In this document: positions 1 through 64,000 of the stretch, piece by piece
Layout: each line of letters starts with the position of its first letter
Numbering within the stretch: the stretch's first letter is position 1
Origin: Sinohyriopsis cumingii
Lineage: Eukaryota > Mollusca > Bivalvia > Unionida > Unionidae
Assembly: GCA_028554795.2 (NCBI GenBank)
Contig: CM068832.1
Coordinates: 84,549,049-84,613,048 of the forward strand
Direction of reading: 5' to 3'
Length of the DNA: 64,000 bases
Translations under genes and position numbers: made by a program
Notes under the pieces: model-generated
Databases searched by the model: none
Seen by the model: only the letters and a program-made list of their open reading frames with translations
What the model was told of the DNA's origin: nothing

Positions 1-1
1 G

Positions 2-1563
2 TCACCGCAGTTTAGTCATTTAAGATCCTCAATGCTCGCATATGTTTCGATAAATCTATTATTGATGATAAATAAGGTTTCTAAATTTGCTGTCAGAGTC
101 ACCATGGATTCGTTTTATATCAGTAAAAAATACTCAGGATTGCTAGAACAACTACATATTGATACTTGTGCACAGTGGGGTTTGTGGAGAATAAAAAAAG
201 AAAACATACCCGATTATTCCGAATCCGCTTATGTTACGATTAAAGATATTTATTGTAAAAAATATCAAACATTAAAGCTATCTTCTGCACCTTTGGTGTA
301 CAAGCCAATAACCAGAAATAAAATGGTTTATCTGAATGGACTGGGAGGTTCTGGTAAGATGATTCGATCAATCGAATTATTTCAAAACTCAGATATGATT
401 GTTTTAACGCCTACACATAGACTTGCGCGAGAGATGAAACGAGGAGTGCAGTTGTGTACCTATCACAGCTTCTTCCGATGGAAGGGTGATGCATGGACTT
501 CTTCGAGGATGGGTGAGAAATATATTCCAAGGATTATCGCTTGGGATGAAATATGTACAGTACCGTTAGAAACATTAAAAACATTTCTTGATTGGCTATT
601 AACAAAAAATACTGCTGTGATAATGAGTGGCGATCACGGTCATCCACCACCTTTTGTTGGACCATCTTCACATGATTGGCTGAAAGATTTTGTTGACCAC
701 TTTGAAGAAGTGGCTGATGATCATTGAGCACTTGATCCAGAATTAAGTGAGTTAAAAAAATTAATCAGACTTCCGCCGAATAAAATTCAATGTGAAGTAA
801 TGCGTGGGATAATTTCAGAAACACCCATGAAAGACTTTCTGCAAATGTGAAGACCAAACAATCTGATAGCTGCAAGTAGAAAGATGGTCAGAGACACACT
901 TCAGCAGCAGTTGTTTCAGTTACAACGAGAGAAGTTTCCAACGTTGCCAGTGCCATTGTGCTATCAACCAGCTGATACACGGCGCCAAAATATTGATGGT
1001 GATATACCAGGACAGATCGAGAAACAGAATTTAGTATTAAATGATATTGTCACAGTTGATGTCAATGTTGTTGAGGATGTGCTAAAAACAAATAAATCCC
1101 CGTGGACACTAGGATACGCGATGACGATTCATTCATCTCAAGGATTAACTATTACTGATACAGTTGTTTGATCGTCGATGATTGTTTCAAGTGGTCAAAT
1201 TTGGTTTATCTTGTAGTATCTAGAGTTAGAAGAATATCTCAGCTACAAAGGATTATCATGAACGAGTCAGTGATCAATGATGATGATATTGACAATGATA
1301 TAATAAGAAACAAATTAACTGGTTATAAACATTGTGATAAAAAAAATAAATGCGACTTTGATCTTGACACTGATTTCATCAGTGCGCTGAAACAACAGCA
1401 GAATAATCACTGTGCAAGTTGTAATTGTATAATGTTATTGCAGTATCTGAAAAATGATCCAAGACAATTTACCGTAGATAGGAAAGATAACCATCTTGGC
1501 CATACACGCGAAAACACGATGTTGACCTGTCTTGAATTTAATCGACGCAGGTGTGCTAGTTAA
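2..1563 (+). pseudogene. PolB C-terminus - SF1 helicase - HNH fusion, Polinton-like, broken and cut by window edge
   Basis: The frame is open from base 2, so the 5' end lies outside the window. Order of domains: end of a family B DNA polymerase (motif C-like TMDS at 101-112), then a Pif1/RecD-type SF1 helicase with Walker A GLGGSGKM (338-361; Met where Thr is usual), Walker B WDE (542-550), a TIHSSQGLT motif (about 1126-1152) and VSRVRRI (about 1213-1233), then an HNH/endonuclease VII-like tail with paired Cys (about 1411-1425) and VDRKDN..GHTREN..TCLEFNRRR (about 1471-1550). Breaks: in-frame TGA at 725-727 and 848-850, and a frameshift near 1165-1171 that moves the C-terminus to another frame. 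Polymerase-helicase fusions of this kind belong to mobile virus-like DNA elements; the role would be replication of the element. The protein is not functional as it stands. Domain calls are from motifs only. Confidence 0.8.
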
Positions 1564-1589
1564 GTGATTGCGGTGGTAATTGTGTATCC

Positions 1590-2518
1590 TCAAGAATAAC
1601 CACGTTGAGGAGCAGTTGAATCCAGTCTGTAGATTGCGGGTCTACCAGTAGATCTTACTATGTTAGATATCTTGTGTGTTGTAAATCTCCAAATAGGATC
1701 AGTCGCTCTTTTTTTACCACCTTCAGGTTCACCGGGTTCATATAAATATGTTACAGTAATATTACCCAGTACCGGCTGCACTGAAAAATCACGTCGTTGT
1801 ACAGGTATATGTTTTTTTGTGACCGCGCTAATAGGTTTCATGTTGGTTGTTCGAGTAATTTCGTTGTTTAGCGCGGCTATCACACTTGGTAATCTTGCAA
1901 CCCATTTGCGAGATCTTTTATCTTGAATGAATTCCTTCACATATTGATATCCAAATAACTGCTCAGCAAGTGTTCGATTGAATCGTTCAACAATTGCCTG
2001 ATCACAATGAATTGCAGTGTGTCCTCATCTGATTTTGACATTATGTTGCTTCATTAACGATGATACTGGACCAATAAATTCTTTGCCAGGATCAACCTGT
2101 AATAGTTGTGGCCATCGTAATGGTCCTCGTTGATAAATTTGCTCAAACGCATCGGCTACTTCAGATGATGTTTTCGTTGATAATGGTTCTGCTTCTTTAT
2201 ATCTACTTGCAACATCAATGACAGTTAATGCGTATTTGTATGTTATTTGACGTCTACGTACTTTAATCGTATCATAAGGTAAAAACAGAATATCTGCTTG
2301 ATGAACTTCATTAGGAACACTAACATCGAAATGTGCGTACTGAATTCATTTCGGTGATGGTAGTTAAATTTGCCATATTGCTTGTTTGGATAACCACGCT
2401 TTAGCAGTAGAATGTTTAACCACTGCTGCATCAGCGAGTTTATTAATTGCTGCTCTACCCCTCCAGTATCCCCTTGGACTATAATAAATTGATTCCATTT
2501 ATAATTAATTGCCAGCTC
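1590..2518 (-). pseudogene. DDE (retroviral-type) integrase of the Polinton-like element, broken
   Basis: Minus-strand remnant of a retroviral/Polinton-type integrase, the enzyme that inserts the element into host DNA. The core shows the three acidic residues: Asp in TVIDVAS (codon at 2213-2215), Asp in QVDPGKE (2091-2093) and Glu in VERFNRT (1986-1988), the last two about 35 codons apart. The C-terminal part (1590-1940) is uninterrupted and ends with a conserved region around RLPSVIAALNNE and RPAIYRLDS. An in-frame TGA sits at 2025-2027 just before the HCDQ..VERFN block, in a context where Arg would fit (a CGA to TGA change is an inference). At least one indel lies between the two Asp codons, because their spacing of 122 nt is not a multiple of three. 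It lies tail to tail with the polymerase-helicase gene and directly downstream of the PLA2 gene. Confidence 0.78.
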
Positions 2519-3003
2519 CTATACGAGTTTACCTTTCATTACAGATTTTACTAACCAATTAGCTAATGATTCTCTGATATTTTTATTTTTTATGGAATCT
2601 AGCGAATGAATTAACTTCAAATCTGCAATATGCCTATGTTGTAGATCTTTATTTTTATAAGCCACATCTTGAACGTGACATGCTTTATCAATATCATTTG
2701 TGGGATACTCAGTGGTTTTGGTTGATCCTGATTGTCAAGCCTCATATCAAGTCATGTACCAGGATCACAATAATTATATCCTGGTAGATGTTTTTCTCCG
2801 GGGTATTTAGCCCATGGGGTTCCTGGGAACTTTGACATTAATGCAGCAATGTCACCACCGTCTTTTTTGTGTAAAAATGAAAACTTTTTTCTGTTACATT
2901 CTGCACATCTTCCACCATATGCTATTCTTTTATTTTTTGTTGTAACAGTAGATAGATCATTAGATGGAGTTTTAGCTCTACAACGTAAACAATATAGGTT
3001 CAT
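2519..3003 (-). pseudogene. DUF5679-like zinc ribbon + parvovirus-type phospholipase A2 protein, broken
   Basis: The ATG at 3003 opens a short frame starting MNLYCLRCRAKTP and continuing to CAECNRKKF, two Cys pairs typical of the small DUF5679 zinc ribbon. It is followed by LPGYNYCDPGT, which resembles the calcium-binding loop of parvovirus VP1-type PLA2 (the usual Gly before PGT is Asp here). A TGA at 2752-2754 interrupts the frame. After a further frameshift near 2710 the sequence resumes with DIDKACHVQDVAYKNKDL, the second PLA2 motif, and ends at TAG 2519-2521. The catalytic His-Asp pair reads Gln-Asp (Gln codon 2669-2671), so the enzyme would be dead even without the stop. In related viruses this domain acts on endosomal membranes during entry. 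It is divergent from the ATPase gene, with 12 bp between the two start codons. Confidence 0.68.
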
Positions 3004-3015
3004 ATTATTTATAAT

Positions 3016-3680
3016 ATGGATATAATTGATTTCTCAGCGACACGACAACAAGAACCAGTTAAACACCATCCTGCATAGCCAAATTCGATCAGAATGATAA
3101 TAATAGGTCCATCTGGATCGGGTAAGATGCAATTATTACTTAATCTGATAATGAGATGGTTAAAGTGGGATAAGTTGTATTTGGTAGCACCATCAGTTGA
3201 TGATCAACGATGTTATGATGTACTTAAAGATTTTAATGAAAATACAAGATTACTGGACGAAGATAACGATGTTATCGAGTTTATAACCGATATTGATGAA
3301 ACGCCGAGCATTGATGTTTTAGATGGATTTATTAATAATTTAGTTGTATACGATGATGTGATGCTGGACAAGCAATCAAATCCTGCTAGAATTTTTTCAC
3401 GTGGCAGACATAAAACACTGATGTGATTTATGTTACTCAGCGATACACACAAATACCAAAAGTGATCAGAGATAACTGCAACATTTTAGTTATGTTTAAT
3501 GGAGTCAATACGCACACATTGCGAAATATTCATCAAACTTGGTGTAGCTGTGACATGGATGTTATTAAATTCAAAAATTTCTTTTCACAAGCACAATCAA
3601 CCCAGTACGGGTTTATAACAATAAATTTACATGATCCTAGAACAAGATATCGTATTGGACTTGATAAAATCTTTGGATAA
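3016..3680 (+). pseudogene. A32/FtsK-HerA-type genome-packaging ATPase, broken
   Basis: A start codon at 3016 is followed by about 20 codons, an in-frame TAG (3076-3078), then PNSIRMIIIGPSGSGKM with a Walker A loop (3106-3129; Met replaces the usual Thr). LVVYDDVM (about 3343-3366) is a Walker B with tandem Asp. A one-base frameshift at about 3421-3425 moves the rest to another frame, VIYVTQRYTQIPKVIRDNC, which matches the sensor region of packaging ATPases, and the frame ends at the stop 3678-3680 after RIGLDKIFG. The family pumps viral DNA into capsids and is a hallmark of Polintons, adintoviruses and their relatives. With the neighbouring integrase and polymerase it identifies the left end of the window as one such element, in an early state of decay. 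Confidence 0.8.
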
Positions 3681-3685
3681 ATTTA

Positions 3686-3866
3686 TAGCAGCAGAGGGGG
3701 CGGGACCTCAATGATATGTCCGGTGGGTAAACACAGATTTCGATAAAAACTCTCGGTCAGGTTAGACGCTTTGGTTCAGTGACCTTATTTTTTTATTTTG
3801 GAAGAAGCTTATATTTTAAGCAATTGACGTTTCAGACAAGTGGTCTGTTCGCCCCCTCTGCTGCTA
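3686..3866. mobile_element. 181-bp MITE-like insertion with perfect 17-bp terminal inverted repeats
   Basis: The 17-bp arms at 3686-3702 and 3850-3866 (tagcagcagagggggcg and its reverse complement) match perfectly. The arms begin and end in TA, as would be left by a TA-targeting (Tc1/mariner-type) element. It lies 6 bp after the ATPase stop codon. It could instead be a terminal structure of the virus-like element. Confidence 0.5.
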
Positions 3867-4007
3867 AGGCTGTGTTGGTGATTGCAATTGTTGAGGAACA
3901 TTTTCAGAGGCAATTCATTTCAATGAAACAAGAGATTCTTCATTCATTGATTGACAAATTGGGTGCATATACATTTTGTGTGCAAAATTTTGCTTTTAAG
4001 ATGCTCT

Positions 4008-4302
4008 TGTCTACTGGTCTAAGTTGTTGAGTGTCCGTTTCAGATGCGTGATGTCATACCAAAGACTTATAAAAATGGTTCTAACAGCTGCCTTGCTTGG
4101 CGCTCAGCATTAAGGGTTTAGTGTAAGGACTGGCCTGCCTGATGTTAGGAAAATGTGTCTGGGTGGGACGTCATGCTACATGTATCAGCATGATACCCCA
4201 GTGCTAGACATTGCTATAAACTGCTACAATGCAGACATAGCGATATGACTGGAAAAGTGTTAAAGCTACATTAAAAATTCAAATCACACACACATATGCA
4301 CA
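4008..4302 (+). mobile_element. tRNA-derived SINE (family 1), copy with deleted B box
   Basis: Same family as the full copy at 58336-58663, here on the plus strand. The shared body runs from gtcataccaaagacttat through the ggcgctcagcattaag block, the ctgggtgggac block and the agtgctagacattgctataaac block to a CA-rich tail (aaatcacacacaca). The part of the tRNA head that holds the B box is missing between about 4045 and 4050. Confidence 0.65.
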
Positions 4303-4375
4303 TGCTCTCATCCACTTGTGCAAAGATTTTGCAGGTTGTTTAACTAATATTAAGAGATTACATGTTTGCAGCATC

Positions 4376-4548
4376 ATGCCTGGTGTTAGGATAATGTGAC
4401 TGGGTGTGACATGATGTTACATGTTTGCGGCATCATGCCGCAGTGCTAGACCTCACTATAAACTGTCATACTGCAGATGTTGTATTAATATGACTAAAAA
4501 AGTGTTAAAGCTATGTTAAAAATCCAAATCACACAAACACACTCACAA
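4376..4548 (+). mobile_element. SINE (family 1), 5'-truncated copy
   Basis: It starts inside the body (ctggtgttaggataatgtg) and runs through gcggcatcatgccgcagtgc and the ataaactgtcat block to the tail aaatcacacaaacacac. It lies in the same orientation 70 bp after the preceding copy, and the two differ by many substitutions, so they are separate old insertions. Confidence 0.6.
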
Positions 4549-5557
4549 ATAGATGTGTAGAAGTACATTATTTGGCAATAAATCAAACCTTCACTAATTT
4601 GAAGAAAATAATGATGGTTAGTGATGCAGAAGCATGAAAGAAACAGTAATTGGCAGTGATGAGAGCTGAATTGGAATCAGATTTAGAATGGAACAGTCTT
4701 TGGCATAACACTTTCTAACACACTAGATAATTGAAATGTCAGCAATTTTTAGCAACTTGACAGATTGTAGCAACAACCTGGCATGAGACATTGAGCTCAT
4801 GCGACTTTAGCTTTCTCAAAACATTAGAGTTTCATGCACCGCTTGAGTACAGGTAATTTTATGTCATAAATATATTTATCAATTTTTGTCACTGAATTTA
4901 TATACCTATACTATGGAAAATGTGAATGTACAAGGGTTGTTTATATTTTTGTTGTTGCATTCAGGAAAGACTTTTCAATCCCTGGGCTAAAACTCTTTCT
5001 TCATTGACTTTCAAATGTGAGCACATAGCTTACTATGTTTGAGCCATTATAGTCATAGATGATACATCGCTGATGATGCAGAGATGCTGCCAGGGTGTGA
5101 ATTTGCATACTTATAGACCAGTGATGTATGAGAACTTCTGCAAATTATTTTAAAGTTGTGCATATGAAAATGTATTCTGTGCAGTATACAATTTTTATTC
5201 AGCCATTCATCCTGAAAGTGCATGTCATGATATCAGTCACACTGGTAGAAGAAATAAGGTAATGCTTGTCACGAGATGTCTTTTTTGTAACAGTTTACAC
5301 ATCAGGTTTCTTCGGCTTGACATGAATGGTTGTTAAGCTAAATTTTGATTGGCAGCTTGGGTCCCAGAATAAGCATTGTCATAGTTTGGCCCTTGCATCG
5401 TGGAAGTTTTACAAATGTGTATTTACAATGCAAGCTACACAGGAAACCCCAAATCACTGATTGTCAGCATGGTTGATCTTTAGATGATGATCTCATTCTT
5501 TAAGTACTGGTTGATGATAGTGATGAAGTTTAATATTGAAGTTAGGAAGTATATCAG
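4549..5557. other. Non-coding stretch, nothing recognised
   Basis: A+T-rich sequence between the SINE copies and the first candidate exon. No open frame with coding character, no tandem repeat and no RNA gene were seen. It is probably intron of the gene whose last exons follow. Confidence 0.4.
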
Positions 5558-7686
5558 ATTGTTGGAGCTCGGAAAGTGTTAATGGAGTTACCAGTGTGTG
5601 ATTTTGAACCAGAAAATGGTGTTAAATACGAGTCCATTGTATATGCTGGTTGGACAAAAGCAGACGGCAAGCCAGTAAACTCCTCATTTCAGCAGTATTT
5701 TCAGATTAAATGTAGAAAAGGTAAACAAACAAGCTGAGTTAAAATACAGACAATTTAAAAGTAGAGTGCACTTTTTCAAATCTCATTATAATTGAGTCCT
5801 GCTGGATCTTATGCTACAAACCATATAGCCCTATCATAAGGGTTAAGATAAATTTTAATAAATAAGGGTTAAGACAAATTTTAATAAATAAGGGTTAAGA
5901 TAAATTTTAATAAATAAGGGTTAAGACAAATTTTAATAAATAAGGGTTAAGATAAATTTTAATAAATAAGGGTTAAGACAAATTTTAATAAATAAGGGTT
6001 AAGATAAATTTTAATAAATAAGGGTTAAGACAAATTTTAATAAATAAGGGTTAAGATAAATTTTAATAAATAAGGGTTAAGATAAATTTTAATAAATAAG
6101 GGTTAAGATAAATTTTAATAAATAAGGGTTAAGATAAATTTTAATAAATAAGGGTTAAGACAAATTTTAATAAATAAGGGTTAAGATAAATTTTAATAAA
6201 TAAGGGTTAAGATAAATTTTAGTAAATAAGGGTTAAGACAAATTTTAATAAATAAGGGTTAAGATAAATTTTAATAAATAAGGGTTAAGACAAATTATAA
6301 TAAATAAGAATCTAAAAATGAAACACAGAAGTAAAGATAATTATTTGATCAAAACATTTCTGTCTTGACAAGTAGACTATGGCATTAATGGACTTGAAAT
6401 CCTAATACTGTGTAACAGCATTATGGAAAGGTAAGTTTGGCATAGTGGTCAGCAAAGTACTAATTCAAAAAAGTGAGACTTAGGCACAGCTTATGTTGGA
6501 GCAGAAGAATCCAAAAGATGGTGGAAAATTATACATAATAACCATAAAGAATGATTTTCAAATTTGTTCAGCTGGCTAAACTAGCTAAGTTTATGCCACA
6601 TCAGGCAGCAGACTGTGATAGAGGGTTTCAGTACAGAATGATATTCATAATCAAGTAAGAACAGATTAAGCTTACAAACAACAAATTAATGCTTATGAAA
6701 CTAGAGGCAACATCTTTCAGAGATTTTGATTTTAATAGGGCTCTTACAGAGTGAGCAGGAAGAAAGAGTTGGATATTGAAGTGTTGTAAATATTGAACTA
6801 AGCTGTTTTCCCCTCTCTCTCCATTTTGTTCTAACCCACCCACCCCCCTATTTTGACAAAGGGGGGGGGGAGCTGCCCCCTTTAGATAAAATAAATGGCA
6901 GCATCTCTGGCTGGCACAGGAAACACAATTCCGATCAGTCTGCTTCTCTCAAACATGTACATGGTTGACCAAGTATTAAACCTCTGTTTTTTGCTAGAGA
7001 GCATTTCTCTTCATTAGATTATGAAACACAAATGAAGCTACAAATCACAGATACTTATCTAAATAGATAATAAGAAGGAATGACAAAGACTTGTATTATC
7101 CTTGAACCTTTGATCATATGTTACATACACTGCCTTTTGAACAATTCATTTATTAAAACTGCGTTAAACAAATGAACCACTAGATGAGGCAGAACTTACG
7201 AAACCTTTGAACACTTTCCAAACGCTTTACAAATAAAAATAACCTTTTTTATTTTTAATGAGTCTTGTGATTTTAATCATTTTTTCTTTATTTTAGATGA
7301 CATGGATGAAAGTTTGATTCAGGTTGTAAAAGTGTCGCAAAAACATGCTGAAGGGTCTGTACTGTGGTCATGCTGTTTGAAAGTCACTGTTGACAATAAT
7401 GATGGTAACGTGAAACCTTCTTCTATACTTATACAGAAAATGTTGATTTTTCTTGAAAAACAATAACGAACACAACTATTATCTTGCCTTCTTGTCTATG
7501 AAGAGAAAAACAAAATATTTACTTTTCAAACAAACGATGGAGCAGATTCTCTTCAAGTGCATTGCAATAAACACATAATGACAGCTAAGATATTTTGATT
7601 TTTAACAATCTACTATTATTATAGAGAATGTTGTGGTGAACATTGTATTGAAGTCTCTGAAGTCCTATGTTGGAAATGGATGGTAG
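5558..7686 (+). CDS. Candidate last three exons of an unrecognised host gene
   Basis: Three short open stretches with splice-like borders and matching phases. Exon a 5558-5720 follows atatcag and ends aaaag|gtaaac in phase 1; it reads IVGARKVLMELPVCDFEPEN and on to FQQYFQIKCRK. Exon b 7297-7404 follows ttttattttag and ends gatg|gtaacg, again phase 1; it reads DDMDESLIQVVKVSQKHAEG and SVLWSCCLKVTVDNN. Exon c 7625-7686 follows ctattattatag and ends at TAG 7684-7686 after NVVVNIVLKSLKSYVGNGW. Joined, they give about 110 residues with no stop. The 5' part of the gene would lie left of 5558, possibly outside the window. I do not recognise a family; alternating hydrophobic residues in the last part suggest beta strands. 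The phase agreement over three exons is the main support. Confidence 0.45.
5839..6306. repeat. 26-bp minisatellite, 18 exact-length copies
   Basis: The unit is agggttaagayaaattttaa followed by taaata, repeated 18 times with no indel. The only common variation is gataa or gacaa at positions 9-13. The first eight copies alternate strictly T,C,T,C, which makes a 52-bp higher-order unit; the alternation then breaks down. It sits in the intron between candidate exons at 5720 and 7297. Confidence 0.95.
6307..7296. other. Intronic sequence with a C-run/G-run inverted pair
   Basis: No gene seen. The only structure is a C-rich run (about 6836-6848) facing a run of ten G (6861-6870) and then a C5 run, which could form a short GC hairpin or a quadruplex. 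Confidence 0.4.
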
Positions 7687-7949
7687 TCTCTATTACATAT
7701 CAGATTCCCTGGTTTTTCTTTTTCTTTTAAGAACATAATAGTTGAATATGGAAATATGAAATGCCAGATTTGTATAGACATTGGACACATTTGCTCTCCT
7801 TTACTCAGTCATGGTTCACTGATTAAAAATCCATGAATACAAAAAGATTGTTTAACTTATTCCAAATGTATGCATATAGCTGCCAAGAAACAAGAGGTGG
7901 AAAGAAGTAAATGTTTTGCTGAGATGGACACATTTTTGATGGATTGTCT

Positions 7950-10300
7950 TGAAGCTTGGTAAATTGTATAATCATCACCAGAAGATGCGCATATTAACAA
8001 ATCACGTTGATCCCACAAGTTTTGGTATATTTATTGCACTCTTTGTATTTTAGCTTAGTGTTGTGCCAATTTTTCTGTAGTTTTGTATGGCTTGCATAGT
8101 ATTTTGTAAATATTATGGCTATTATTTAATGATGCTCAGATGTGTACAAATCACTTTGCACCCTCAATATTTATGATAGATATTGCCCATTTTTACATGT
8201 AGCATAATGCAGTACATGGTACGAGTATGGTCGTCATCTAAAGATTTGCATATCAACATATGTTCATTAGTATTTAGCCTCATTTGGATCTATAACCACC
8301 CCGTTGTAAAATCAATTGATGCGGTGATTATTTGGCCATTAAGGCAGGTGAACAAAAAGTCAGTGAAGTACTCAGCTATGTAATGCATATTTTCAAAGAA
8401 GATTCCCATGAGCATTATACATGCTGTGAATATGGTTAAGGCAAAGTTATAAATCAAGTGCAGTGTTTTATTTTGTGGTAGTTGAATGATGTTGCTTGAG
8501 TTCTGCAAGCCTCCAAGTTTTATTGATGGTGGGAACAATATGTTGACATAATGGTACTGTATGTTTCTGGACCTGCTGTATCTAAAAACACTTGAAATGA
8601 ACAGAAAAATTGAATATAGAATACACACATAATTATTATTTATTTAGTTACAGTCTGTGATGAAATACAGTAGGACGAGCATAAAAAATGTTGGAACATG
8701 GGAATGTAACAACTCTGCTAAAAATGTGCATACATTTGACCCGATCAAAGTACCCACCAGCAGTATCACTCTAAATTTATAGAACTTTGGTAACCTCAAA
8801 TAAATCAGTGAGTGAAAATTCTCAGAGGTCAGTTGACAAGAGTAAAAAGCATATAAGAAAAGATTATTGACAACAGAAGTGAACTGTAAATAGTTTTTGC
8901 TTAAACTTTAAAATTAAGGAATCAGAAACTTTGGCAAATGAGACTGCTGCCTCCCAAACTGATGTAAATGAGATGACTGAATGTCAACCACCCCCCCCAT
9001 GTCCTCAAGACCATTAAACTTCAGTGACTTCTCCTAGGCCTAGTTTTAAAAAAATATTACAAGGCTTTTGTTTTAGAATGAAATATCTAATCCAGAAATT
9101 ATATGGACTGTGCATACAATACTCATTACAAAACTTGGTAAATATTATGATCATCACCTGAATAAGTACACATCATCACATAACTTTGATCCCAAAAGTT
9201 TTATTATATTTAATGCCCATTTTGTATTGCAGTTTAAAGCAGTGTATGAGACAATATAGTTTGTTCAACAGTTCTATAGTTTTTGATGGATCACCATAAA
9301 TCATGGTAAATATTATGGTTATTATGCTGATGTGAACAAATCACTCTGTGCCCTCAATATTTATTGCGCTTTTGTTGTAGCATAATTAGGTACATGATAC
9401 AAGGATGGGCATTATCTGAAGATCTACATATCAAAAGATCACAATGCTCTTGCAAGCTTTGCACTGGTGCTGAATACATTGTACAACAGAATGTGATGGA
9501 TATTGGCTTTTATGAATTTGCTGTGACAATTGGTAAAAATGGATACACATATTGACAATTTTTGTGATGTTTGATTTCTTGCAGGAGTTATTGTCCTTTT
9601 TTTACTTTATTCTGGATGAAATGTATGACGCTTGGTTGTGAATGTAACTATTCCTGCAGCTTTTAGTTGATTGCTATAAAACTCCATACAATGATATTAA
9701 ACGTTTTACGTGCTATTTCTCGTATTAAAAATAAGAATATTTTTTCCCAGTACGAGAAATATACACATACATGTATTTAAAATTTCAGGAACCATGCCAC
9801 GATCATATTAAATTCGAATTCATGCGCGATCTCTTCCTCATAATGATAATAAATTTGTTATTCACTATTTCATGTACTTTAAAAAAAAAATATTTTTTCA
9901 TGTGCAAATGAATATACAGAATTTTGGGAGCCATGCCACGACCGCATTATATCTAAATTCACGTTAGAGCAGGGCACGTTATAATGGGGTAGCACTGTAG
10001 TTATTGCTCTTTTTGGATGAGAGCAGTTGTATGGCAGATTTATGGTAATTATCTGAAGATGTGCACATCAACAAATCACAGAGCCGTTTGTTAGAGTTAC
10101 TGCCAGTTTTGTCCTGCGGCTGAATTCAATCTGAGACAGAATCTTTTTCCATCGATCACTACAAAAATGGACATTATCTAACAAAATTGAATGCATATAT
10201 TGTCAAATATTTGCTGTGATATCTGCAAGAGTTATTGCCCTTTATGATCTATAGTTGGACGAAATATGGGCATAATATTCTGAATGTAACTATTCATGTA
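7950..10300. repeat. Diverged dispersed repeat family, several copies
   Basis: Blocks around 7950-8290, 9120-9560 and 9980-10300 share phrases such as cttggtaaat-att-atgatcatcacc, gatctacatatcaa and gttattgccctttttg. They look like old copies of one repeat of roughly 200 bp or more, too diverged for exact borders by eye. No coding signal was seen between 7687 and 11481. Confidence 0.45.
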
Positions 10301-10489
10301 GTAATTAGCTCACATGGCAGTAAGGCACGGTTTGTGATATAGTCTTGTATAAACATATGGTATAGTCTTGTAGCTGTTATGTGTTATTCATTGTCAGTCT
10401 TTTGTTGTGCATCTATTCAGCAATAATTGTGTGTCACCACTCTTGAATCTGTATAGTACTGATCCATTTTTAATTGAATTTGGAATATG

Positions 10490-11140
10490 AACTAATATTA
10501 TAAAATCTTGAATAAGTTCAGCAATGAGCAAGACTCATGCATACTAATGAGGTGACCTTAAATCTGATTGGCTAACCTTGCTGTCAGTCGGCACTATGTA
10601 TTTACATCAGGATGTCAGATAGATTTGATAATGAGGAAGAGCCATGCATAATTAAAAATGATATTGCATCAGATTGGAGCTTTTTAACTTCATTGCAGGT
10701 GATATTTCTGCTTTGATTAGATAAAACTTGGAATATATGATTATATTTGTCAAGATCTCCGAGAGGATCAGTGATGTATCAAATACACCATTACGAAAGA
10801 GGTCACCTTGCATCTGGTTGACAGAGCTTGTTAATACTTTGGAGGTAATATTTTTGAACCAGTTTTAGTCATACTTGGAATATATGTTTATGTCATCAGG
10901 GTCTGGTCCCCAGTTTTGATAATGAAATGCACAGATATTAATGAGTTGATCTTGCATATGTTTGGCTGAGCTTGTTATCACTCTCGAAATCATATTTACT
11001 GATCCGATCTTTATCGGATTTGAAATACTGACTTATATCATCAAGATCTTGGATGGGTTTGATACTAAATGAGATGCACTGTATCAGTGATGCAATCTTG
11101 CCACTCTGCAAGCCATATTTGTATTTTGACATTTACAAGG
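10490..11140. repeat. Diverged ~170-bp satellite (family S1), about four units
   Basis: Units share tgcatctgattggctgagct, a tgttatcactc.gga block, gatccgattttt and atcatcaagatctcgg-like text. Related units occur at about 52300-52825, 53446-53540, 55010-55600 and, as a single piece, near 63205-63260. Confidence 0.6.
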
Positions 11141-11481
11141 GGAAATATCTTTGGAGACTAAGACAGTAACAAAACATCCAGTCACTGGCCTTCTTTTCTA
11201 GGATATTTCTGGTTCCATAAAAGGGGGAAAACTGAGGTCTTTTTCAGATCTTATCCTGCTAAAACAAACTAGTACAGGAAATGTTAAGATGGAAATTGCA
11301 AAATGTTGTTGAAAATATCTGCAATCAGCAGTCAGCAGTGGATTAGTGATATCCCATCCTCAGGGGTTACAGTTTTGATTTCACAAATTTTCTAACTTAT
11401 ACCTGCTCTTAAACTTTTTAAACAGTCTCCTTCTGGCTCCTGGACCCTCCTTGTCGCTCTGTTATCCTGTTATCTTCTTAC

Positions 11482-11762
11482 AGTAAGTACTGTTAGATTT
11501 ATTATATCTGTTTAGCAACTTTATTTCTCCATACTTTAAAATGTCTCATCACTTTCCATTGGCATTAAGTAATTTGACAAGTAGAAATAAGAGAAATATA
11601 ATTCCACAGAATTTGAAAGCATTTTTTTCTTCAGAAAAACTGTATCGAAGTGCTCTGAATCGATGTTTGCCAGAACTATTAAGGGATTTGGATTTTAATG
11701 CTGTCTTCCATTACATTCAGGAGAAAGAACTTTTTCATGATGTGACATTGCGTGACATCACG
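11482..11762 (+). CDS. CARD-repeat gene, exon 1: first half of a CARD domain
   Basis: The start codon at 11541 opens a 74-codon stretch ending in phase 0 at acg|gtaagaaac (11763), a strong donor. Upstream, a pyrimidine-rich tract ending cttacag (11481) would be an acceptor, and an in-frame TAA comes right after it, so 11482-11540 is probably 5' UTR of the same exon and ATG 11541 is the first usable start. Residues about 34-74 (LYRSALNRCLPELLRDLDFN, then VFHYIQEKELFHDVTLRDIT) have the helix pattern of the N-terminal half of a caspase recruitment domain (leucine-rich amphipathic helices, then Asp-Leu before helix 3). The other half is in the exon at 29516, after a 17.8-kb intron. A split CARD joined in phase makes chance unlikely. 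Confidence 0.72.
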
Positions 11763-12820
11763 GTAAGAAACTAACAATATGCTCTTCAGCCAATCCTGTG
11801 GGACAAATACACTAAATATTAAATGCTTCATTTTCACGTCAGATTTTTGTTATGGATCAATGGTCTAGCATCTGATCTTCTATAAAGTAACAGCAGTTTT
11901 CCTTTCCAAATATTGGTTGTCAGAGCGTTACTAACATTAATTTGTAACTCACCTTACATGACAGACAAATTAGATATTTAGCAGATGATTTCTTTTATTA
12001 TCAAGATAATAATTGACATAAATCTATTACAACTACGTGAATAAAAGCAGCATCAACAGCAGCATCTGTATGGTTAAAGATGTTTATAAAATTGTTCATT
12101 TATCATGTACTCATCATCCATCAAGTAACAATTTCGGTTACATTAGGAATTTACAGAAAGTCTCATGGAATATTTTCTTAGTATTTTTTAAGATGTTAGT
12201 GACCATTTACAATTAGCACAAAACAACAAAAGATATATCATTGTTTCATGTTCCATTAATTTGGTATTAATACTTTATTAAGGTAGAAAATGTAACTCGT
12301 GTAACAGGGACAGACAAACAAAATGTTATTTCTCTGTTTAAAATTCATAAAATATTTGGGAGCCAGCAGTTGGCAGGTTTTGTGCTTGAAGTAGCTGTAC
12401 CACATCTGTTGATAATATTTTATATTCAGCTTCTTTATTTCCCTTTAATTTGCCAACTTTCTTGGAAAATTTGGCTGGTAATACTGATATAATCTAAAAG
12501 CAGTAATTATTAGTTATTTAGTATGTTGGGTCTGTAATTTTATTAGTATGTACTTTCAAATATTGATATAGTCGTATAGTTATATTTTGATGCATTATTT
12601 TCATTTGCAATATATAATGATGATTCTTCATGCGCTTCTTGGCTTTTATGTATCTTCAATGGCATGCCAACATGCTTAGGGTGTCTTCTGAACTAAGCAC
12701 TTGATGCCCAAGGAAACATTTTGGTCCTTATGGTTGATCTGATGCTGCTGTTGCTATAGAGTCTCTTGACAGTACTCACTCAATGTGATTGCTTTCAGAA
12801 TCTGATTTTAAGAAAAGTAG
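11763..12820. other. Start of intron 1, no gene seen
   Basis: A+T-rich intronic sequence after the donor at 11763. I saw no exon, repeat array or RNA gene before the LTR-like copy that begins at 12821. Confidence 0.4.
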
Positions 12821-13719
12821 TGTTATATTTGTTATGTATATTTAATTTAATTATTTGTTTGTTATTTTTTTTAAATTCTGTTACATGCTATTGTAATGTA
12901 ACTTTGTTTACTGGATTTGATATTGCCTAGAATAGAATTCAGTTCTGACTGATTTTTTTATATTTTTGATGCAAATAACTAATAATAGAAACACTGTATC
13001 TAGTTTCTGACCAGGATTCAGAACCAGTGACAGTTGTAGTAAACAACTTTTTCTTTTCTTTTTCTTTCTCAGAGTAAGATTCATTAAGTTGAATCAAGGT
13101 CAGACCTTGAGTACATGATATTAAACATGTGTTTATTGTTACAAACTTCTGAATTTTCTAGAAGGTTGATCAATATCCAGGAATCTGTTTTTTGTGTCTT
13201 AGTTAGAATTATTACTGATGTATTGAGAAAGAATAGTCAGTCGTGCCTTAACATTCGAGATGTCAAGTTGTTTATGTTGTATCCAGCTTGGGCTAATTAT
13301 TTTATTTTCTTCAAATTATTTTGAATTCAAGTGATTCTTTTCCCAGGAAATCCCAATGCTCTAAATTAGTTCTTGGACAAGGACATTTATTAAAATTTAT
13401 ACAGAATTCAAAAACTGGGATAATATTTTCTGAGATTCAACAAGACACTGTTGACACTGCAGCATTTTGCAGGTTACAACATACATCATTGTCTTCCATT
13501 TTGGATTTTGCCAGGATTCGAACTCAGTTTCATTCAGGACTTTTTATTACTTCTGTTTTTAATTCTTGGATTATTTTTGGATTTGATTCATAAAACGGTA
13601 AATTTTTTTCTCATTTTTCACTTGATAGTCTGAGGAAATAAATTATTTGTTTAATTTTACAAAGCTTGTTGTCTTCACTTTTGTCCTGTTACTTTCTGTA
13701 AGAGCTTAGACTTGTAACA
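12821..13719 (+). mobile_element. Solo-LTR-like repeat, copy A
   Basis: About 0.9 kb, starting tgttat and ending gtaaca, collinear throughout with copy B (20480-21397). Shared blocks include ttctgttacatgctattgta, aataatagaaacactg, cagtaaacaactttt, gatgtcaagttgtt, ggattatttttggatttgat and aaataaattatttgtt followed by acaaagctt. An AATAAA-like signal near the end fits an LTR polyadenylation region. No coding internal region or clear 5-bp target duplication was seen, so it is called solo-LTR-like. Confidence 0.6.
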
Positions 13720-15145
13720 TATTGTGTAACTTTCCTAGACAAAAGAGAAGAATCATGTAACTATGACTGTTAATTTTGTTCCATAAATGTTACATGAGAT
13801 GCACATGTTAATGAGAAGTAATCAAATTATCTACAATCCTTAATTGGAAATGTGGTATTTATTTCAGTTTAATTAGGTGCATGTGAATGTTATATTCTTA
13901 AAATAACAATACACAAGAATCACTAAACAGTAATCAGATTTTATGACTGGCTTTTTTGTTCCATGAGTGTCATGTGATTCACACACAGGTTGGTCAGAAA
14001 TAAAAATGTTGATTTACTGCAAAAAGACTTAATGTCAGTATTAAGGCTACTTTCAGCTGTGTCAATAGGATAAATTGGTATAGAATTTCTGTTCTTTTTA
14101 TTAACATTACAGCTGTATATGTACAACAACGTAACATGGACAACTTTTCCAGTCCCTAAATATAACTGGTTTTGTTGTCAGTCATGAATGACCATCTTGA
14201 GAATGCAGAGACAATACTGGTATTTCCTCACCGAATTCTTTCATTTTAATGGTCGTAATGTTGCCTATTTGTAATTATAGAAAAACTATTAATGTTAAGT
14301 CTATTTGTTACCCATTTAAAGAATTTTCTTATTTTGTCACATATATCGTAACTTGCCAGTTCATTTAACAGTCACATAACATCCTTATGGACATCCTTAT
14401 GGTCAACTGTAACAACCTCTGCTGATTTTTGACAACAGGATAGCAGGTGTGACATGTGCAAACTAAATTTTGGTCACCTAACGGTTAAAGCAGACAGACA
14501 TTGACAGTCTGTCACTAAATTCATAAATTCATCAAATGTTGACCATTTAAAAGCATTTAAGTTTTCTTTATTCAGACACAATATAAAATAACTCCACAAT
14601 GCACATCATTTAATTTACTGAAAGTATTATGACAGGGCAAGTCATTGAACATCACATAACCAGTCAGCATAATGCATTACATGTAACAGTGGGGTGATAA
14701 AAATTAAAGTTTTTAACATTAGTTTTCCAACCAACAAGACAATTTTTACAGGTTAGAAATCAGAATACACAAGTTTGTACCAAACATCCCTAGCTTTAAA
14801 TATTTGCAATGATAAAGAAAAGCTATTTTAATTTCTGTATGTAGACAAGTAATGTCCCATTTTGATATGTCTGAAATGTAGTATTTTCAGAAATGACAAG
14901 AAATTAATAATTTACAAACACATATTTTATGTCAAAACTCAGTCTTTATTATAACAGTAGCACATGAATTAATAAGTAATATTTATGAGTAATTAAAGTC
15001 CTAAATGCTTTTTGCAGCCTCTTTTCAACAAACACTGACATCTGACAGTAGACTCTACACACAGCCAAGAATTAATACTACTTCATTATTGGATGAAAAT
15101 ACATAGAAGATTTTTATCATATGATTTTGTGATGGGTTTGTGTAT
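13720..15145. other. Intronic sequence, nothing recognised
   Basis: No coding frames with splice sites, tandem repeats or RNA genes were seen. Composition is like the rest of the intron. Confidence 0.35.
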
Positions 15146-15149
15146 ATTA

Positions 15150-16118
15150 TACAACCCATCACATGTACTTTATGTGGTGGATTTAAGATTGATATACAGG
15201 GTATCACTTGGGTGATATGCAACCTATCACATGTACTTTATGTGGTGGATTTAAGATTGATATACTACCTGTTATTTGTACTTTATGTGGTGGATTTAAG
15301 ATTGATATACTACCTATTACTTGGGTGATATGCAACCTATTACTTGTACTTTATGTGGTGGATTTAAGACTGATATACTACCTGTTATTTGTACTTTATG
15401 TGGTGGATTTAAGATTGATATACTACCTGTTATTTGTACTTTATGTGGTGGATTTAAGAGTTATATACAGGCTCTCACTTGGGTGATATGTAACCTATCA
15501 CATGTACTTTATGTGGTGGATTTAAGATTGATATACTACCTGTTATTTGTACTTTATGTGGTGGATTTAAGACTGATATACTACCTGTTATTTGTACTTT
15601 GTGTGGTGGATTTAAGAGTTATATACAACCTATCTCCTGTACGTTATGTGGTGGATTTAAGAATGATGTTCAAGCTGTCGCTTGGGTGATATACAACCTA
15701 TCACTTGTACTTTATGTGGTGGATTTAAGAGTGATATACAACCTATCACTTGTATTTTTTTGTGATGAATTTAAGAGTGATATACATCCCATCACTTGTA
15801 CTTTTTGCAATGGATTTAAGGGTGATATACAGTCTATCCTGTGTACTTTTTGCAGTGGATTTAAGAGTGATATACAGTCTATCACTTGTACTTTTTGCGA
15901 TGGATTTAAGAGTGATGTACAACCTTTAACTTGTACTTTTTGCAGTGGCTTTAAGAGTGATATACAACCTGTCACTTGTACTTTTTGCAATGGATTTAAG
16001 AGTGTCACAGCCTATCACTTGTATATTTTGCAATGGATTTAAGACTGATATGCATCCTATCACATGTACTTTTTGCAGTGGATTTAAGAGTGATACACAT
16101 CCTATCACTTGTACTTTT
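15150..16118. repeat. 45-bp minisatellite with two unit classes and a palindromic insert
   Basis: About 20 units of roughly 45 bp built on cctatcacttgtactttatg followed by tggtggatttaagagtgatatacaa. The left half has the tttatgtggtgg class, the right half the ttttgcagtgg class. Several left units carry an extra segment with the inverted repeat tatcacttgggtgata. Because the unit is 15 codons without stops, long frames such as 15599-16042 (CTFCxGFKSDIQ repeated) arise automatically. Confidence 0.92.
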
Positions 16119-16788
16119 GTAAATCACCTGGCCATAAGATCATGCTAGCATATAATGTTCGGACTGCATAGCTTTCCATGTGCCATAACAAAAGTATGAT
16201 TTTGGGGCCTATCTAAAGTTGGTATCTTTCATCTGAACTCATTTAAGTTTCTGTTAAATATTGATGCTTCCAAAATTTAAAATATTCTTCTTAAATTGGA
16301 AACAGTGTGAATGCTTTCCAAATCTCTGCTTTTCACTGGGTTTTTTTTTCTGTATTTTTTCTGTTAATTCATTTCTTGATGTATAGATAAATTGCATAAG
16401 TTCATATAAAATGTGGCATCATTAGGACAAAGTTGAAGTTGAAGAGAATTGAATGTACCAAACAATACACAGTGCATAAAGTTAATTTAGTGATAGTGTG
16501 GGCAAAATATTTTGGACTATATTATATACCTTTGGTAAGGCTGTTCAAGGACAAATTATTCAGTGAGTATTTTGAGAGAACTTTTAAAGTTTTTCGGCTA
16601 AGCCACCACACTGTTTAGCATCACTACACACACATGCTTAGACACACAGCTGATTTGTTGCAGTAGCTTAGCTGGCCTAACTTGGTCAAGTTTACCTTAG
16701 CTTATGATACTGGGTCTACAGACTTTCCACTACCTATGGGGAACAGAGACCTAGTTGATATTAGTGCTGGTTGATTGGTCTGTTGTTT
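16119..16788. other. Intronic sequence, nothing recognised
   Basis: No feature was seen between the 45-bp array and the SINE. The frame at 16433-16618 has no splice context or recognisable motif. Confidence 0.35.
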
Positions 16789-16801
16789 ATATTACTCCCC
16801 A

Positions 16802-17040
16802 GTGGCCGAGTGGTCTAAAGCACTCATCGTTCCGGATCACTGCCATCTCACCTCTGCCTTTGTGGGTTCGAGTCCAAGGTTCGGCTAGCGTGAGTACGTG
16901 GGAAAGCCTGCCAGTAGCTTCTCGTGGGTCGGTGGTTCTTCCCTGGGTTTTCCAGGGTTCTTCCTCCACCAGTTATACTGGCCACCATGTATAGACTATC
17001 TTGTGCTGAAAAATGGCATTAAACCCTAGAACAACAACAA
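16802..17040 (+). mobile_element. tRNA-derived SINE (family 2) with 13-bp target-site duplication
   Basis: The head is gtggccgagtggtctaaagc (A-box region of a Ser/Leu-type tRNA), with a B box gggttcgagtcc at about 16864-16875. A body with gtgggtcggtggttcttccc follows, ending in an aacaacaacaa tail. The element is flanked by atattactcccca at 16789-16801 and 17041-17053, a 13-bp direct repeat. A second copy of the family lies inverted at 22268-22521. Confidence 0.93.
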
Positions 17041-17059
17041 ATATTACTCCCCATTTCAA

Positions 17060-17420
17060 AGAAAAGCATTGAACATGATATGTTTTTGTTCATCCTTCTG
17101 TACATCCGACTTTTTTCCACTCTATAACTTTAAGACCATTTGTGACAAAAGACTGAAACTTGGCACACATATTATTAGAAGGTATCAGATGTCTTATCTT
17201 TAGGGTCAAGGTATGACTTGTAGCTTAAGTCTTCTGTCAGCTTTCATTTCAGGTCCATAACGTTAAAGATATTCAAGGTTAAAGGATGAAACTTGGTAGT
17301 CATCCTTAGCAGATGTGTTGTGAAAAACTATACTGGGGGTTCTTTTTTCATGCTGAAGGTCATTGTTTAGCTGTTTTTCACACTCATTGCACATTACCTA
17401 CTACTTCAATACTTCAAAAG
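17060..17420. repeat. Probable dispersed repeat
   Basis: Text of the kind that recurs within itself: gactgaaacttggcacacat near 17151 and ggatgaaacttggtagtcat near 17284, with ataactttaagaccat and ataacgttaaagatatt as paired partners. This suggests two diverged units of about 130 bp. No gene. Confidence 0.35.
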
Positions 17421-18479
17421 CATTTGAAATCAAGGGATGAAATTGGTATACTTGTATTTTAATATCAGTAATATCTTACCTGCTGGTATTGCACTTTCCA
17501 GGAGGAAAGTGCCTGACTGAGTGACTGAAATTTGTCTTCCCATTTGTGTAAACCAGAATCTTCCTGAACACATAATAAGTCCCTGTGTTAGAGTTCCATA
17601 CATTGGATATGCATGAAGGATGATCTCATATTTTTCAGTCGCCATGTTGTACATTTTGGTACTTTACATTTCCGTTCTGTAAGGGTGTTACTAATTCAGA
17701 TTTGTTGTTTTATTTGTATTTAAATAAAATTTCTAAGCTGCAGTGGTAGGTATTTTATTTGAATTTCCCTATCCTTGCATTTTTGCCATCTATGGACTTG
17801 CTTGACAGGAGAGGGCTTTCTTGGTGTACTGTGCAACCCTGATGACCTTGTGGATTTATTAGAAGTACTTGTGGGATCAGTTCGTGTCAGTGGTTGCTTA
17901 CCAGCCAAAACATAAGCTTCCATGAGTAAAGTTAGATGAAAAAATCTTGCAAAAACACCTGAGGGAAACAAAAGCATCATACACCTGCAACCTCCACCAG
18001 TAACACCAAAATGTACACAGGAAGAAGATGAACAAGTTAGCTTGATAAGAGAACAAGTACAACAGTAGCACCAGCAATTCGTGTGCTGTGTGAAATTTAT
18101 GCATACATTCAATAGCTGGTTGTAAATACAACCTAGAGCATGATCTCAGTGATCACTATCTCCTTCATGAAACCAGAATTCAGTGTGATGTTTTCTGCAC
18201 CTGGACTGCTGGGGACTCACGCACACTTGATATTGCACTAGCAGTGCTGCAGATGTATTATTGCTGGCCTAATATCCGGTTCCAACTGTTTGGTGTCTGG
18301 TTGCTAACAATTTGTTTGTGTTTTCAGCAGACATGGGTGCCAACTGGCATACTATCAAACTTCCTCCGCCATGTATGACATAGAATTGATAAATGAAGAA
18401 ATTCAATGAAGAATTTCAATAGTGAATGGCAAATGTTAAAATAATTTCTATGCGTGCTTATGAGCCCACACTCTGTTAA

Positions 18480-19080
18480 GTCATTGCTATCGAATCTCAA
18501 ACTTATGCTGAGGATATTACATGGTCGTTGATAAGGTCAGTGTTAGGTTGGCCTAGCCACATTCCAGACATTGTGAGAATTATGTCAACAACGCATGTTA
18601 ATCTAACTTGTGATGCTGTCAGTGGCAGTTGAGAAAGCAGGTCCAACACAACAGGTGTAGTTGTACAGGGTTATATTCTGTCTGGGTTTTCACCTGCCAT
18701 AGAACCAGTTGACTTGATCTCAATTATGTCTGCAGCACCTGAGTATCTTCCTTGCCATAATAATCGGTTGACCCCAATTCATTTTTCCATGGATCAAGAC
18801 AGGCATGTGGTGGATCTCCATGATGCAAAATTGACGATAGAACTGTACATTAGAGATTGGCCTGACATTTTATAACCTTTTACCTCATGTAAGCGCCTTT
18901 GGACACCTGTACCTTTGGAATCCTCTACCTGCTGTAAACATCATCCATTTTGAGCTGGTTTTCATAGCACCACCTTCAGGGATAACCTCCTATTAGATAC
19001 TGCATTCGTTAATGTGAATGACCATTATGTCAGATCACGTGGTCACTGTTTAAGATCTGGTTGTAATCTGCTATTTAAAG
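18480..19080 (+). pseudogene. Decayed virus-like capsid (jelly-roll) protein, N-terminal part
   Basis: A frame open from 18480 to TAA 18873-18875 has only one internal stop (TGA 18630-18632). It contains EYLPCHNNRLTPIHFSMDQD and HVVDLHDAKLTIELYI, the kind of N-terminal strands seen in capsid proteins of Polinton-like elements (the F54H12.2-like family named in animal genomes). Beyond the stop, in other frames, pieces such as PAVNIIHF (about 18935-18960) and VNDHYVRSRGH (about 19014-19045) continue the pattern of a PVN..LHSLF..VNG block. It lies upstream of, and in the same orientation as, the better-preserved capsid remnant. It may be the minor capsid (penton-like) gene, but this is judged by eye from weak similarity. 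Confidence 0.42.
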
Positions 19081-20086
19081 TAACTGGGTCATATTCTTCA
19101 CTCTCCAAAATGGAGGCTGCAGATTTTTTTCAATACTTTCTTGAGTTTGCATGATTAGAATCACAACTATGAAAGCTTAAATAACTTAAGTAAAGGCTCT
19201 CATATTGATATAGACAGCAATTAGTTTTGATAAATTATCAAAATCAGATGATATAGTAATGTAGATGCAAGGAACATGTAAATTTTGAGTATGAGAAATG
19301 GTTGGTCACATGGCTTCACTAGCTTGACGGTTAACGATGTTCTCTCAAGATTTTAAAGTGCATAAAAACTTTTCCATGAAAAATAATTATAGAGCTACAA
19401 CAATTGGATTTTACTCTTATATCTTTCTATACATAATAGATGTGTATCAAAAGTGCAAAATGGTTAAAATTGATGTTAAATGTAACATATACTACACTGC
19501 TTAACAGTTAACAGGCAGGCCTATCTGTATGGAGTCAAACAGGTAACAGGTGTTCTGTTTATAGCATAATGTAGAATGTAACTTTGATACATGTACATGA
19601 ACTGGCTAAAATGCCTTACACTCTATGAGATAAAGGGATAACAGCAACAATGACATTTGTGCAAGGATGTGAAAAAGAAATTAACGCGAGAATACCTGTG
19701 TACATGACTATTGGGGAACTGGGCTTGGTGATGTTGGTGGATTATTTACCGGTGTACTAAAAGCATTCACAGCCTAAATATTATCATATGCTGCTCCCAC
19801 TGGTAAGCAAGTTACAGTGCTGGTTGTGGATGGTGTTAAAAGTGCCTCTGGATCGATTAAAACGACTTGACTCGCAGGCAGCTCAGTCTCTTTGAGATCG
19901 AATACAATGATTAGCAGCGTGAGCACCATCCACAAAAGTTGCATTGCCATTGACAGAATAAATGCCACCTGCAGTTAATAAAATCATTAACGAGGCCATC
20001 CAACAGCGATTTTCAGATTCAGTGATTGCAAATCTGGCTATGGGAAGTGGATTTACATGGTATTAAAGAAAATCAATGATGTGTAA
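19081..20086. other. Sequence between capsid remnants, possible further viral debris
   Basis: From about 19640 to 20060 the plus strand has short stretches that look like broken coding sequence in shifting frames (for example GDVGGLFTGVLKAFTA near 19730 and INEAIQQRFSDSVIANLAMG near 19990). Small glycine-rich core proteins often precede capsid genes in such elements, but I cannot assign this one. 19081-19640 holds nothing recognised. Confidence 0.3.
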
Positions 20087-20410
20087 GTGAAAACCAAATG
20101 TTTATGCAATGGCTCGATCAAAGAGACATTTAATCCAGCATTTGACATGGGAGTGCCTGTGTTAGTGGGTCGAAGCAAGAGGGAGTTTCAGTATTACTGC
20201 AGAGACCCCAATCAGTTTAAAATAGAATTACAAGTGCAAGACATATCTAGATTTTTCTTTCCATATGAGGCATTCATGGAAGTTGAGGAAAAACTGGTAT
20301 GCGAGAACAATGCCAATTATGATGCTAATGCCATAGTGGGATTTGTTAACAATGGCATCATGGTGTTGTCCAACAGTGCACGTAACTCAGACCTGCCATT
20401 ACCCATCTGA
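20087..20410 (+). pseudogene. Major capsid protein remnant, N-terminal part
   Basis: An open stretch of 107 codons ends at TGA 20408-20410. YCRDPNQFKIELQVQDISRF, FFPYEAFMEVEEKLV and AIVGFVNNGIMVLSNSA fit the beginning of the double-jelly-roll capsid protein found in Polinton/adintovirus-like elements of animals (strands, then a VNN..M.LF block). The continuation of the gene is displaced to about 23690-24780; between them lie a solo-LTR-like copy, a LINE fragment with a nested SINE, and a minisatellite. Assignment rests on motif pattern and on the convincing C-terminal half downstream. Confidence 0.55.
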
Positions 20411-20479
20411 TTTTTCCATAAGTCTTTACAGAAATTGTGCTTAAAATATGTACTTGCAGAATAAAAGCACAAATTACGG

Positions 20480-21397
20480 TGTTACCTATATCTGAATTAA
20501 TTTATATTTGATTTCATTTAATTGTTTGTTGGTTAGTTTTAAAATTTTTTATTCTGTTACATGCTATTATAGTGTGATCTTATTTATTAGATTTTCCATT
20601 TTTTTAATAGAAAATTCAGTTTGTCCTGAATTTTTTCATAAACACCTAATAATAGAAACACTGTTTCTATTTTTGACTTAGTTTCCGACCTTGGTTCAGA
20701 AATCACTCAGTGGAGTAAACAACTTTTTAAAAATTGTATTCTTAGAGTAAAACGATTGGTTTTTGTCAGGGTCATATTGGGAGTACGTGACTTTAAGATG
20801 TAAACATGATCACTTGACCCTCTATTTTGCAATCCAGGCTTTTCTGTAATTGTGCAGAATTTAGATTTAATAGAGATGTTTAGAGAGAAATTTTATAGTT
20901 TGGGCTTTTGACACTTGATGTCAAGTTGTTTTCTTCTGTTGTGACAGGTTTGAGTTTTCTTCTGATTATTTGGATTCTAAAAGATTGATTCGTTTCTCTG
21001 GAAATATTTGAGTGCTCATACAGAATTCTTGGTCAAAGACATTTCTTGAAATTTTATTCGAATTCAAACACTGGAGCGTTATTTCTTGTGGTTCTACAAG
21101 GAACTGTAGATAACAGTACTATACAGGTTACAGCATATGTCATCACCTTCCATCTTGGATATTCATCAGGACTTGAACTTGAATTCATTAGAATATTTTA
21201 TTACTAGGACTTATAAAATTTAATTCTTGGATTATTCTTGGATTATTTTTGGATTTGATTCTTAAAACCGTAAGTTCTTTTTTTTAATACATTTTTACAT
21301 TGTTTTCCCAGAGAAATAAATTATTTGTTAAATGTTACAAAGCTTGGTGTTTTCACTCTTTTTTTGTTACTGTTTATTAGAGCCTAAACACGTAACA
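20480..21397 (+). mobile_element. Solo-LTR-like repeat, copy B
   Basis: It begins TGTTAC and ends GTAACA, a perfect 6-bp terminal inverted repeat of the TG...CA type. It is collinear with copy A at 12821-13719 with visible divergence along the whole length. It lies 70 bp after the N-terminal capsid fragment and is one of the insertions that split that gene. Confidence 0.62.
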
Positions 21398-21628
21398 ATG
21401 GAAATATGTTTGTTTGCAGTATAATCCAGATACTGGCTTGTCCTTGTTTCATTCAGATCTGGGTTGCATATTAGATTCAGTAGAATTGGTCAGGGAACCA
21501 TCTTTACTGGTGTACCTCAGATGTTTTAAACAGCACATATTTTCTGATTAAAAAAATCTGCATGGTCAAGCTATTGTTTTTCTCTTGTTTTGTTTTTTTA
21601 AATGGTGTCGAACAAGTGAGCAGTTAGG

Positions 21629-22803
21629 ATGAAAGTGATCATAAACATCATAAAATTTTTTAACACCCTAAACAAACTGGAAAACTGGTGCACATGCAAT
21701 GGCATGGTGGTAAATACTGGTAAAACTAAAATATTACTTATCTCAACAGGGCAAAAAAGGACAAATCTTGATAGTGATGAACTATGTCTGACGTGGAAGG
21801 ATAAAAATTTGCAAATGGCCTGTCATCATAGACTACTTGGTGTTCTGGTAGATAATAACGTAGCATGGACTGAACATATCAAACATATCAATAAAAAAGT
21901 CAATTCAACTTTATGGCTTCTCAGTCGGATAAGACATTTTCTCCCTGAAAGGTAGAGAAAACTATTTGATAACAGTTACATGCAACCCCATTTAGACTAC
22001 TGTAATACAGTATGGGGTAATTCAAATGATAAAAACATAGCAGAGCTGGCACATCTTCAAAAAAGCGCATTTGGGCTAATATCAATCCAGAAAGAAAGCA
22101 AAGAAAATTTAGCTGGTAAGTTAAAAATATTACCTGTTAAAGACCGAATCTGTTTGAGAAAAGCCAAATTAATGTTTGGGATATCCAATAATAGTGCTTC
22201 TGAATATTTACAATCACTATTCCAGTATAGGCTTCCTGGTAATACTCCCCACCTTCAATCCATGTCTTGTTGTTGTTGTTGTTGTGGGGTTTAACGCCAT
22301 TTTTCAGCACACGATAGGCTATACATGGCGGCCAGTATTAATGGTGGAGGAAGAACCCGGGAAAACCCCGGAAAGAACCACCGACCCTCGAGAAGCTACT
22401 GGCAAGCTTTCTCACATACCCACATTGGCTGAATCTTAGACTCGAACCGCCGCAGACAGAGGTGAGATGGCAGTGATCCGTAACGAAGAGCGCTTTATAC
22501 CACTCGGCCACTCGGGGCCCCTCAATCCATGTCTACCAAACAGTATAAAATTGCCAAACCAAATAAGGAGTTATTCAAAAACAGTTTCCAATACTCTAGA
22601 ACTCAGCTCTGGAATAGTATTCCAGTTGAGATTAGAAAAGCCCACTCTATTTCCTTCTTCCAAACCCAGTATATCCAGTAACTTCAGAGATGCAGCTAAA
22701 ATAAATAAATTCCTTTGTATGAAGGCCTTAAGTTAGATTAGTTCTTAGCTTATCGTGTTACCCTCTTTAAATAAGGTTATTATTATTATTATTATTATTA
22801 TTA
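21629..22803 (+). pseudogene. CR1/L2-like non-LTR retrotransposon, 3' fragment of the reverse transcriptase gene, split by a SINE
   Basis: Frames 21629-21955 and 21980-22260 align with the C-terminal half of the better copy at 41478-43256: LENWCTCNGMVVNTGKTKIL, HRLLGVLVDNNVAWTEHIKH, LLSRIRHFLPE, DNSYMQPHLDYCNTVWGNSN. A stop (TAG at about 21953-21955) and other changes kill it. After the SINE (22268-22521) it resumes near 22535 with codons for NSFQYSRTQLWNSIPVEIRK-like text, in changing frames. The 3' end is a (ATT)n tail at about 22777-22803. The upstream RT catalytic part is missing (5' truncation). Confidence 0.82.
22268..22521 (-). mobile_element. tRNA-derived SINE (family 2), nested in the LINE fragment
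   Basis: Reverse-oriented copy of the family at 16802. The tail appears as ttgttgttgttgttg at the left and the tRNA head at the right (ccactcggccactcggggcc). The 13-bp target duplication tcaatccatgtct lies at 22255-22267 and 22522-22534. The insertion is therefore younger than the LINE fragment. Confidence 0.93.
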
Positions 22804-23081
22804 ACAGTACAGAAGAATAAAATGTAATATTCAGATTCTTGGGGGAAGAAGAAGGAAGGGCAATAATTACTTTATGTGGAAATCATGAGTTGATTTTAGT
22901 ATGTCACATGACGGGAAAGATGGTTGCTGTTGCCACAGCTTTTCTTTTTTAAAGGATTACATCAAGCTGAAAGATGTCAAGAAGCTATTTAGCTCTCTTA
23001 TGGTTTGTAACTGCAGTTTGTGAAAAAACTGTGCAGGAGGTAATTAGGGTTAAAGTAAAGTTGACAAACTTATGAGCTGAA

Positions 23082-23580
23082 CATTGGTTTATATGCCTTG
23101 TACCACACCTCTGGACTTATAAATACCATTGGTTTATATGCTTTGTACCACACCTCTGGACTTATAAATGCACATGAAGTTTACCATTGGTTTATATGCC
23201 TTGTACCACACCTCTGGACTTATAAATGCACATGAAGTTTTCCATTGGTTTATAGGCCTTATACCACACCTCTGGACTTATAAATGCACATGAAGTTTAC
23301 CATTGGTTTATATGCCTTGTACCACACCTCTGGACTTATAAATGCACATGAAGTTTACCATTGGTTTATAGGCCTTATACCACACCTCTGGACTTATAAA
23401 TGCACATGAAGTTTACCATTGGTTTATAGGCCTTATACCACACCTCTGGACTTATAAATGCACATGAAGTTTACCATTGGTTTATAGGCCTTATACCACA
23501 CCTCTGGACTTATAAATACACATGAAGTTTACCATTGGTTTATAGGTCTTGTACCACACCTCTGGACTTATAACTGCACA
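23082..23580. repeat. 58-bp tandem repeat, about nine copies
   Basis: The unit is accattggtttatatgcctt followed by gtaccacacctctggactta and taaatgcacatgaagttt. The first copy is short (no gcacatgaagttt), the last ends in a T run. Copies differ mainly at tatgccttg or aggccttat, which groups copies 4 and 6-8 together. Confidence 0.93.
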
Positions 23581-23689
23581 TTTTTTTTTTGAGCTTGACA
23601 ATAGCAATACATTATATTTTGTTGCACCTTACTGAAAACTGGCCCAGATTTTGGAAAAAAATTGGCTGCCTTAATGAGAAGGTCATGTT

Positions 23690-24780
23690 AGAGTTGGCAG
23701 ATCAGCATTACTCTTTCCATGGATAGGAAATGAAATCCATTTTGGACAACATTGACATGGCTATAATGATTCTTGAACTCGCCAGATATATCTATAATTA
23801 CAAAAGAACCACTGGCCCAACCATGATGTTTGTGAAGAATGTAACTAATTATGTAGATCATAGACCAAATAAAATGAGACAGCCTCAGAATGTGCTGGCG
23901 ATACTGATGCAGCTGTAGAAAATTTATCATTCCTTAATCCTGATTTTAAACTTGGATTTGTGCATTGGCAAGCACAACTTCTTGAGCCTCATTATGATTT
24001 TCATGTGGGTTTTGCAGAGATGTTCACAAGGTGATATTTGGAGCCAAACACACAGTCACTCTGTTTCATAAAAACAACTACAATGATTCCATTTGGTGCG
24101 ATGCAGGTGCCCCTGCCAGTAAAATTGTAATAGATACACTGTTTTGTGGATGTCTGTGTTATCCTTTTCGTTGAGCACAGACTCACACTTGTTATCGTTC
24201 ATACAGTCCGGAACCATATCAACGCTGTCATTTCTCGCACATACCACAGCCACACTCCCACCCACTGGTATTGTGGGGCTTTTTACTTGGCAAATTAGTA
24301 CCCAGCATGGTCTTACTGCGCCAAAACATGTGTTCTTGGTGTTTCAACATGCAGCGTAAGATATTGACCATACAAATAATAACATGGTAATATTGATAAC
24401 TTTGAATTGACTGAGGTCTGTTTACGGTTAAATGGTCATCAGGAACCTTTGGAAGAAATTCAGCTTGAATATGATTATGCCAATCATATGGAATGGGCAT
24501 ATCACAATCTGTGGTCATACTTGGACCGGCATCAAAATATTGACATGGGCCTGCAAATTTCTCAACAATACTTTCATACATTGTACCCAATTTATTACTT
24601 TTCACTGGAACATCTGGAGTTGTTAAGGCAGTCCATCACTGACATGTATTTTCATGCTTGTGTAGGTAACACTGGTGGTGCTAATTACAAATGCTATGAT
24701 GTGATACTTTTCCAACAAGATGCTTTGGAGGTTGCTGGTGGCCGAATGACAGTAATTGATACACCTGTGGAAAATTCATA
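23690..24780 (+). pseudogene. Major capsid protein remnant, middle and C-terminal part
   Basis: The longest clean piece is 24407-24781 (TEVCLRLNGHQEPLEEIQLE, YHNLWSYLDRHQNIDMGLQI, then QYFHTLYPIYYFSLEHLELL and YDVILFQQDALEV), a good match to the C-terminal domain of double-jelly-roll capsid proteins of Polinton-like elements. Before it, in two other frames, are FCRDVHKVIFGAKHTVTLFH (about 24014-24075) and PKHVFLVFQHAA (about 24320-24357), both expected in that order. Several frameshifts therefore separate collinear blocks. 23690-23920 probably covers the middle of the gene. Capsid proteins form the virion shell; this copy cannot. The N-terminal part is at 20087-20410. Confidence 0.75.
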
Positions 24781-24832
24781 AAATTCATAACTGAATGTGT
24801 TACTTATTTGAGCATTAATATCCTATCATGAA

Positions 24833-25145
24833 ATGAAGGTCTGTCTTACTCAGAGTCAGCTGGGAAAAATCAAACATACAATTAAAAACAAGAAATTGAC
24901 TGCAGCAAAATTAACTGGAAATGTCCCTATTCTGTTGACCCAAACACAGGTTGCTCAGCCTAATGTAACCAAACACAAAAACCCTTCAGTAACATTAAAA
25001 TTATCCAAGTCAGAAGTGGCATAAATGCAGTAGACCAGTGGAATATTTCCTTTCCTTGCAGCCATTCTGGCATTGTTGGCAGCAGCTGCTACAGTGGTTG
25101 CAAAAGCTTCAGTGTTAATGGCTGTCGGAAATGGATTTGAAAAGG
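24833..25145 (+). pseudogene. Small basic virion protein with hydrophobic tail, remnant
   Basis: The frame 24833-25024 starts MKVCLTQSQLGKIKHTIKNK and contains SVTLKLSKSEV before TAA. The Thr/Ser-Gln-Leu and KLSKSE repeats are typical of the small lysine-rich protein that follows the capsid gene in Polinton/adintovirus-like elements. After the stop, FPFLAAILALLAAAATVVAK (about 25050-25109) is an alanine-rich membrane-active segment that belongs to the same kind of protein (compare adenovirus pVI/pX-type peptides). Position and order behind the capsid remnant support the call. Confidence 0.5.
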
Positions 25146-25387
25146 GCAGCCAGTAGTAAAAAAAGAGGAGTCCTTCGATTGCCAGGCACGAGTCATCAAA
25201 TACCCTTGGGTAAAAATCTTCAATTATCCGGTTGCAGAAGGTTGTGCTGCCTGTTGATGATGGAAGCAAAGCTTCTCAAGAGCCCATTGACTAATCTTGA
25301 CTTATTTGTGATGGCAACATCCTTCAAACATATTTGTGGTGTTTTTGTGTGAGATGAACTTGCATTGGTGGTGCCACACACCCATGA

Positions 25388-25681
25388 AACTGGCATCATC
25401 AATTTGGCTTCATCAGCTCTGGTACTCACTGGGTTGCATGCATGGTAACACCTCATCATAGTTTGTATTTTGATTTGCATGGACTTGCACCGCCAGTCAA
25501 AGTGGTTAATTATTTATCCCAGGGCAGTGGTGGACATGGACGACAGTCGTCTGTCATTGTTTCATAAAACTATTCCAGTACAAACATGGTTGGATGACCC
25601 CATACGTGGACATCTTAAAATTGAAGCATTGCGTACATTTCAGCACTTACCGACCCTGGAAGCACTTATTGATTCACATTA
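25388..25681 (+). pseudogene. Adenain-like cysteine protease remnant
   Basis: A frame open from 25388 to a stop near 25567 contains SSGTHWVACM (His codon 25427-25429) and, 15 codons on, SLYFDLHGLAPPV (Asp codon 25472-25474). This His..Asp layout with GTHWVA and YFD is that of the adenovirus/Ulp1-type maturation protease of Polinton-like elements. In another frame the sequence goes on as IRGHLKIEALRTFQHLPTLE to TAA at about 25679; an Arg codon (25605-25607) stands where the catalytic Cys before Gly-His would be expected, which is inference. The N-terminal part is broken. It would have processed capsid precursors. Confidence 0.5.
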
Positions 25682-25786
25682 AAGTAGGTGTGATAATGTT
25701 ATACAACCATATCTGTAAACATTTATGGTCATTACTCTGCTCGTCGACACCGTGCTGACGTGGAACTGAGCTGATTTGCCATCAAA

Positions 25787-26830
25787 TTGTTTTTGTCTGA
25801 GTTTACTAGTCGTGTTATTGTTGATGTTGATCCAGGTGAGTTTGTGATTTTTGAGGATAAATCTGACAAACTGAAAATGTCAAACATTGACATCCAAGAT
25901 ATTATTATCAAATTGAAAGGCAACTTTATGGTAAAGAATCTGGCTGAGTTTACTGACAACGGTGGAATCAGAGAGAGAGAGAGCGGCATGTCAGTTGCTC
26001 ATATCAAAGGTTATGTTTATGCTAAAGCGGCAACAAGACTATACGGGGATCAGCAGATTACTTAAGTGCCAGCACCACCATGCATAGCAACTTCATGGTA
26101 CCAAATGACAGGAATATTAGTCAGAGAGTGAGAAAAACCAGTTGAAAAGGCAACTTTAGCAACTGGCCGACTTGTTTTCCATTCTGAAGTAAATAACTTT
26201 GATACACCTCAACAAAGGTGCATGAGTCTGGAACATATCTGTTTATCCGAACTGGAGGTAAATGTGTGTGGCATCGAATGGGAATGTTGATAAATGGCAT
26301 GCAGCATCTTGATCATGTATCACTAATATTACATATCAGGTTGCCCAGTTATAATTTAAATTTTTACACAGTTGCATTACCAGCATCAGGAGTCACCGAG
26401 ATGAAATTCAGTTTGAAGCACTCAACACTTTTACCCAGACGGATGGTTAGCTGTCTTTGGCATTTGTGTTTAAGGTTAGACTTAACATAATTATACTGTA
26501 TACATAATGGAATCTGAGCACGATGATGAAGTTGTGGAAATTACTACAGACAGCGGATGTTAACATCGATAACAATTTTGCTCCACTTCTTGAGGAATAT
26601 CTGCTAAACCCTTGTATGAACTGTCATATAATTTTATTAAGGGTCAAGTAGAAATTGCCATTTGTAATCACCCTGATGTGCCACAGCTAACTCAAGGCCA
26701 GCCTGGAATCATCATAGGTGCATGTGAAAATGCTCATTCGCTAACTGTAGCAGCAGATGCAAAACCTCTCCAGGATTGTTTCTACATTGGTGAAGTGGCA
26801 TTCACAGGTGTATCCACTCCACATTGACCA
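25787..26830 (+). pseudogene. Decayed reading frames of unknown identity within the virus-like tract
   Basis: Three collinear open pieces: 25787-26065 (contains SNIDIQDIIIKLKGNFMVKN), 26218-26490 (contains HIRLPSYNLNFYTVALP) and 26612-26827 (contains YNFIKGQVEIAICNHPDVPQ and GIIIGACENAHSLTVAA). They lie in the same orientation between the protease and the small hydrophobic gene, so they probably belong to one or two more proteins of the element. I do not recognise a family. No start or splice context was found. Confidence 0.35.
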
Positions 26831-27239
26831 AATTAAGAAGAGGAAGGTCTTGACTATCATTAAACAAAAAGGACGCACTTGCTCAGGTCACAGTTATTGG
26901 GCCAAGATGATCATTTCACGTCAAAGGTTCTGGTGTAATTGGTGTAGTTTTAAATGAGAAGGGTACCAGACCACAGAGTGTACCATCTCTGGAGATTTAA
27001 GTATTCCCGAGGCAGAGGTATTTTATAACTGCATAGCAATTGTGCCAATCAAAAAGAGTAGCTGGTTAGAAGTGTGCATGCAATATTGCGCCTGCACGTG
27101 ATGATGAGATTGGACAAGAACTGTGACGGACCCTCAGTCTTACTGATGGGAAAAATAATTGAAGTGGAACAACAGCTGTGAGATGAAATCACAAAGAGAA
27201 CTGCGCTGATCATAAAATGTAAATGTGCATGTTTGGTTA

Positions 27240-27597
27240 TTAATGTTATTTGTGGGATCATGCAGGCACCTACTGTTGGTCTTGGTGTAACTGGAATCTT
27301 GACAGCATCCACCATTGGAGGTGCACCAGTCTGAATTGTTGTTGGAGCTATATTGATAGTAATCAGTGTCTCTGTTGGTGTGAGCAAGTTATTTTGATGC
27401 GACTGCATTTCCAAGTATGTGTCAATCCCACCACATGGAGCAGTCTCAATATGATCAGTAAATTGTACTTTGTGGCAGTCAATAATAAAATAATCAGTGA
27501 AGCTCGGTTTGAGACTGTGCTGGTGGAAAATGGAAAATCACAGACTACTCCAAGCACAAATAAGAATGTATGCTGTTGCAGATTTAAAGACAGTTGA
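27240..27597 (+). pseudogene. Small two-helix membrane protein remnant of the virus-like tract
   Basis: About 27258-27390 encodes GIMQAPTVGLGVTGILTAST and, after one stop, IVVGAILIVISVSVGVSKLF, two hydrophobic helices. It is followed in another frame by MISKLYFVAVNNKIISEARF (about 27451-27510), which fits a short DLISKAL.DNKIS..EF motif. This Gly/Ala-rich helical hairpin plus DNKIS-like tail is a small gene commonly seen next to F54H12.2-type capsid genes in mollusc genomes (family knowledge from memory, not checked). It marks the right end of the recognisable tract. Confidence 0.45.
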
Positions 27598-27605
27598 GTA
27601 AACAA

Positions 27606-29515
27606 AAGCTATCATAGATTTCCCTGCCTGAGTATATCATCACTCCCTCTCTTTCTGCAGGATTATATTTCATCGTTTCATCAATCGCTGCAGAATGCAT
27701 TAGCTCTGTAGAGTAGTATGAAAGGTCACTATTTACCTTACTCTTTCCCACTTTGTCAGCATTGCTATCCAAACAAGCCTCTACACACCAGACTAAATCA
27801 CTTGCGTCTCATGTCTGCTTGCCTGTGTGCATGATCAGAATTCAAAGTGAACAGTAGGCAATGCTCACATAGGGATTAAATTGTCATTTTGTTTACAGGA
27901 AAGGATGGGTGGAAGGGTTGCAAAGTGGACCAGGAGGCAAAACCTGTAGTTTCTTACTCTATATGAAACCTGGAAAAGGATTATCTCTTCCAAGTATTAT
28001 AAACTGAGACAAAGACCCCATTCATCCCAGGCGTTACAGATTACAATGGCAGTTAGTGACATGTGTACTTTGATTTGGCTTACATTCATGTTTACACAGG
28101 CTTAAATCATGTTCAGTGTTGTTTATATCAGTTTTTTAGATTCAGTCATTCATAGTAGTGTCAAATGCATATTGCCTAAATATCCTGATTGCTGGTCATG
28201 TTTTTCAGATGTTCACTCGTGAGAGATTATGTTCAGCTATAAAGTTGGCAGATGGTTTCTTGCCATGTCTAACTTTATCCACATTTGATTCGAACTCTGT
28301 GAATATGGATTATAGAACTGGCTTATTTATTGTCAAGGTTAATAAGCTTTTCATGAGATCTGAGTTATGCATGCTGTATGTCTTTCTAGGAGCAAATTAC
28401 TTTTGCTATAACACACTTTAAAATCCAACCATCATCGATTTTGTGATACTTCAGTTCCATTGATTTTGGTGTTTTGAGATTCGTATACATGTTCATCTCG
28501 ATAAACTTTAAACACTGAAGTAAAACTGACCCAGTATTATGCCACTTAAGCTCATGAGTTATACAACCCTAACGAATTAACATCTTTAATCCTGTTCAAA
28601 TTATGCTTGATCATACATAGTATACACTCTAATGCATCTTGACAACAAAGCAGAACATATCATGTGGAGAGAATCATAGAAGTGTTTATTGTTTTCTGCT
28701 AATTGGACACTTTAGCAACCCAAACATAGTCAATTACTATTTCATCCTTTCCAAATTACTTCTGCTTACACATTTTATAATCCACCTTGATGAACTTCAG
28801 ATAATGAAATTGGCTGCTACATGGTCTTGCCCTGTTAAAGGCAGTTTAGAAATGTGATCACAGGCAGTATTTCCATCAAGATATTACAATGGAATCAGAA
28901 TATGAAGAAATGAAATAAATGAAATTTTTCACTAGAATTTTGCAGACACAGGTTATTTCAGTGTGTGACGGGAGGGACAGGAGACTTCCTTAAACATGGG
29001 AGAAAACCATTGCTTCAGTATCAGGACATTGTGACAAAAAAAACATGAAGAAATCATTATTTATTTGTAAAATTGTTGTTTAAGGTTAATAGGAAATTTT
29101 AGCATGGTTTCTCTTAGCAGCAGGACTTGGTCATTGCTTCTTGTATTCACAGTCAGACCATGCAGTGACACCTCTGTTTCAGGCATCGTAGGGTAGGCAC
29201 TACTTACTTGTAGAAGTTAATTAATTTTTGGCAGGGGAAACTTGAAAAATTCTTTTTTTGAATTTGGGCTTGTGTACTCCTAGTCCCAATTTTACCAACA
29301 AGACTTGAAGTTCTAGTCAAGCACTTGATTGGTCTATTTCAAGTCAGATTTATTTCCTTTATATTAGATCATGGATTTCAGACTTAAGACCAGATTTCAG
29401 TGTTGTTTGCAAAACCTTGATTTGATTTTACTTATTTAAATATCAAAGCATTGTTCATTTTTAAAATTACTAAATGTAAAACATTTAACAGTGATTCCAT
29501 TGCATTATTTTGTAG
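27606..29515. other. Intronic sequence, nothing recognised
   Basis: No exon, repeat array or RNA gene was seen before the acceptor at 29515. The frame 28158-28421 has no recognisable motif or splice context. Confidence 0.35.
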
Positions 29516-29660
29516 GAGCAGGGAACAACATCAGAGAAGATAGAGAGACTTATACAAGAGGTTCAGCAAGGAGGTCAGAATATCTATGAAATGTTTAAAG
29601 AATGTTTGGTCCTGGCCAGACAAAAATATTTAAAAGATATGTTGGAAGAAAAGGAAGAAG
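29516..29660 (+). CDS. CARD-repeat gene, exon 2: second half of the CARD domain
   Basis: The acceptor ttattttgtag (ends 29515) is followed by 48 codons plus one base and the donor gaag|gtacca (29661). The exon starts in phase 0, matching exon 1, and ends in phase 1. It reads EQGTTSEKIERLIQEVQQGG, then QNIYEMFKECLVLARQKYLK and DMLEEKEE. The TTSEKIERLIQ.V...G...Y..F...L segment is the classic C-terminal half of a CARD (helices 4-6). Joined to exon 1 the domain spans about residues 34-118. The single G left over completes a Gly codon with the GT that opens the exon at 46853. Confidence 0.78.
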
Positions 29661-30184
29661 GTACCATAGTTATGGATATACTTTGGTTTTTAGCTCACTG
29701 GGTTGTAAAGCAGTTTATGTTATTATCATGCATCTGTCATTTGTCATCCATTTTGTATTTGTCAACAGTTACTGTTTTGACCTTACTTCTCAAAATACCA
29801 GTAGCCAATTTCAGCTAAACTTAGCAGGTAGTATTTTGGCAAAAAGATTTTATATTTGTTGTTCTATGGTACAGCACTGCAAATAGGTTATTTAGTGTTG
29901 AGGAAATTGGAATAAAGTGCCGTATTCAAAGACATGTCACAGTAGCTGACTCAAGCCATTTCTATAAGAATGGGATCCACATTTGTCTCTTCATTTGAGC
30001 CAATTCTGGAGTTATCTGGTTACACCAAAATGAGGAATCTTTGTACTGGCATTAAATATTGTGTAAATCGGCATGGTCTATATGCTTTGCAAAATATGTA
30101 GAAGTAGAAAGTGGCATCCATCATATATTACCAGTTACATAAATGAGGTGGCATTGTGCTGATCGTGTATAAGACACTTATACC
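29661..30184. other. Start of intron 2, nothing recognised
   Basis: No gene, array or RNA gene was seen in this 0.5-kb stretch after the exon 2 donor. Confidence 0.35.
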
Positions 30185-30405
30185 TGGTTCATGCCTACCT
30201 ACTGAAAAGCAAACCTTGACCATGGTGCATACCTCCAGATGGGAAAACCTTGACCATAGTGCATACCTCCTGAAGTGAGAACCTTGACCAGAGTGCATAC
30301 CTCCTGAATAGCAAATCTTGACCAGAGTGCATACCTCCTGAATAGCAAATCTTGACCTTAGTGCATAACTCCACAAGGGCAAACCTTGATCAGAGTGCAT
30401 ATCGA
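30185..30405. repeat. 34-bp tandem repeat, six to seven diverged copies
   Basis: The unit is near accagagtgcatacctcctg followed by aatagcaaatcttg. Central copies are almost identical, outer ones diverged. A minus-strand frame (30128-30400) is a by-product. Confidence 0.85.
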
Positions 30406-30992
30406 GCTGGAACTCACTGACAGTAGAACACCCCGGCTGTATATATTCCGAGGTTTCCTAGGTCAGACAAATGTTCCGAGGAAAAACCTCGGTGTATTGG
30501 TTATTGACTTTCTAAGGGAATAGTCCAAGGATAAAAATTTTTTAAATCAATGTCCAAGGTTTTTATTGTCAAATGTCCAAGGTTGACCTTGGATTTCTAA
30601 GCTTTTTTAACCAATAATCCGAGGTTTCCTAGGAATCCTCAGACATGTCCATGGTTTTCAAACATTCTGAGAATTAGTTGGACATATTGTCTAAGGATTC
30701 CATGGACATATCGTCCTTGGTGTCCTCAGACATATTGTTCTTGGTGTCCTCGGACATATTGTCTTTGGACTTATATCACCACAGATTCCTCAGACACCTC
30801 TCTGGCATAAAACATCAGACCAACAATAATGAAGCAAATATTACAGAATATAAGAATACAGTTTATTTTTAATATGCTCACCACATACAAATGAAAATTG
30901 TAAAGGGTCCAAATATCAAGAATGCCCATAAGATTCCTTTAGTGGCAAATTGTCCATTTAATTTTGAAAATCCATCCATCTATATACTGGTT

Positions 30993-31071
30993 TCAGGATG
31001 GTTTTAGCACTTCACTGATTTTCTTGTTTATCATCGCCTCTTTGATATTCTGCCATTTTTTTGTATCAGTT
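30993..31071 (-). CDS. Candidate last exon of a minus-strand gene
   Basis: On the minus strand tttttcttacag is followed by one base plus 25 codons and TGA (30993-30995), reading TDTKKWQNIKEAMINKKISE then VLKPS. Acceptor quality, charged-residue content and the clean frame suggest a real terminal exon. It enters with two bases supplied upstream (one base, A, completes the codon). Gene identity is unknown. Confidence 0.42.
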
Positions 31072-32304
31072 CTGTAAGAAAAAATATTGGTTGAAAATAT
31101 AAAATGTGATGAATTAATAAAAGAAACAGTTTGCATATAACATAACTGTTACAAATCATGTTTGGAATCCTATAGTTCTGAAAATGATGTATTAACCTGA
31201 AAATGCTATATTTCTATAGCTGACTGTTCTTTGAATTTGGGACCATCATTCCAAACTTTTTATAACAAATTGTCAAGATTATATTCTGTTCCTGGCTCAA
31301 TGCCTGACAGGTTCAAACTAATGCATCATTATTTCAGTGTATACTCCAACGCTGTATTATCACGGGGTCTATATTATCGTGGCAAACAGGATTTTCGGAT
31401 TAATTTTGGATATGCGCTGTCTACCGGTTGTTTAAAGAGGTAAAGTTGTAGCTAGTAAGGGCACGAATATTTTTGTGTGCAATCTTCTCTAAAATGTCTA
31501 TATTTTTTATAAGTTTACAATGAAAAAGAATAAACACCACTTTTTGTAAAGTGCATGCAATCACGTTGATCATACAAAACTCTAGTCGAACTTGCTATAC
31601 CTGGATTGGCTTTGATTATGAAATATATTCAATGTATCATCTGATGTTTCAGGGTTCATACAAAATTCTGAATGATAAGTTCAAAGACTTTTCCCAAACT
31701 TTGAAAGACCACAAACAGAGTTTTCCAAGACCTATTTTTGTTAACATTTTGTGTACAAGTTATGTTATATTTGAAAACAACGTATGCAAAATACTACAAT
31801 ATTGTTTAATGATGAAATTCAGTCTTTAATTAATTTCCTAAAATTGCTTCATAATGATCTGGAAGATAGGTTAACATTCATTGTTATCTCAGAAACATGT
31901 GACTTATGCAATAGATTTAATAAAAAATAAATTGTTCTGTTAGCACTGCTAAAATATTTGGGTTTATTTCAGTTTTCAAAGACTTTTAAAGAATTCGGGG
32001 TAATCTGCTCGATTTTCACAAACTTTCAAGGCCTTGAAAATGCTACCTCATTTTTCCCAAACTGTCAAAGACCCTCAAAGACCGTATGATTTCTGTGTTT
32101 GATGATTATAAGTCATCTACTGATAGTGACACACATGTCCTTACACAGTTACGCATGTAATTTCATTCCATGGTAGCCAGTATGGACCAAAATTGACACA
32201 ATGTTGCTTATGATCATACTTATCTTACACAAATAGGAAAGCAATAATAGTTAAACTGTTTTTAAAATCGGTAATATTTCAGTATTAATAATATTAATAA
32301 TATA

Positions 32305-32306
<2 letters not shown>
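31072..32306. other. Non-coding stretch, nothing recognised
   Basis: The frames at 31231-31443 and 31551-31829 lack splice context and family motifs. The text near 31340-31440 (acgctgtattatcacggggtc) looks like repeat sequence rather than exon. Confidence 0.3.

Positions 32307-32369
<63 letters not shown>
32307..32369. repeat. (TA)n microsatellite
   Basis: Uninterrupted TA dinucleotides for about 60 bp. Confidence 0.97.
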
Positions 32370-32373
<4 letters not shown>

Positions 32374-33477
32374 TTCTCTGCCCACATTGTGCTTAAAATG
32401 CAGACTAAGTGATATATATTTGTTCATTTTTGATTTCCTTTTGTTGTTATCATGGATTTCAACTTAATGGATATAAGTGTATTCAGTTGAGTCATTTGCA
32501 TCCTTTATTTTGGTGGAAATATTCAGCCAGTACAAGCATGGACATTCCATCTAATAAATAAGTTGAATTTTATGTTTATTATAATATGTGCGTGATACCA
32601 TACCCAAGTTAGGTACATACCATGATAATATAGAGTTGTTTCCCCATGGTATAGTAATCTGGGGCAACCTATATGCATGAATGTTCTGTTATATTCTTAC
32701 ATGTCTTTAACACTATTCATAAACCTATTCTTCTGATTTCATGCTCTATAATAATTATTTGCACAGTTATTCTAAGATACATTTTTGAGTTATTAAATAT
32801 TTTTCAGATTTTGTTGTTCTTTCAACGATTTTAAGCATGACTTCATTTTCATGTTTAATAATAATAATAATTAAAACCATTAATTCTTTTCTTCTAAATT
32901 CAACTGATGTTAATGGGTTAGTTTGCTTTGCTCTTTTGAAAATGGGCATAGTTAAATAATTTTTATCATTATAATGTACTATAATCTTGTAATTCACTTC
33001 CAAAGAATTACAACTGAATCGTACAAAGTTAAAATTAGAAAAACAACAACAATAATAAGAGATTATTATTATTATTATGATTATTAGTATTATCATATAA
33101 GGATTAAACAATACATAGAAGCAGAAACAGTCCAATTTCCATACCATTGTTTCATGACAATTTTTTTTTTTAAATCCCTCTTCTACAACACACACAAGCT
33201 ATAAATGAGATAAAGATGAAAACAACAATAAGATTTACTGAACGCTGTAGGCCTACATGTTTGTCTGAAAACAATATGGCTGATGGCGCAATGCCTAGTG
33301 GGTAAATGATATCATACACTATTTATAGTTCGCCACACAACCCCATTCCCATCAAAAAAAGACGTTATTAACTGAAAAACTGATGCAATGTACAGCCGGC
33401 CTATGAAACGAGAGCCACTAAATGTTCTTATATTTTTCAAATTTAATGTAATATAGTACAAAAAGAAACAAACGTAC

Positions 33478-33565
33478 CTCCAATCCTTCTAATAATTCCA
33501 TCTGTAATCCCAAAACTTGGCAACCTTGCAGACATCAAATCTCCTACTTTGTAATCTTCAAGTGC
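33478..33565 (-). CDS. Candidate internal exon of a minus-strand gene
   Basis: On the minus strand an acceptor gagttag precedes 29 codons plus one base, ending ggag|gtacgttt, a strong donor. The sequence reads ALEDYKVGDLMSARLPSFGI then TDGIIRRIG. An in-frame TAG at the acceptor border fixes the exon start. It exits in phase 1 while the candidate last exon at 30993-31071 needs phase 2, so at least one more exon must lie between them. Family not recognised; it may belong to the possible transposon around it. Confidence 0.42.
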
Positions 33566-34639
33566 CTAACTCGGCTAAACAATATTTAGGAGGTTATGAA
33601 CATTTCTGGCAATAGGACTATCATATTGCAAACAAGTTATGGAGATTGATAAATCCACTTCTTTATAATGCAAGTTTTCACAAACCAGTTTGCTTTCAAC
33701 AGACCACTTTATTATTATGGTGCATACAAGATTGATTGATGAATTGGCTGCTGTAATTGGATAATTCCATGCTCTGCAACCAATGGAAGAATGCGAAAGA
33801 AATATTTTCCAGAACTTCCATAACTTAAGTATTTTTTAAATTTAAAAGCAGTAAGTAGATAAGCACCTGCTACAAGCATTATGTAGGTTCCTTCAATTTC
33901 TAAATTTTGGTCTATAAGATAAAATTATCTCCCAGATTCCTGTTGTCCACAGACTGGAAGTGCCATAACAGGCCAAACAAATAAAAGCTCCTGGTTGGCC
34001 AACTGTCACCATTTAAGCTGCCTACCCATTCACTTTTTCCTCGGGTTAAAAATTAAAAAAATGAAAATATTAAAAAGAAAAATAAAAATTCCTGACAGAA
34101 CTTGAAATGCTTAGTACATTATATAAATATCGGAAATGCTATTTATTATTGGTCCATGGGTAAGGCCAGTAAGTCATCCTTGTGATTGTCTTCAATAAAT
34201 TCTGTATACAATCATTGCTCAAACAATAGCCAACATTTTTTTTTTTGACTGCATACACATTCAAGCAGCAGACAATGTGGTGGTTGATAAAAGATTCTCA
34301 CAATTTAATAAACATAAAAAACAAAAGCCGCCAACATGTTTGCTGGGCTTGGCGGTATTACTGGACGCAATCAGTTGACTAGTAAATAATGTCTGCTTTA
34401 TTAGCTGGAAATTGAAAGGGTATGAAATTGTACATGCGTTCAGCTTTAAAAAAATGTATAAAAGTGACTCGTGACCATTGCAGGCCTACTGCACTTAGTT
34501 CTCGGGTTTTACATGTGTATGGTGTTTGTTTATGAACTCGTTATTATTTTCCTATTTTTACGCAAGTCATTCTCTGCACTTTGCGCAATGATTAGGATAG
34601 TAGTTTTCACACGCTTCTTTCAAATTCACAAAATCTGAA

Positions 34640-35260
34640 GTAAAAGTTATGTGCACGCTGAAAGCTTGTGTTGATTGGTAATTATTCTTGCTGTAGTCAA
34701 ATAGGCGTACAAGCGTTAATTATTGGTAATTATTCTTACTGTAAATGAACAGACGTACAAGAGTTAATTATTGGAAATTTGCAATAGATAAATATACACG
34801 GAAATGCATGCGAGAATATTTTAGCAGCGTGAAATTTGTACAGACACCGTTCATAGACCCTAGAAAGTAATGAACCATGCATGTACTTCGTCTTTCTTAA
34901 CCTAATTTTGCTGTTAATTTTTCTCATTGAATTCAGACACATAATGATGTGTGACAAAATTATTAAATAGTTGAAATATTTATTCAATTTTTGAAATCGA
35001 ATTACATATATTATGGATTAATTTCAAGCCCCGACGGTATTATATCAGATGGCAAGTAAACAGTGTTGATACTCTGTTCATGCTGTATATTAGACGTTGA
35101 ATTCAGACACAATGATCTGGGAAAAAATTATTGAATACTGTAAATCTGTGTGCAATTTTTCAATGGAATTACATGCATTATAGATGAACTGAATGCCACG
35201 ACGGCACTATAGTAAACGGTGTTGATACCCTATTCATCATATGCATTAGACATGAATACA
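34640..35260. repeat. Two local duplications inside the possible transposon
   Basis: A ~60-bp tandem pair (gattggtaattattcttgct and ttattggtaattattcttac; about 34673-34770) and a ~150-bp pair around 34925-35260 (the gaattcagacaca, attacat.att and acggtgttgatac.ct blocks). No gene. Confidence 0.5.
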
Positions 35261-35399
35261 TGTATATGTGCCAATGAGTTGTTCTCTTTAAAAGGTAAAA
35301 TATTGTAAAACCCCGCATTAACATGACCCCAGTATTAACACAATCCAATTTTTTTTTAACCCCAATTATCACGTTCTAGTGGGGTTCCACTGTATATAT

Positions 35400-36925
35400 G
35401 TATTCCCTTATTTTTAAAACCAGTGCAAATACACATGGGGTGGGTGGTGTGGTCTCACAAACATGTATATAAAGGAGGCCTTAACAGAGCACTGACATTA
35501 TCAGTGTTTTTAAGACAAGCAAGTTCAAGAAGCAGAATTCATTGACAAATGCATTTGAAGCACAGAAATAAATTGGAGAAGAAGCTATTGAAGTTCAGAT
35601 ATACCTCCTCCACAGATAAACTTGCCATGTATTTGCAGTTGGCAAACTATTTGTGTCCAAAGGAAATATATGGGAAGAGTTTATCTTCAGGTGTGAGAAT
35701 TTAGGTGTGTAAATTAAAATCTTTATCAACTACAAGTACACTAACACAAGCTTGTGTTTTTCACTTGATCATTTACCACTCACAATTTAGCTACAATTTC
35801 ACTATTGACATACATTTTTACTTGATCATTGAAAGGATAGATGTGGCTTTGTAAACTTAAATGAGGATTACAAATGTTGCCTTTTTACTTGCAAAATGTA
35901 TTTTACAGTACCTTGTTTGTCTACATTTCATGAATACTTGGATATGAACTAATTGCAAATAAAAAAAAGATTTACACCAGTTTATACTCAGAGTGAAAAC
36001 ATTGTTCAAATTTGTCAACAATAACTTTGGAGGTCATTTTTCATGTTATTTAAACATCAAAAGCCAACTTTCTTTGTAAAGTTGAATAGTTTTAAAATCT
36101 CCAAATGGATTATCTGGGTTTCAGAGATGGAATTAGTGTTGTACAAGCAGAGTATACAACCCCTTTTTGTTGTCAGAAAACAGAATCAAGTGTTTGGTGT
36201 ATTCTTCCCAGATCATTTTGAAAGGGATTAAACTTCCATGTAACTGTGCTATTATCAGCTGTCATATTAAAAATGATAATTAAAAATAGTGCCATGCCAA
36301 TCATCTATGCAATTTTTTCAGACTCAGTTGTATATTTGTAATTATTATTCTCAACAGTGTCATACAATTTTTCAGAAAACATTTTTACACAAATAATGTA
36401 ATAGTTTATTATCCTTCTAAACTGGTACTTTAAATTATTATTCCTGTAACTAACACACTAGCACAAATTTTAAGAAAGATGTCATGTGACCCTTTAAGCA
36501 TTGAAGACTTTACTTTAGAATCAGTTGTTAGAAAATATGTTTCCATTTGTCCTGTGTGGTTACAGGGCATTAGAATTGGGACCACTATGTTACACTAATA
36601 TGATTGTATGAAGTGATCAAAAGTGTATGAATGCTAAGAATTATTCTAACTGGGGATTCCAGCATGTATATAGGTTTTGGTTCTTTATCTCATATTTTTA
36701 TCTCCATGTAAATAAGATGTGAAACCAAAATCTGTTTTCCTGTTTGGCACCATCATGCCTGAACTAAGATGGTACACTGTAAAACCCATATCAATCAATC
36801 AACATTAAGTCAGTTTTTTAATTCAAATCCTAGACTTGTTAGTTGTTTTGGTAATGACAAACATTCATTTTAATAAACTGTAAAAATACGTTCTGAATAA
36901 ATATAGAGAAATCTCAAAGTGTACA
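35400..36925. other. Non-coding stretch, nothing recognised
   Basis: No exon, array or RNA gene seen. The frame 36043-36231 is not supported by splice sites or motifs. Confidence 0.3.
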
Positions 36926-37220
36926 GTTAAAACAGACCAAGTCCATTTCCTAGCTAAAAATTTTCTAAATCAACATTTCTGAGCTATCTCCAAGTTAAAA
37001 GAGTGACTAAGTTCTTATTTCTGAGGTTTTTTCGAGCCAAAAATAAACTAAGTTTTCATGTCCAAGGCTTTGTACAAGGCATTTCCTAGGTTTTTTTAAA
37101 TGTAAGAGATAATGTCCAAGGTTTGCTTATAAAACTTTGGACAATATATCGGCATTGCCCAAGGTTTCCCAGGTTTTAGGTCAAAATTCCAAGTATAACC
37201 TCAGAAAATTTACAGCCGGG

Positions 37221-38427
37221 ACATTCTTGTTGAGTATATAAGTTTCATCTTTTGAGACCCAAGTCATTTGATGTAAATTGATTTACATAAATTTATCATA
37301 AATGTACCACAAGAGAAAATTTGGAGTTTTAGATGGAATGTAGTTTACAGAAGACATTTTAACCCTATAATGATTTTATATTTTTTTACCATTTCCTTTA
37401 ATATTTATTCTAGAGAATGATAACTATCTTTCCCTTTTAACCTTTTACTTTGTTGCATTTCATGTTTACAGTTGTCTTCCTAAAGTAATTTTTAATAGCA
37501 GTAATACATTTTCTACTATTATTGCATGCTACACCTTTTCCTGGTGCTAGTCCCCAGTCTAATGACATTATTGTCTGCTCCAATTAGCAGTTTGAGATCT
37601 AGAATAAAAAATAATAGGATCCCGGTCTTATACTTTTATCCATTTTCTACAGTCAGAGTAACATTCATATTTTCCTTGGAATTCATGTATTTCTACACAT
37701 CTTTTTGGTGATCAACACCTCATCAGTTTAGATGTCATTTTGGTATTTCTTGCATCATATACTTTTTTGTGTTGCATTTGTTTATTTCTCCGAGGTCCTT
37801 GATTAATTTTCATCTAGGTCCATTTTCATTGATTTTGAGCACATTGCTAGTTATGTGGTACTTGTGCTTCACCCTTCTAATTGTTCCGACCCTTTGATTG
37901 TTCTAGTTCATTGTTGTATTTATGTATTTCCTCAGAATTTAATAATGGGTCAAGATGTTGTAAAGTGGGGAGATAAGAGGGCACTCATACCTGCTGTCTT
38001 ATGTGTGCATCATTTATATTCATGGATGGATGCCCTGTGCGCTGTTTGTGTCCTGATGAGGTTTGGGACTTGGTGGAGTGTGGGTCAGAAATAAGGATCA
38101 TGCCTTGTCCACTTCTGAAGAATTCTACCACCTCCATTATTACGAGGGATCAACAATATTTTCCAGTGTATGGAAGTCATCTGCTGCTAAGGCATTTCCC
38201 AGTAGTTAGCAGCTTCCATAAATGTGCTTGTCCTGGTTATTTATTTGTAATAGTTTCCATTTAATTTCCATACTATATCCAGGCCCCATTTTGAACAATT
38301 ATTGAAAGCAGTATTCATATAAAAATGAAAAGCCCCAGCTCATCACAAATGTACGAGACTTTCATGTAAGATAATTACAGTAAAATTCAGTGTTGAAAGA
38401 TCATAGCTTTGAGAGACCACCTGTACA
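37221..38427. other. Non-coding stretch with one weak coding-like patch
   Basis: Around 38001-38264 a frame contains CPDEVWDLVECGSEIRIMPC, with several Cys and no recognised family. It has no clear splice sites and may be debris of an element. Otherwise nothing seen. Confidence 0.25.
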
Positions 38428-38497
38428 GAGAGATCACATTCTCAAAGCATAGGTTGATTGATTAATATCAGTCTGTGCTTTGAGAATGTGATCTCTC
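38428..38497. repeat. Perfect 22-bp inverted repeat with 26-bp loop
   Basis: The arms 38428-38449 and 38476-38497 (core agatcacattctcaaagca) are exact reverse complements. This is a strong cruciform or RNA hairpin, probably the end of a small inverted-repeat element. Confidence 0.85.
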
Positions 38498-38806
38498 GAT
38501 ACCAAAATGTGTAAAAAAAGAACTTTATCAAAGCTTTTACTATGGTTTTAGTTTTAATACTCCTCAATGGAATTGCCTCTGGAAATCTTTGGTCTTGGGT
38601 AAGTGTCCAACAGTACTTCATCTCCTTAGTGTTAAGGTCAAGAATAATGAAGATTGGCACCAATATAATCCATGCAGTGATCTTAGAAATGCTAAATTTT
38701 CTTGTGGTACATACATTGTTTAAGGAGAATAAAAATGGCAACAAATTAATGTGAAAGGATTTGATCAGATAATGTGCACATTTTTTAATTTTAAAACAAT
38801 GTAAGT

Positions 38807-39720
38807 TTGGTCAGTAGGTGTAACTTTGTCCATTTGCATGCTAAAAATCAGGTCGTTTTTAATCCTCCCTCTATCAAAAGTAAACATTCCCAAGTAAACA
38901 TTGAAGATATTTTAAGCACTTGGTCTGATCTGTTTTTAGAATTTGTTAATAAACACGAACCTTTGAAGACAAATAGAGTTAAGTATAATCATCAACCTGA
39001 CTGGGTCAACACAGAAATTTTAGATACAGGAACTATGAAAAGACGAAACCACTTGAAATCTGTAGGTGAAGAAGATGAATACAAAATCTGGAGAAATAAA
39101 TTAAGCAAAATGATTAAACAAGGAAAGAGAATTCTTGCAAACATTGCCTCCAAAATTACAGAATATAAGTTAGACTCTGATCATTCAGAGCTAAAAAGTG
39201 TTTGTTCCACAAAAGTTCCAAATTGTACTAAATTTAAATCGTGAAGATGAATTCCCCGAGTTGCCAAAAAAGACATGGATGTTTCTAAATCTGTGGGACT
39301 TGATATGGTTTAGTACATCTTATGGTAGCTGCATCTGCTATTGCTGATAGTATTACCTTTCTATGTAATCACAGTTTGAGAACAATTCAGTTTCCTCACT
39401 GATGGAAAAGGGCAAGGTAACACCACTACTTAAAGTGTGATCAAAATAGGATATAAACAACTGTTGACCAATATCAATTTTTCCATCCCTTTACAAAGTA
39501 CTAGAAAAGCATGTACTTGGTTATTTTATGACTTGTCTCAAAGATCACACAATCTACTTCATGAAAATCAATCTGGCCTTCAAAAAGATCATTCTTGTGA
39601 AATTACTCTTATCTCCATGTGTTCACAACTCTGGATTAAGCTTGCCATTAAAATGTGCATATATTTGCCAACAGTATTGTCAGGCAAAGTCAACAAATGA
39701 CCAGGAACTAGTCCATCATT
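38807..39720 (+). pseudogene. CR1/L2-like LINE fragment, endonuclease-RT junction, decayed
   Basis: The frame 38807-39244 contains IEDILSTWSDLFLEFVNKHE, PLKTNRVKYNHQPDWVN and KIWRNKLSKMIKQGKR, the linker between the endonuclease and RT domains of CR1/L2-like elements. After frameshifts, RT domain pieces follow in order (ENQSGLQKDHSCEITLISMC at about 39560-39620). There is no intact catalytic core. It overlaps in protein coverage with the start of the better LINE copy at 41262, so the two are separate insertions. Confidence 0.7.
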
Positions 39721-39993
39721 TAATTTATTTGTATCAACTGAAACCCACTAAATTATGGCACCAGGGGCCATTATAGGTCAATATGTTGTTTTGTAATGTG
39801 CATTATTGGTATCCATGCACATTAGTCATACTTTTATCATGATTCTGGATCAGGCTTTTTATATTCCTATGGGCTAAGCAAATGTGGTTTAGGATCAGAT
39901 ATATTATACCCGTTTTGGCAAACCAACTGTATTTGGATCAGGTCTGTTATACCCCTATGGTTTGGGATCCTATTGATTATTACCCCAATGGGT

Positions 39994-40520
39994 AAAACCA
40001 TTTTTGCTTGCCAAAGTTCCGATGTGTAAAACCTATCTACACATTGGCAGATCGAACAGATATGTCAGTGCTCTGTCCTTGTGCCAAGTATGGGGATTCA
40101 TAATCAGCTCCCTTAGTAATATGTAGTGCCAAGTAACCAGTAGCAAATTAAGTAACAGTGGTGTATTGTACATAGGCCAGAAATGGTGGAGGCAATTGAA
40201 TTTAATAGGATACATTGTAAGTTTAACATTGAAAGTATGACTAAGTACCAGAGAGAAGCCATTACAGGTGTAATGGAGGGAAAGGATATATTTCTATTTT
40301 ACGGCAGTGCAGAATTGCTTATTTATGAGTCCATTCCAGTTGTCTGCTCTTCTTGTCTCAATCATGTAGGAACAGTGTTCAGATTTGAACAACTTTATTT
40401 TGACTTGATGTGGTGGTTTGCCACCACATCCAATGAAATTCACAGACTCAAAGTACTGAAATATCTGTTCGATCTACCAGGGTGTAGATAGGGTTTACAT
40501 ATCAGAACCTTGGCTAGTGA
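39994..40520. mobile_element. Inverted-repeat element carrying a helicase-like fragment
   Basis: A left arm with gatgtgtaaaacctatctac at 40021 and a right arm ending gtgtagatagggtttacata (40482-40501) pair over at least 49 bp (40021-40069 with 40455-40503, about six mismatches). The pairing extends outward with more mismatches to about 75 bp. The 390 bp between the arms contain an open frame with RecQ-like sequence. Left of it, 39840-39990 has two or three diverged copies of a ggatcaggt.tattatacccct phrase. Confidence 0.6.
40183..40491 (+). pseudogene. RecQ-like helicase N-terminal fragment inside the inverted-repeat element
   Basis: The frame starts at ATG 40183 and reads FNRIHCKFNIESMTKYQREA, ITGVMEGKDIFLFYGSAELL, IYESIPVVCSS. 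The order Q-rich motif 0 (YQREAI), GKD, loop, then I.YESIPVV matches the N-terminal part of RecQ helicases. Where the Walker A loop should read as Gly-x-Gly-Lys-Ser there is YGSAEL, so ATP binding is lost. The frame then runs into the right arm of the inverted repeat and ends at about 40491. It is probably a captured gene fragment or the remains of an element's own helicase. Confidence 0.5.
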
Positions 40521-41032
40521 AGATGGGGTAAAATGTGCTTGGGCTTAGCTTGGACAACATTTACATTGTTCATGGTATAGAGGACAATCTATTCATTGCA
40601 GGCGGTACTCCAATAATAGTTGTGTTGTTTATATTGATCACATGTGAATTGATGTCATCAACCCACTGCCATACCCATTTAATCTTACATCACTGATGTG
40701 GTATTCAAAACAATGTTCAGTACATACTTCTGGATCACATGGTAATACCCAGAATGGAACTATTTTAGTATCTTTTGGACGTCTACATATTGACATTTTA
40801 CAATACAGTAAAGCAAACTTTTATTCTAATTTCATTCATGCTGTGAAGCTGAAAATATGCTAAAAGCATAAATTAAGGGATGCATAATAAACGCAAGACT
40901 GCATTCATGTCTTGTTCTGAGTTGAGAATAGAACTTGTTCAATATAGTTGATGATTGTCTTGTCTTAATGATTTTACACCTTATCAAACATTCTTTTCTC
41001 CTGTTGCAGCATAACATGCAAGTAGGATTGCT
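40521..41032. other. Non-coding stretch, nothing recognised
   Basis: A+T-rich sequence with no feature that I can support. Confidence 0.35.
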
Positions 41033-41060
41033 TTTGTGTGTGTGTGTGTGTGTGTGTGTG
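41033..41060. repeat. (TG)n microsatellite
   Basis: About 13 TG dinucleotides in a row. Confidence 0.95.
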
Positions 41061-41261
41061 CATAATATATTCAAGAATTTGACACACATTAATAATGTAC
41101 ATAAAGTGTTCATTCTAAAAGTACAGAAGTGGAGCTTAATGGGCCCTACGAATTCAAAAAGTTGTCATTTAGGTAAAATGGTGATGCAAATTCTCTTAAC
41201 TTCATCATTTTGCTTCAAAAAAGTCATACACATATCATTATCACATGTAGTCCGATTGTGG

Positions 41262-43399
41262 ATTTATTAATTTCTGCAATAAATACAAACACCAAATTAC
41301 ACCCAAGTGGATTACCCCTGAGATCAATGAGGCTAGGCACCTAAGAGATAATTTCCACAAGAAAAAATACATGAAAAGCTATAGAAAGTGGAGAAATAAA
41401 ACTAAGCCCCTGATAGATAAGGCAAAAGAGAACTACTATAAACAGGCTATTAAAGAAATTAAGAGTACCAAAACATTGTGGAAGCATCTAAAAGAGCTGA
41501 ACCAACCCAAGAACAGTTGTCTTTTCCTAGACTTGAGCAAAATGATGATATAGCAACATCTGTACAAGACATTGTGGAAATGTTCAACAATTTCTTCATA
41601 AGCATCTCCAGTAACAGAATTCAGAACCAGACTAACATCCCAATTGAACCTGATGCTCTTCTATTATTTATAAGAGCTAAAATTCCTGATGATAATTATT
41701 TTTCAGTAGTTAATGTTAGTGAAGCTGATGTTTTTGATATGCTAATTAAGGTTAACATTAATAAATCCTCTGGATTGGATGGTATTGGTCCACGAATTCT
41801 TAAAATTGCTGCACCAGTAATAACAAAGTCACTAACGCATATCATAAATTTAAGTATAATGAGTGGTAATTTTCCAGAAACACTGACATGTGCAAAGGTT
41901 ACACCTATCTTTAAGAAAGGAGAAATGGAGGATCCAGGAAATTACAGACCAATATCAATTCTACCTGCATTGTCAAAACTATGTGAAAAGCATGTAGCCA
42001 TTCAGGTCTATAAATTTTTCAAAACATACTCTCTATTTCATAAAACGCAATCTGGATTGAGAAAGTATCACTCGTGCCAAACAGAACTTACCAAATTAAT
42101 TGATCTTTGGCTGAAGGAAAAGGAAAATGGACATATGACTGGGATTGTTTTCCTTGACTTCAAGAAAACCTTTGATCTTGTTGATCATGAAATTCTGCTG
42201 CTAAAGTTGAACTGTTACAGGTTTGACAATCCTTCTTTAAACTGGTTTAGATCATACCTAAACCAAAGGTCTCAACAAGTCAGCATTGGCAATATTAGCT
42301 CTCAAACTCGCACTATTCATTCAGGAGTCCCTCAAGGCTCAGTTTTGGGCCCTCTCCTCTTCCTTATCTATATCAATGATCTACCATTAAATAATGAATC
42401 CACAAACACAGATTTGTTTGCAGATGATGCAACCTTGTATACATCTAGTTCTCATACTGAAGTTATCCAAATGAGATTAAATTCAGACCTTATTAGAGTC
42501 CAAAACTGGGCACAACAAAATAGGATGGTAATTAATGAAGGTAAAACAAAATGTATGATTTTGGGGACATCACAAAAGTTACACAAGTCAGGGAACCCAA
42601 AACTATCTCTTGCAATAAATAATCATCCATTAGAAAATGTCAAACATGAAAGGCTTGTAGGTGTGTCTGTAGATAATAATTTATTATGGAATGACCATAT
42701 TGATAAGCTTTGTAAAACACTGTTATCCAAAATTGCCCTTCTCAGCAGAATCAAGAAATATTTACCTATAGAAACTCGCAATCTATACTACAAGTCATAT
42801 ATTCTTCCAACAATGGATTATTGTTCTAATGTATGGGGAAACTGTGCTAAATCTGAGCTTGACAGGATTTATAAACTTCAGAAACGAGCAGCACATGTAA
42901 CTTTAGATGCATCTGTTGATCATCCCTCAAAAGCATTATTTACAGAACTCAAATTGTTCACAATATACGACAGGATAGATTTTCACAAGGCAGTTATTTT
43001 ATATAAATGTCTACATGAAACTGCACCAGAGTATCTTCAGGACTTATTCAGGCCTTTTTCAACACAATACCAGTTGAGATCAATATCACATGGAAACCTT
43101 CTAATACCAAAACCAAGAACAGAGCAATTTAAAAAGAGTTTTCAATACTCTGGTACAGTTCTCTGGAATAAGCTTCCACTACATGTAAAATCTGCTGAAA
43201 ATATTAGAGTATTTAAGAAAAGATATCATGAGCATGTATGTATTTCTAATAGATAATGGAATTTAGTAGTTTAATACTAAACATGTTAAAATAAACACTA
43301 ATTATTGCTATCTCATATAATGTGCATTGTTATACTCTCCTTAAGAGGGCCTCAAGGGAGAATAGTCCTTGACTAATGAGTCACTCTCTATAAATAAAG

Positions 43400-43430
<31 letters not shown>
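41262..43430 (+). mobile_element. 5'-truncated CR1/L2-like non-LTR retrotransposon with nearly intact reverse transcriptase
   Basis: Coding starts abruptly near 41262 in the linker (ITPKWITPEINEARHLRDNF), shifts frame once near 41520, and then continues as a 592-codon frame 41478-43256. RT motifs in order: KVTPIFKKGEMEDPGNYRPI (about 41896-41955), FLDFKKTFDLVDHEIL (about 42151-42198), GVPQGSVLGPLLFLIYINDL (about 42325-42384), FADDATLY (about 42418-42441; the catalytic box is FADD instead of YADD), then HERLVGVSVDNNLLWNDHID and YCSNVWGNC of the C-terminal domain. The 3' UTR ends in an (ATT)n tail at about 43404-43430, as in CR1/L2-type elements. The endonuclease is missing. This is the youngest LINE in the window and shares its 3' half with the copy at 21629. 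Confidence 0.9.
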
Positions 43431-43434
<4 letters not shown>

Positions 43435-45560
43435 GCTTTAAATTAATTACAATTTCTTTTCTGACCACTTTGAAGGTCACAGTTAATTTGGGGATTGACC
43501 ATTTAATTTTTAGAGGAGATGAAAGAGGGTGGTGAGATGTTATTTCCACCCATGATATTTTTCCAGATTATATTTTGAATTATGTTTTTAATCCCTGTAA
43601 ATAAAATGGGAATAAATTATGCAGTGTTTTTACTGAAGATTTCATCTTTTTTCTTGTTTCATTTTCAGTAGATAATCATAGAGCATGTGATTAAATTAAT
43701 CAAATTCAGTAAGATATTTCTATAAGCCAATGAAATTGGTAGCCATATGTTTCTTTGGTTATGATCGCACTCTATTCAGTAAGCATGGGATTCAGTCCAG
43801 TATAAAATCAGTTTATCTGTTTTCTCAGGCACATTTAATGTAACCTACAGTGTCATGCAGGGAGAATATTCATTCACCAAAATGAAGAATAAGGGTCAAA
43901 CTGTCATTGGTGTAAGGATGTAGTCTAGAATGAAGATTGCATTCCTGTACATTATTTTGCATAATTAAGGCTCAATGTAAATTTAGAGAATTTTCAATAT
44001 GTTGATCCAAAATTAGAAATGAAATAAATTCACTTATTATTGCATACAGAATGACTTCATTTTCTTATTATTTAGTCATGTTTTGAGACTGTGATTAAAT
44101 CTTGAACCATTTAGTTTTTTTTCTGTCTGTACAAGTTATCTCAGTTAATGTAGCAGTCCTAATACTATGGTCAATATCAAATGTGCTTCTTTACATTTAT
44201 TAGCTCTGTATTGATATTACAAATGCACAGTAAGTATTTAACCTTAAGTTGAAACCTGTCTTGAGGGGAAAACCCTTCTCCCAATCAAGAATGGTCTCTC
44301 AGGATGTGTGGTCTTTCATTAGAGGTGATAAAAATAAATGATACAACTGATCTTTGCATAGAAAATCAGGTCTTTCATAACAGGTGGTCTTCCAAAACAA
44401 TGTTATTTCAAGACAGATTTTATTTACAGTAGATTTAAGAATGACGACAAAATTTTATATATTTCCTGAATAATTATAACTCCATCTAAATTCGAAGAAA
44501 TTTTCAAAATCTTTTTCAAAAATGAATGTAAAACTTTGTTATTATTTTATACCAAAGTGTATTTGTTTTATTATTTCATATCAAAGTGTATTTGTTTTAT
44601 TATTTCATACCAAAGTGTATTTGTTTTCTGATTATTAAATCTGATGCTTCTGGTTCTTTTAAATCATCCGTCAGTCTCACATATATCCTTTGATACATGT
44701 AGTAATGACTGGTACTTGATGTTTAACAATTGCCAGACAGTACTCTGCAGTCCATATTAACAGTGATTAATACAGTTGGATTTTAGTTGGGTATACAGTT
44801 TTTATTGTACATACATTTATTATATTAGCTTGTCTTGTATTTATCCACTTCTGGAAAAATTTACGTTTTTCTTTATTTCCATGCTTTATTGTAAGAATAT
44901 GTTCATACCCTCTGTCTGTCCATTCATCCATCTGTCCACCAACAACACTCTCCTAAGTTACTTAGAGGAAATTAATTATGGTACACAACTTATTCCTTGC
45001 ATGACAATGGGTATACAATACATTTAAGTTTACTTTTGATGGTCCCTGGGAGGTAGTCAAAGATCATAATGTGAAAAATGATGAAATTATTTGAATGCTA
45101 CTTGTCAGAATTGTACATGCATATCTTGGAGAAAGATACTTCCTACAATGAAATCTTTATAAGTGAGTCTCCAAAGGCTAGAGCTAGCTGTAATATAGAG
45201 ATGACCAGTTTATGGATGTTAATTTTGTACAAAAATGTATTTGGTATTGTAAAATGTGGTTTCTATATAAAACTGGCTGTTTTAAAGATGTGACTGTTAA
45301 AGCTGGATTCACTCAATGTAAACGTACTTTGGATTACAACCATCATGTCACAATTTGGAATTAGCGACTAGGATTGTGGGAGGTAATATGTCATAAAAAT
45401 TGTAAAGATTTGCCATGGTGGGCAATAGAAGCAGCCCAAGGTTTTGGGTTCTTTTAGCTCTAATGGACATAGACCAGAAGAACTGTATGAATTAGTCCAT
45501 TGTATGACCATTGTCCAGTCATCCATCCATCCATTAGCACAAGTTTGTTAACCCTACTCA
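43431..45560. other. Intronic sequence with minor repeats
   Basis: No exon seen. There is a 35-bp triplet at about 44545-44630 (accaaagtgtatttgtttta repeated). A possible small inverted-repeat element at about 44235-44425 has 9-bp ends ctgtcttga/tcaagacag. Confidence 0.4.
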
Positions 45561-46650
45561 GCATGAACTATTTAAATGGTTGCTATGAAGCTGTACATGC
45601 ATTCATCCCATGGTCTAGATGGTCCTGAATGAAAATAGTGCCACTCAGACATCCAATATGGCTGTGGCAGTGACTGTCTTGAAAATCTTGTAACTTACTA
45701 CTCCTCCTGTGTTGATGTTCTGATCAGGGTTTTCTCTAAAAGACTTCATTTGATGTCTAGTTGGTCCTTAATAAAAATGGGTCTGATCTGATCATATAAC
45801 TGCTTCTGAATGGAAAGCCAGATTGATGTGGGGTTTTACCAGAAGACTTCTTATGTTGTCTGGTTGGTCACAGATGAAAATGGTGCTGAACTGACACCCT
45901 ATGGGGCCATCATGAAAATCCAATTATCGCTGCTTCTCCTGAATGGCTGGTGATATGATGGTTTTCACTGAAAGATTTCTAATGATTCCTTGTTGATCTT
46001 AAATGAAAATAGTGCCAATCTGATGTTCAATATGGCTGTTCAAGTGGCCATCTTGAAAATCTTGTTAATGCTAATTTTCCTGATTGAAAAGTAATATTAC
46101 CATCAGGTCATTACTGCAAATACTTATTACGATGTCCGAGTGGTCACATATGAAAGGGTGCTGATCTGTTATTCGATAAGACTGCCACATCCTTCTGACT
46201 GGATGTTACTGTCAATGTGGAGGTTTTACTTAAGAATTTCTTATGTTTACTTGGACATTCAGTATTCTTGATAATCTTGTTCTCAATATTTATCCTGAAT
46301 CAATGCTTATATCTGCATGGGAGTTTCACTGAAGGACCTCTGATTATGTCTCTTTGGTCGTAAGTGAACAGTTTGCCAATCTGACTTTTACTATGACTGC
46401 CACAATGGCCATCCTGAAATCTTCTTACCTCTACTTCTCCTAGATGACTGATCTTATGAATATTAGTCTTTCACCAAAAGACTTGATATAATGTTTTCTT
46501 GGTAACAAATATAAACGGTGCCAGTCTGATATTGAATATAGCCACCATCTCATCAATCTAGAAAATCTTGCTACCATGGCTCTTTCTAAACATAAAGTCA
46601 TCAACATGAGGTTTACACTATAAAATTTCTTATTATAATGCTTATTGATC
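45560..46650. repeat. Diverged ~170-bp satellite (family S2), about seven units
   Basis: Units share the blocks aatatggctg, cc.tcttgaaaatcttgtta, tctcctgaatg, ttttcactgaaagactt, ttggtc.taaatgaaaatgg and tgccaatctgat. It lies directly before the acceptor of the large repeat exon. Confidence 0.6.
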
Positions 46651-46852
46651 TTAAAATGGTGCCTTTATAGCGGCTAATTTGAAAGAATTCTTTAAAGATG
46701 GTTTCAATGCTCTGTAGTTAAAAGAATGAAAAGTCTTTTGTTGAATACCTAGAAGTTCTTGTCAGTCACCTCATGATACTCTTGTTGTTTCTATAAGGAA
46801 GGCTGTAATACATTCTTTTATATCTTTTCATTGAATCTTGCATTTCTACTAG

Positions 46853-49800
46853 GTCAGACTGAGGACATGCTTTATACAAATAGGATGCTGGGATACATTC
46901 CAACAACGCAGGCTTATTTGGAACAAATATATGATGTGTGTGATCTGCTGGTTCAGGAGAGAGTCTCACTGACAATGAAGAATCTTCCAGTTATAGTAGA
47001 TAGCTATCAGGTATCATTGGAAACTGTTAAGAAAGCAGTGAAACATTTGAAAGATACTGACAATTGGGATCCAAAGTGTGATGATGCATCTGAAGCATTA
47101 CAATCAGCTTGTTTGACCCAAAAGTATGATGTGTGTGATCTGCTGGTTCAGGAGGGAGTCTCACTGACAATGAAGAATCTTCCAATTATAGTAGATAGCT
47201 ATCAGGTATCATTGGAAACTGTTAAGAAAGCAGTGAAACATTTAAAAGATACTGACAATTGGGATCCAAAGTGTGATGATGCATCTGAAGCATTGCAATC
47301 AGCTTATTTGAACCAAAAGTATGATGATTGTGATCTGCTGGTTCAGGAGGGAGTCTCACTGACCATGAGGAATCTTCCAGGTATGGTAGATGGATTGAAT
47401 GTATCATTGGAAGCTGTTAAGAAAGCAGTGCAACATTTGAAAGATACTGACAATTGGGATCCCAGAAGTAAGTATGCATCTCAAGCATTGCAGTCAGCTT
47501 TTAAGGGACACAAGTATAATGTGTGTGATCTGCTAGTTGAGGAAGGAGTCTCACTGACAATGAAGAATCTTCCAGATTTGGTTGGTGGGTTGGAGGTATT
47601 GGAAGGTGCTGAGAAAGCAGTGAAACATTTGAAAGATACTGACAGTTGGGATCCAAAGTGTGATGATGCATCTGAAGCATTACAATCAGCTTGTTTGACC
47701 CAAAAGTATAATGTGTGTGATCTGCTGGTTCTGGAGGGAGTCTCACTGACAATGAAGAATCTTCCAGTTCTAGTAGATAGTTATCAGGTATCATTGGAAA
47801 CTGTTAAGAAAGCAGTGCAACATTTGAAAGATACTGACAATTGGGATCCCAGAAGTAATTATGCATCTGAAGCATTGCAATCAGCTTTTAGGAGAAGCAA
47901 CAATAATGTGTGTGATCTGCTGGTTCAGGAAGGAGTCTCACTGACAATGAAGAATCTTCCAGTTATAGTAGGTAGCTATTGGGTATCATTGGAAACTGTT
48001 AAGAAAGCAGTGAAACATTTGAAAGATACTGACAGTTGGGATCCGAAGTGTGATAATGCATCTGAAGCATTGCAGTCAGCTTATTTGACCCAAAAGTATG
48101 ATGTGTGTGATCTGCTGGTTCAGGAGGGAGTCTCACTGACCATGAGGAATCTTCCAGGTATGGTAAAGGGATTTAATGTATCATTGGAAGCTGTTAAGAA
48201 AGCAGTGCAACATTTGAAAGATACTGACAATTGGGATCCCAGAAGTAATTATGCATCTGGAGCATTGCAATCAGCTTTTAGGGGAAACAAGAATAATGTG
48301 TGTGAACTGCTGGTTCAGGAGGGAGTCTCACTGACAATGAAGAATCTTCCAGTTATAGTAGATAGCTATCAGGTATCATTGGAAACTGTTAAGAAAGCAG
48401 TGAAACATTTGAAAGATACTGACAATTGGGATCCAAAGTGTGATGATGCATCTGAAGCATTACAATCAGCTTATTTGAACGAAAAGTATGATGTGTGTGA
48501 TCTGCTGGTTCAGGAGGGAGTCTCACTGACCATGAGGAATCTTCCAGGTATGGTAAATGGATTTACATTGGAAGCTGTTAAGAAAGCAGTGCAACATTTG
48601 AAAGATACTGACAATTGGGATCCCAGAAGTAATGATGCATCTGGAGCATTGCTATCAGCTTTTAGGGGACACAAGTATAATGTGTGTGGTGTGCTGATTC
48701 AGGAGGGAGTCTCAGGAGTCTCATTGACAATGGAGAATCTTCCTGATATGATATCGGTATCACTGGATTGTATGAAGGTATTAGTGAAACGGTTGCAGGA
48801 TGCTAACAGTTGGGATCCTGGGTGTTATGCTGCATCTAAAGCATTAAAGTACGCTTATTTGAAACAAAAGTATGATGTGTGTGATCTGCTGGTTCAGGAG
48901 GGAGTCTCACTAACAATGAAGAATTTTTTAGATTTTTTTGGTGGGTTGGAGGTATTGGAAGGTGCTAAGAAAGCAGTACAACATTTGAAACATCATTATG
49001 AGTGGAATCCCAGAAGTACTGTTGCATCTCTAGCATTGCAATCAGCTTTCATTGGAAACAAAAATAATGTGTGTGATCTGCTGGTTCAGGAGGGAGTCTC
49101 ACTGACAATGAAGGATCTTTCAGTTATAGTAGATAGCTATCAGGTATCATTGAAAACATTCAAGAAAGCATTGAAACATTTAAAAGATACATTCAATTGG
49201 GATCCGAAATGTGATGATGCATCTGTAGCATTACAATCAGCTTATTTGACCCAAAGGTATGATGTGTGTGGTCTATTAGTTCAGGAGGGAGTCTCACTGA
49301 CCATGAGGAATCTTCCAGGTATGGTAGGTGGATTTAAGGTATCATTGGAAGCTGTTAAGAAAGCAGTGCAACATTTGAAAGATACTGACAGTTGGGATCC
49401 CAGAAATACTTTTGCATCTCAAGCATTGCAATCAGCTTTTAGTAGAAACAAGAACAATGTGTGTGATCTGCTGATTCAGGAGGGAGTCTCACTGACAATG
49501 AAGACTCTTCCAGTAATAGTAGATACCTATCAGGTATCATTGGAAACTGTTAAGAAAGCATTGAAACATTTTAAAGATACTAACAATTGGGATCCAAAGT
49601 GTGATGATGCATCTGAAGCATTGCAGTCAGCTTATTTGAAACAAGAATATGATGTGTGTGATCTATTATTTCAGGAGGGAGTCTCACTGACCATGAGGAA
49701 TCTTCCAGGTATGGTAGATGGATTTAAGGTATCATTGGAAACTGTTAAGAAAGCAGTGCAACATTTGAAAGATACTGACAGTTGGGATCCCAGAAGTAAT

Positions 49801-50661
49801 TATGCATCTGGAGCATTGCAATCAGCTTTTAAAGGACGCAAGTATGATGTGTGTTTTCTGCTGATTCAGGAGGGAGTCTCAGGAGTCTCATTGACAATGA
49901 AGAATCTTCCTGATATGATATTCGCACCACTGGATTGTATGAAAGTATTAGTGAAACAGTTGCAGGATACTAACAGTTGGGATCCTAAACGTTTTGATGC
50001 ATCTGAAGCATTACGATTAGCTTATTTGTACCAAAAGTATGATGTGTGTGATCTGCTGGTTCAGGAGGGAGTCTCAGTGACAATGAAGAATCTTCGAGAT
50101 TTGGTTAATGGATTGGAAGGTTTTAAGAAAGCAGTACAACATTTGAAAGATACTGACAATTGGGATCCCAGAAGTAATGATGCATCTATGGCATTGCAGT
50201 TAGCTTTTAGGGAAAGCAGGTATGACGTGTGTGGTCTGCTGATTCAAGAGGGAGTCTCAGGACTCTCATTGACAATGAAGAATCTTCCTCATATGATATT
50301 TGCATCACCGGATGATTTGAAAGTATTAGTGAAACAGTTGCAGGATACTAACAGTTGGGATCCTAAGTGTTATGATGCATCTAAAGCATTACAGTACGCT
50401 TATTTAGAACAAAAGTATGCTGTGTGTGATCTGCTGGTTCAGGAGGGAGTCTCACTGACAATGAAGAATCTTCCAGATTTGGTTAATGGGTTGGCGGTAT
50501 CATTGGAAGGTGTTAAGAAAGCAGTACAACATTTGAAAGATACTGACAATTGGGATCCCAGAAGTAATTATGCATTTAGAGCAGTGCAGTCAGCTTCTTT
50601 GAAATGCAGGTATGATGTGTGTGATCTGTTAGTTCAGGAGGGAGTCCCACTGACAATTTAG
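46853..50661 (+). CDS. CARD-repeat gene, exon 3: 19 ankyrin-like ~66-residue tandem repeats
   Basis: The acceptor catttctactag (ends 46852) opens a 3809-bp exon in phase 1, as exon 2 requires. It ends at TAG 50659-50661. With exons 1 and 2 the coding length is 4176 bp (1391 residues). After a short linker come 19 full repeats and a partial 20th. The consensus unit is YDVCDLLVQEGVSLTMKNLP, then a variable loop, VKKAVKHLKDTDNWDP and ASEALQSAYLTQK. ALQSA......YDVCDLLVQEGVSL resembles one ankyrin repeat, and the other half (VKKAVKHLKDTDNWDPK) a second divergent one, so 66 residues is about two 33-residue modules. Units fall into three classes: PKCDD, PRSNY, and a class with a duplicated GVS (EGVSGVSLTM, units 10, 16, 18). 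The CARD suggests an adaptor or sensor in immune or death signalling; the repeats probably bind a protein ligand. No NACHT or other ATPase was seen between. Confidence 0.8.
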
Positions 50662-50835
50662 TATATTGCTTAGGTGAACTTGGCATCACTGGTTGATGTG
50701 AGAAAAACAGTGAAACAGTTGGAAGATATTAACAGTTGGGATCCTAAGTGTGATGATGCATCTAAATGATTAGAATCAGCTTATTTGGAACAAAAGTATG
50801 ATGTGTGAGATCTGTTGGTTCAGGTGGGAGTCCAT
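50662..50835 (+). pseudogene. Decayed 20th/21st repeat unit behind the stop codon
   Basis: The reading frame continues after the stop without indels: VRKTVKQLEDINSWDPKCDD and LESAYLEQKYDV are recognisable, but TAG, TGA and TGA codons interrupt them. The repeat array was therefore once longer, and the present C-terminus was made by a nonsense change. Confidence 0.85.
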
Positions 50836-51121
50836 AGCTCACTGTCTCTAGAGAGTTGCACCCCTCCCTACATGGAAGGAACTGCATTCTTTTAGAATAT
50901 GTAGCCCTGAGGTGACTGGCAGATTGAGCCTCATTTGTAGGGGAGATCTATGATTGAACTTAGTTATGTATATCTATATTGTGTGCTGATCTTTTAACCA
51001 GAATATTGTAGTTTGTAGTTAATGATCATTTGTAAGCTGTGGAATTTCATATCTGGATTACAAGATTTTTGGGTACTCCAGTCTGGCTTTCTATTAGAAA
51101 GAATAATACAAGGCCCTATAG

Positions 51122-51669
51122 AATAAACGTTGAAAGCAATTATTTGTAAATTGTCTCAAGTTCAAGAACAGATGAACATTATTATGAAATTTCAATACAT
51201 TTTATCGACACAAACATTTAAGATTTAACACAAGACTTGTATAATACCAGATTATCATAGGAGAGAAAGGACGGTAATCGACTCCCATGGGGGAAGATGC
51301 ATTGGAGCTTCAAAGTTAATTGCACCTTCTACACCTCTCTCTGAGTTGATGAAATATTATATTTGAAATGATTTTTATCATTTATAGTTTAAAGTTATCA
51401 AAGTACAAGGTACTTTTTCATTTGTATACTGTTTACATAATTGTAACAGTTTACCTTTTGTATTGTACTTCATGTTTGTTTATTTGAAAGCAAATATTTT
51501 CCAACAAATGTTTGTGGCAGTAAAGCCATGTGGGTTTTTGGTATGACCCTGCATCTGTAAAATGTTAATTGTTCTCCACTGTGATTACCATACTGGGATA
51601 CATATTTCTGATCCAAATCCAGGTATATATAATTTTATTAGACACCTATACATTTGTTTGCTCAATAAA
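51122..51669 (+). promoter_or_regulatory. Candidate polyadenylation signals of the CARD-repeat gene
   Basis: AATAAA at 51122-51127 and again at 51664-51669 follow the stop codon by 0.46 and 1.0 kb. No other terminal signal is nearer. Which one is used cannot be told from sequence. Confidence 0.4.
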
Positions 51670-52299
51670 GAACCAAACTTTTCTAGTCATAACCTTCAAG
51701 TAGGAAAATGATGCTCTCATTTCTTGATTCCATATCACCATCCTCACAAATGTTGAGAAAGCTATTTTTTCCCAATTACATTGAATAACCATGGAAAACT
51801 ATGTAATATCCTTGCTTACCGTGCAAAATGAAATGATAAACATTCTCTACAATAACTCTATATGATCAAGTTACATTAATTTATCCAATCCCATTGTAAA
51901 TGTCAAGTAATGCTGTCATTCCCAAAACCACGTCTGCATTGGAGCTTCTCACAATAGTTTTCTAGAAAAATTAGCCTGGCCTCAGAGATCAACTTCACTA
52001 AATAATATATATGGGTCTGCTGCCCCCATGTATCTAATAATTGGTGTTACTGATAGTGCTTTTGTGAAAATGCATGTTTCACATACTTCAGTCATAAACT
52101 TGTATATTTGTACACATATCAACTAATCAGTGTATAATTTACTTCATGATTTAGGGTGAAGTTTGTATTAAAAGGTTTAATAATTAAGTTCTCATGTTTT
52201 CCAGTTTACTATAGTCATTTTATTAAATTATCAGAAAATTGACTGATCTTTCAGTGACCCAGGTTTTCTGATGCTGACAACTCAAGATGATAAAGGAAT
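51670..52299. other. Intergenic, nothing recognised
   Basis: A+T-rich sequence without frames, arrays or RNA genes. Confidence 0.35.
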
Positions 52300-52825
52300 C
52301 AAAATTGCATAACTATGATATATAACCAATCTAGGGTGTGTATTTCTGATCTGAGTTTGATCATGCTTGCTTATATCGTGAAGGTCTTGCAAAGGTTCAG
52401 TAAGAAGCAAAATCCATCCATCTTAATGAGGTTATCCTGGATCTGATTGGCTGAGTTTGTTACTACTCTGGAAGCCATATTTCGTATATGATTTTGATCA
52501 AACTTGAAATATTGGCTTATATTATCAAGATCTCAGATGCAGTTGATAATTATGTGAGATCCGTGAATGCTAATGATGCAGTTTTGTATTGGATTGTCTG
52601 TGCTTGTCAGCACTCTGGAAGCTGTGTTTTATATCAAACAAGGAATATGTTTTTTTCATAAAGATCTTTGTCTTAGTAGTGAGTGTGACCCATGCATAAC
52701 TGAGGTAATCTTGAATGTGATTGAACTTACTACCACACAGGAAGTCATAATTGTGATCTGATTTTGATCAAAATTGGATTCTTGTCTTCTGCATCACAAT
52801 CTTGGGCAGTTTTAAAAGTAAGTGG
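52300..52825. repeat. Satellite family S1, about three units
   Basis: Same ~170-bp family as 10490-11140: ggatctgattggctgagttt, actctggaagccatattt, gatcaaacttgaaatat and atcaagatctcagatg recur. The minisatellite that follows arose inside a unit of this family. Confidence 0.65.
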
Positions 52826-53445
52826 GATGAGTGCATATTAATGTGGTGATGAGTGCATATTAATGTGGTGAGTGCATATTATTGTGGTGATGAGTGCATA
52901 TTAATGTGATGATGAGTGCATGTGGTGAGTGCATATTAATGTGGTGATGAGTGCATATTAATATGGTGACTGCATATTAATGTGGTGATGAGTGCATATT
53001 AATGTGGTGATGAGTGCATATTAATGTGGTGACTGCATATTAATGCAGTGATGAGTGCATATTAATGTGGTGAGTGCATATTAATGTGGTGATGAGTGCA
53101 TATTAATGTGGTGATGAGTGGTGATGAGTGCATATTAATGTGGTGATGAGTGCATATTAATGTGGTGAGTGCATATTAATGTGGTGATGAGTGCATATTA
53201 ATGTGGTGAGTGCACAGTAATGTGGTGATGAGTGCATATTAATATGATGAGTGCATATTAATGTGGTGATGAGTGCATATTAATGTGATGATGAGTGCAT
53301 ATAATGTGATGATGAGTGCATATTAATGTGGTGATGAGTGCATATTAATGTGGTGATGAGTGCATATTAATGTGATGATGAGTGCATATAATGTGATGAT
53401 GAGTGCATATTAATGTGGTGATGAGTGCATATTAATGTGGTGATA
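52826..53445. repeat. 22-bp minisatellite with a 19-bp variant
   Basis: About 28 copies of gatgagtgcatattaatgtg+gt, some lacking the first gat (19 bp) and some with small changes. After the array the satellite text resumes (gatattgcatctgataaatg), so the array expanded from one segment of an S1 unit. Confidence 0.95.
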
Positions 53446-55009
53446 TTGCATCTGATAAATGAGATTATTACCACTTTTCATGCCATTTCTTTGACCTTTG
53501 ATCTGTTAAATTTATTGTCATCATGGATGAGTTTGATTAAAAGTAGGATACTATACATATTAGTTATGCCTTTGGGGGTGTTCATCAGATATTATGCACA
53601 TCTGAGAGAGTGACAGTTGTAAACTGAAGTTGTTTGCATTTGCAACATGTACAGTGGAGAGAATGGTGGCATACCTCTCTGTTACTTTCATGCACTATTG
53701 CTAATATTTCTTTGGATATTGTAATTGTGGTAATTTTACATTACATGATATAAGCACATGGCTAACCAAAATGTTTGCTCCCAAATGCTCGAAAAATCAG
53801 CCTGAATTAGTCGAATGTTTACCTCCTTTAGTAGTTATTTATATAGGGAAAACAAATTTTGCCAGTCTAGACTGGACCAGCTTCTGAAAGTAGAAAGTTA
53901 AAAAAAGTTGTCAGCATATTTTTAACAATTTACCTCTGAAGTCCAGAAAGTAAAAATAACCAAGCACATCTGAGGTAAGACCAAGCTGTATCCTCTATAA
54001 TCCAAATAACACCTGTCAATCATACACCAGATATAAAGGTAATTAAAAGTTATTTTTACAGTACCTAAGATATACAAGGTCTTTTTTAAAATAGCATAGA
54101 TAACCATTGAAGAAAATTTTAGAAATTCTTTTTATTAAAAATATAACTCTTTGCTCAGTACAAAACTGTACAATGACACCTTAAAAACAAATATGCATAT
54201 GTGTGCAATTTGTCAAAACTGGAGGTCAATTTAAAATATTTGGTGATCTCTGATGCACAAATGAGGGAAAAGGGAAACACCGATTAACATTAATGTTATG
54301 CATAACAGTAAGCAGTTTTATGCATGCAGTTACCTTAATTATGTGGTTAGAGTTCTTAGAATACAGGAGTGAAGTTGTGTTCAAGTTAAACTGTTTCATT
54401 AAATCAAAGACAGGTGCAGTGAAACTTTTTATTTTCATTCATATGTAATTAAATTTTAGGAAAAAATGACACTTTCTTCCATCTCCTAGTGCTAGAAGAA
54501 TAAGCAAACCTTTTACCCTTTGACCTCTACGAACCTGAACTGTTCCAACCCAATTCAAACTGTAAAATTTATTAGGGACATCAAAGAAACAATTGTGGCA
54601 AGTTTCATGTTGTTGTATTGCAGCACAGCATTGTTTTCTATGTTGAAAAAATGTGCATTTTTAAAACTGCACTTGGGGACTTTACTATGAAGGAATACTG
54701 TTCTTTGGAGAAAAAAGATGAAAATTATTCAGAGTGATTGTTATAATGCTTTTGACTTTAATGTTTCAGCAACCAAAATTAAATCATGCAATATGTGGTA
54801 ATATAGGCAAATTTGTTATGTAGGGTGTGTTTTAACAGTACTACATAATCATGATTCAGCTGCTAAATTATGTAATCCAGATGAGTGATATCAGACCCAC
54901 TTGAGTCTCTTATTTTGACTATCACAAAGACCTATGCATCTGAAAAAGATATTTATTTCTACTCATGGGGGAGATTATTTTCCACTCATGGGGAAGATTT
55001 TTTCAGCTG
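53446..55009. other. Intergenic, little recognised
   Basis: The first ~100 bp are the end of an S1 unit. No gene or array in the rest. Confidence 0.35.
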
Positions 55010-55600
55010 ATGGGACTGTATTCTTATAAGGATTTTGATAATACTTGGTAAAGCAGGCCTATCTCAAGATTTCAGTTGAATATGAATATCACTGAAATTC
55101 ATGCAGATTGTTTTATGTGTCTTTGCAGATGTTTGACTGATATTATCAACATCTAGCAACTTTAGTTCTGATCAAACTAGTCAAATAGTCTTATCAGGGT
55201 GGTCCAACATCTTCAGCACCATTGACCACTTGGATTATAAATGTGAAGTTCATGAGCCATATATATATTATACTATAAGTATGGAACTGACTATTTGTAT
55301 GAGCACAGGCCACAAATAAATGATGTATGGACCTGTAGTTGGACCAGTCTGGTTTTATATTATGAAGACATTGGATGAGATTTATTAGGAGCAAGAACCA
55401 CACAGATTAATGAGATAATCTTGTATCTGATTGAACTTTTTAAAACTTTAAAGACGGAATTTCAAAAGTATTGTTATCATAGGTCTATAATAAATAAGGT
55501 CAGTTTATATTATTAGGATACCTTGCATCTGATTGGCTCAGTTTGTTATCTATCTAGATCATGAGGCCATATTTCTCATTCAATTTCCATAAAATTCCAC
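55010..55600. repeat. Satellite family S1, diverged units
   Basis: Phrases attaatgagataatcttgta and ccttgcatctgattggctca, followed by gtttgttatctatctaga, match the family at 10490 and 52300. Confidence 0.45.
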
Positions 55601-55855
55601 ATATTAATTATATGGTTATATTAGCTAATTTTAGGTCAGCCTGAGCAGCAATTTGTCTTTACAATCGTATGCTGCTTTATTGTATGTAGATTATCTTTAT
55701 ATATAATGTGCTACCTGGTTGCAAGTTACCAAGAATGACTTTTCCATTTGATATTTCAGTTGAATATTCATGAGTGCCAAGTCCATATTTAAATTAAATA
55801 TTGGTGTACATACATTGAGTATGCACACTAGAGAGATATAGACACAGAGGTTATA

Positions 55856-56312
55856 ATGAAAGGTGAAATGGACAGATTGAACATGGACACTGCTATTCGT
55901 GTCACATTATACGTTATAATGAGCAGTCAAATGGACAGATCATTCAGCATGGACACTGCTATTCATGCCACATTATATGTTATAATGAGCAGTCAAATGA
56001 ATAGATCATTGAGCATGGACACTGCTATTCATGCCACATTATTTGTTATAATGAGCAGTCAAATGGACAGATCATTGAGTATGGACACTGCTGTTCATGT
56101 CACATTATTTGTTATAATGAGCAGTTATAATGAGCAGTCAAATGGACAGATCATTGAGTATGGACACTGCTATTCATGCCACATTATTTGTTATAATGAG
56201 CAGTTATAATGAGCAGTCAAATGGACAGATCATTGAGTATGGACACTGCTATTCATGCCACATTATATGTTATAATGAGCAGTCAAATGGACAGATCATT
56301 GAGCATGCATAC
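55856..56312. repeat. 66-bp tandem repeat, about six copies
   Basis: The unit is agtcaaatggacagatcatt followed by gagcatggacactgctattc and atgccacattatatgttata atgagc in part. Two copies carry an extra short agttataatgagc. A unit length divisible by three gives open frames (MDTAIHATLYVIMSSQMDRS repeated) that are by-products. Confidence 0.93.
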
Positions 56313-57870
56313 TAGATTCACACAGCTACAATGGTCATGTTGTTTTTTCTCATGAAGGGTCAAATAGATGATTATGTTCACTAGATGCAATCAGGTACAC
56401 TGCTACTATTTGCTGCAATTCAGGGGTCAATCATTCATTGAGAATGCACACTTGACACTTACAGCTACAAAGGTCTTATTATTTGTTATAATGAAAGGTC
56501 AGATGAACAGATCATATTTGTTCAGCTCTGCATAATTGATATAGGGACTTCAGCAGTTGAGGCCTGACTGAATTATTAGTAGGATGATATTTTATGAAAT
56601 GATACTCATGTACTGTTTTTCATGAACTGTTTAATGTACTCATGTCAAAGATAGATTTATTTTAAAAAATATATTTTTATAAACTTATTTTTATAGTTTG
56701 ATTATAATTGGAACATGGGCTTGTATCATAAAATTTTGGAACGGGCGGTTTTTATATGGTAAGTGTGATCAATATTTTGACTTGTTGAATTACATAATTA
56801 TCTATTCAGTTCAGATTGTTTATTACAAACAATATATTTTTCATGTTTTTTTTTTATAATCTAATTTTATGTTATTTCCATTTTTGTCTTGTAATCATTT
56901 GTACTTGCAGAATGGAAAATGTCTGTATTCCAGTTTCAGAGCATAGCATATTAAAAAATCTTATTTTTTTTGGTGCTCTGTCAGGAAAAGAAATTGATAG
57001 CTGACCTATAGGCCTCTTTTGTATGAAACTGATTGCTTTAATAATCTCCTTTATACTTTATAAGAGTAATAATATATTCTTTTGTGAATCTTTGATATAC
57101 AGATATTTATTTAAAATGTAATAGTCTAATGGGTTAACTGAATTCATCAAATGTTTGCCCAGATCCAGCACTCCTATAGCACCTAGACTCAAGACACAGT
57201 TTGTGGGAAGCTTTTATTTACATTATGCATTGCTGTTTTATTTGTATCTATGCTACTTACTAAACCTAGTTGTATGAATTTTTATAGGCATATTTATTTT
57301 GTATTTATCAAATCTTTTGAACAATAATTTGTATTTTTGTGTTTTGTATCCATTTTGTGTCTTTTTATAACTTGTGTTGAATTCCATCATTCAAGTATAA
57401 AAAAGACTATTTGGAAGATAAGAACCCATGTTATTTCTATAGTTAAATTACCATACTATTGATTTGTGTGTATTTTATTATAAGTGTTGCACATTTAATT
57501 TTAATCATTTAGTTTACCTATTTGAATCATTAGTATATATTGTTTCTAAATTATAGGTTGTCTGATTTGGGTATTTACCAAGACTATAAAGAGTATAAAC
57601 ATTTTTCTCTTTAAATTTTCAAAATCAGATTCACAGAATACAGTGTATTGACATCCTATTGATTGACTCAATGTTACAAATGAAACAAATATTAGAATTT
57701 TATTTTATTTTAAATTTGGCACAATAATCTTGGGGACTTCTTGTATAATAGCCTGTTCTGTCCCAAAGTATCAGTGGATGAGAAATGTTGAACATTTATA
57801 TTTTTTCAGCTGTGTGGAAGTCACATATATATCAGGTTATAGCACCAATGTAAACTTTTCAGAGTGTTAA
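56313..57870. other. Intergenic, nothing recognised
   Basis: Very A+T-rich; no gene, array or RNA gene seen. Confidence 0.35.
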
Positions 57871-57879
57871 TTTGTACTT

Positions 57880-59110
57880 GCACTCTAAATTTGGATTAGC
57901 CATAGAGCTACTGCAGTGAGACATACAGTACGATTTCTTAGTATATTCAGATTATAAATCTTGTTGACTTGCAGTCACAGAGCTCTCAAAGGTGAGAGAT
58001 ATAGGATGATACATGTGTCCAAGTGTTATCAGACACTAAATTTGGATGACTTTAGCATCCATAGAGTTACAGCATTGTGATATACAGGACAATATGTAAG
58101 TGTACTCCGATCCTAAATCTTGATGACTTGGGTTGACAGTGAGTTATAGCAGGGAGATAAACAGGCTGATATGTAACTGTATGCAGATTCTAAATTTAAT
58201 GACTAGGTAGACATTGAGCTACAACCATGAGATAAACGGGCTGATATCTAAGTGTTTTTCGATGTTAAATCTTTATGACTTTAGCAGCCATAGAGCTGCA
58301 TAGGTGAGAGATACAGGATGATATATGTATCCAAGAGTGTTTGTGTGTGTGTGATTTGGATTTTTAATGTAGCTTTAACAATTTTTCAGTCATATCGCTA
58401 CAATGTCTGCAGTGTGACAGTTTATAGTGATGTCTAGCACTGGGGCATCATGCCGCAGACGTGTAGCATGATGTCCCACCCAGTCACATTATCCTGACAC
58501 CAGGCCAACCAGTCCTAACACTAACCTCTTAATGCTGAGCGCCAAGTGAGGCAGCTGTTAGTACCATATTTGTAAGTCTTTGGTATGACTCGGCCGGGGA
58601 TTGAACCCACAATCTCCCGCATCCGAGTCAGACACTCTGACCATTAGGCCACCGGAGCGGTGTTGTATCCAAGTGTTATCAGACTCTAAATTTGGATGAC
58701 TTTAACATCCATAGAGTTACAGCATTGGGATATCAGGACAATATCTAAGTGTACTTTGATCCTAAATCTTGATGACTTGGATAGACACTGAGTTATATCA
58801 GTGGGATATCAGGACAATATCTAAGTGTACTTGTATTCTAAATCTTGATGACTTGGGTAGACATTGAGTTATAGCAGTGGGATATCAGGACAATATCTAA
58901 GTGTATTCCGATCCTAAATCTTGATGACTTGGGTAGACACTGAGTTATACCAGTGGGATATCAGGACAATATCTAAGTGTACTTGTATTCTAAATCTTGA
59001 TGACTTGGGTAGACATTGAGTTATAGCAGGGAGATAAACAGGCTGATATCTAGGTGTACTTTGAACTAAAATGTTGATGACTTGAGTAGCCATTGAACAT
59101 GAGATAGACA
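57880..59110. repeat. ~76-bp satellite array (family S3), interrupted by a SINE
   Basis: Units share tctaaatcttgatgacttgg, gtagacattgagttatagca, then gggatatcaggacaatatct aagtgtac in part. The right part (58700-59100) is more homogeneous than the left. The SINE at 58336-58663 splits one unit. Confidence 0.82.
58336..58663 (-). mobile_element. Full-length tRNA-derived SINE (family 1) with target-site duplication
   Basis: Read on the minus strand it begins ccgctccggtggcctaatgg (A box region), has a B box gggttcaatcc (plus 58598-58608), then the family body (taccaaagacttacaaatat, gctcagcattaagaggttag, gactgggtgggacatcatgc) and ends in a tail aaatccaaatcacacacaca. The flanking 10-bp repeat tgtatccaag is at 58326-58335 and 58664-58673. 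A nearby satellite unit (about 58005-58030) shows the uninterrupted site, which confirms the insertion. Confidence 0.92.
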
Positions 59111-59460
59111 TGCCATATATGTTGCATCATGTAATATTAATAATGATATTACAATGTTTTGTTCAATACAATTATGAAGGACAAACCAGTATGATTCATT
59201 ATGTAATAACAGCAGTTATACATTGTTTTGCCAAGTGTACATGTTTCCAACTGAATTTTGTGGAAACAGTGCTTGATTCTTCATGTAATAACAATTATAC
59301 AATGTTTTCTGCATGCCCATATGTCCCAGTGAACTTGGGAGGGACACACTATGTATGATTCAGTATGTAACAATTATTGTACAAAGTTTGCCAGATATAC
59401 TTTTTTTCCGTTGAACATGTGAGGGACAAATTGTGCTTGATTCATCATGCAATAATTATA
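59111..59460. repeat. ~100-bp satellite (family S4), left part
   Basis: Units share gattcatcatgtaataaca, attatacaatgttttgcc and gttgaacatgtgagggaca. Related text resumes at about 60690-60850, so the 1.2 kb in between is an insertion in this array. Confidence 0.6.
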
Positions 59461-59585
59461 GGTTACTACATTTGTATGGGAAAATATGAACAAGTTTTTT
59501 GGATGTAAATACTGCATGACCTTGGGAGTGCAGTATATCCATCCGACAAAACGAGTTCATATTTTCCCATACAAATGCAGTAACC
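59461..59585. repeat. 125-bp near-perfect palindrome
   Basis: The outer arms ggttactacatttgtatggg...gaac (59461-59491) and gttc...cccatacaaatgcagtaacc (59555-59585) pair over 31 bp with one mismatch. The inner arms ggatgtaaatactgca and tgcagtatatccatcc pair at 13 of 16. The transcript would fold into a long hairpin. Confidence 0.88.
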
Positions 59586-60690
59586 TTTTTATTATATGCT
59601 CATTTTTTATTCTACCTAATGCTTAATTATATTAACAAAATACACTACAAGAAACAAAGCAACTGAATGTATGTCGTATTCCAAACTAAATACAAAAGCG
59701 CAGATTCATCATTACACAAGAACAATATATTACTGCGCACATAACTCAGCTCAGATAAATTTGAACTTAGTCGTGCACTCAACATAACTTTTGAAAGAAA
59801 ATGGCATGTCTAGTTAAAATTGAAATTTGGAGTTATATTTTGAATGAATGCGCATTGCAACAACTTTTCCATTTGATCTGGAATGAATAGATTTTGGTAT
59901 TTGTTTTCGATTCTACGAAATTTTGTGATTATGGACTGGATTTATGTGACAATTCCACATGAAATATATCGGATTGAAGAAGCAAGGGAGAAACATGTTT
60001 ACATCTGCAAATGTGTTTCTGCTTCTGTCATCGAATGTTTGAAATCATAATGTGGGAAAAATATGAAGTCTTTCAATTGCAATTATCAAAAAGACGCTAT
60101 GGAATTTAATGCATATTTCATTTTGAGTGCAGTATGGAGGATGTAATTGCACTTATATTTGAAATTACAGTACAATTTCAAAATGTGTAATCAAGATTGA
60201 AAACCTATGACACAGCTCATGTAATTCGGATTTGTAGAACTAAGAAAGTACATTTTGAGGAAATTCAGGATGTAAAACTGTAAGTATATTTTTGGCCATT
60301 CTTATTACATGTACCAGCAAAGAAGACAGTTATCCCTTGTCACTTATATGTTATTTGTAAGATCCTTTCTGGCATCTACTGTATAGCTAACCTAAATCCA
60401 AAACATTGTATCAAAAAAGTTAACGCAGAATGTGCCAAAGCAGCTGGAATGTGGCAGTCCACAAAACATCTGCTTTACTTCATTCAGAAACAAATTTAAT
60501 CAACCAAAACGTAAAGTGCCTACTACGCGAGTGTGCATGATTTGTTTACAAATCAAAAGTGCTGGTGTCTGCATCTATTGTTTGTTTACAATAGAAAGTA
60601 GTTCCTTTATACACGTGAATGCAATATGAAGGTGAGCAATATCATAAAATATTGAATGATTCTGACAATCTAAAGTTAACGGATAATACA
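59586..60690. other. Insertion body next to the palindrome, unclassified
   Basis: About 1.1 kb with slightly different composition (more CG-containing words) and no coding frame that I trust. It starts at the palindrome and ends where the S4 satellite resumes. No terminal inverted repeat to the palindrome arm was found at the right border. Confidence 0.35.
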
Positions 60691-61097
60691 ATGAGAATAT
60701 AATAACAACAGTTATACATGTTTTCCCAGGCGTAAATGTTTGCCATTGAACATATGTGTTTTATTCATCGTGTAATAATAACAATTATAATATTTTTGCA
60801 TAGTAAAATGTTTACCAGTGGACCTTTGACAAACAAGCTTTGTATTTCTGTATTTTGTGCTTCTTTTGAACACTGAACCCAAGTATATGTGCAAAGTCCG
60901 AAAATCTGGATATTCTATAACTTTATTTAGCATGAAATTGGAGTCATGCATTTTCTTAACATTTAGAAAATTTCACTCAGCCAGTGTCATTAAAGCAACA
61001 ATAATTAAAGCATGGACATGAGATTCCTTTTGTCTACTTGTTGGATCTCATTTACTGATGATGCTATTAAGTACTTGAGCTTTGTCTCTCATTAGGA

Positions 61098-61304
61098 CAG
61101 TACCGGATTAAGGCCTTCCAGAGACCCGAAGCACAAAAATATTATGGTGCCCCCCACTCACACTTCCTACAAAACGTGAAATATAGAAAAAGATAAAATA
61201 TTAAAAGCTAAAAAAGATAATTTAATATTAATTTTTTCTGGTGCCCCTGTTGGGCTGGTGCCATAAGCACATGCTTAGTGTGCTTAATGGGTAATCCAGC
61301 CCTG
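61098..61304. mobile_element. 207-bp hAT-type MITE with 8-bp target-site duplication
   Basis: The ends cagtaccggattaagg and (reverse complement) cagggctggattaccc share the CAG..C.GGATTA pattern of hAT terminal repeats. The element is flanked by the 8-bp direct repeat cattagga at 61090-61097 and 61305-61312, the hAT signature. There is no coding capacity. Confidence 0.92.
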
Positions 61305-61312
61305 CATTAGGA

Positions 61313-62797
61313 ATTAAAAATCTGTGAATTGTATGTTACCAGCAGTATCTGAGTATTATGTATGTAAATTTAACAAATACTAATACTAAATATTTTGGTC
61401 AAATTAGTAAATATTGAATGATTGAAAAACGTAGACATTGTCATGATGTTGAAATTAATTATTTTTTATCCTGAATTCATGGCTAAATTAGATTTTATGA
61501 CTATACACCAACAACAAAAGAAAGGCCATGAAGCTCAGTAACAGTGGAGATTAGATGGAATTTTATGTCAATTTTATAATGATTCTGTAATTTTAACATA
61601 AATTGTAACATCCGATAAAAAGTACATTATTGTATATTGAGCAGCTACCATGGGCAGTCAGTATATGTCTCCATCCAATATATTATCCTCACTTAGAAAA
61701 CTTCATCTGAGGATATTTATGACTCCCTGGTTTCACTAAATTACTGAACATTTCTCATTGAATCAAGATTTTACTCTTTTTTTTTCTTCCTTAAATGCCT
61801 TCTTACAATATTTAGGGTTTTTGCAGATGTAGAGAAAGTAGAAAGGATTCAAAATATCTATAAAGCTTGTAACTGGTAGACCCAGTACATTTTACTTCTG
61901 TCAAAATGGTGTATGGCTCGATTTCAATTCAAGTTCAAATTTATACAAGCAATGCAAGCCATGCTATCATAAAAAGTAATCCAAACTCTCAGTTTAAAGA
62001 AGGAAATTGAGATAATAAAACTGGTGTCTGATAGTTTATACAAAATCTAATATGAAAAGTTCAGTGCTTTTTCTGTATTTGAATGGGATTGGGTTTTAAG
62101 CTGTAATATATCGTGTGTAGTGACTTGGTGAATAAATATGATGTGTATATACATATGTTTGTCATTTGTTTACATCTTTGCAGATTTCTTAAGAGACTTC
62201 TAAATCGCGTTCTCTGATATTGTTTTCACCTAACATCTACTTTTAACCAAATGCATTCTCTCCTAATGCATCAAACATTTCTATTGCTGCAATATTTCTG
62301 ACACCTTTGTCTCTGTTACTCTGTTGCATTTCCAAATTTTTCAGGATATTAATTAGTTAACACACAAGCCAGGCGTTTTAATAATAGATGAATTGTCTTA
62401 CCTGCTTAGCCATAGCTTCAATGATGGCAGTGGTAGTTACTTTAATTTAAGGATTGCGTGGAAGTATTTTGTTAAATTATTCCCAAGTTTAATAGTGTAA
62501 CGTTTTCTTTATTCATTTGTGGTCAACATTTTTATAAAAAGGTTTGTCCCAGTTTAGCACTTGACCAAAAGAAAACTAAGTCAGGATGAATTAATGAAAA
62601 CATTCAAACTGCACTCATCCATAATACAGACAGTCGTACCATGAATGTATTGTTTACCCATCCATGGGTACTGACAGGTATCCAATACTGGAGAAGGTTA
62701 TTTGGGATTGACCATGACCAAACGTTACAGCACAACATGATGTTTTGATTGATTGGAGGATTTGTATTTTACCGTGCTTTATTTTCATAAGCTTGAA

Positions 62798-62799
<2 letters not shown>
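61313..62799. other. Intergenic, nothing recognised
   Basis: A+T-rich sequence with no supported gene, array or RNA gene. Confidence 0.35.

Positions 62800-62858
<59 letters not shown>
62800..62858. repeat. (TA)n microsatellite
   Basis: Uninterrupted TA dinucleotides for about 58 bp. Confidence 0.97.
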
Positions 62859-62859
<1 letters not shown>

Positions 62860-64000
62860 TATCTGATTAAGGTTTTTACCCAGGTTTGGAATGAACTTGT
62901 ATTAAGTGCATTGTAGGATGTTTCCATTTATGGCAATAATGATAATATTGGAATGTATTCCTTAAATAGGGTAAATTTTATAATTATAATATTAATGGTG
63001 TGTTCTTGACTCCAAATAAAAATTACCCATGGCATTGCCATGGCCATGATGTTAGTAACTTTACTTTATTCCGACCGCTATGTTCCTTGTTTGGTGATTG
63101 AAAATCACACTGATCAATCGTTGCAGCGTTTTTGTATGGCATCAGACCATAATTATTTTATTCCTTTTATTTTTATTTTATGCTACCTTTACCATAACTG
63201 ATGTACATAATGAGGCGACCTTGCATTTGATTGGCAGATCTTTTAACCTATCAAGAGACTTTATTTCTTATCAGTGTTGATAGAATTCCGTTCACACGTT
63301 TAACTTTTGGGTGGAGTGTACATATGAGCATCATCCATACCTATTGCTTATGTCTTTATATCTGAAACAATGTATCACTATGGTAATGGTGGATACACTT
63401 ACTTTATATGAAGGTATGGGAGTTGCCTGGCTTTGTATGCTTACACGTTTTGGGTATAGACTGCTTAGTAAAACGGCCAGCTGTTACGTAGTCCTGTTGA
63501 ATAAAATGATGTACAGTTGGACCTCTTTTTCATTACACGACAATGCTGAATAGAAAATGTTAAGTTTTCTTTCTTAGTCAAACATTTGATAAAATTAGAA
63601 AAGAAAATTGATCAATTTGCCCTGGACAGTTTCCTTGATAGACATAACTTATCATTCATTGATAGTTCTTTGCATATCTTTTATATATTTTCAAATTCTG
63701 CATTTAAAATTATATATAAGATCAGAGATTTAAACGTATGTGAAATATTTTCACATCATATGTTACATTTACTGATATGTTTTCTTTAAAGTCAAGCGTC
63801 TGTCAACAACTGTTAAACTTATAAACACACACACCAGTTTTATCTGGATTTCGCACAAAACATACTGGCATGAACATCATTCAAAAATTTACAAAGGACA
63901 TCAACCCGCTGTTAAGTATACGACCGCCTCAACGGAAAACCCAATCAAACAATTTCAGAAACACCGTGGAACAGGTTCTTATCACAATTAACAGAAAACA
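62859..64000. other. Mostly non-coding; possible exon at the window edge
   Basis: A fragment of satellite S1 lies near 63205-63260. From about 63790 to the edge the sequence is less A+T-rich and two overlapping frames are open: one ends at TAA 63988-63990, the other runs off the window (contains NIIQKFTKDINPLLSIRPPQ). The tract tatgttttctttaaag (about 63774-63789) would be a usable acceptor. Not enough is present to decide. Confidence 0.25.

Follow-up and report, generated by a model that had tools for sequence, protein, structure and literature searches.

A CARD-linked ankyrin-like array in Sinohyriopsis cumingii: a probable NTPase-less member of a unionid HEPN/CARD-nSTAND3-ankyrin family

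In this analysis, we asked how a CARD came to stand ahead of a giant exon of ankyrin-like repeats in a 64,000-nucleotide stretch of the Sinohyriopsis cumingii genome (the window). Joined in phases 0 and 1, three distant stretches give an open frame of 4176 nt, as the first-pass annotation of this DNA had claimed. That annotation took the product for an unusual adaptor or sensor layout of CARD plus plain repeats; we find instead the features of a STAND-type receptor that appears to have lost its nSTAND3 NTPase. STAND receptors switch on via this NTPase. An independent CARD-ankyrin adaptor is ruled out, given the NTPase in relatives and the head of that domain kept in exon 3. On balance we favor an NTPase-less gene of a HEPN/CARD-nSTAND3-ankyrin STAND-type family, possibly encoding a decoy, with exon 3 as its ankyrin-like recognition exon. 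The features of the locus are as follows.

11541-11634, + strand: the annotated first 31 codons of exon 1, probably intronic; in-frame stops at 8/8 loci, acceptor at its end kept in 9/9
11635-11762, + strand: CARD exon 1 in its probable extent; entry phase 1, exit phase 0, donor GTAAGA; PF00619 together with exon 2
29516-29660, + strand: CARD exon 2; acceptor in 8/8 loci; annotated donor GTACCA at 29661 weak
29681-29683, + strand: probable family exon-2 5' splice site, altered; C/TT here versus G/GT in most relatives, with GT in 8/8 loci
39608-52579, + strand: duplicated segment; copy at C9:84982515-84996400, 395 kb away; right end set by the fetched range
46853-50661, + strand: exon 3, an open frame ending in TAG (50659-50661); acceptor common to relatives
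46855-46913, + strand: nSTAND3 head remnant (QTED...IPTTQA), from tblastn with P0006 and P0011-P0014 and DNA comparison
46912-46914, + strand: probable deletion junction, marking the in-frame loss of the NTPase and the first repeats
46930-50610, + strand: 19 ankyrin-like double-repeat units of 61-65 residues
50611-50658, + strand: 16-residue stub of unit 20, preceding the TAG
50662-50833, + strand: decayed array tail beyond the stop; the duplicate keeps it open
51664-51669, + strand: AATAAA, possible polyadenylation signal, from reading the sequence

The CARD over exons 1 and 2 held up in an HMM search (PF00619, 29 bits, E 1.1e-6, cut-off 23.9). In the PDB, the seven best matches of the region (E 0.0015-0.0056) are CARDs labelled caspase-9 or 'Caspase', and tblastn with P0013 (Potamilus streckersoni CHS0354_016526, 'CARD domain-containing prot...' in UniRef) gives 55% identity to exon 1 and 50% to exon 2. 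These Pfam, PDB and P0013 matches rule out coincidence. The CARD of P0013 itself scores 17.9 bits, under the Pfam cut-off. When relatives were sought with the CARD region only, none of 273 candidates reached E 0.001; this search misses P0013, though alignable, and is therefore no evidence of absence. CARD omega between the window and five relatives (0.36-0.81) falls among the relatives' own values (0.21-0.81), making the selection test uninformative, and relaxed constraint on the window's CARD, where specific changes number 12 nonsynonymous versus 4 synonymous, is not excluded. Across the genome, 67 of the 84 CARD matches have no nSTAND3 head nearby.

Exon 3 contains the 19 units that had been annotated, and has a TRF period of 195/390. 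The family search confirmed its ankyrin character: PF12796 (Ank_2) scores 94.6 bits, above the curated cut-off, all 35 array segments match ankyrin at E up to 0.1, and among the 25 families shown of 33 on the exon, Ank_2 alone has a stretch passing the limit by itself. The remaining Pfam names assigned to exon 3 (MauJ, HEF_HK, GntR and others) are summed chance matches on a repetitive protein. AlphaFold2 models units 1-5 (pLDDT 92.8, pTM 0.82) with two helix pairs, that is four helices, per unit, in agreement with the annotated double repeat of ankyrin-type fold; by this model and fold comparison, the array is a tandem helix-turn-helix solenoid. Phage records searched with two units gave no match. 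Across the arrays compared, framework columns are conserved and variation lies at fixed positions, through which the array may bind ligand. In the four closest pairs, copy-to-copy amino-acid differences number 11 on 30 framework columns versus 20 on 18 variable columns (p 0.0026). Pooled unit omega is 0.875, and 1.33 in those four pairs, so the case for constraint rests on the frame and the framework columns; for variable columns, the column bootstrap spans 1 (0.77-3.97).

An nSTAND3 NTPase stands ahead of the same repeats in two unionid mussels and in this 2.9-Gb genome, where single-exon open frames reach 3105 codons and the family forms a large receptor set of a freshwater mussel. Among the open-licence papers listed in our literature searches, we found none devoted to it. 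When the best 53 of 105 nSTAND3 matches were paired with all 84 CARD matches, CARD exons lay upstream of 8 of the 53 nSTAND3 exons. An exon of PF15112 (HEPN; DUF4559 in the Pfam copy used), counted from matches down to E 1.5e-13 of 129 with weaker ones left out, lies upstream at 40/55 heads (38 of the 53 nSTAND3 exons) and ahead of the CARD at 8/8 loci where CARD exon 1 precedes a head. The order CARD exon 1, CARD exon 2, giant exon recurs at seven other loci with agreeing phases and splice sites, the exon-2 donor excepted, and the window's exons are thus homologous to, and in the same order and phase as, those of the unionid HEPN/CARD-nSTAND3-ankyrin family. CARD exons (PF00619 on exons 1 and 2) and array (ankyrin on exon 3) are both present at the window locus; neither the exon-3 families shown nor the genome matches there include an nSTAND3 domain with P-loop. 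P0013 resembles the window gene in its CARD, pre-P-loop head and repeat type, and differs in having nSTAND3 (85 bits) and the linker RRKRPESDGLRQLRN between exons 2 and 3, for which no match was found within the window. An NLS-like upstream exon of P0013 has six genome matches, the best at C9:77371805 (E 1.1e-5), and nothing convincing within the window. HEPN-nSTAND3-ankyrin proteins of Sinanodonta and Potamilus (P0008-P0010, P0012, P0015; UniRef names P0008 'DZIP3-like HEPN') share the head and, in those read, the repeats, but carry an N-terminal PF15112 HEPN instead of a CARD, and retain the NTPase.

How the NTPase was lost can be read at the start of exon 3. Its acceptor, AG followed by GTCAGAC, is common to 7/7 NTPase-bearing heads compared, and in relatives QTED...IPTTQA directly precedes the P-loop. 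The junction reads CAGGC/TTATTTGG in the window and in its duplicate (L009), whereas at this column the NTPase-bearing heads read CAGGC/A in six of seven and CAAGC/A in the seventh; among the matches listed, a junction-spanning query matches in full solely at the window and L009. The window gene thus very probably originated by NTPase loss from the NTPase-bearing family. A single frame-preserving deletion of about 2 kb would have removed the whole NTPase, before the duplication, with the long open array kept in both copies.

L009 has flanks 93% identical to those of the window and an open frame of 1326 codons. All 14 exon indels between the copies are multiples of three, versus 9 of 24 in the flanks. 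At the flank rate, 7.3 stops and 7.2 frameshifts would be expected per lineage (simulation without unit turnover), and both frames are open. We consider translation of the array likely. Repeat units have turned over between the copies, and the whole-exon omega (0.587) is not relied on because the units are out of register. Compared with L009, a stop truncates the tail of the window's array. The co-linear part of the duplication stops short of the CARD exons, and neither the 33 kb preceding the L009 exon nor the genome search around L009 revealed a CARD exon. Just to the left of exon 1, patches within window 9126-11120 are 89-92% identical to C9:84964619-84966736, and parts of this stretch recur elsewhere too; a wider duplication from which L009 has lost its CARD exons would be one possible reading.

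Of the annotated exon borders, the exon 1-2 junction and the exon-3 acceptor were sustained; the start and the exon-2 donor were not. For this comparison, eight CARD loci were hand-picked among 38 exon-1-like matches, six of which precede an nSTAND3 head and two of which (C504, C31) do not. The DNA aligned with 11541-11634, which contains the annotated start ATG, carries in-frame stops in every one of them, and this segment is probably noncoding. Exon 1 likely starts at 11635, after the conserved phase-1 acceptor, and the true 5' end of the gene may lie outside the window. A phase-0 GTAAG(A/G) donor for exon 1 and a phase-0 AG acceptor for exon 2 in 8/8 loci leave the exon 1-2 junction well supported. 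At the end of exon 2, the eight loci share a GT at one aligned column, inferred to be the donor in use, where the window has TT (29682-29683); in one locus (L029), another GT nearby outscores it. The substitute GTACCA, weak as it is, is the top scorer of 17 GTs around the end of exon 2, by scores computed from base frequencies, and is in the correct phase. Whether the CARD is spliced to the array is an even call.

Could the CARD exons instead be relics, with the ATG at 46867 starting a stand-alone protein of ankyrin-like repeats, perhaps joined by a different 5' exon? This ATG, the fifth codon of exon 3, is in frame in both copies, where 7/7 NTPase-bearing heads have a lysine codon; the loss of the relatives' exon-2 donor, and the long frame of L009 kept with no CARD found, point the same way. 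Set against this, the window's CARD exons contain no stop codon, exon 1 keeps its acceptor and donor and exon 2 its acceptor, and a GT in phase stands at 29661, and we regard an array-only gene as a possibility of limited weight. A recent pseudogene, a broken and decaying receptor whose array is open only through youth and repeat homogenisation, we judge to be improbable. It would fit three separate lesions relative to family members (NTPase deleted, donor lost, tail cut), a pooled unit omega near 1 and the stop-bearing nSTAND3 copies nearby at C9:84.66-84.73 Mb, but not two open frames where many lesions would be expected, nor conserved framework columns and copy differences that concentrate on variable ones. 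That the NTPase was dropped in mis-assembly is very unlikely: exon 3 is highly repetitive and the nSTAND3 cluster contains regularly spaced copies with identical scores, yet the same junction occurs in a copy whose flanks have diverged by 7%, and the NTPase stretch does not lie within the tandem array.

The gene could also be larger. To the left of the window, at about C9:84519596-84525200, are exons for HEPN and a coiled coil, 41 kb upstream of CARD exon 1 on the same strand; were they in the same transcript, the product would be an NTPase-less protein of the order HEPN - coiled coil - CARD - ankyrin array, tying a putative RNase directly to a sensor. The usual place of HEPN exons in the family, upstream of the head and ahead of the CARD, is consistent with this, as are the absence of a further nSTAND3 head between that HEPN and exon 3, among the matches listed, and the RxxxxH motif (RNLLFH) kept in HEPN exon B. 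However, the distance is long, P0013, a relative that has both CARD and NTPase, carries no HEPN in its annotation, and the HEPN in question belongs to a different subtype, that of P0009 (50.6%), and shares only 29.6% identity with its counterpart at the 84.34-Mb CARD locus. We hold the larger transcript to be doubtful.

Returning to the NTPase-less receptor that we favor, the protein would, lacking a nucleotide switch, be unable to open and oligomerise like its sister receptors. Since the switch is lost, it would be a switch-free binder where the CARD is spliced on, engaging or titrating the CARD partners or ligands of NTPase-bearing sisters as a decoy or regulator; with the long repeat region intact in two copies, both may be such binders or decoys. 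By analogy, we put this role forward tentatively. The annotated immune-protein reading thus survives as to CARD, ankyrin-like double repeats, invertebrate origin and a plausible immune type, and falls as to layout and, probably, the first 31 residues. RNase L combines an ankyrin sensor with a HEPN-class RNase; it differs from the window gene in having no CARD, no STAND and another domain order. The bacterial AVAST type 5 (Avs5) defence proteins are described as placing nSTAND3 (PF20720) between a Sir2 effector and a C-terminal repeat sensor (PMC12931631). This order of effector, nSTAND3 and repeat sensor is that of the window gene's relatives; Avs5 is unlike the window gene in being bacterial with a Sir2 effector, and the window gene has no NTPase. 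The model for the decoy reading is provided by human CARD-only and Pyrin-only proteins (COPs and POPs), NTPase-less death-fold regulators of NTPase-bearing receptors that, according to a 2013 review, are apparently restricted among eukaryotes to higher primates (PMC3775265); an iridovirus CARD protein is also known (PMC4457926). Unlike the window gene, COPs and POPs are solitary domains with no repeat array. A bolder and rather improbable reading is that a mollusc evolved switch-free regulators by cutting out the NTPase and keeping CARD and variable array, which would be a ligand-binding counterpart of CARD-only decoys, or, if the upstream HEPN is included, an RNase-CARD-sensor protein independent of any nucleotide switch. 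As a cleanly NTPase-less, duplicated member with about 1300 codons open in both copies, the gene offers a test of array function without the switch.

Judged from sequence, the gene in the window is an NTPase-less member of an expanded family of STAND-type receptors and the feature is real; its array is probably coding, and the CARD may be joined to that array. STAND proteins have an established layout, as outlined in part of PMC12931631, with an N-terminal effector, a central NTPase and a C-terminal sensor. Exon 3 starts with QTEDMLYTNRMLGYIPTTQA, which aligns with the residues directly before the P-loop of relatives. Both the window and its duplicate L009, 395 kb away, then read ATTCCAACAAC[G/A]CAGGC|TTATTTGGAACAA, a break that keeps the reading frame. 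The NTPase-bearing heads (pre-P-loop starts of the giant exon) that we compared diverge past this point, with the P-loop 19 residues beyond TQ and, in NTPase-bearing loci L010 and L012, the first canonical unit about 695 residues past the same point. Among the matches listed from a total of 156 (150 of 910 candidates scored), a 78-residue junction query matched over its full length at two places only, the window and C9:84990676, and all remaining matches begin at query residue 16 or later.

L009 (C9:84986500-84996400), together with 20 kb fetched on its left side, matches window 39608-52579. Identity between the copies is 93.0% in the intron and 3' flank but 87.2% in exon 3, the lower value because units turned over. 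The window also holds the following elements.

Elements in the window
2025-2345, (-): integrase core PF00665, 38.5 bits
3079-3426, (+): A32-like ATPase, 22.3 bits, slightly below the cut-off of 22.8
5836-6308, 15148-16118, 23082-23581, 52822-53451, 55850-56307, 58714-59096: minisatellite arrays
about 41287-43428: reverse transcriptase (RT)-bearing insertion
41463-43256: within that insertion, an open frame that scores 108.7 bits for reverse transcriptase PF00078

The RT-bearing insertion is absent from L009, and was therefore inserted after the duplication or lost at L009. No CARD exon was found in the 33 kb upstream of the L009 giant exon. Since patches of window 9126-11120 match the region left of L009, the CARD exons may have dropped out of a wider duplication.

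Between the window and L009, all 14 indels in the exon are multiples of 3, versus 9 of 24 in the flanks (Fisher p 9.7e-5). The flank rate predicts 7.3 stops and 7.2 frameshifts per lineage, and the frame was kept in 0 of 4000 lineages simulated at that rate, in a simulation that leaves out unit turnover. With columns classed on 83 units from eight other loci, framework omega was 0.41 in the window (bootstrap 0.19-0.87) and 0.33 in L009, and variable-column omega 1.65 (0.77-3.97) and 1.48, respectively. In the four closest window/L009 unit pairs, the 30 framework columns carry 11 amino-acid differences and the 18 variable columns carry 20 (p 0.0026); comparing each of the 19 window units with its closest L009 unit gives 55 and 99. 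Counting against constraint are the pooled omega of 0.875 over 171 unit pairs and that of 1.33 in the four closest pairs. Omega for the window CARD (88 codons) is 0.36-0.81 against five relatives, which among themselves give 0.21-0.81, so the CARD is not callable as constrained.

The first-pass annotation began exon 1 at ATG 11541. However, 11541-11634 aligns to DNA carrying in-frame stops in all eight loci compared, and the AG of the acceptor TTCAG|AAAAACTG is retained in 9 of 9; the start of exon 1 is therefore probably 11635, which calls for a further exon upstream. The exon-2 donor of that annotation, GTACCA at 29661, is the best of 17 local GTs (score -0.56), but is not the GT used for the relatives, whose probable donor column has GT in 8/8 loci where the window has C|TT. 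The relatives' GTs score 0.41 to 4.6 in seven of eight; at the remaining locus, L029, the aligned GT scores -7.41 and a neighbouring one 5.8. This donor is the weak point of the window gene model, and splicing at it is no more than possible.

The protein relatives found for the window gene, seven in all, belong to two unionid mussels, Potamilus streckersoni and Sinanodonta woodiana, which makes a unionid the likeliest host. The nSTAND3-bearing protein P0006 as query gave 12 proteins including itself, 11 unionid and one from Mizuhopecten yessoensis at 25% identity; their listed Pfam domains include nSTAND3 in 11, the HEPN-type PF15112 in five (P0008-P0010, P0012, P0015) and CARD in one (P0013), in a set where some protein models start within the gene. 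Bivalve TRADD-N proteins have lineage-specific expansions that combine death-fold, STAND, HEPN and ankyrin parts, according to an excerpt of PMC8195603. The window's own genome (2.90 Gb, 1138 contigs; window at C9:84549049-84613048) gave at least 105 matches to the nSTAND3 head, at least 84 to the CARD and at least 129 to PF15112.

Further loci in this genome
C9, about 84519596-84525200, left of the window: HEPN and coiled-coil exons
C17:20606000-20615700: single open frame of 3105 codons, repeats of window type and nSTAND3
C9:56764400-56772400, minus strand: the same, 2818 codons
C9:84662297, 84683448, 84704591, 84725739: four nSTAND3 matches, spaced about 21.1 kb, identical scores, one in-frame TAG each
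C9:77371805-77371897, (-), locus L040: short open stretch whose product, TEGRKRSCHDDIDGPAPKRRILEPG, is similar to a twice-repeated segment of the CARD-nSTAND3-ankyrin protein P0013

An exon-2-like match lies within 60 kb downstream of 37 of the 38 exon-1-like CARD matches. CARD exons stand upstream of eight of the best 53 nSTAND3 heads (same strand, within 80 kb), seven with both exons; for 67 of the 84 CARD matches this arrangement does not hold, and on their sequence these are a further gene set with a CARD of the window type. Examples of such split CARD exons with none of these heads within 80 kb lie at C14:120.68-120.77 Mb and C21:0.77-1.74 Mb. Of 55 heads (the best 53 and the two NTPase-less ones), 40 have a PF15112 exon upstream and the other 15 have none within 150 kb; this exon precedes the CARD at all eight loci with CARD exon 1 before the head, the window among them. 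The HEPN left of the window is of the type of P0009, a HEPN-nSTAND3 relative, and differs from that at the 84.34-Mb CARD locus (29.6% identity), so that it may belong to the window gene or to a separate one. It retains RNLLFH, fitting RxxxxH, the motif of HEPN RNases. The 3105- and 2818-codon frames are the longest among the matches listed. The four TAG-bearing matches reflect either a broken copy that was recently amplified in tandem or a repeat in the assembly.

Loss of the NTPase would remove nucleotide-gated oligomerisation, leaving a long array of fixed framework and variable positions, and the CARD too if spliced. Unit comparisons and structure prediction place the variable residues close to turns and the ends of helices, where they may face a binding groove. 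The simplest function would be binding without switching, in which the array protein would titrate the ligand or the CARD partners of sister receptors, a role that we regard as possible but on the unlikely side. CARD-only proteins of primates, as described in a portion of PMC3775265, offer a model for such titration. The NTPase-less gene is informative, yet a variation on the already known STAND-type receptor design.

The TEGRKRSCHDDIDGPAPKRRILEPG stretch is possibly an exon shuffled among family members; it resembles a nuclear localisation signal, and weaker similar pieces lie at C9:56.63 and 56.82 Mb and C17:55.22 Mb. The integrase and A32-like ATPase remains at 2025-2345 and 3079-3426 look like those of a Maverick/Polinton element. 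The minisatellites are built on units 22-79 bases long, or on multiples of these.
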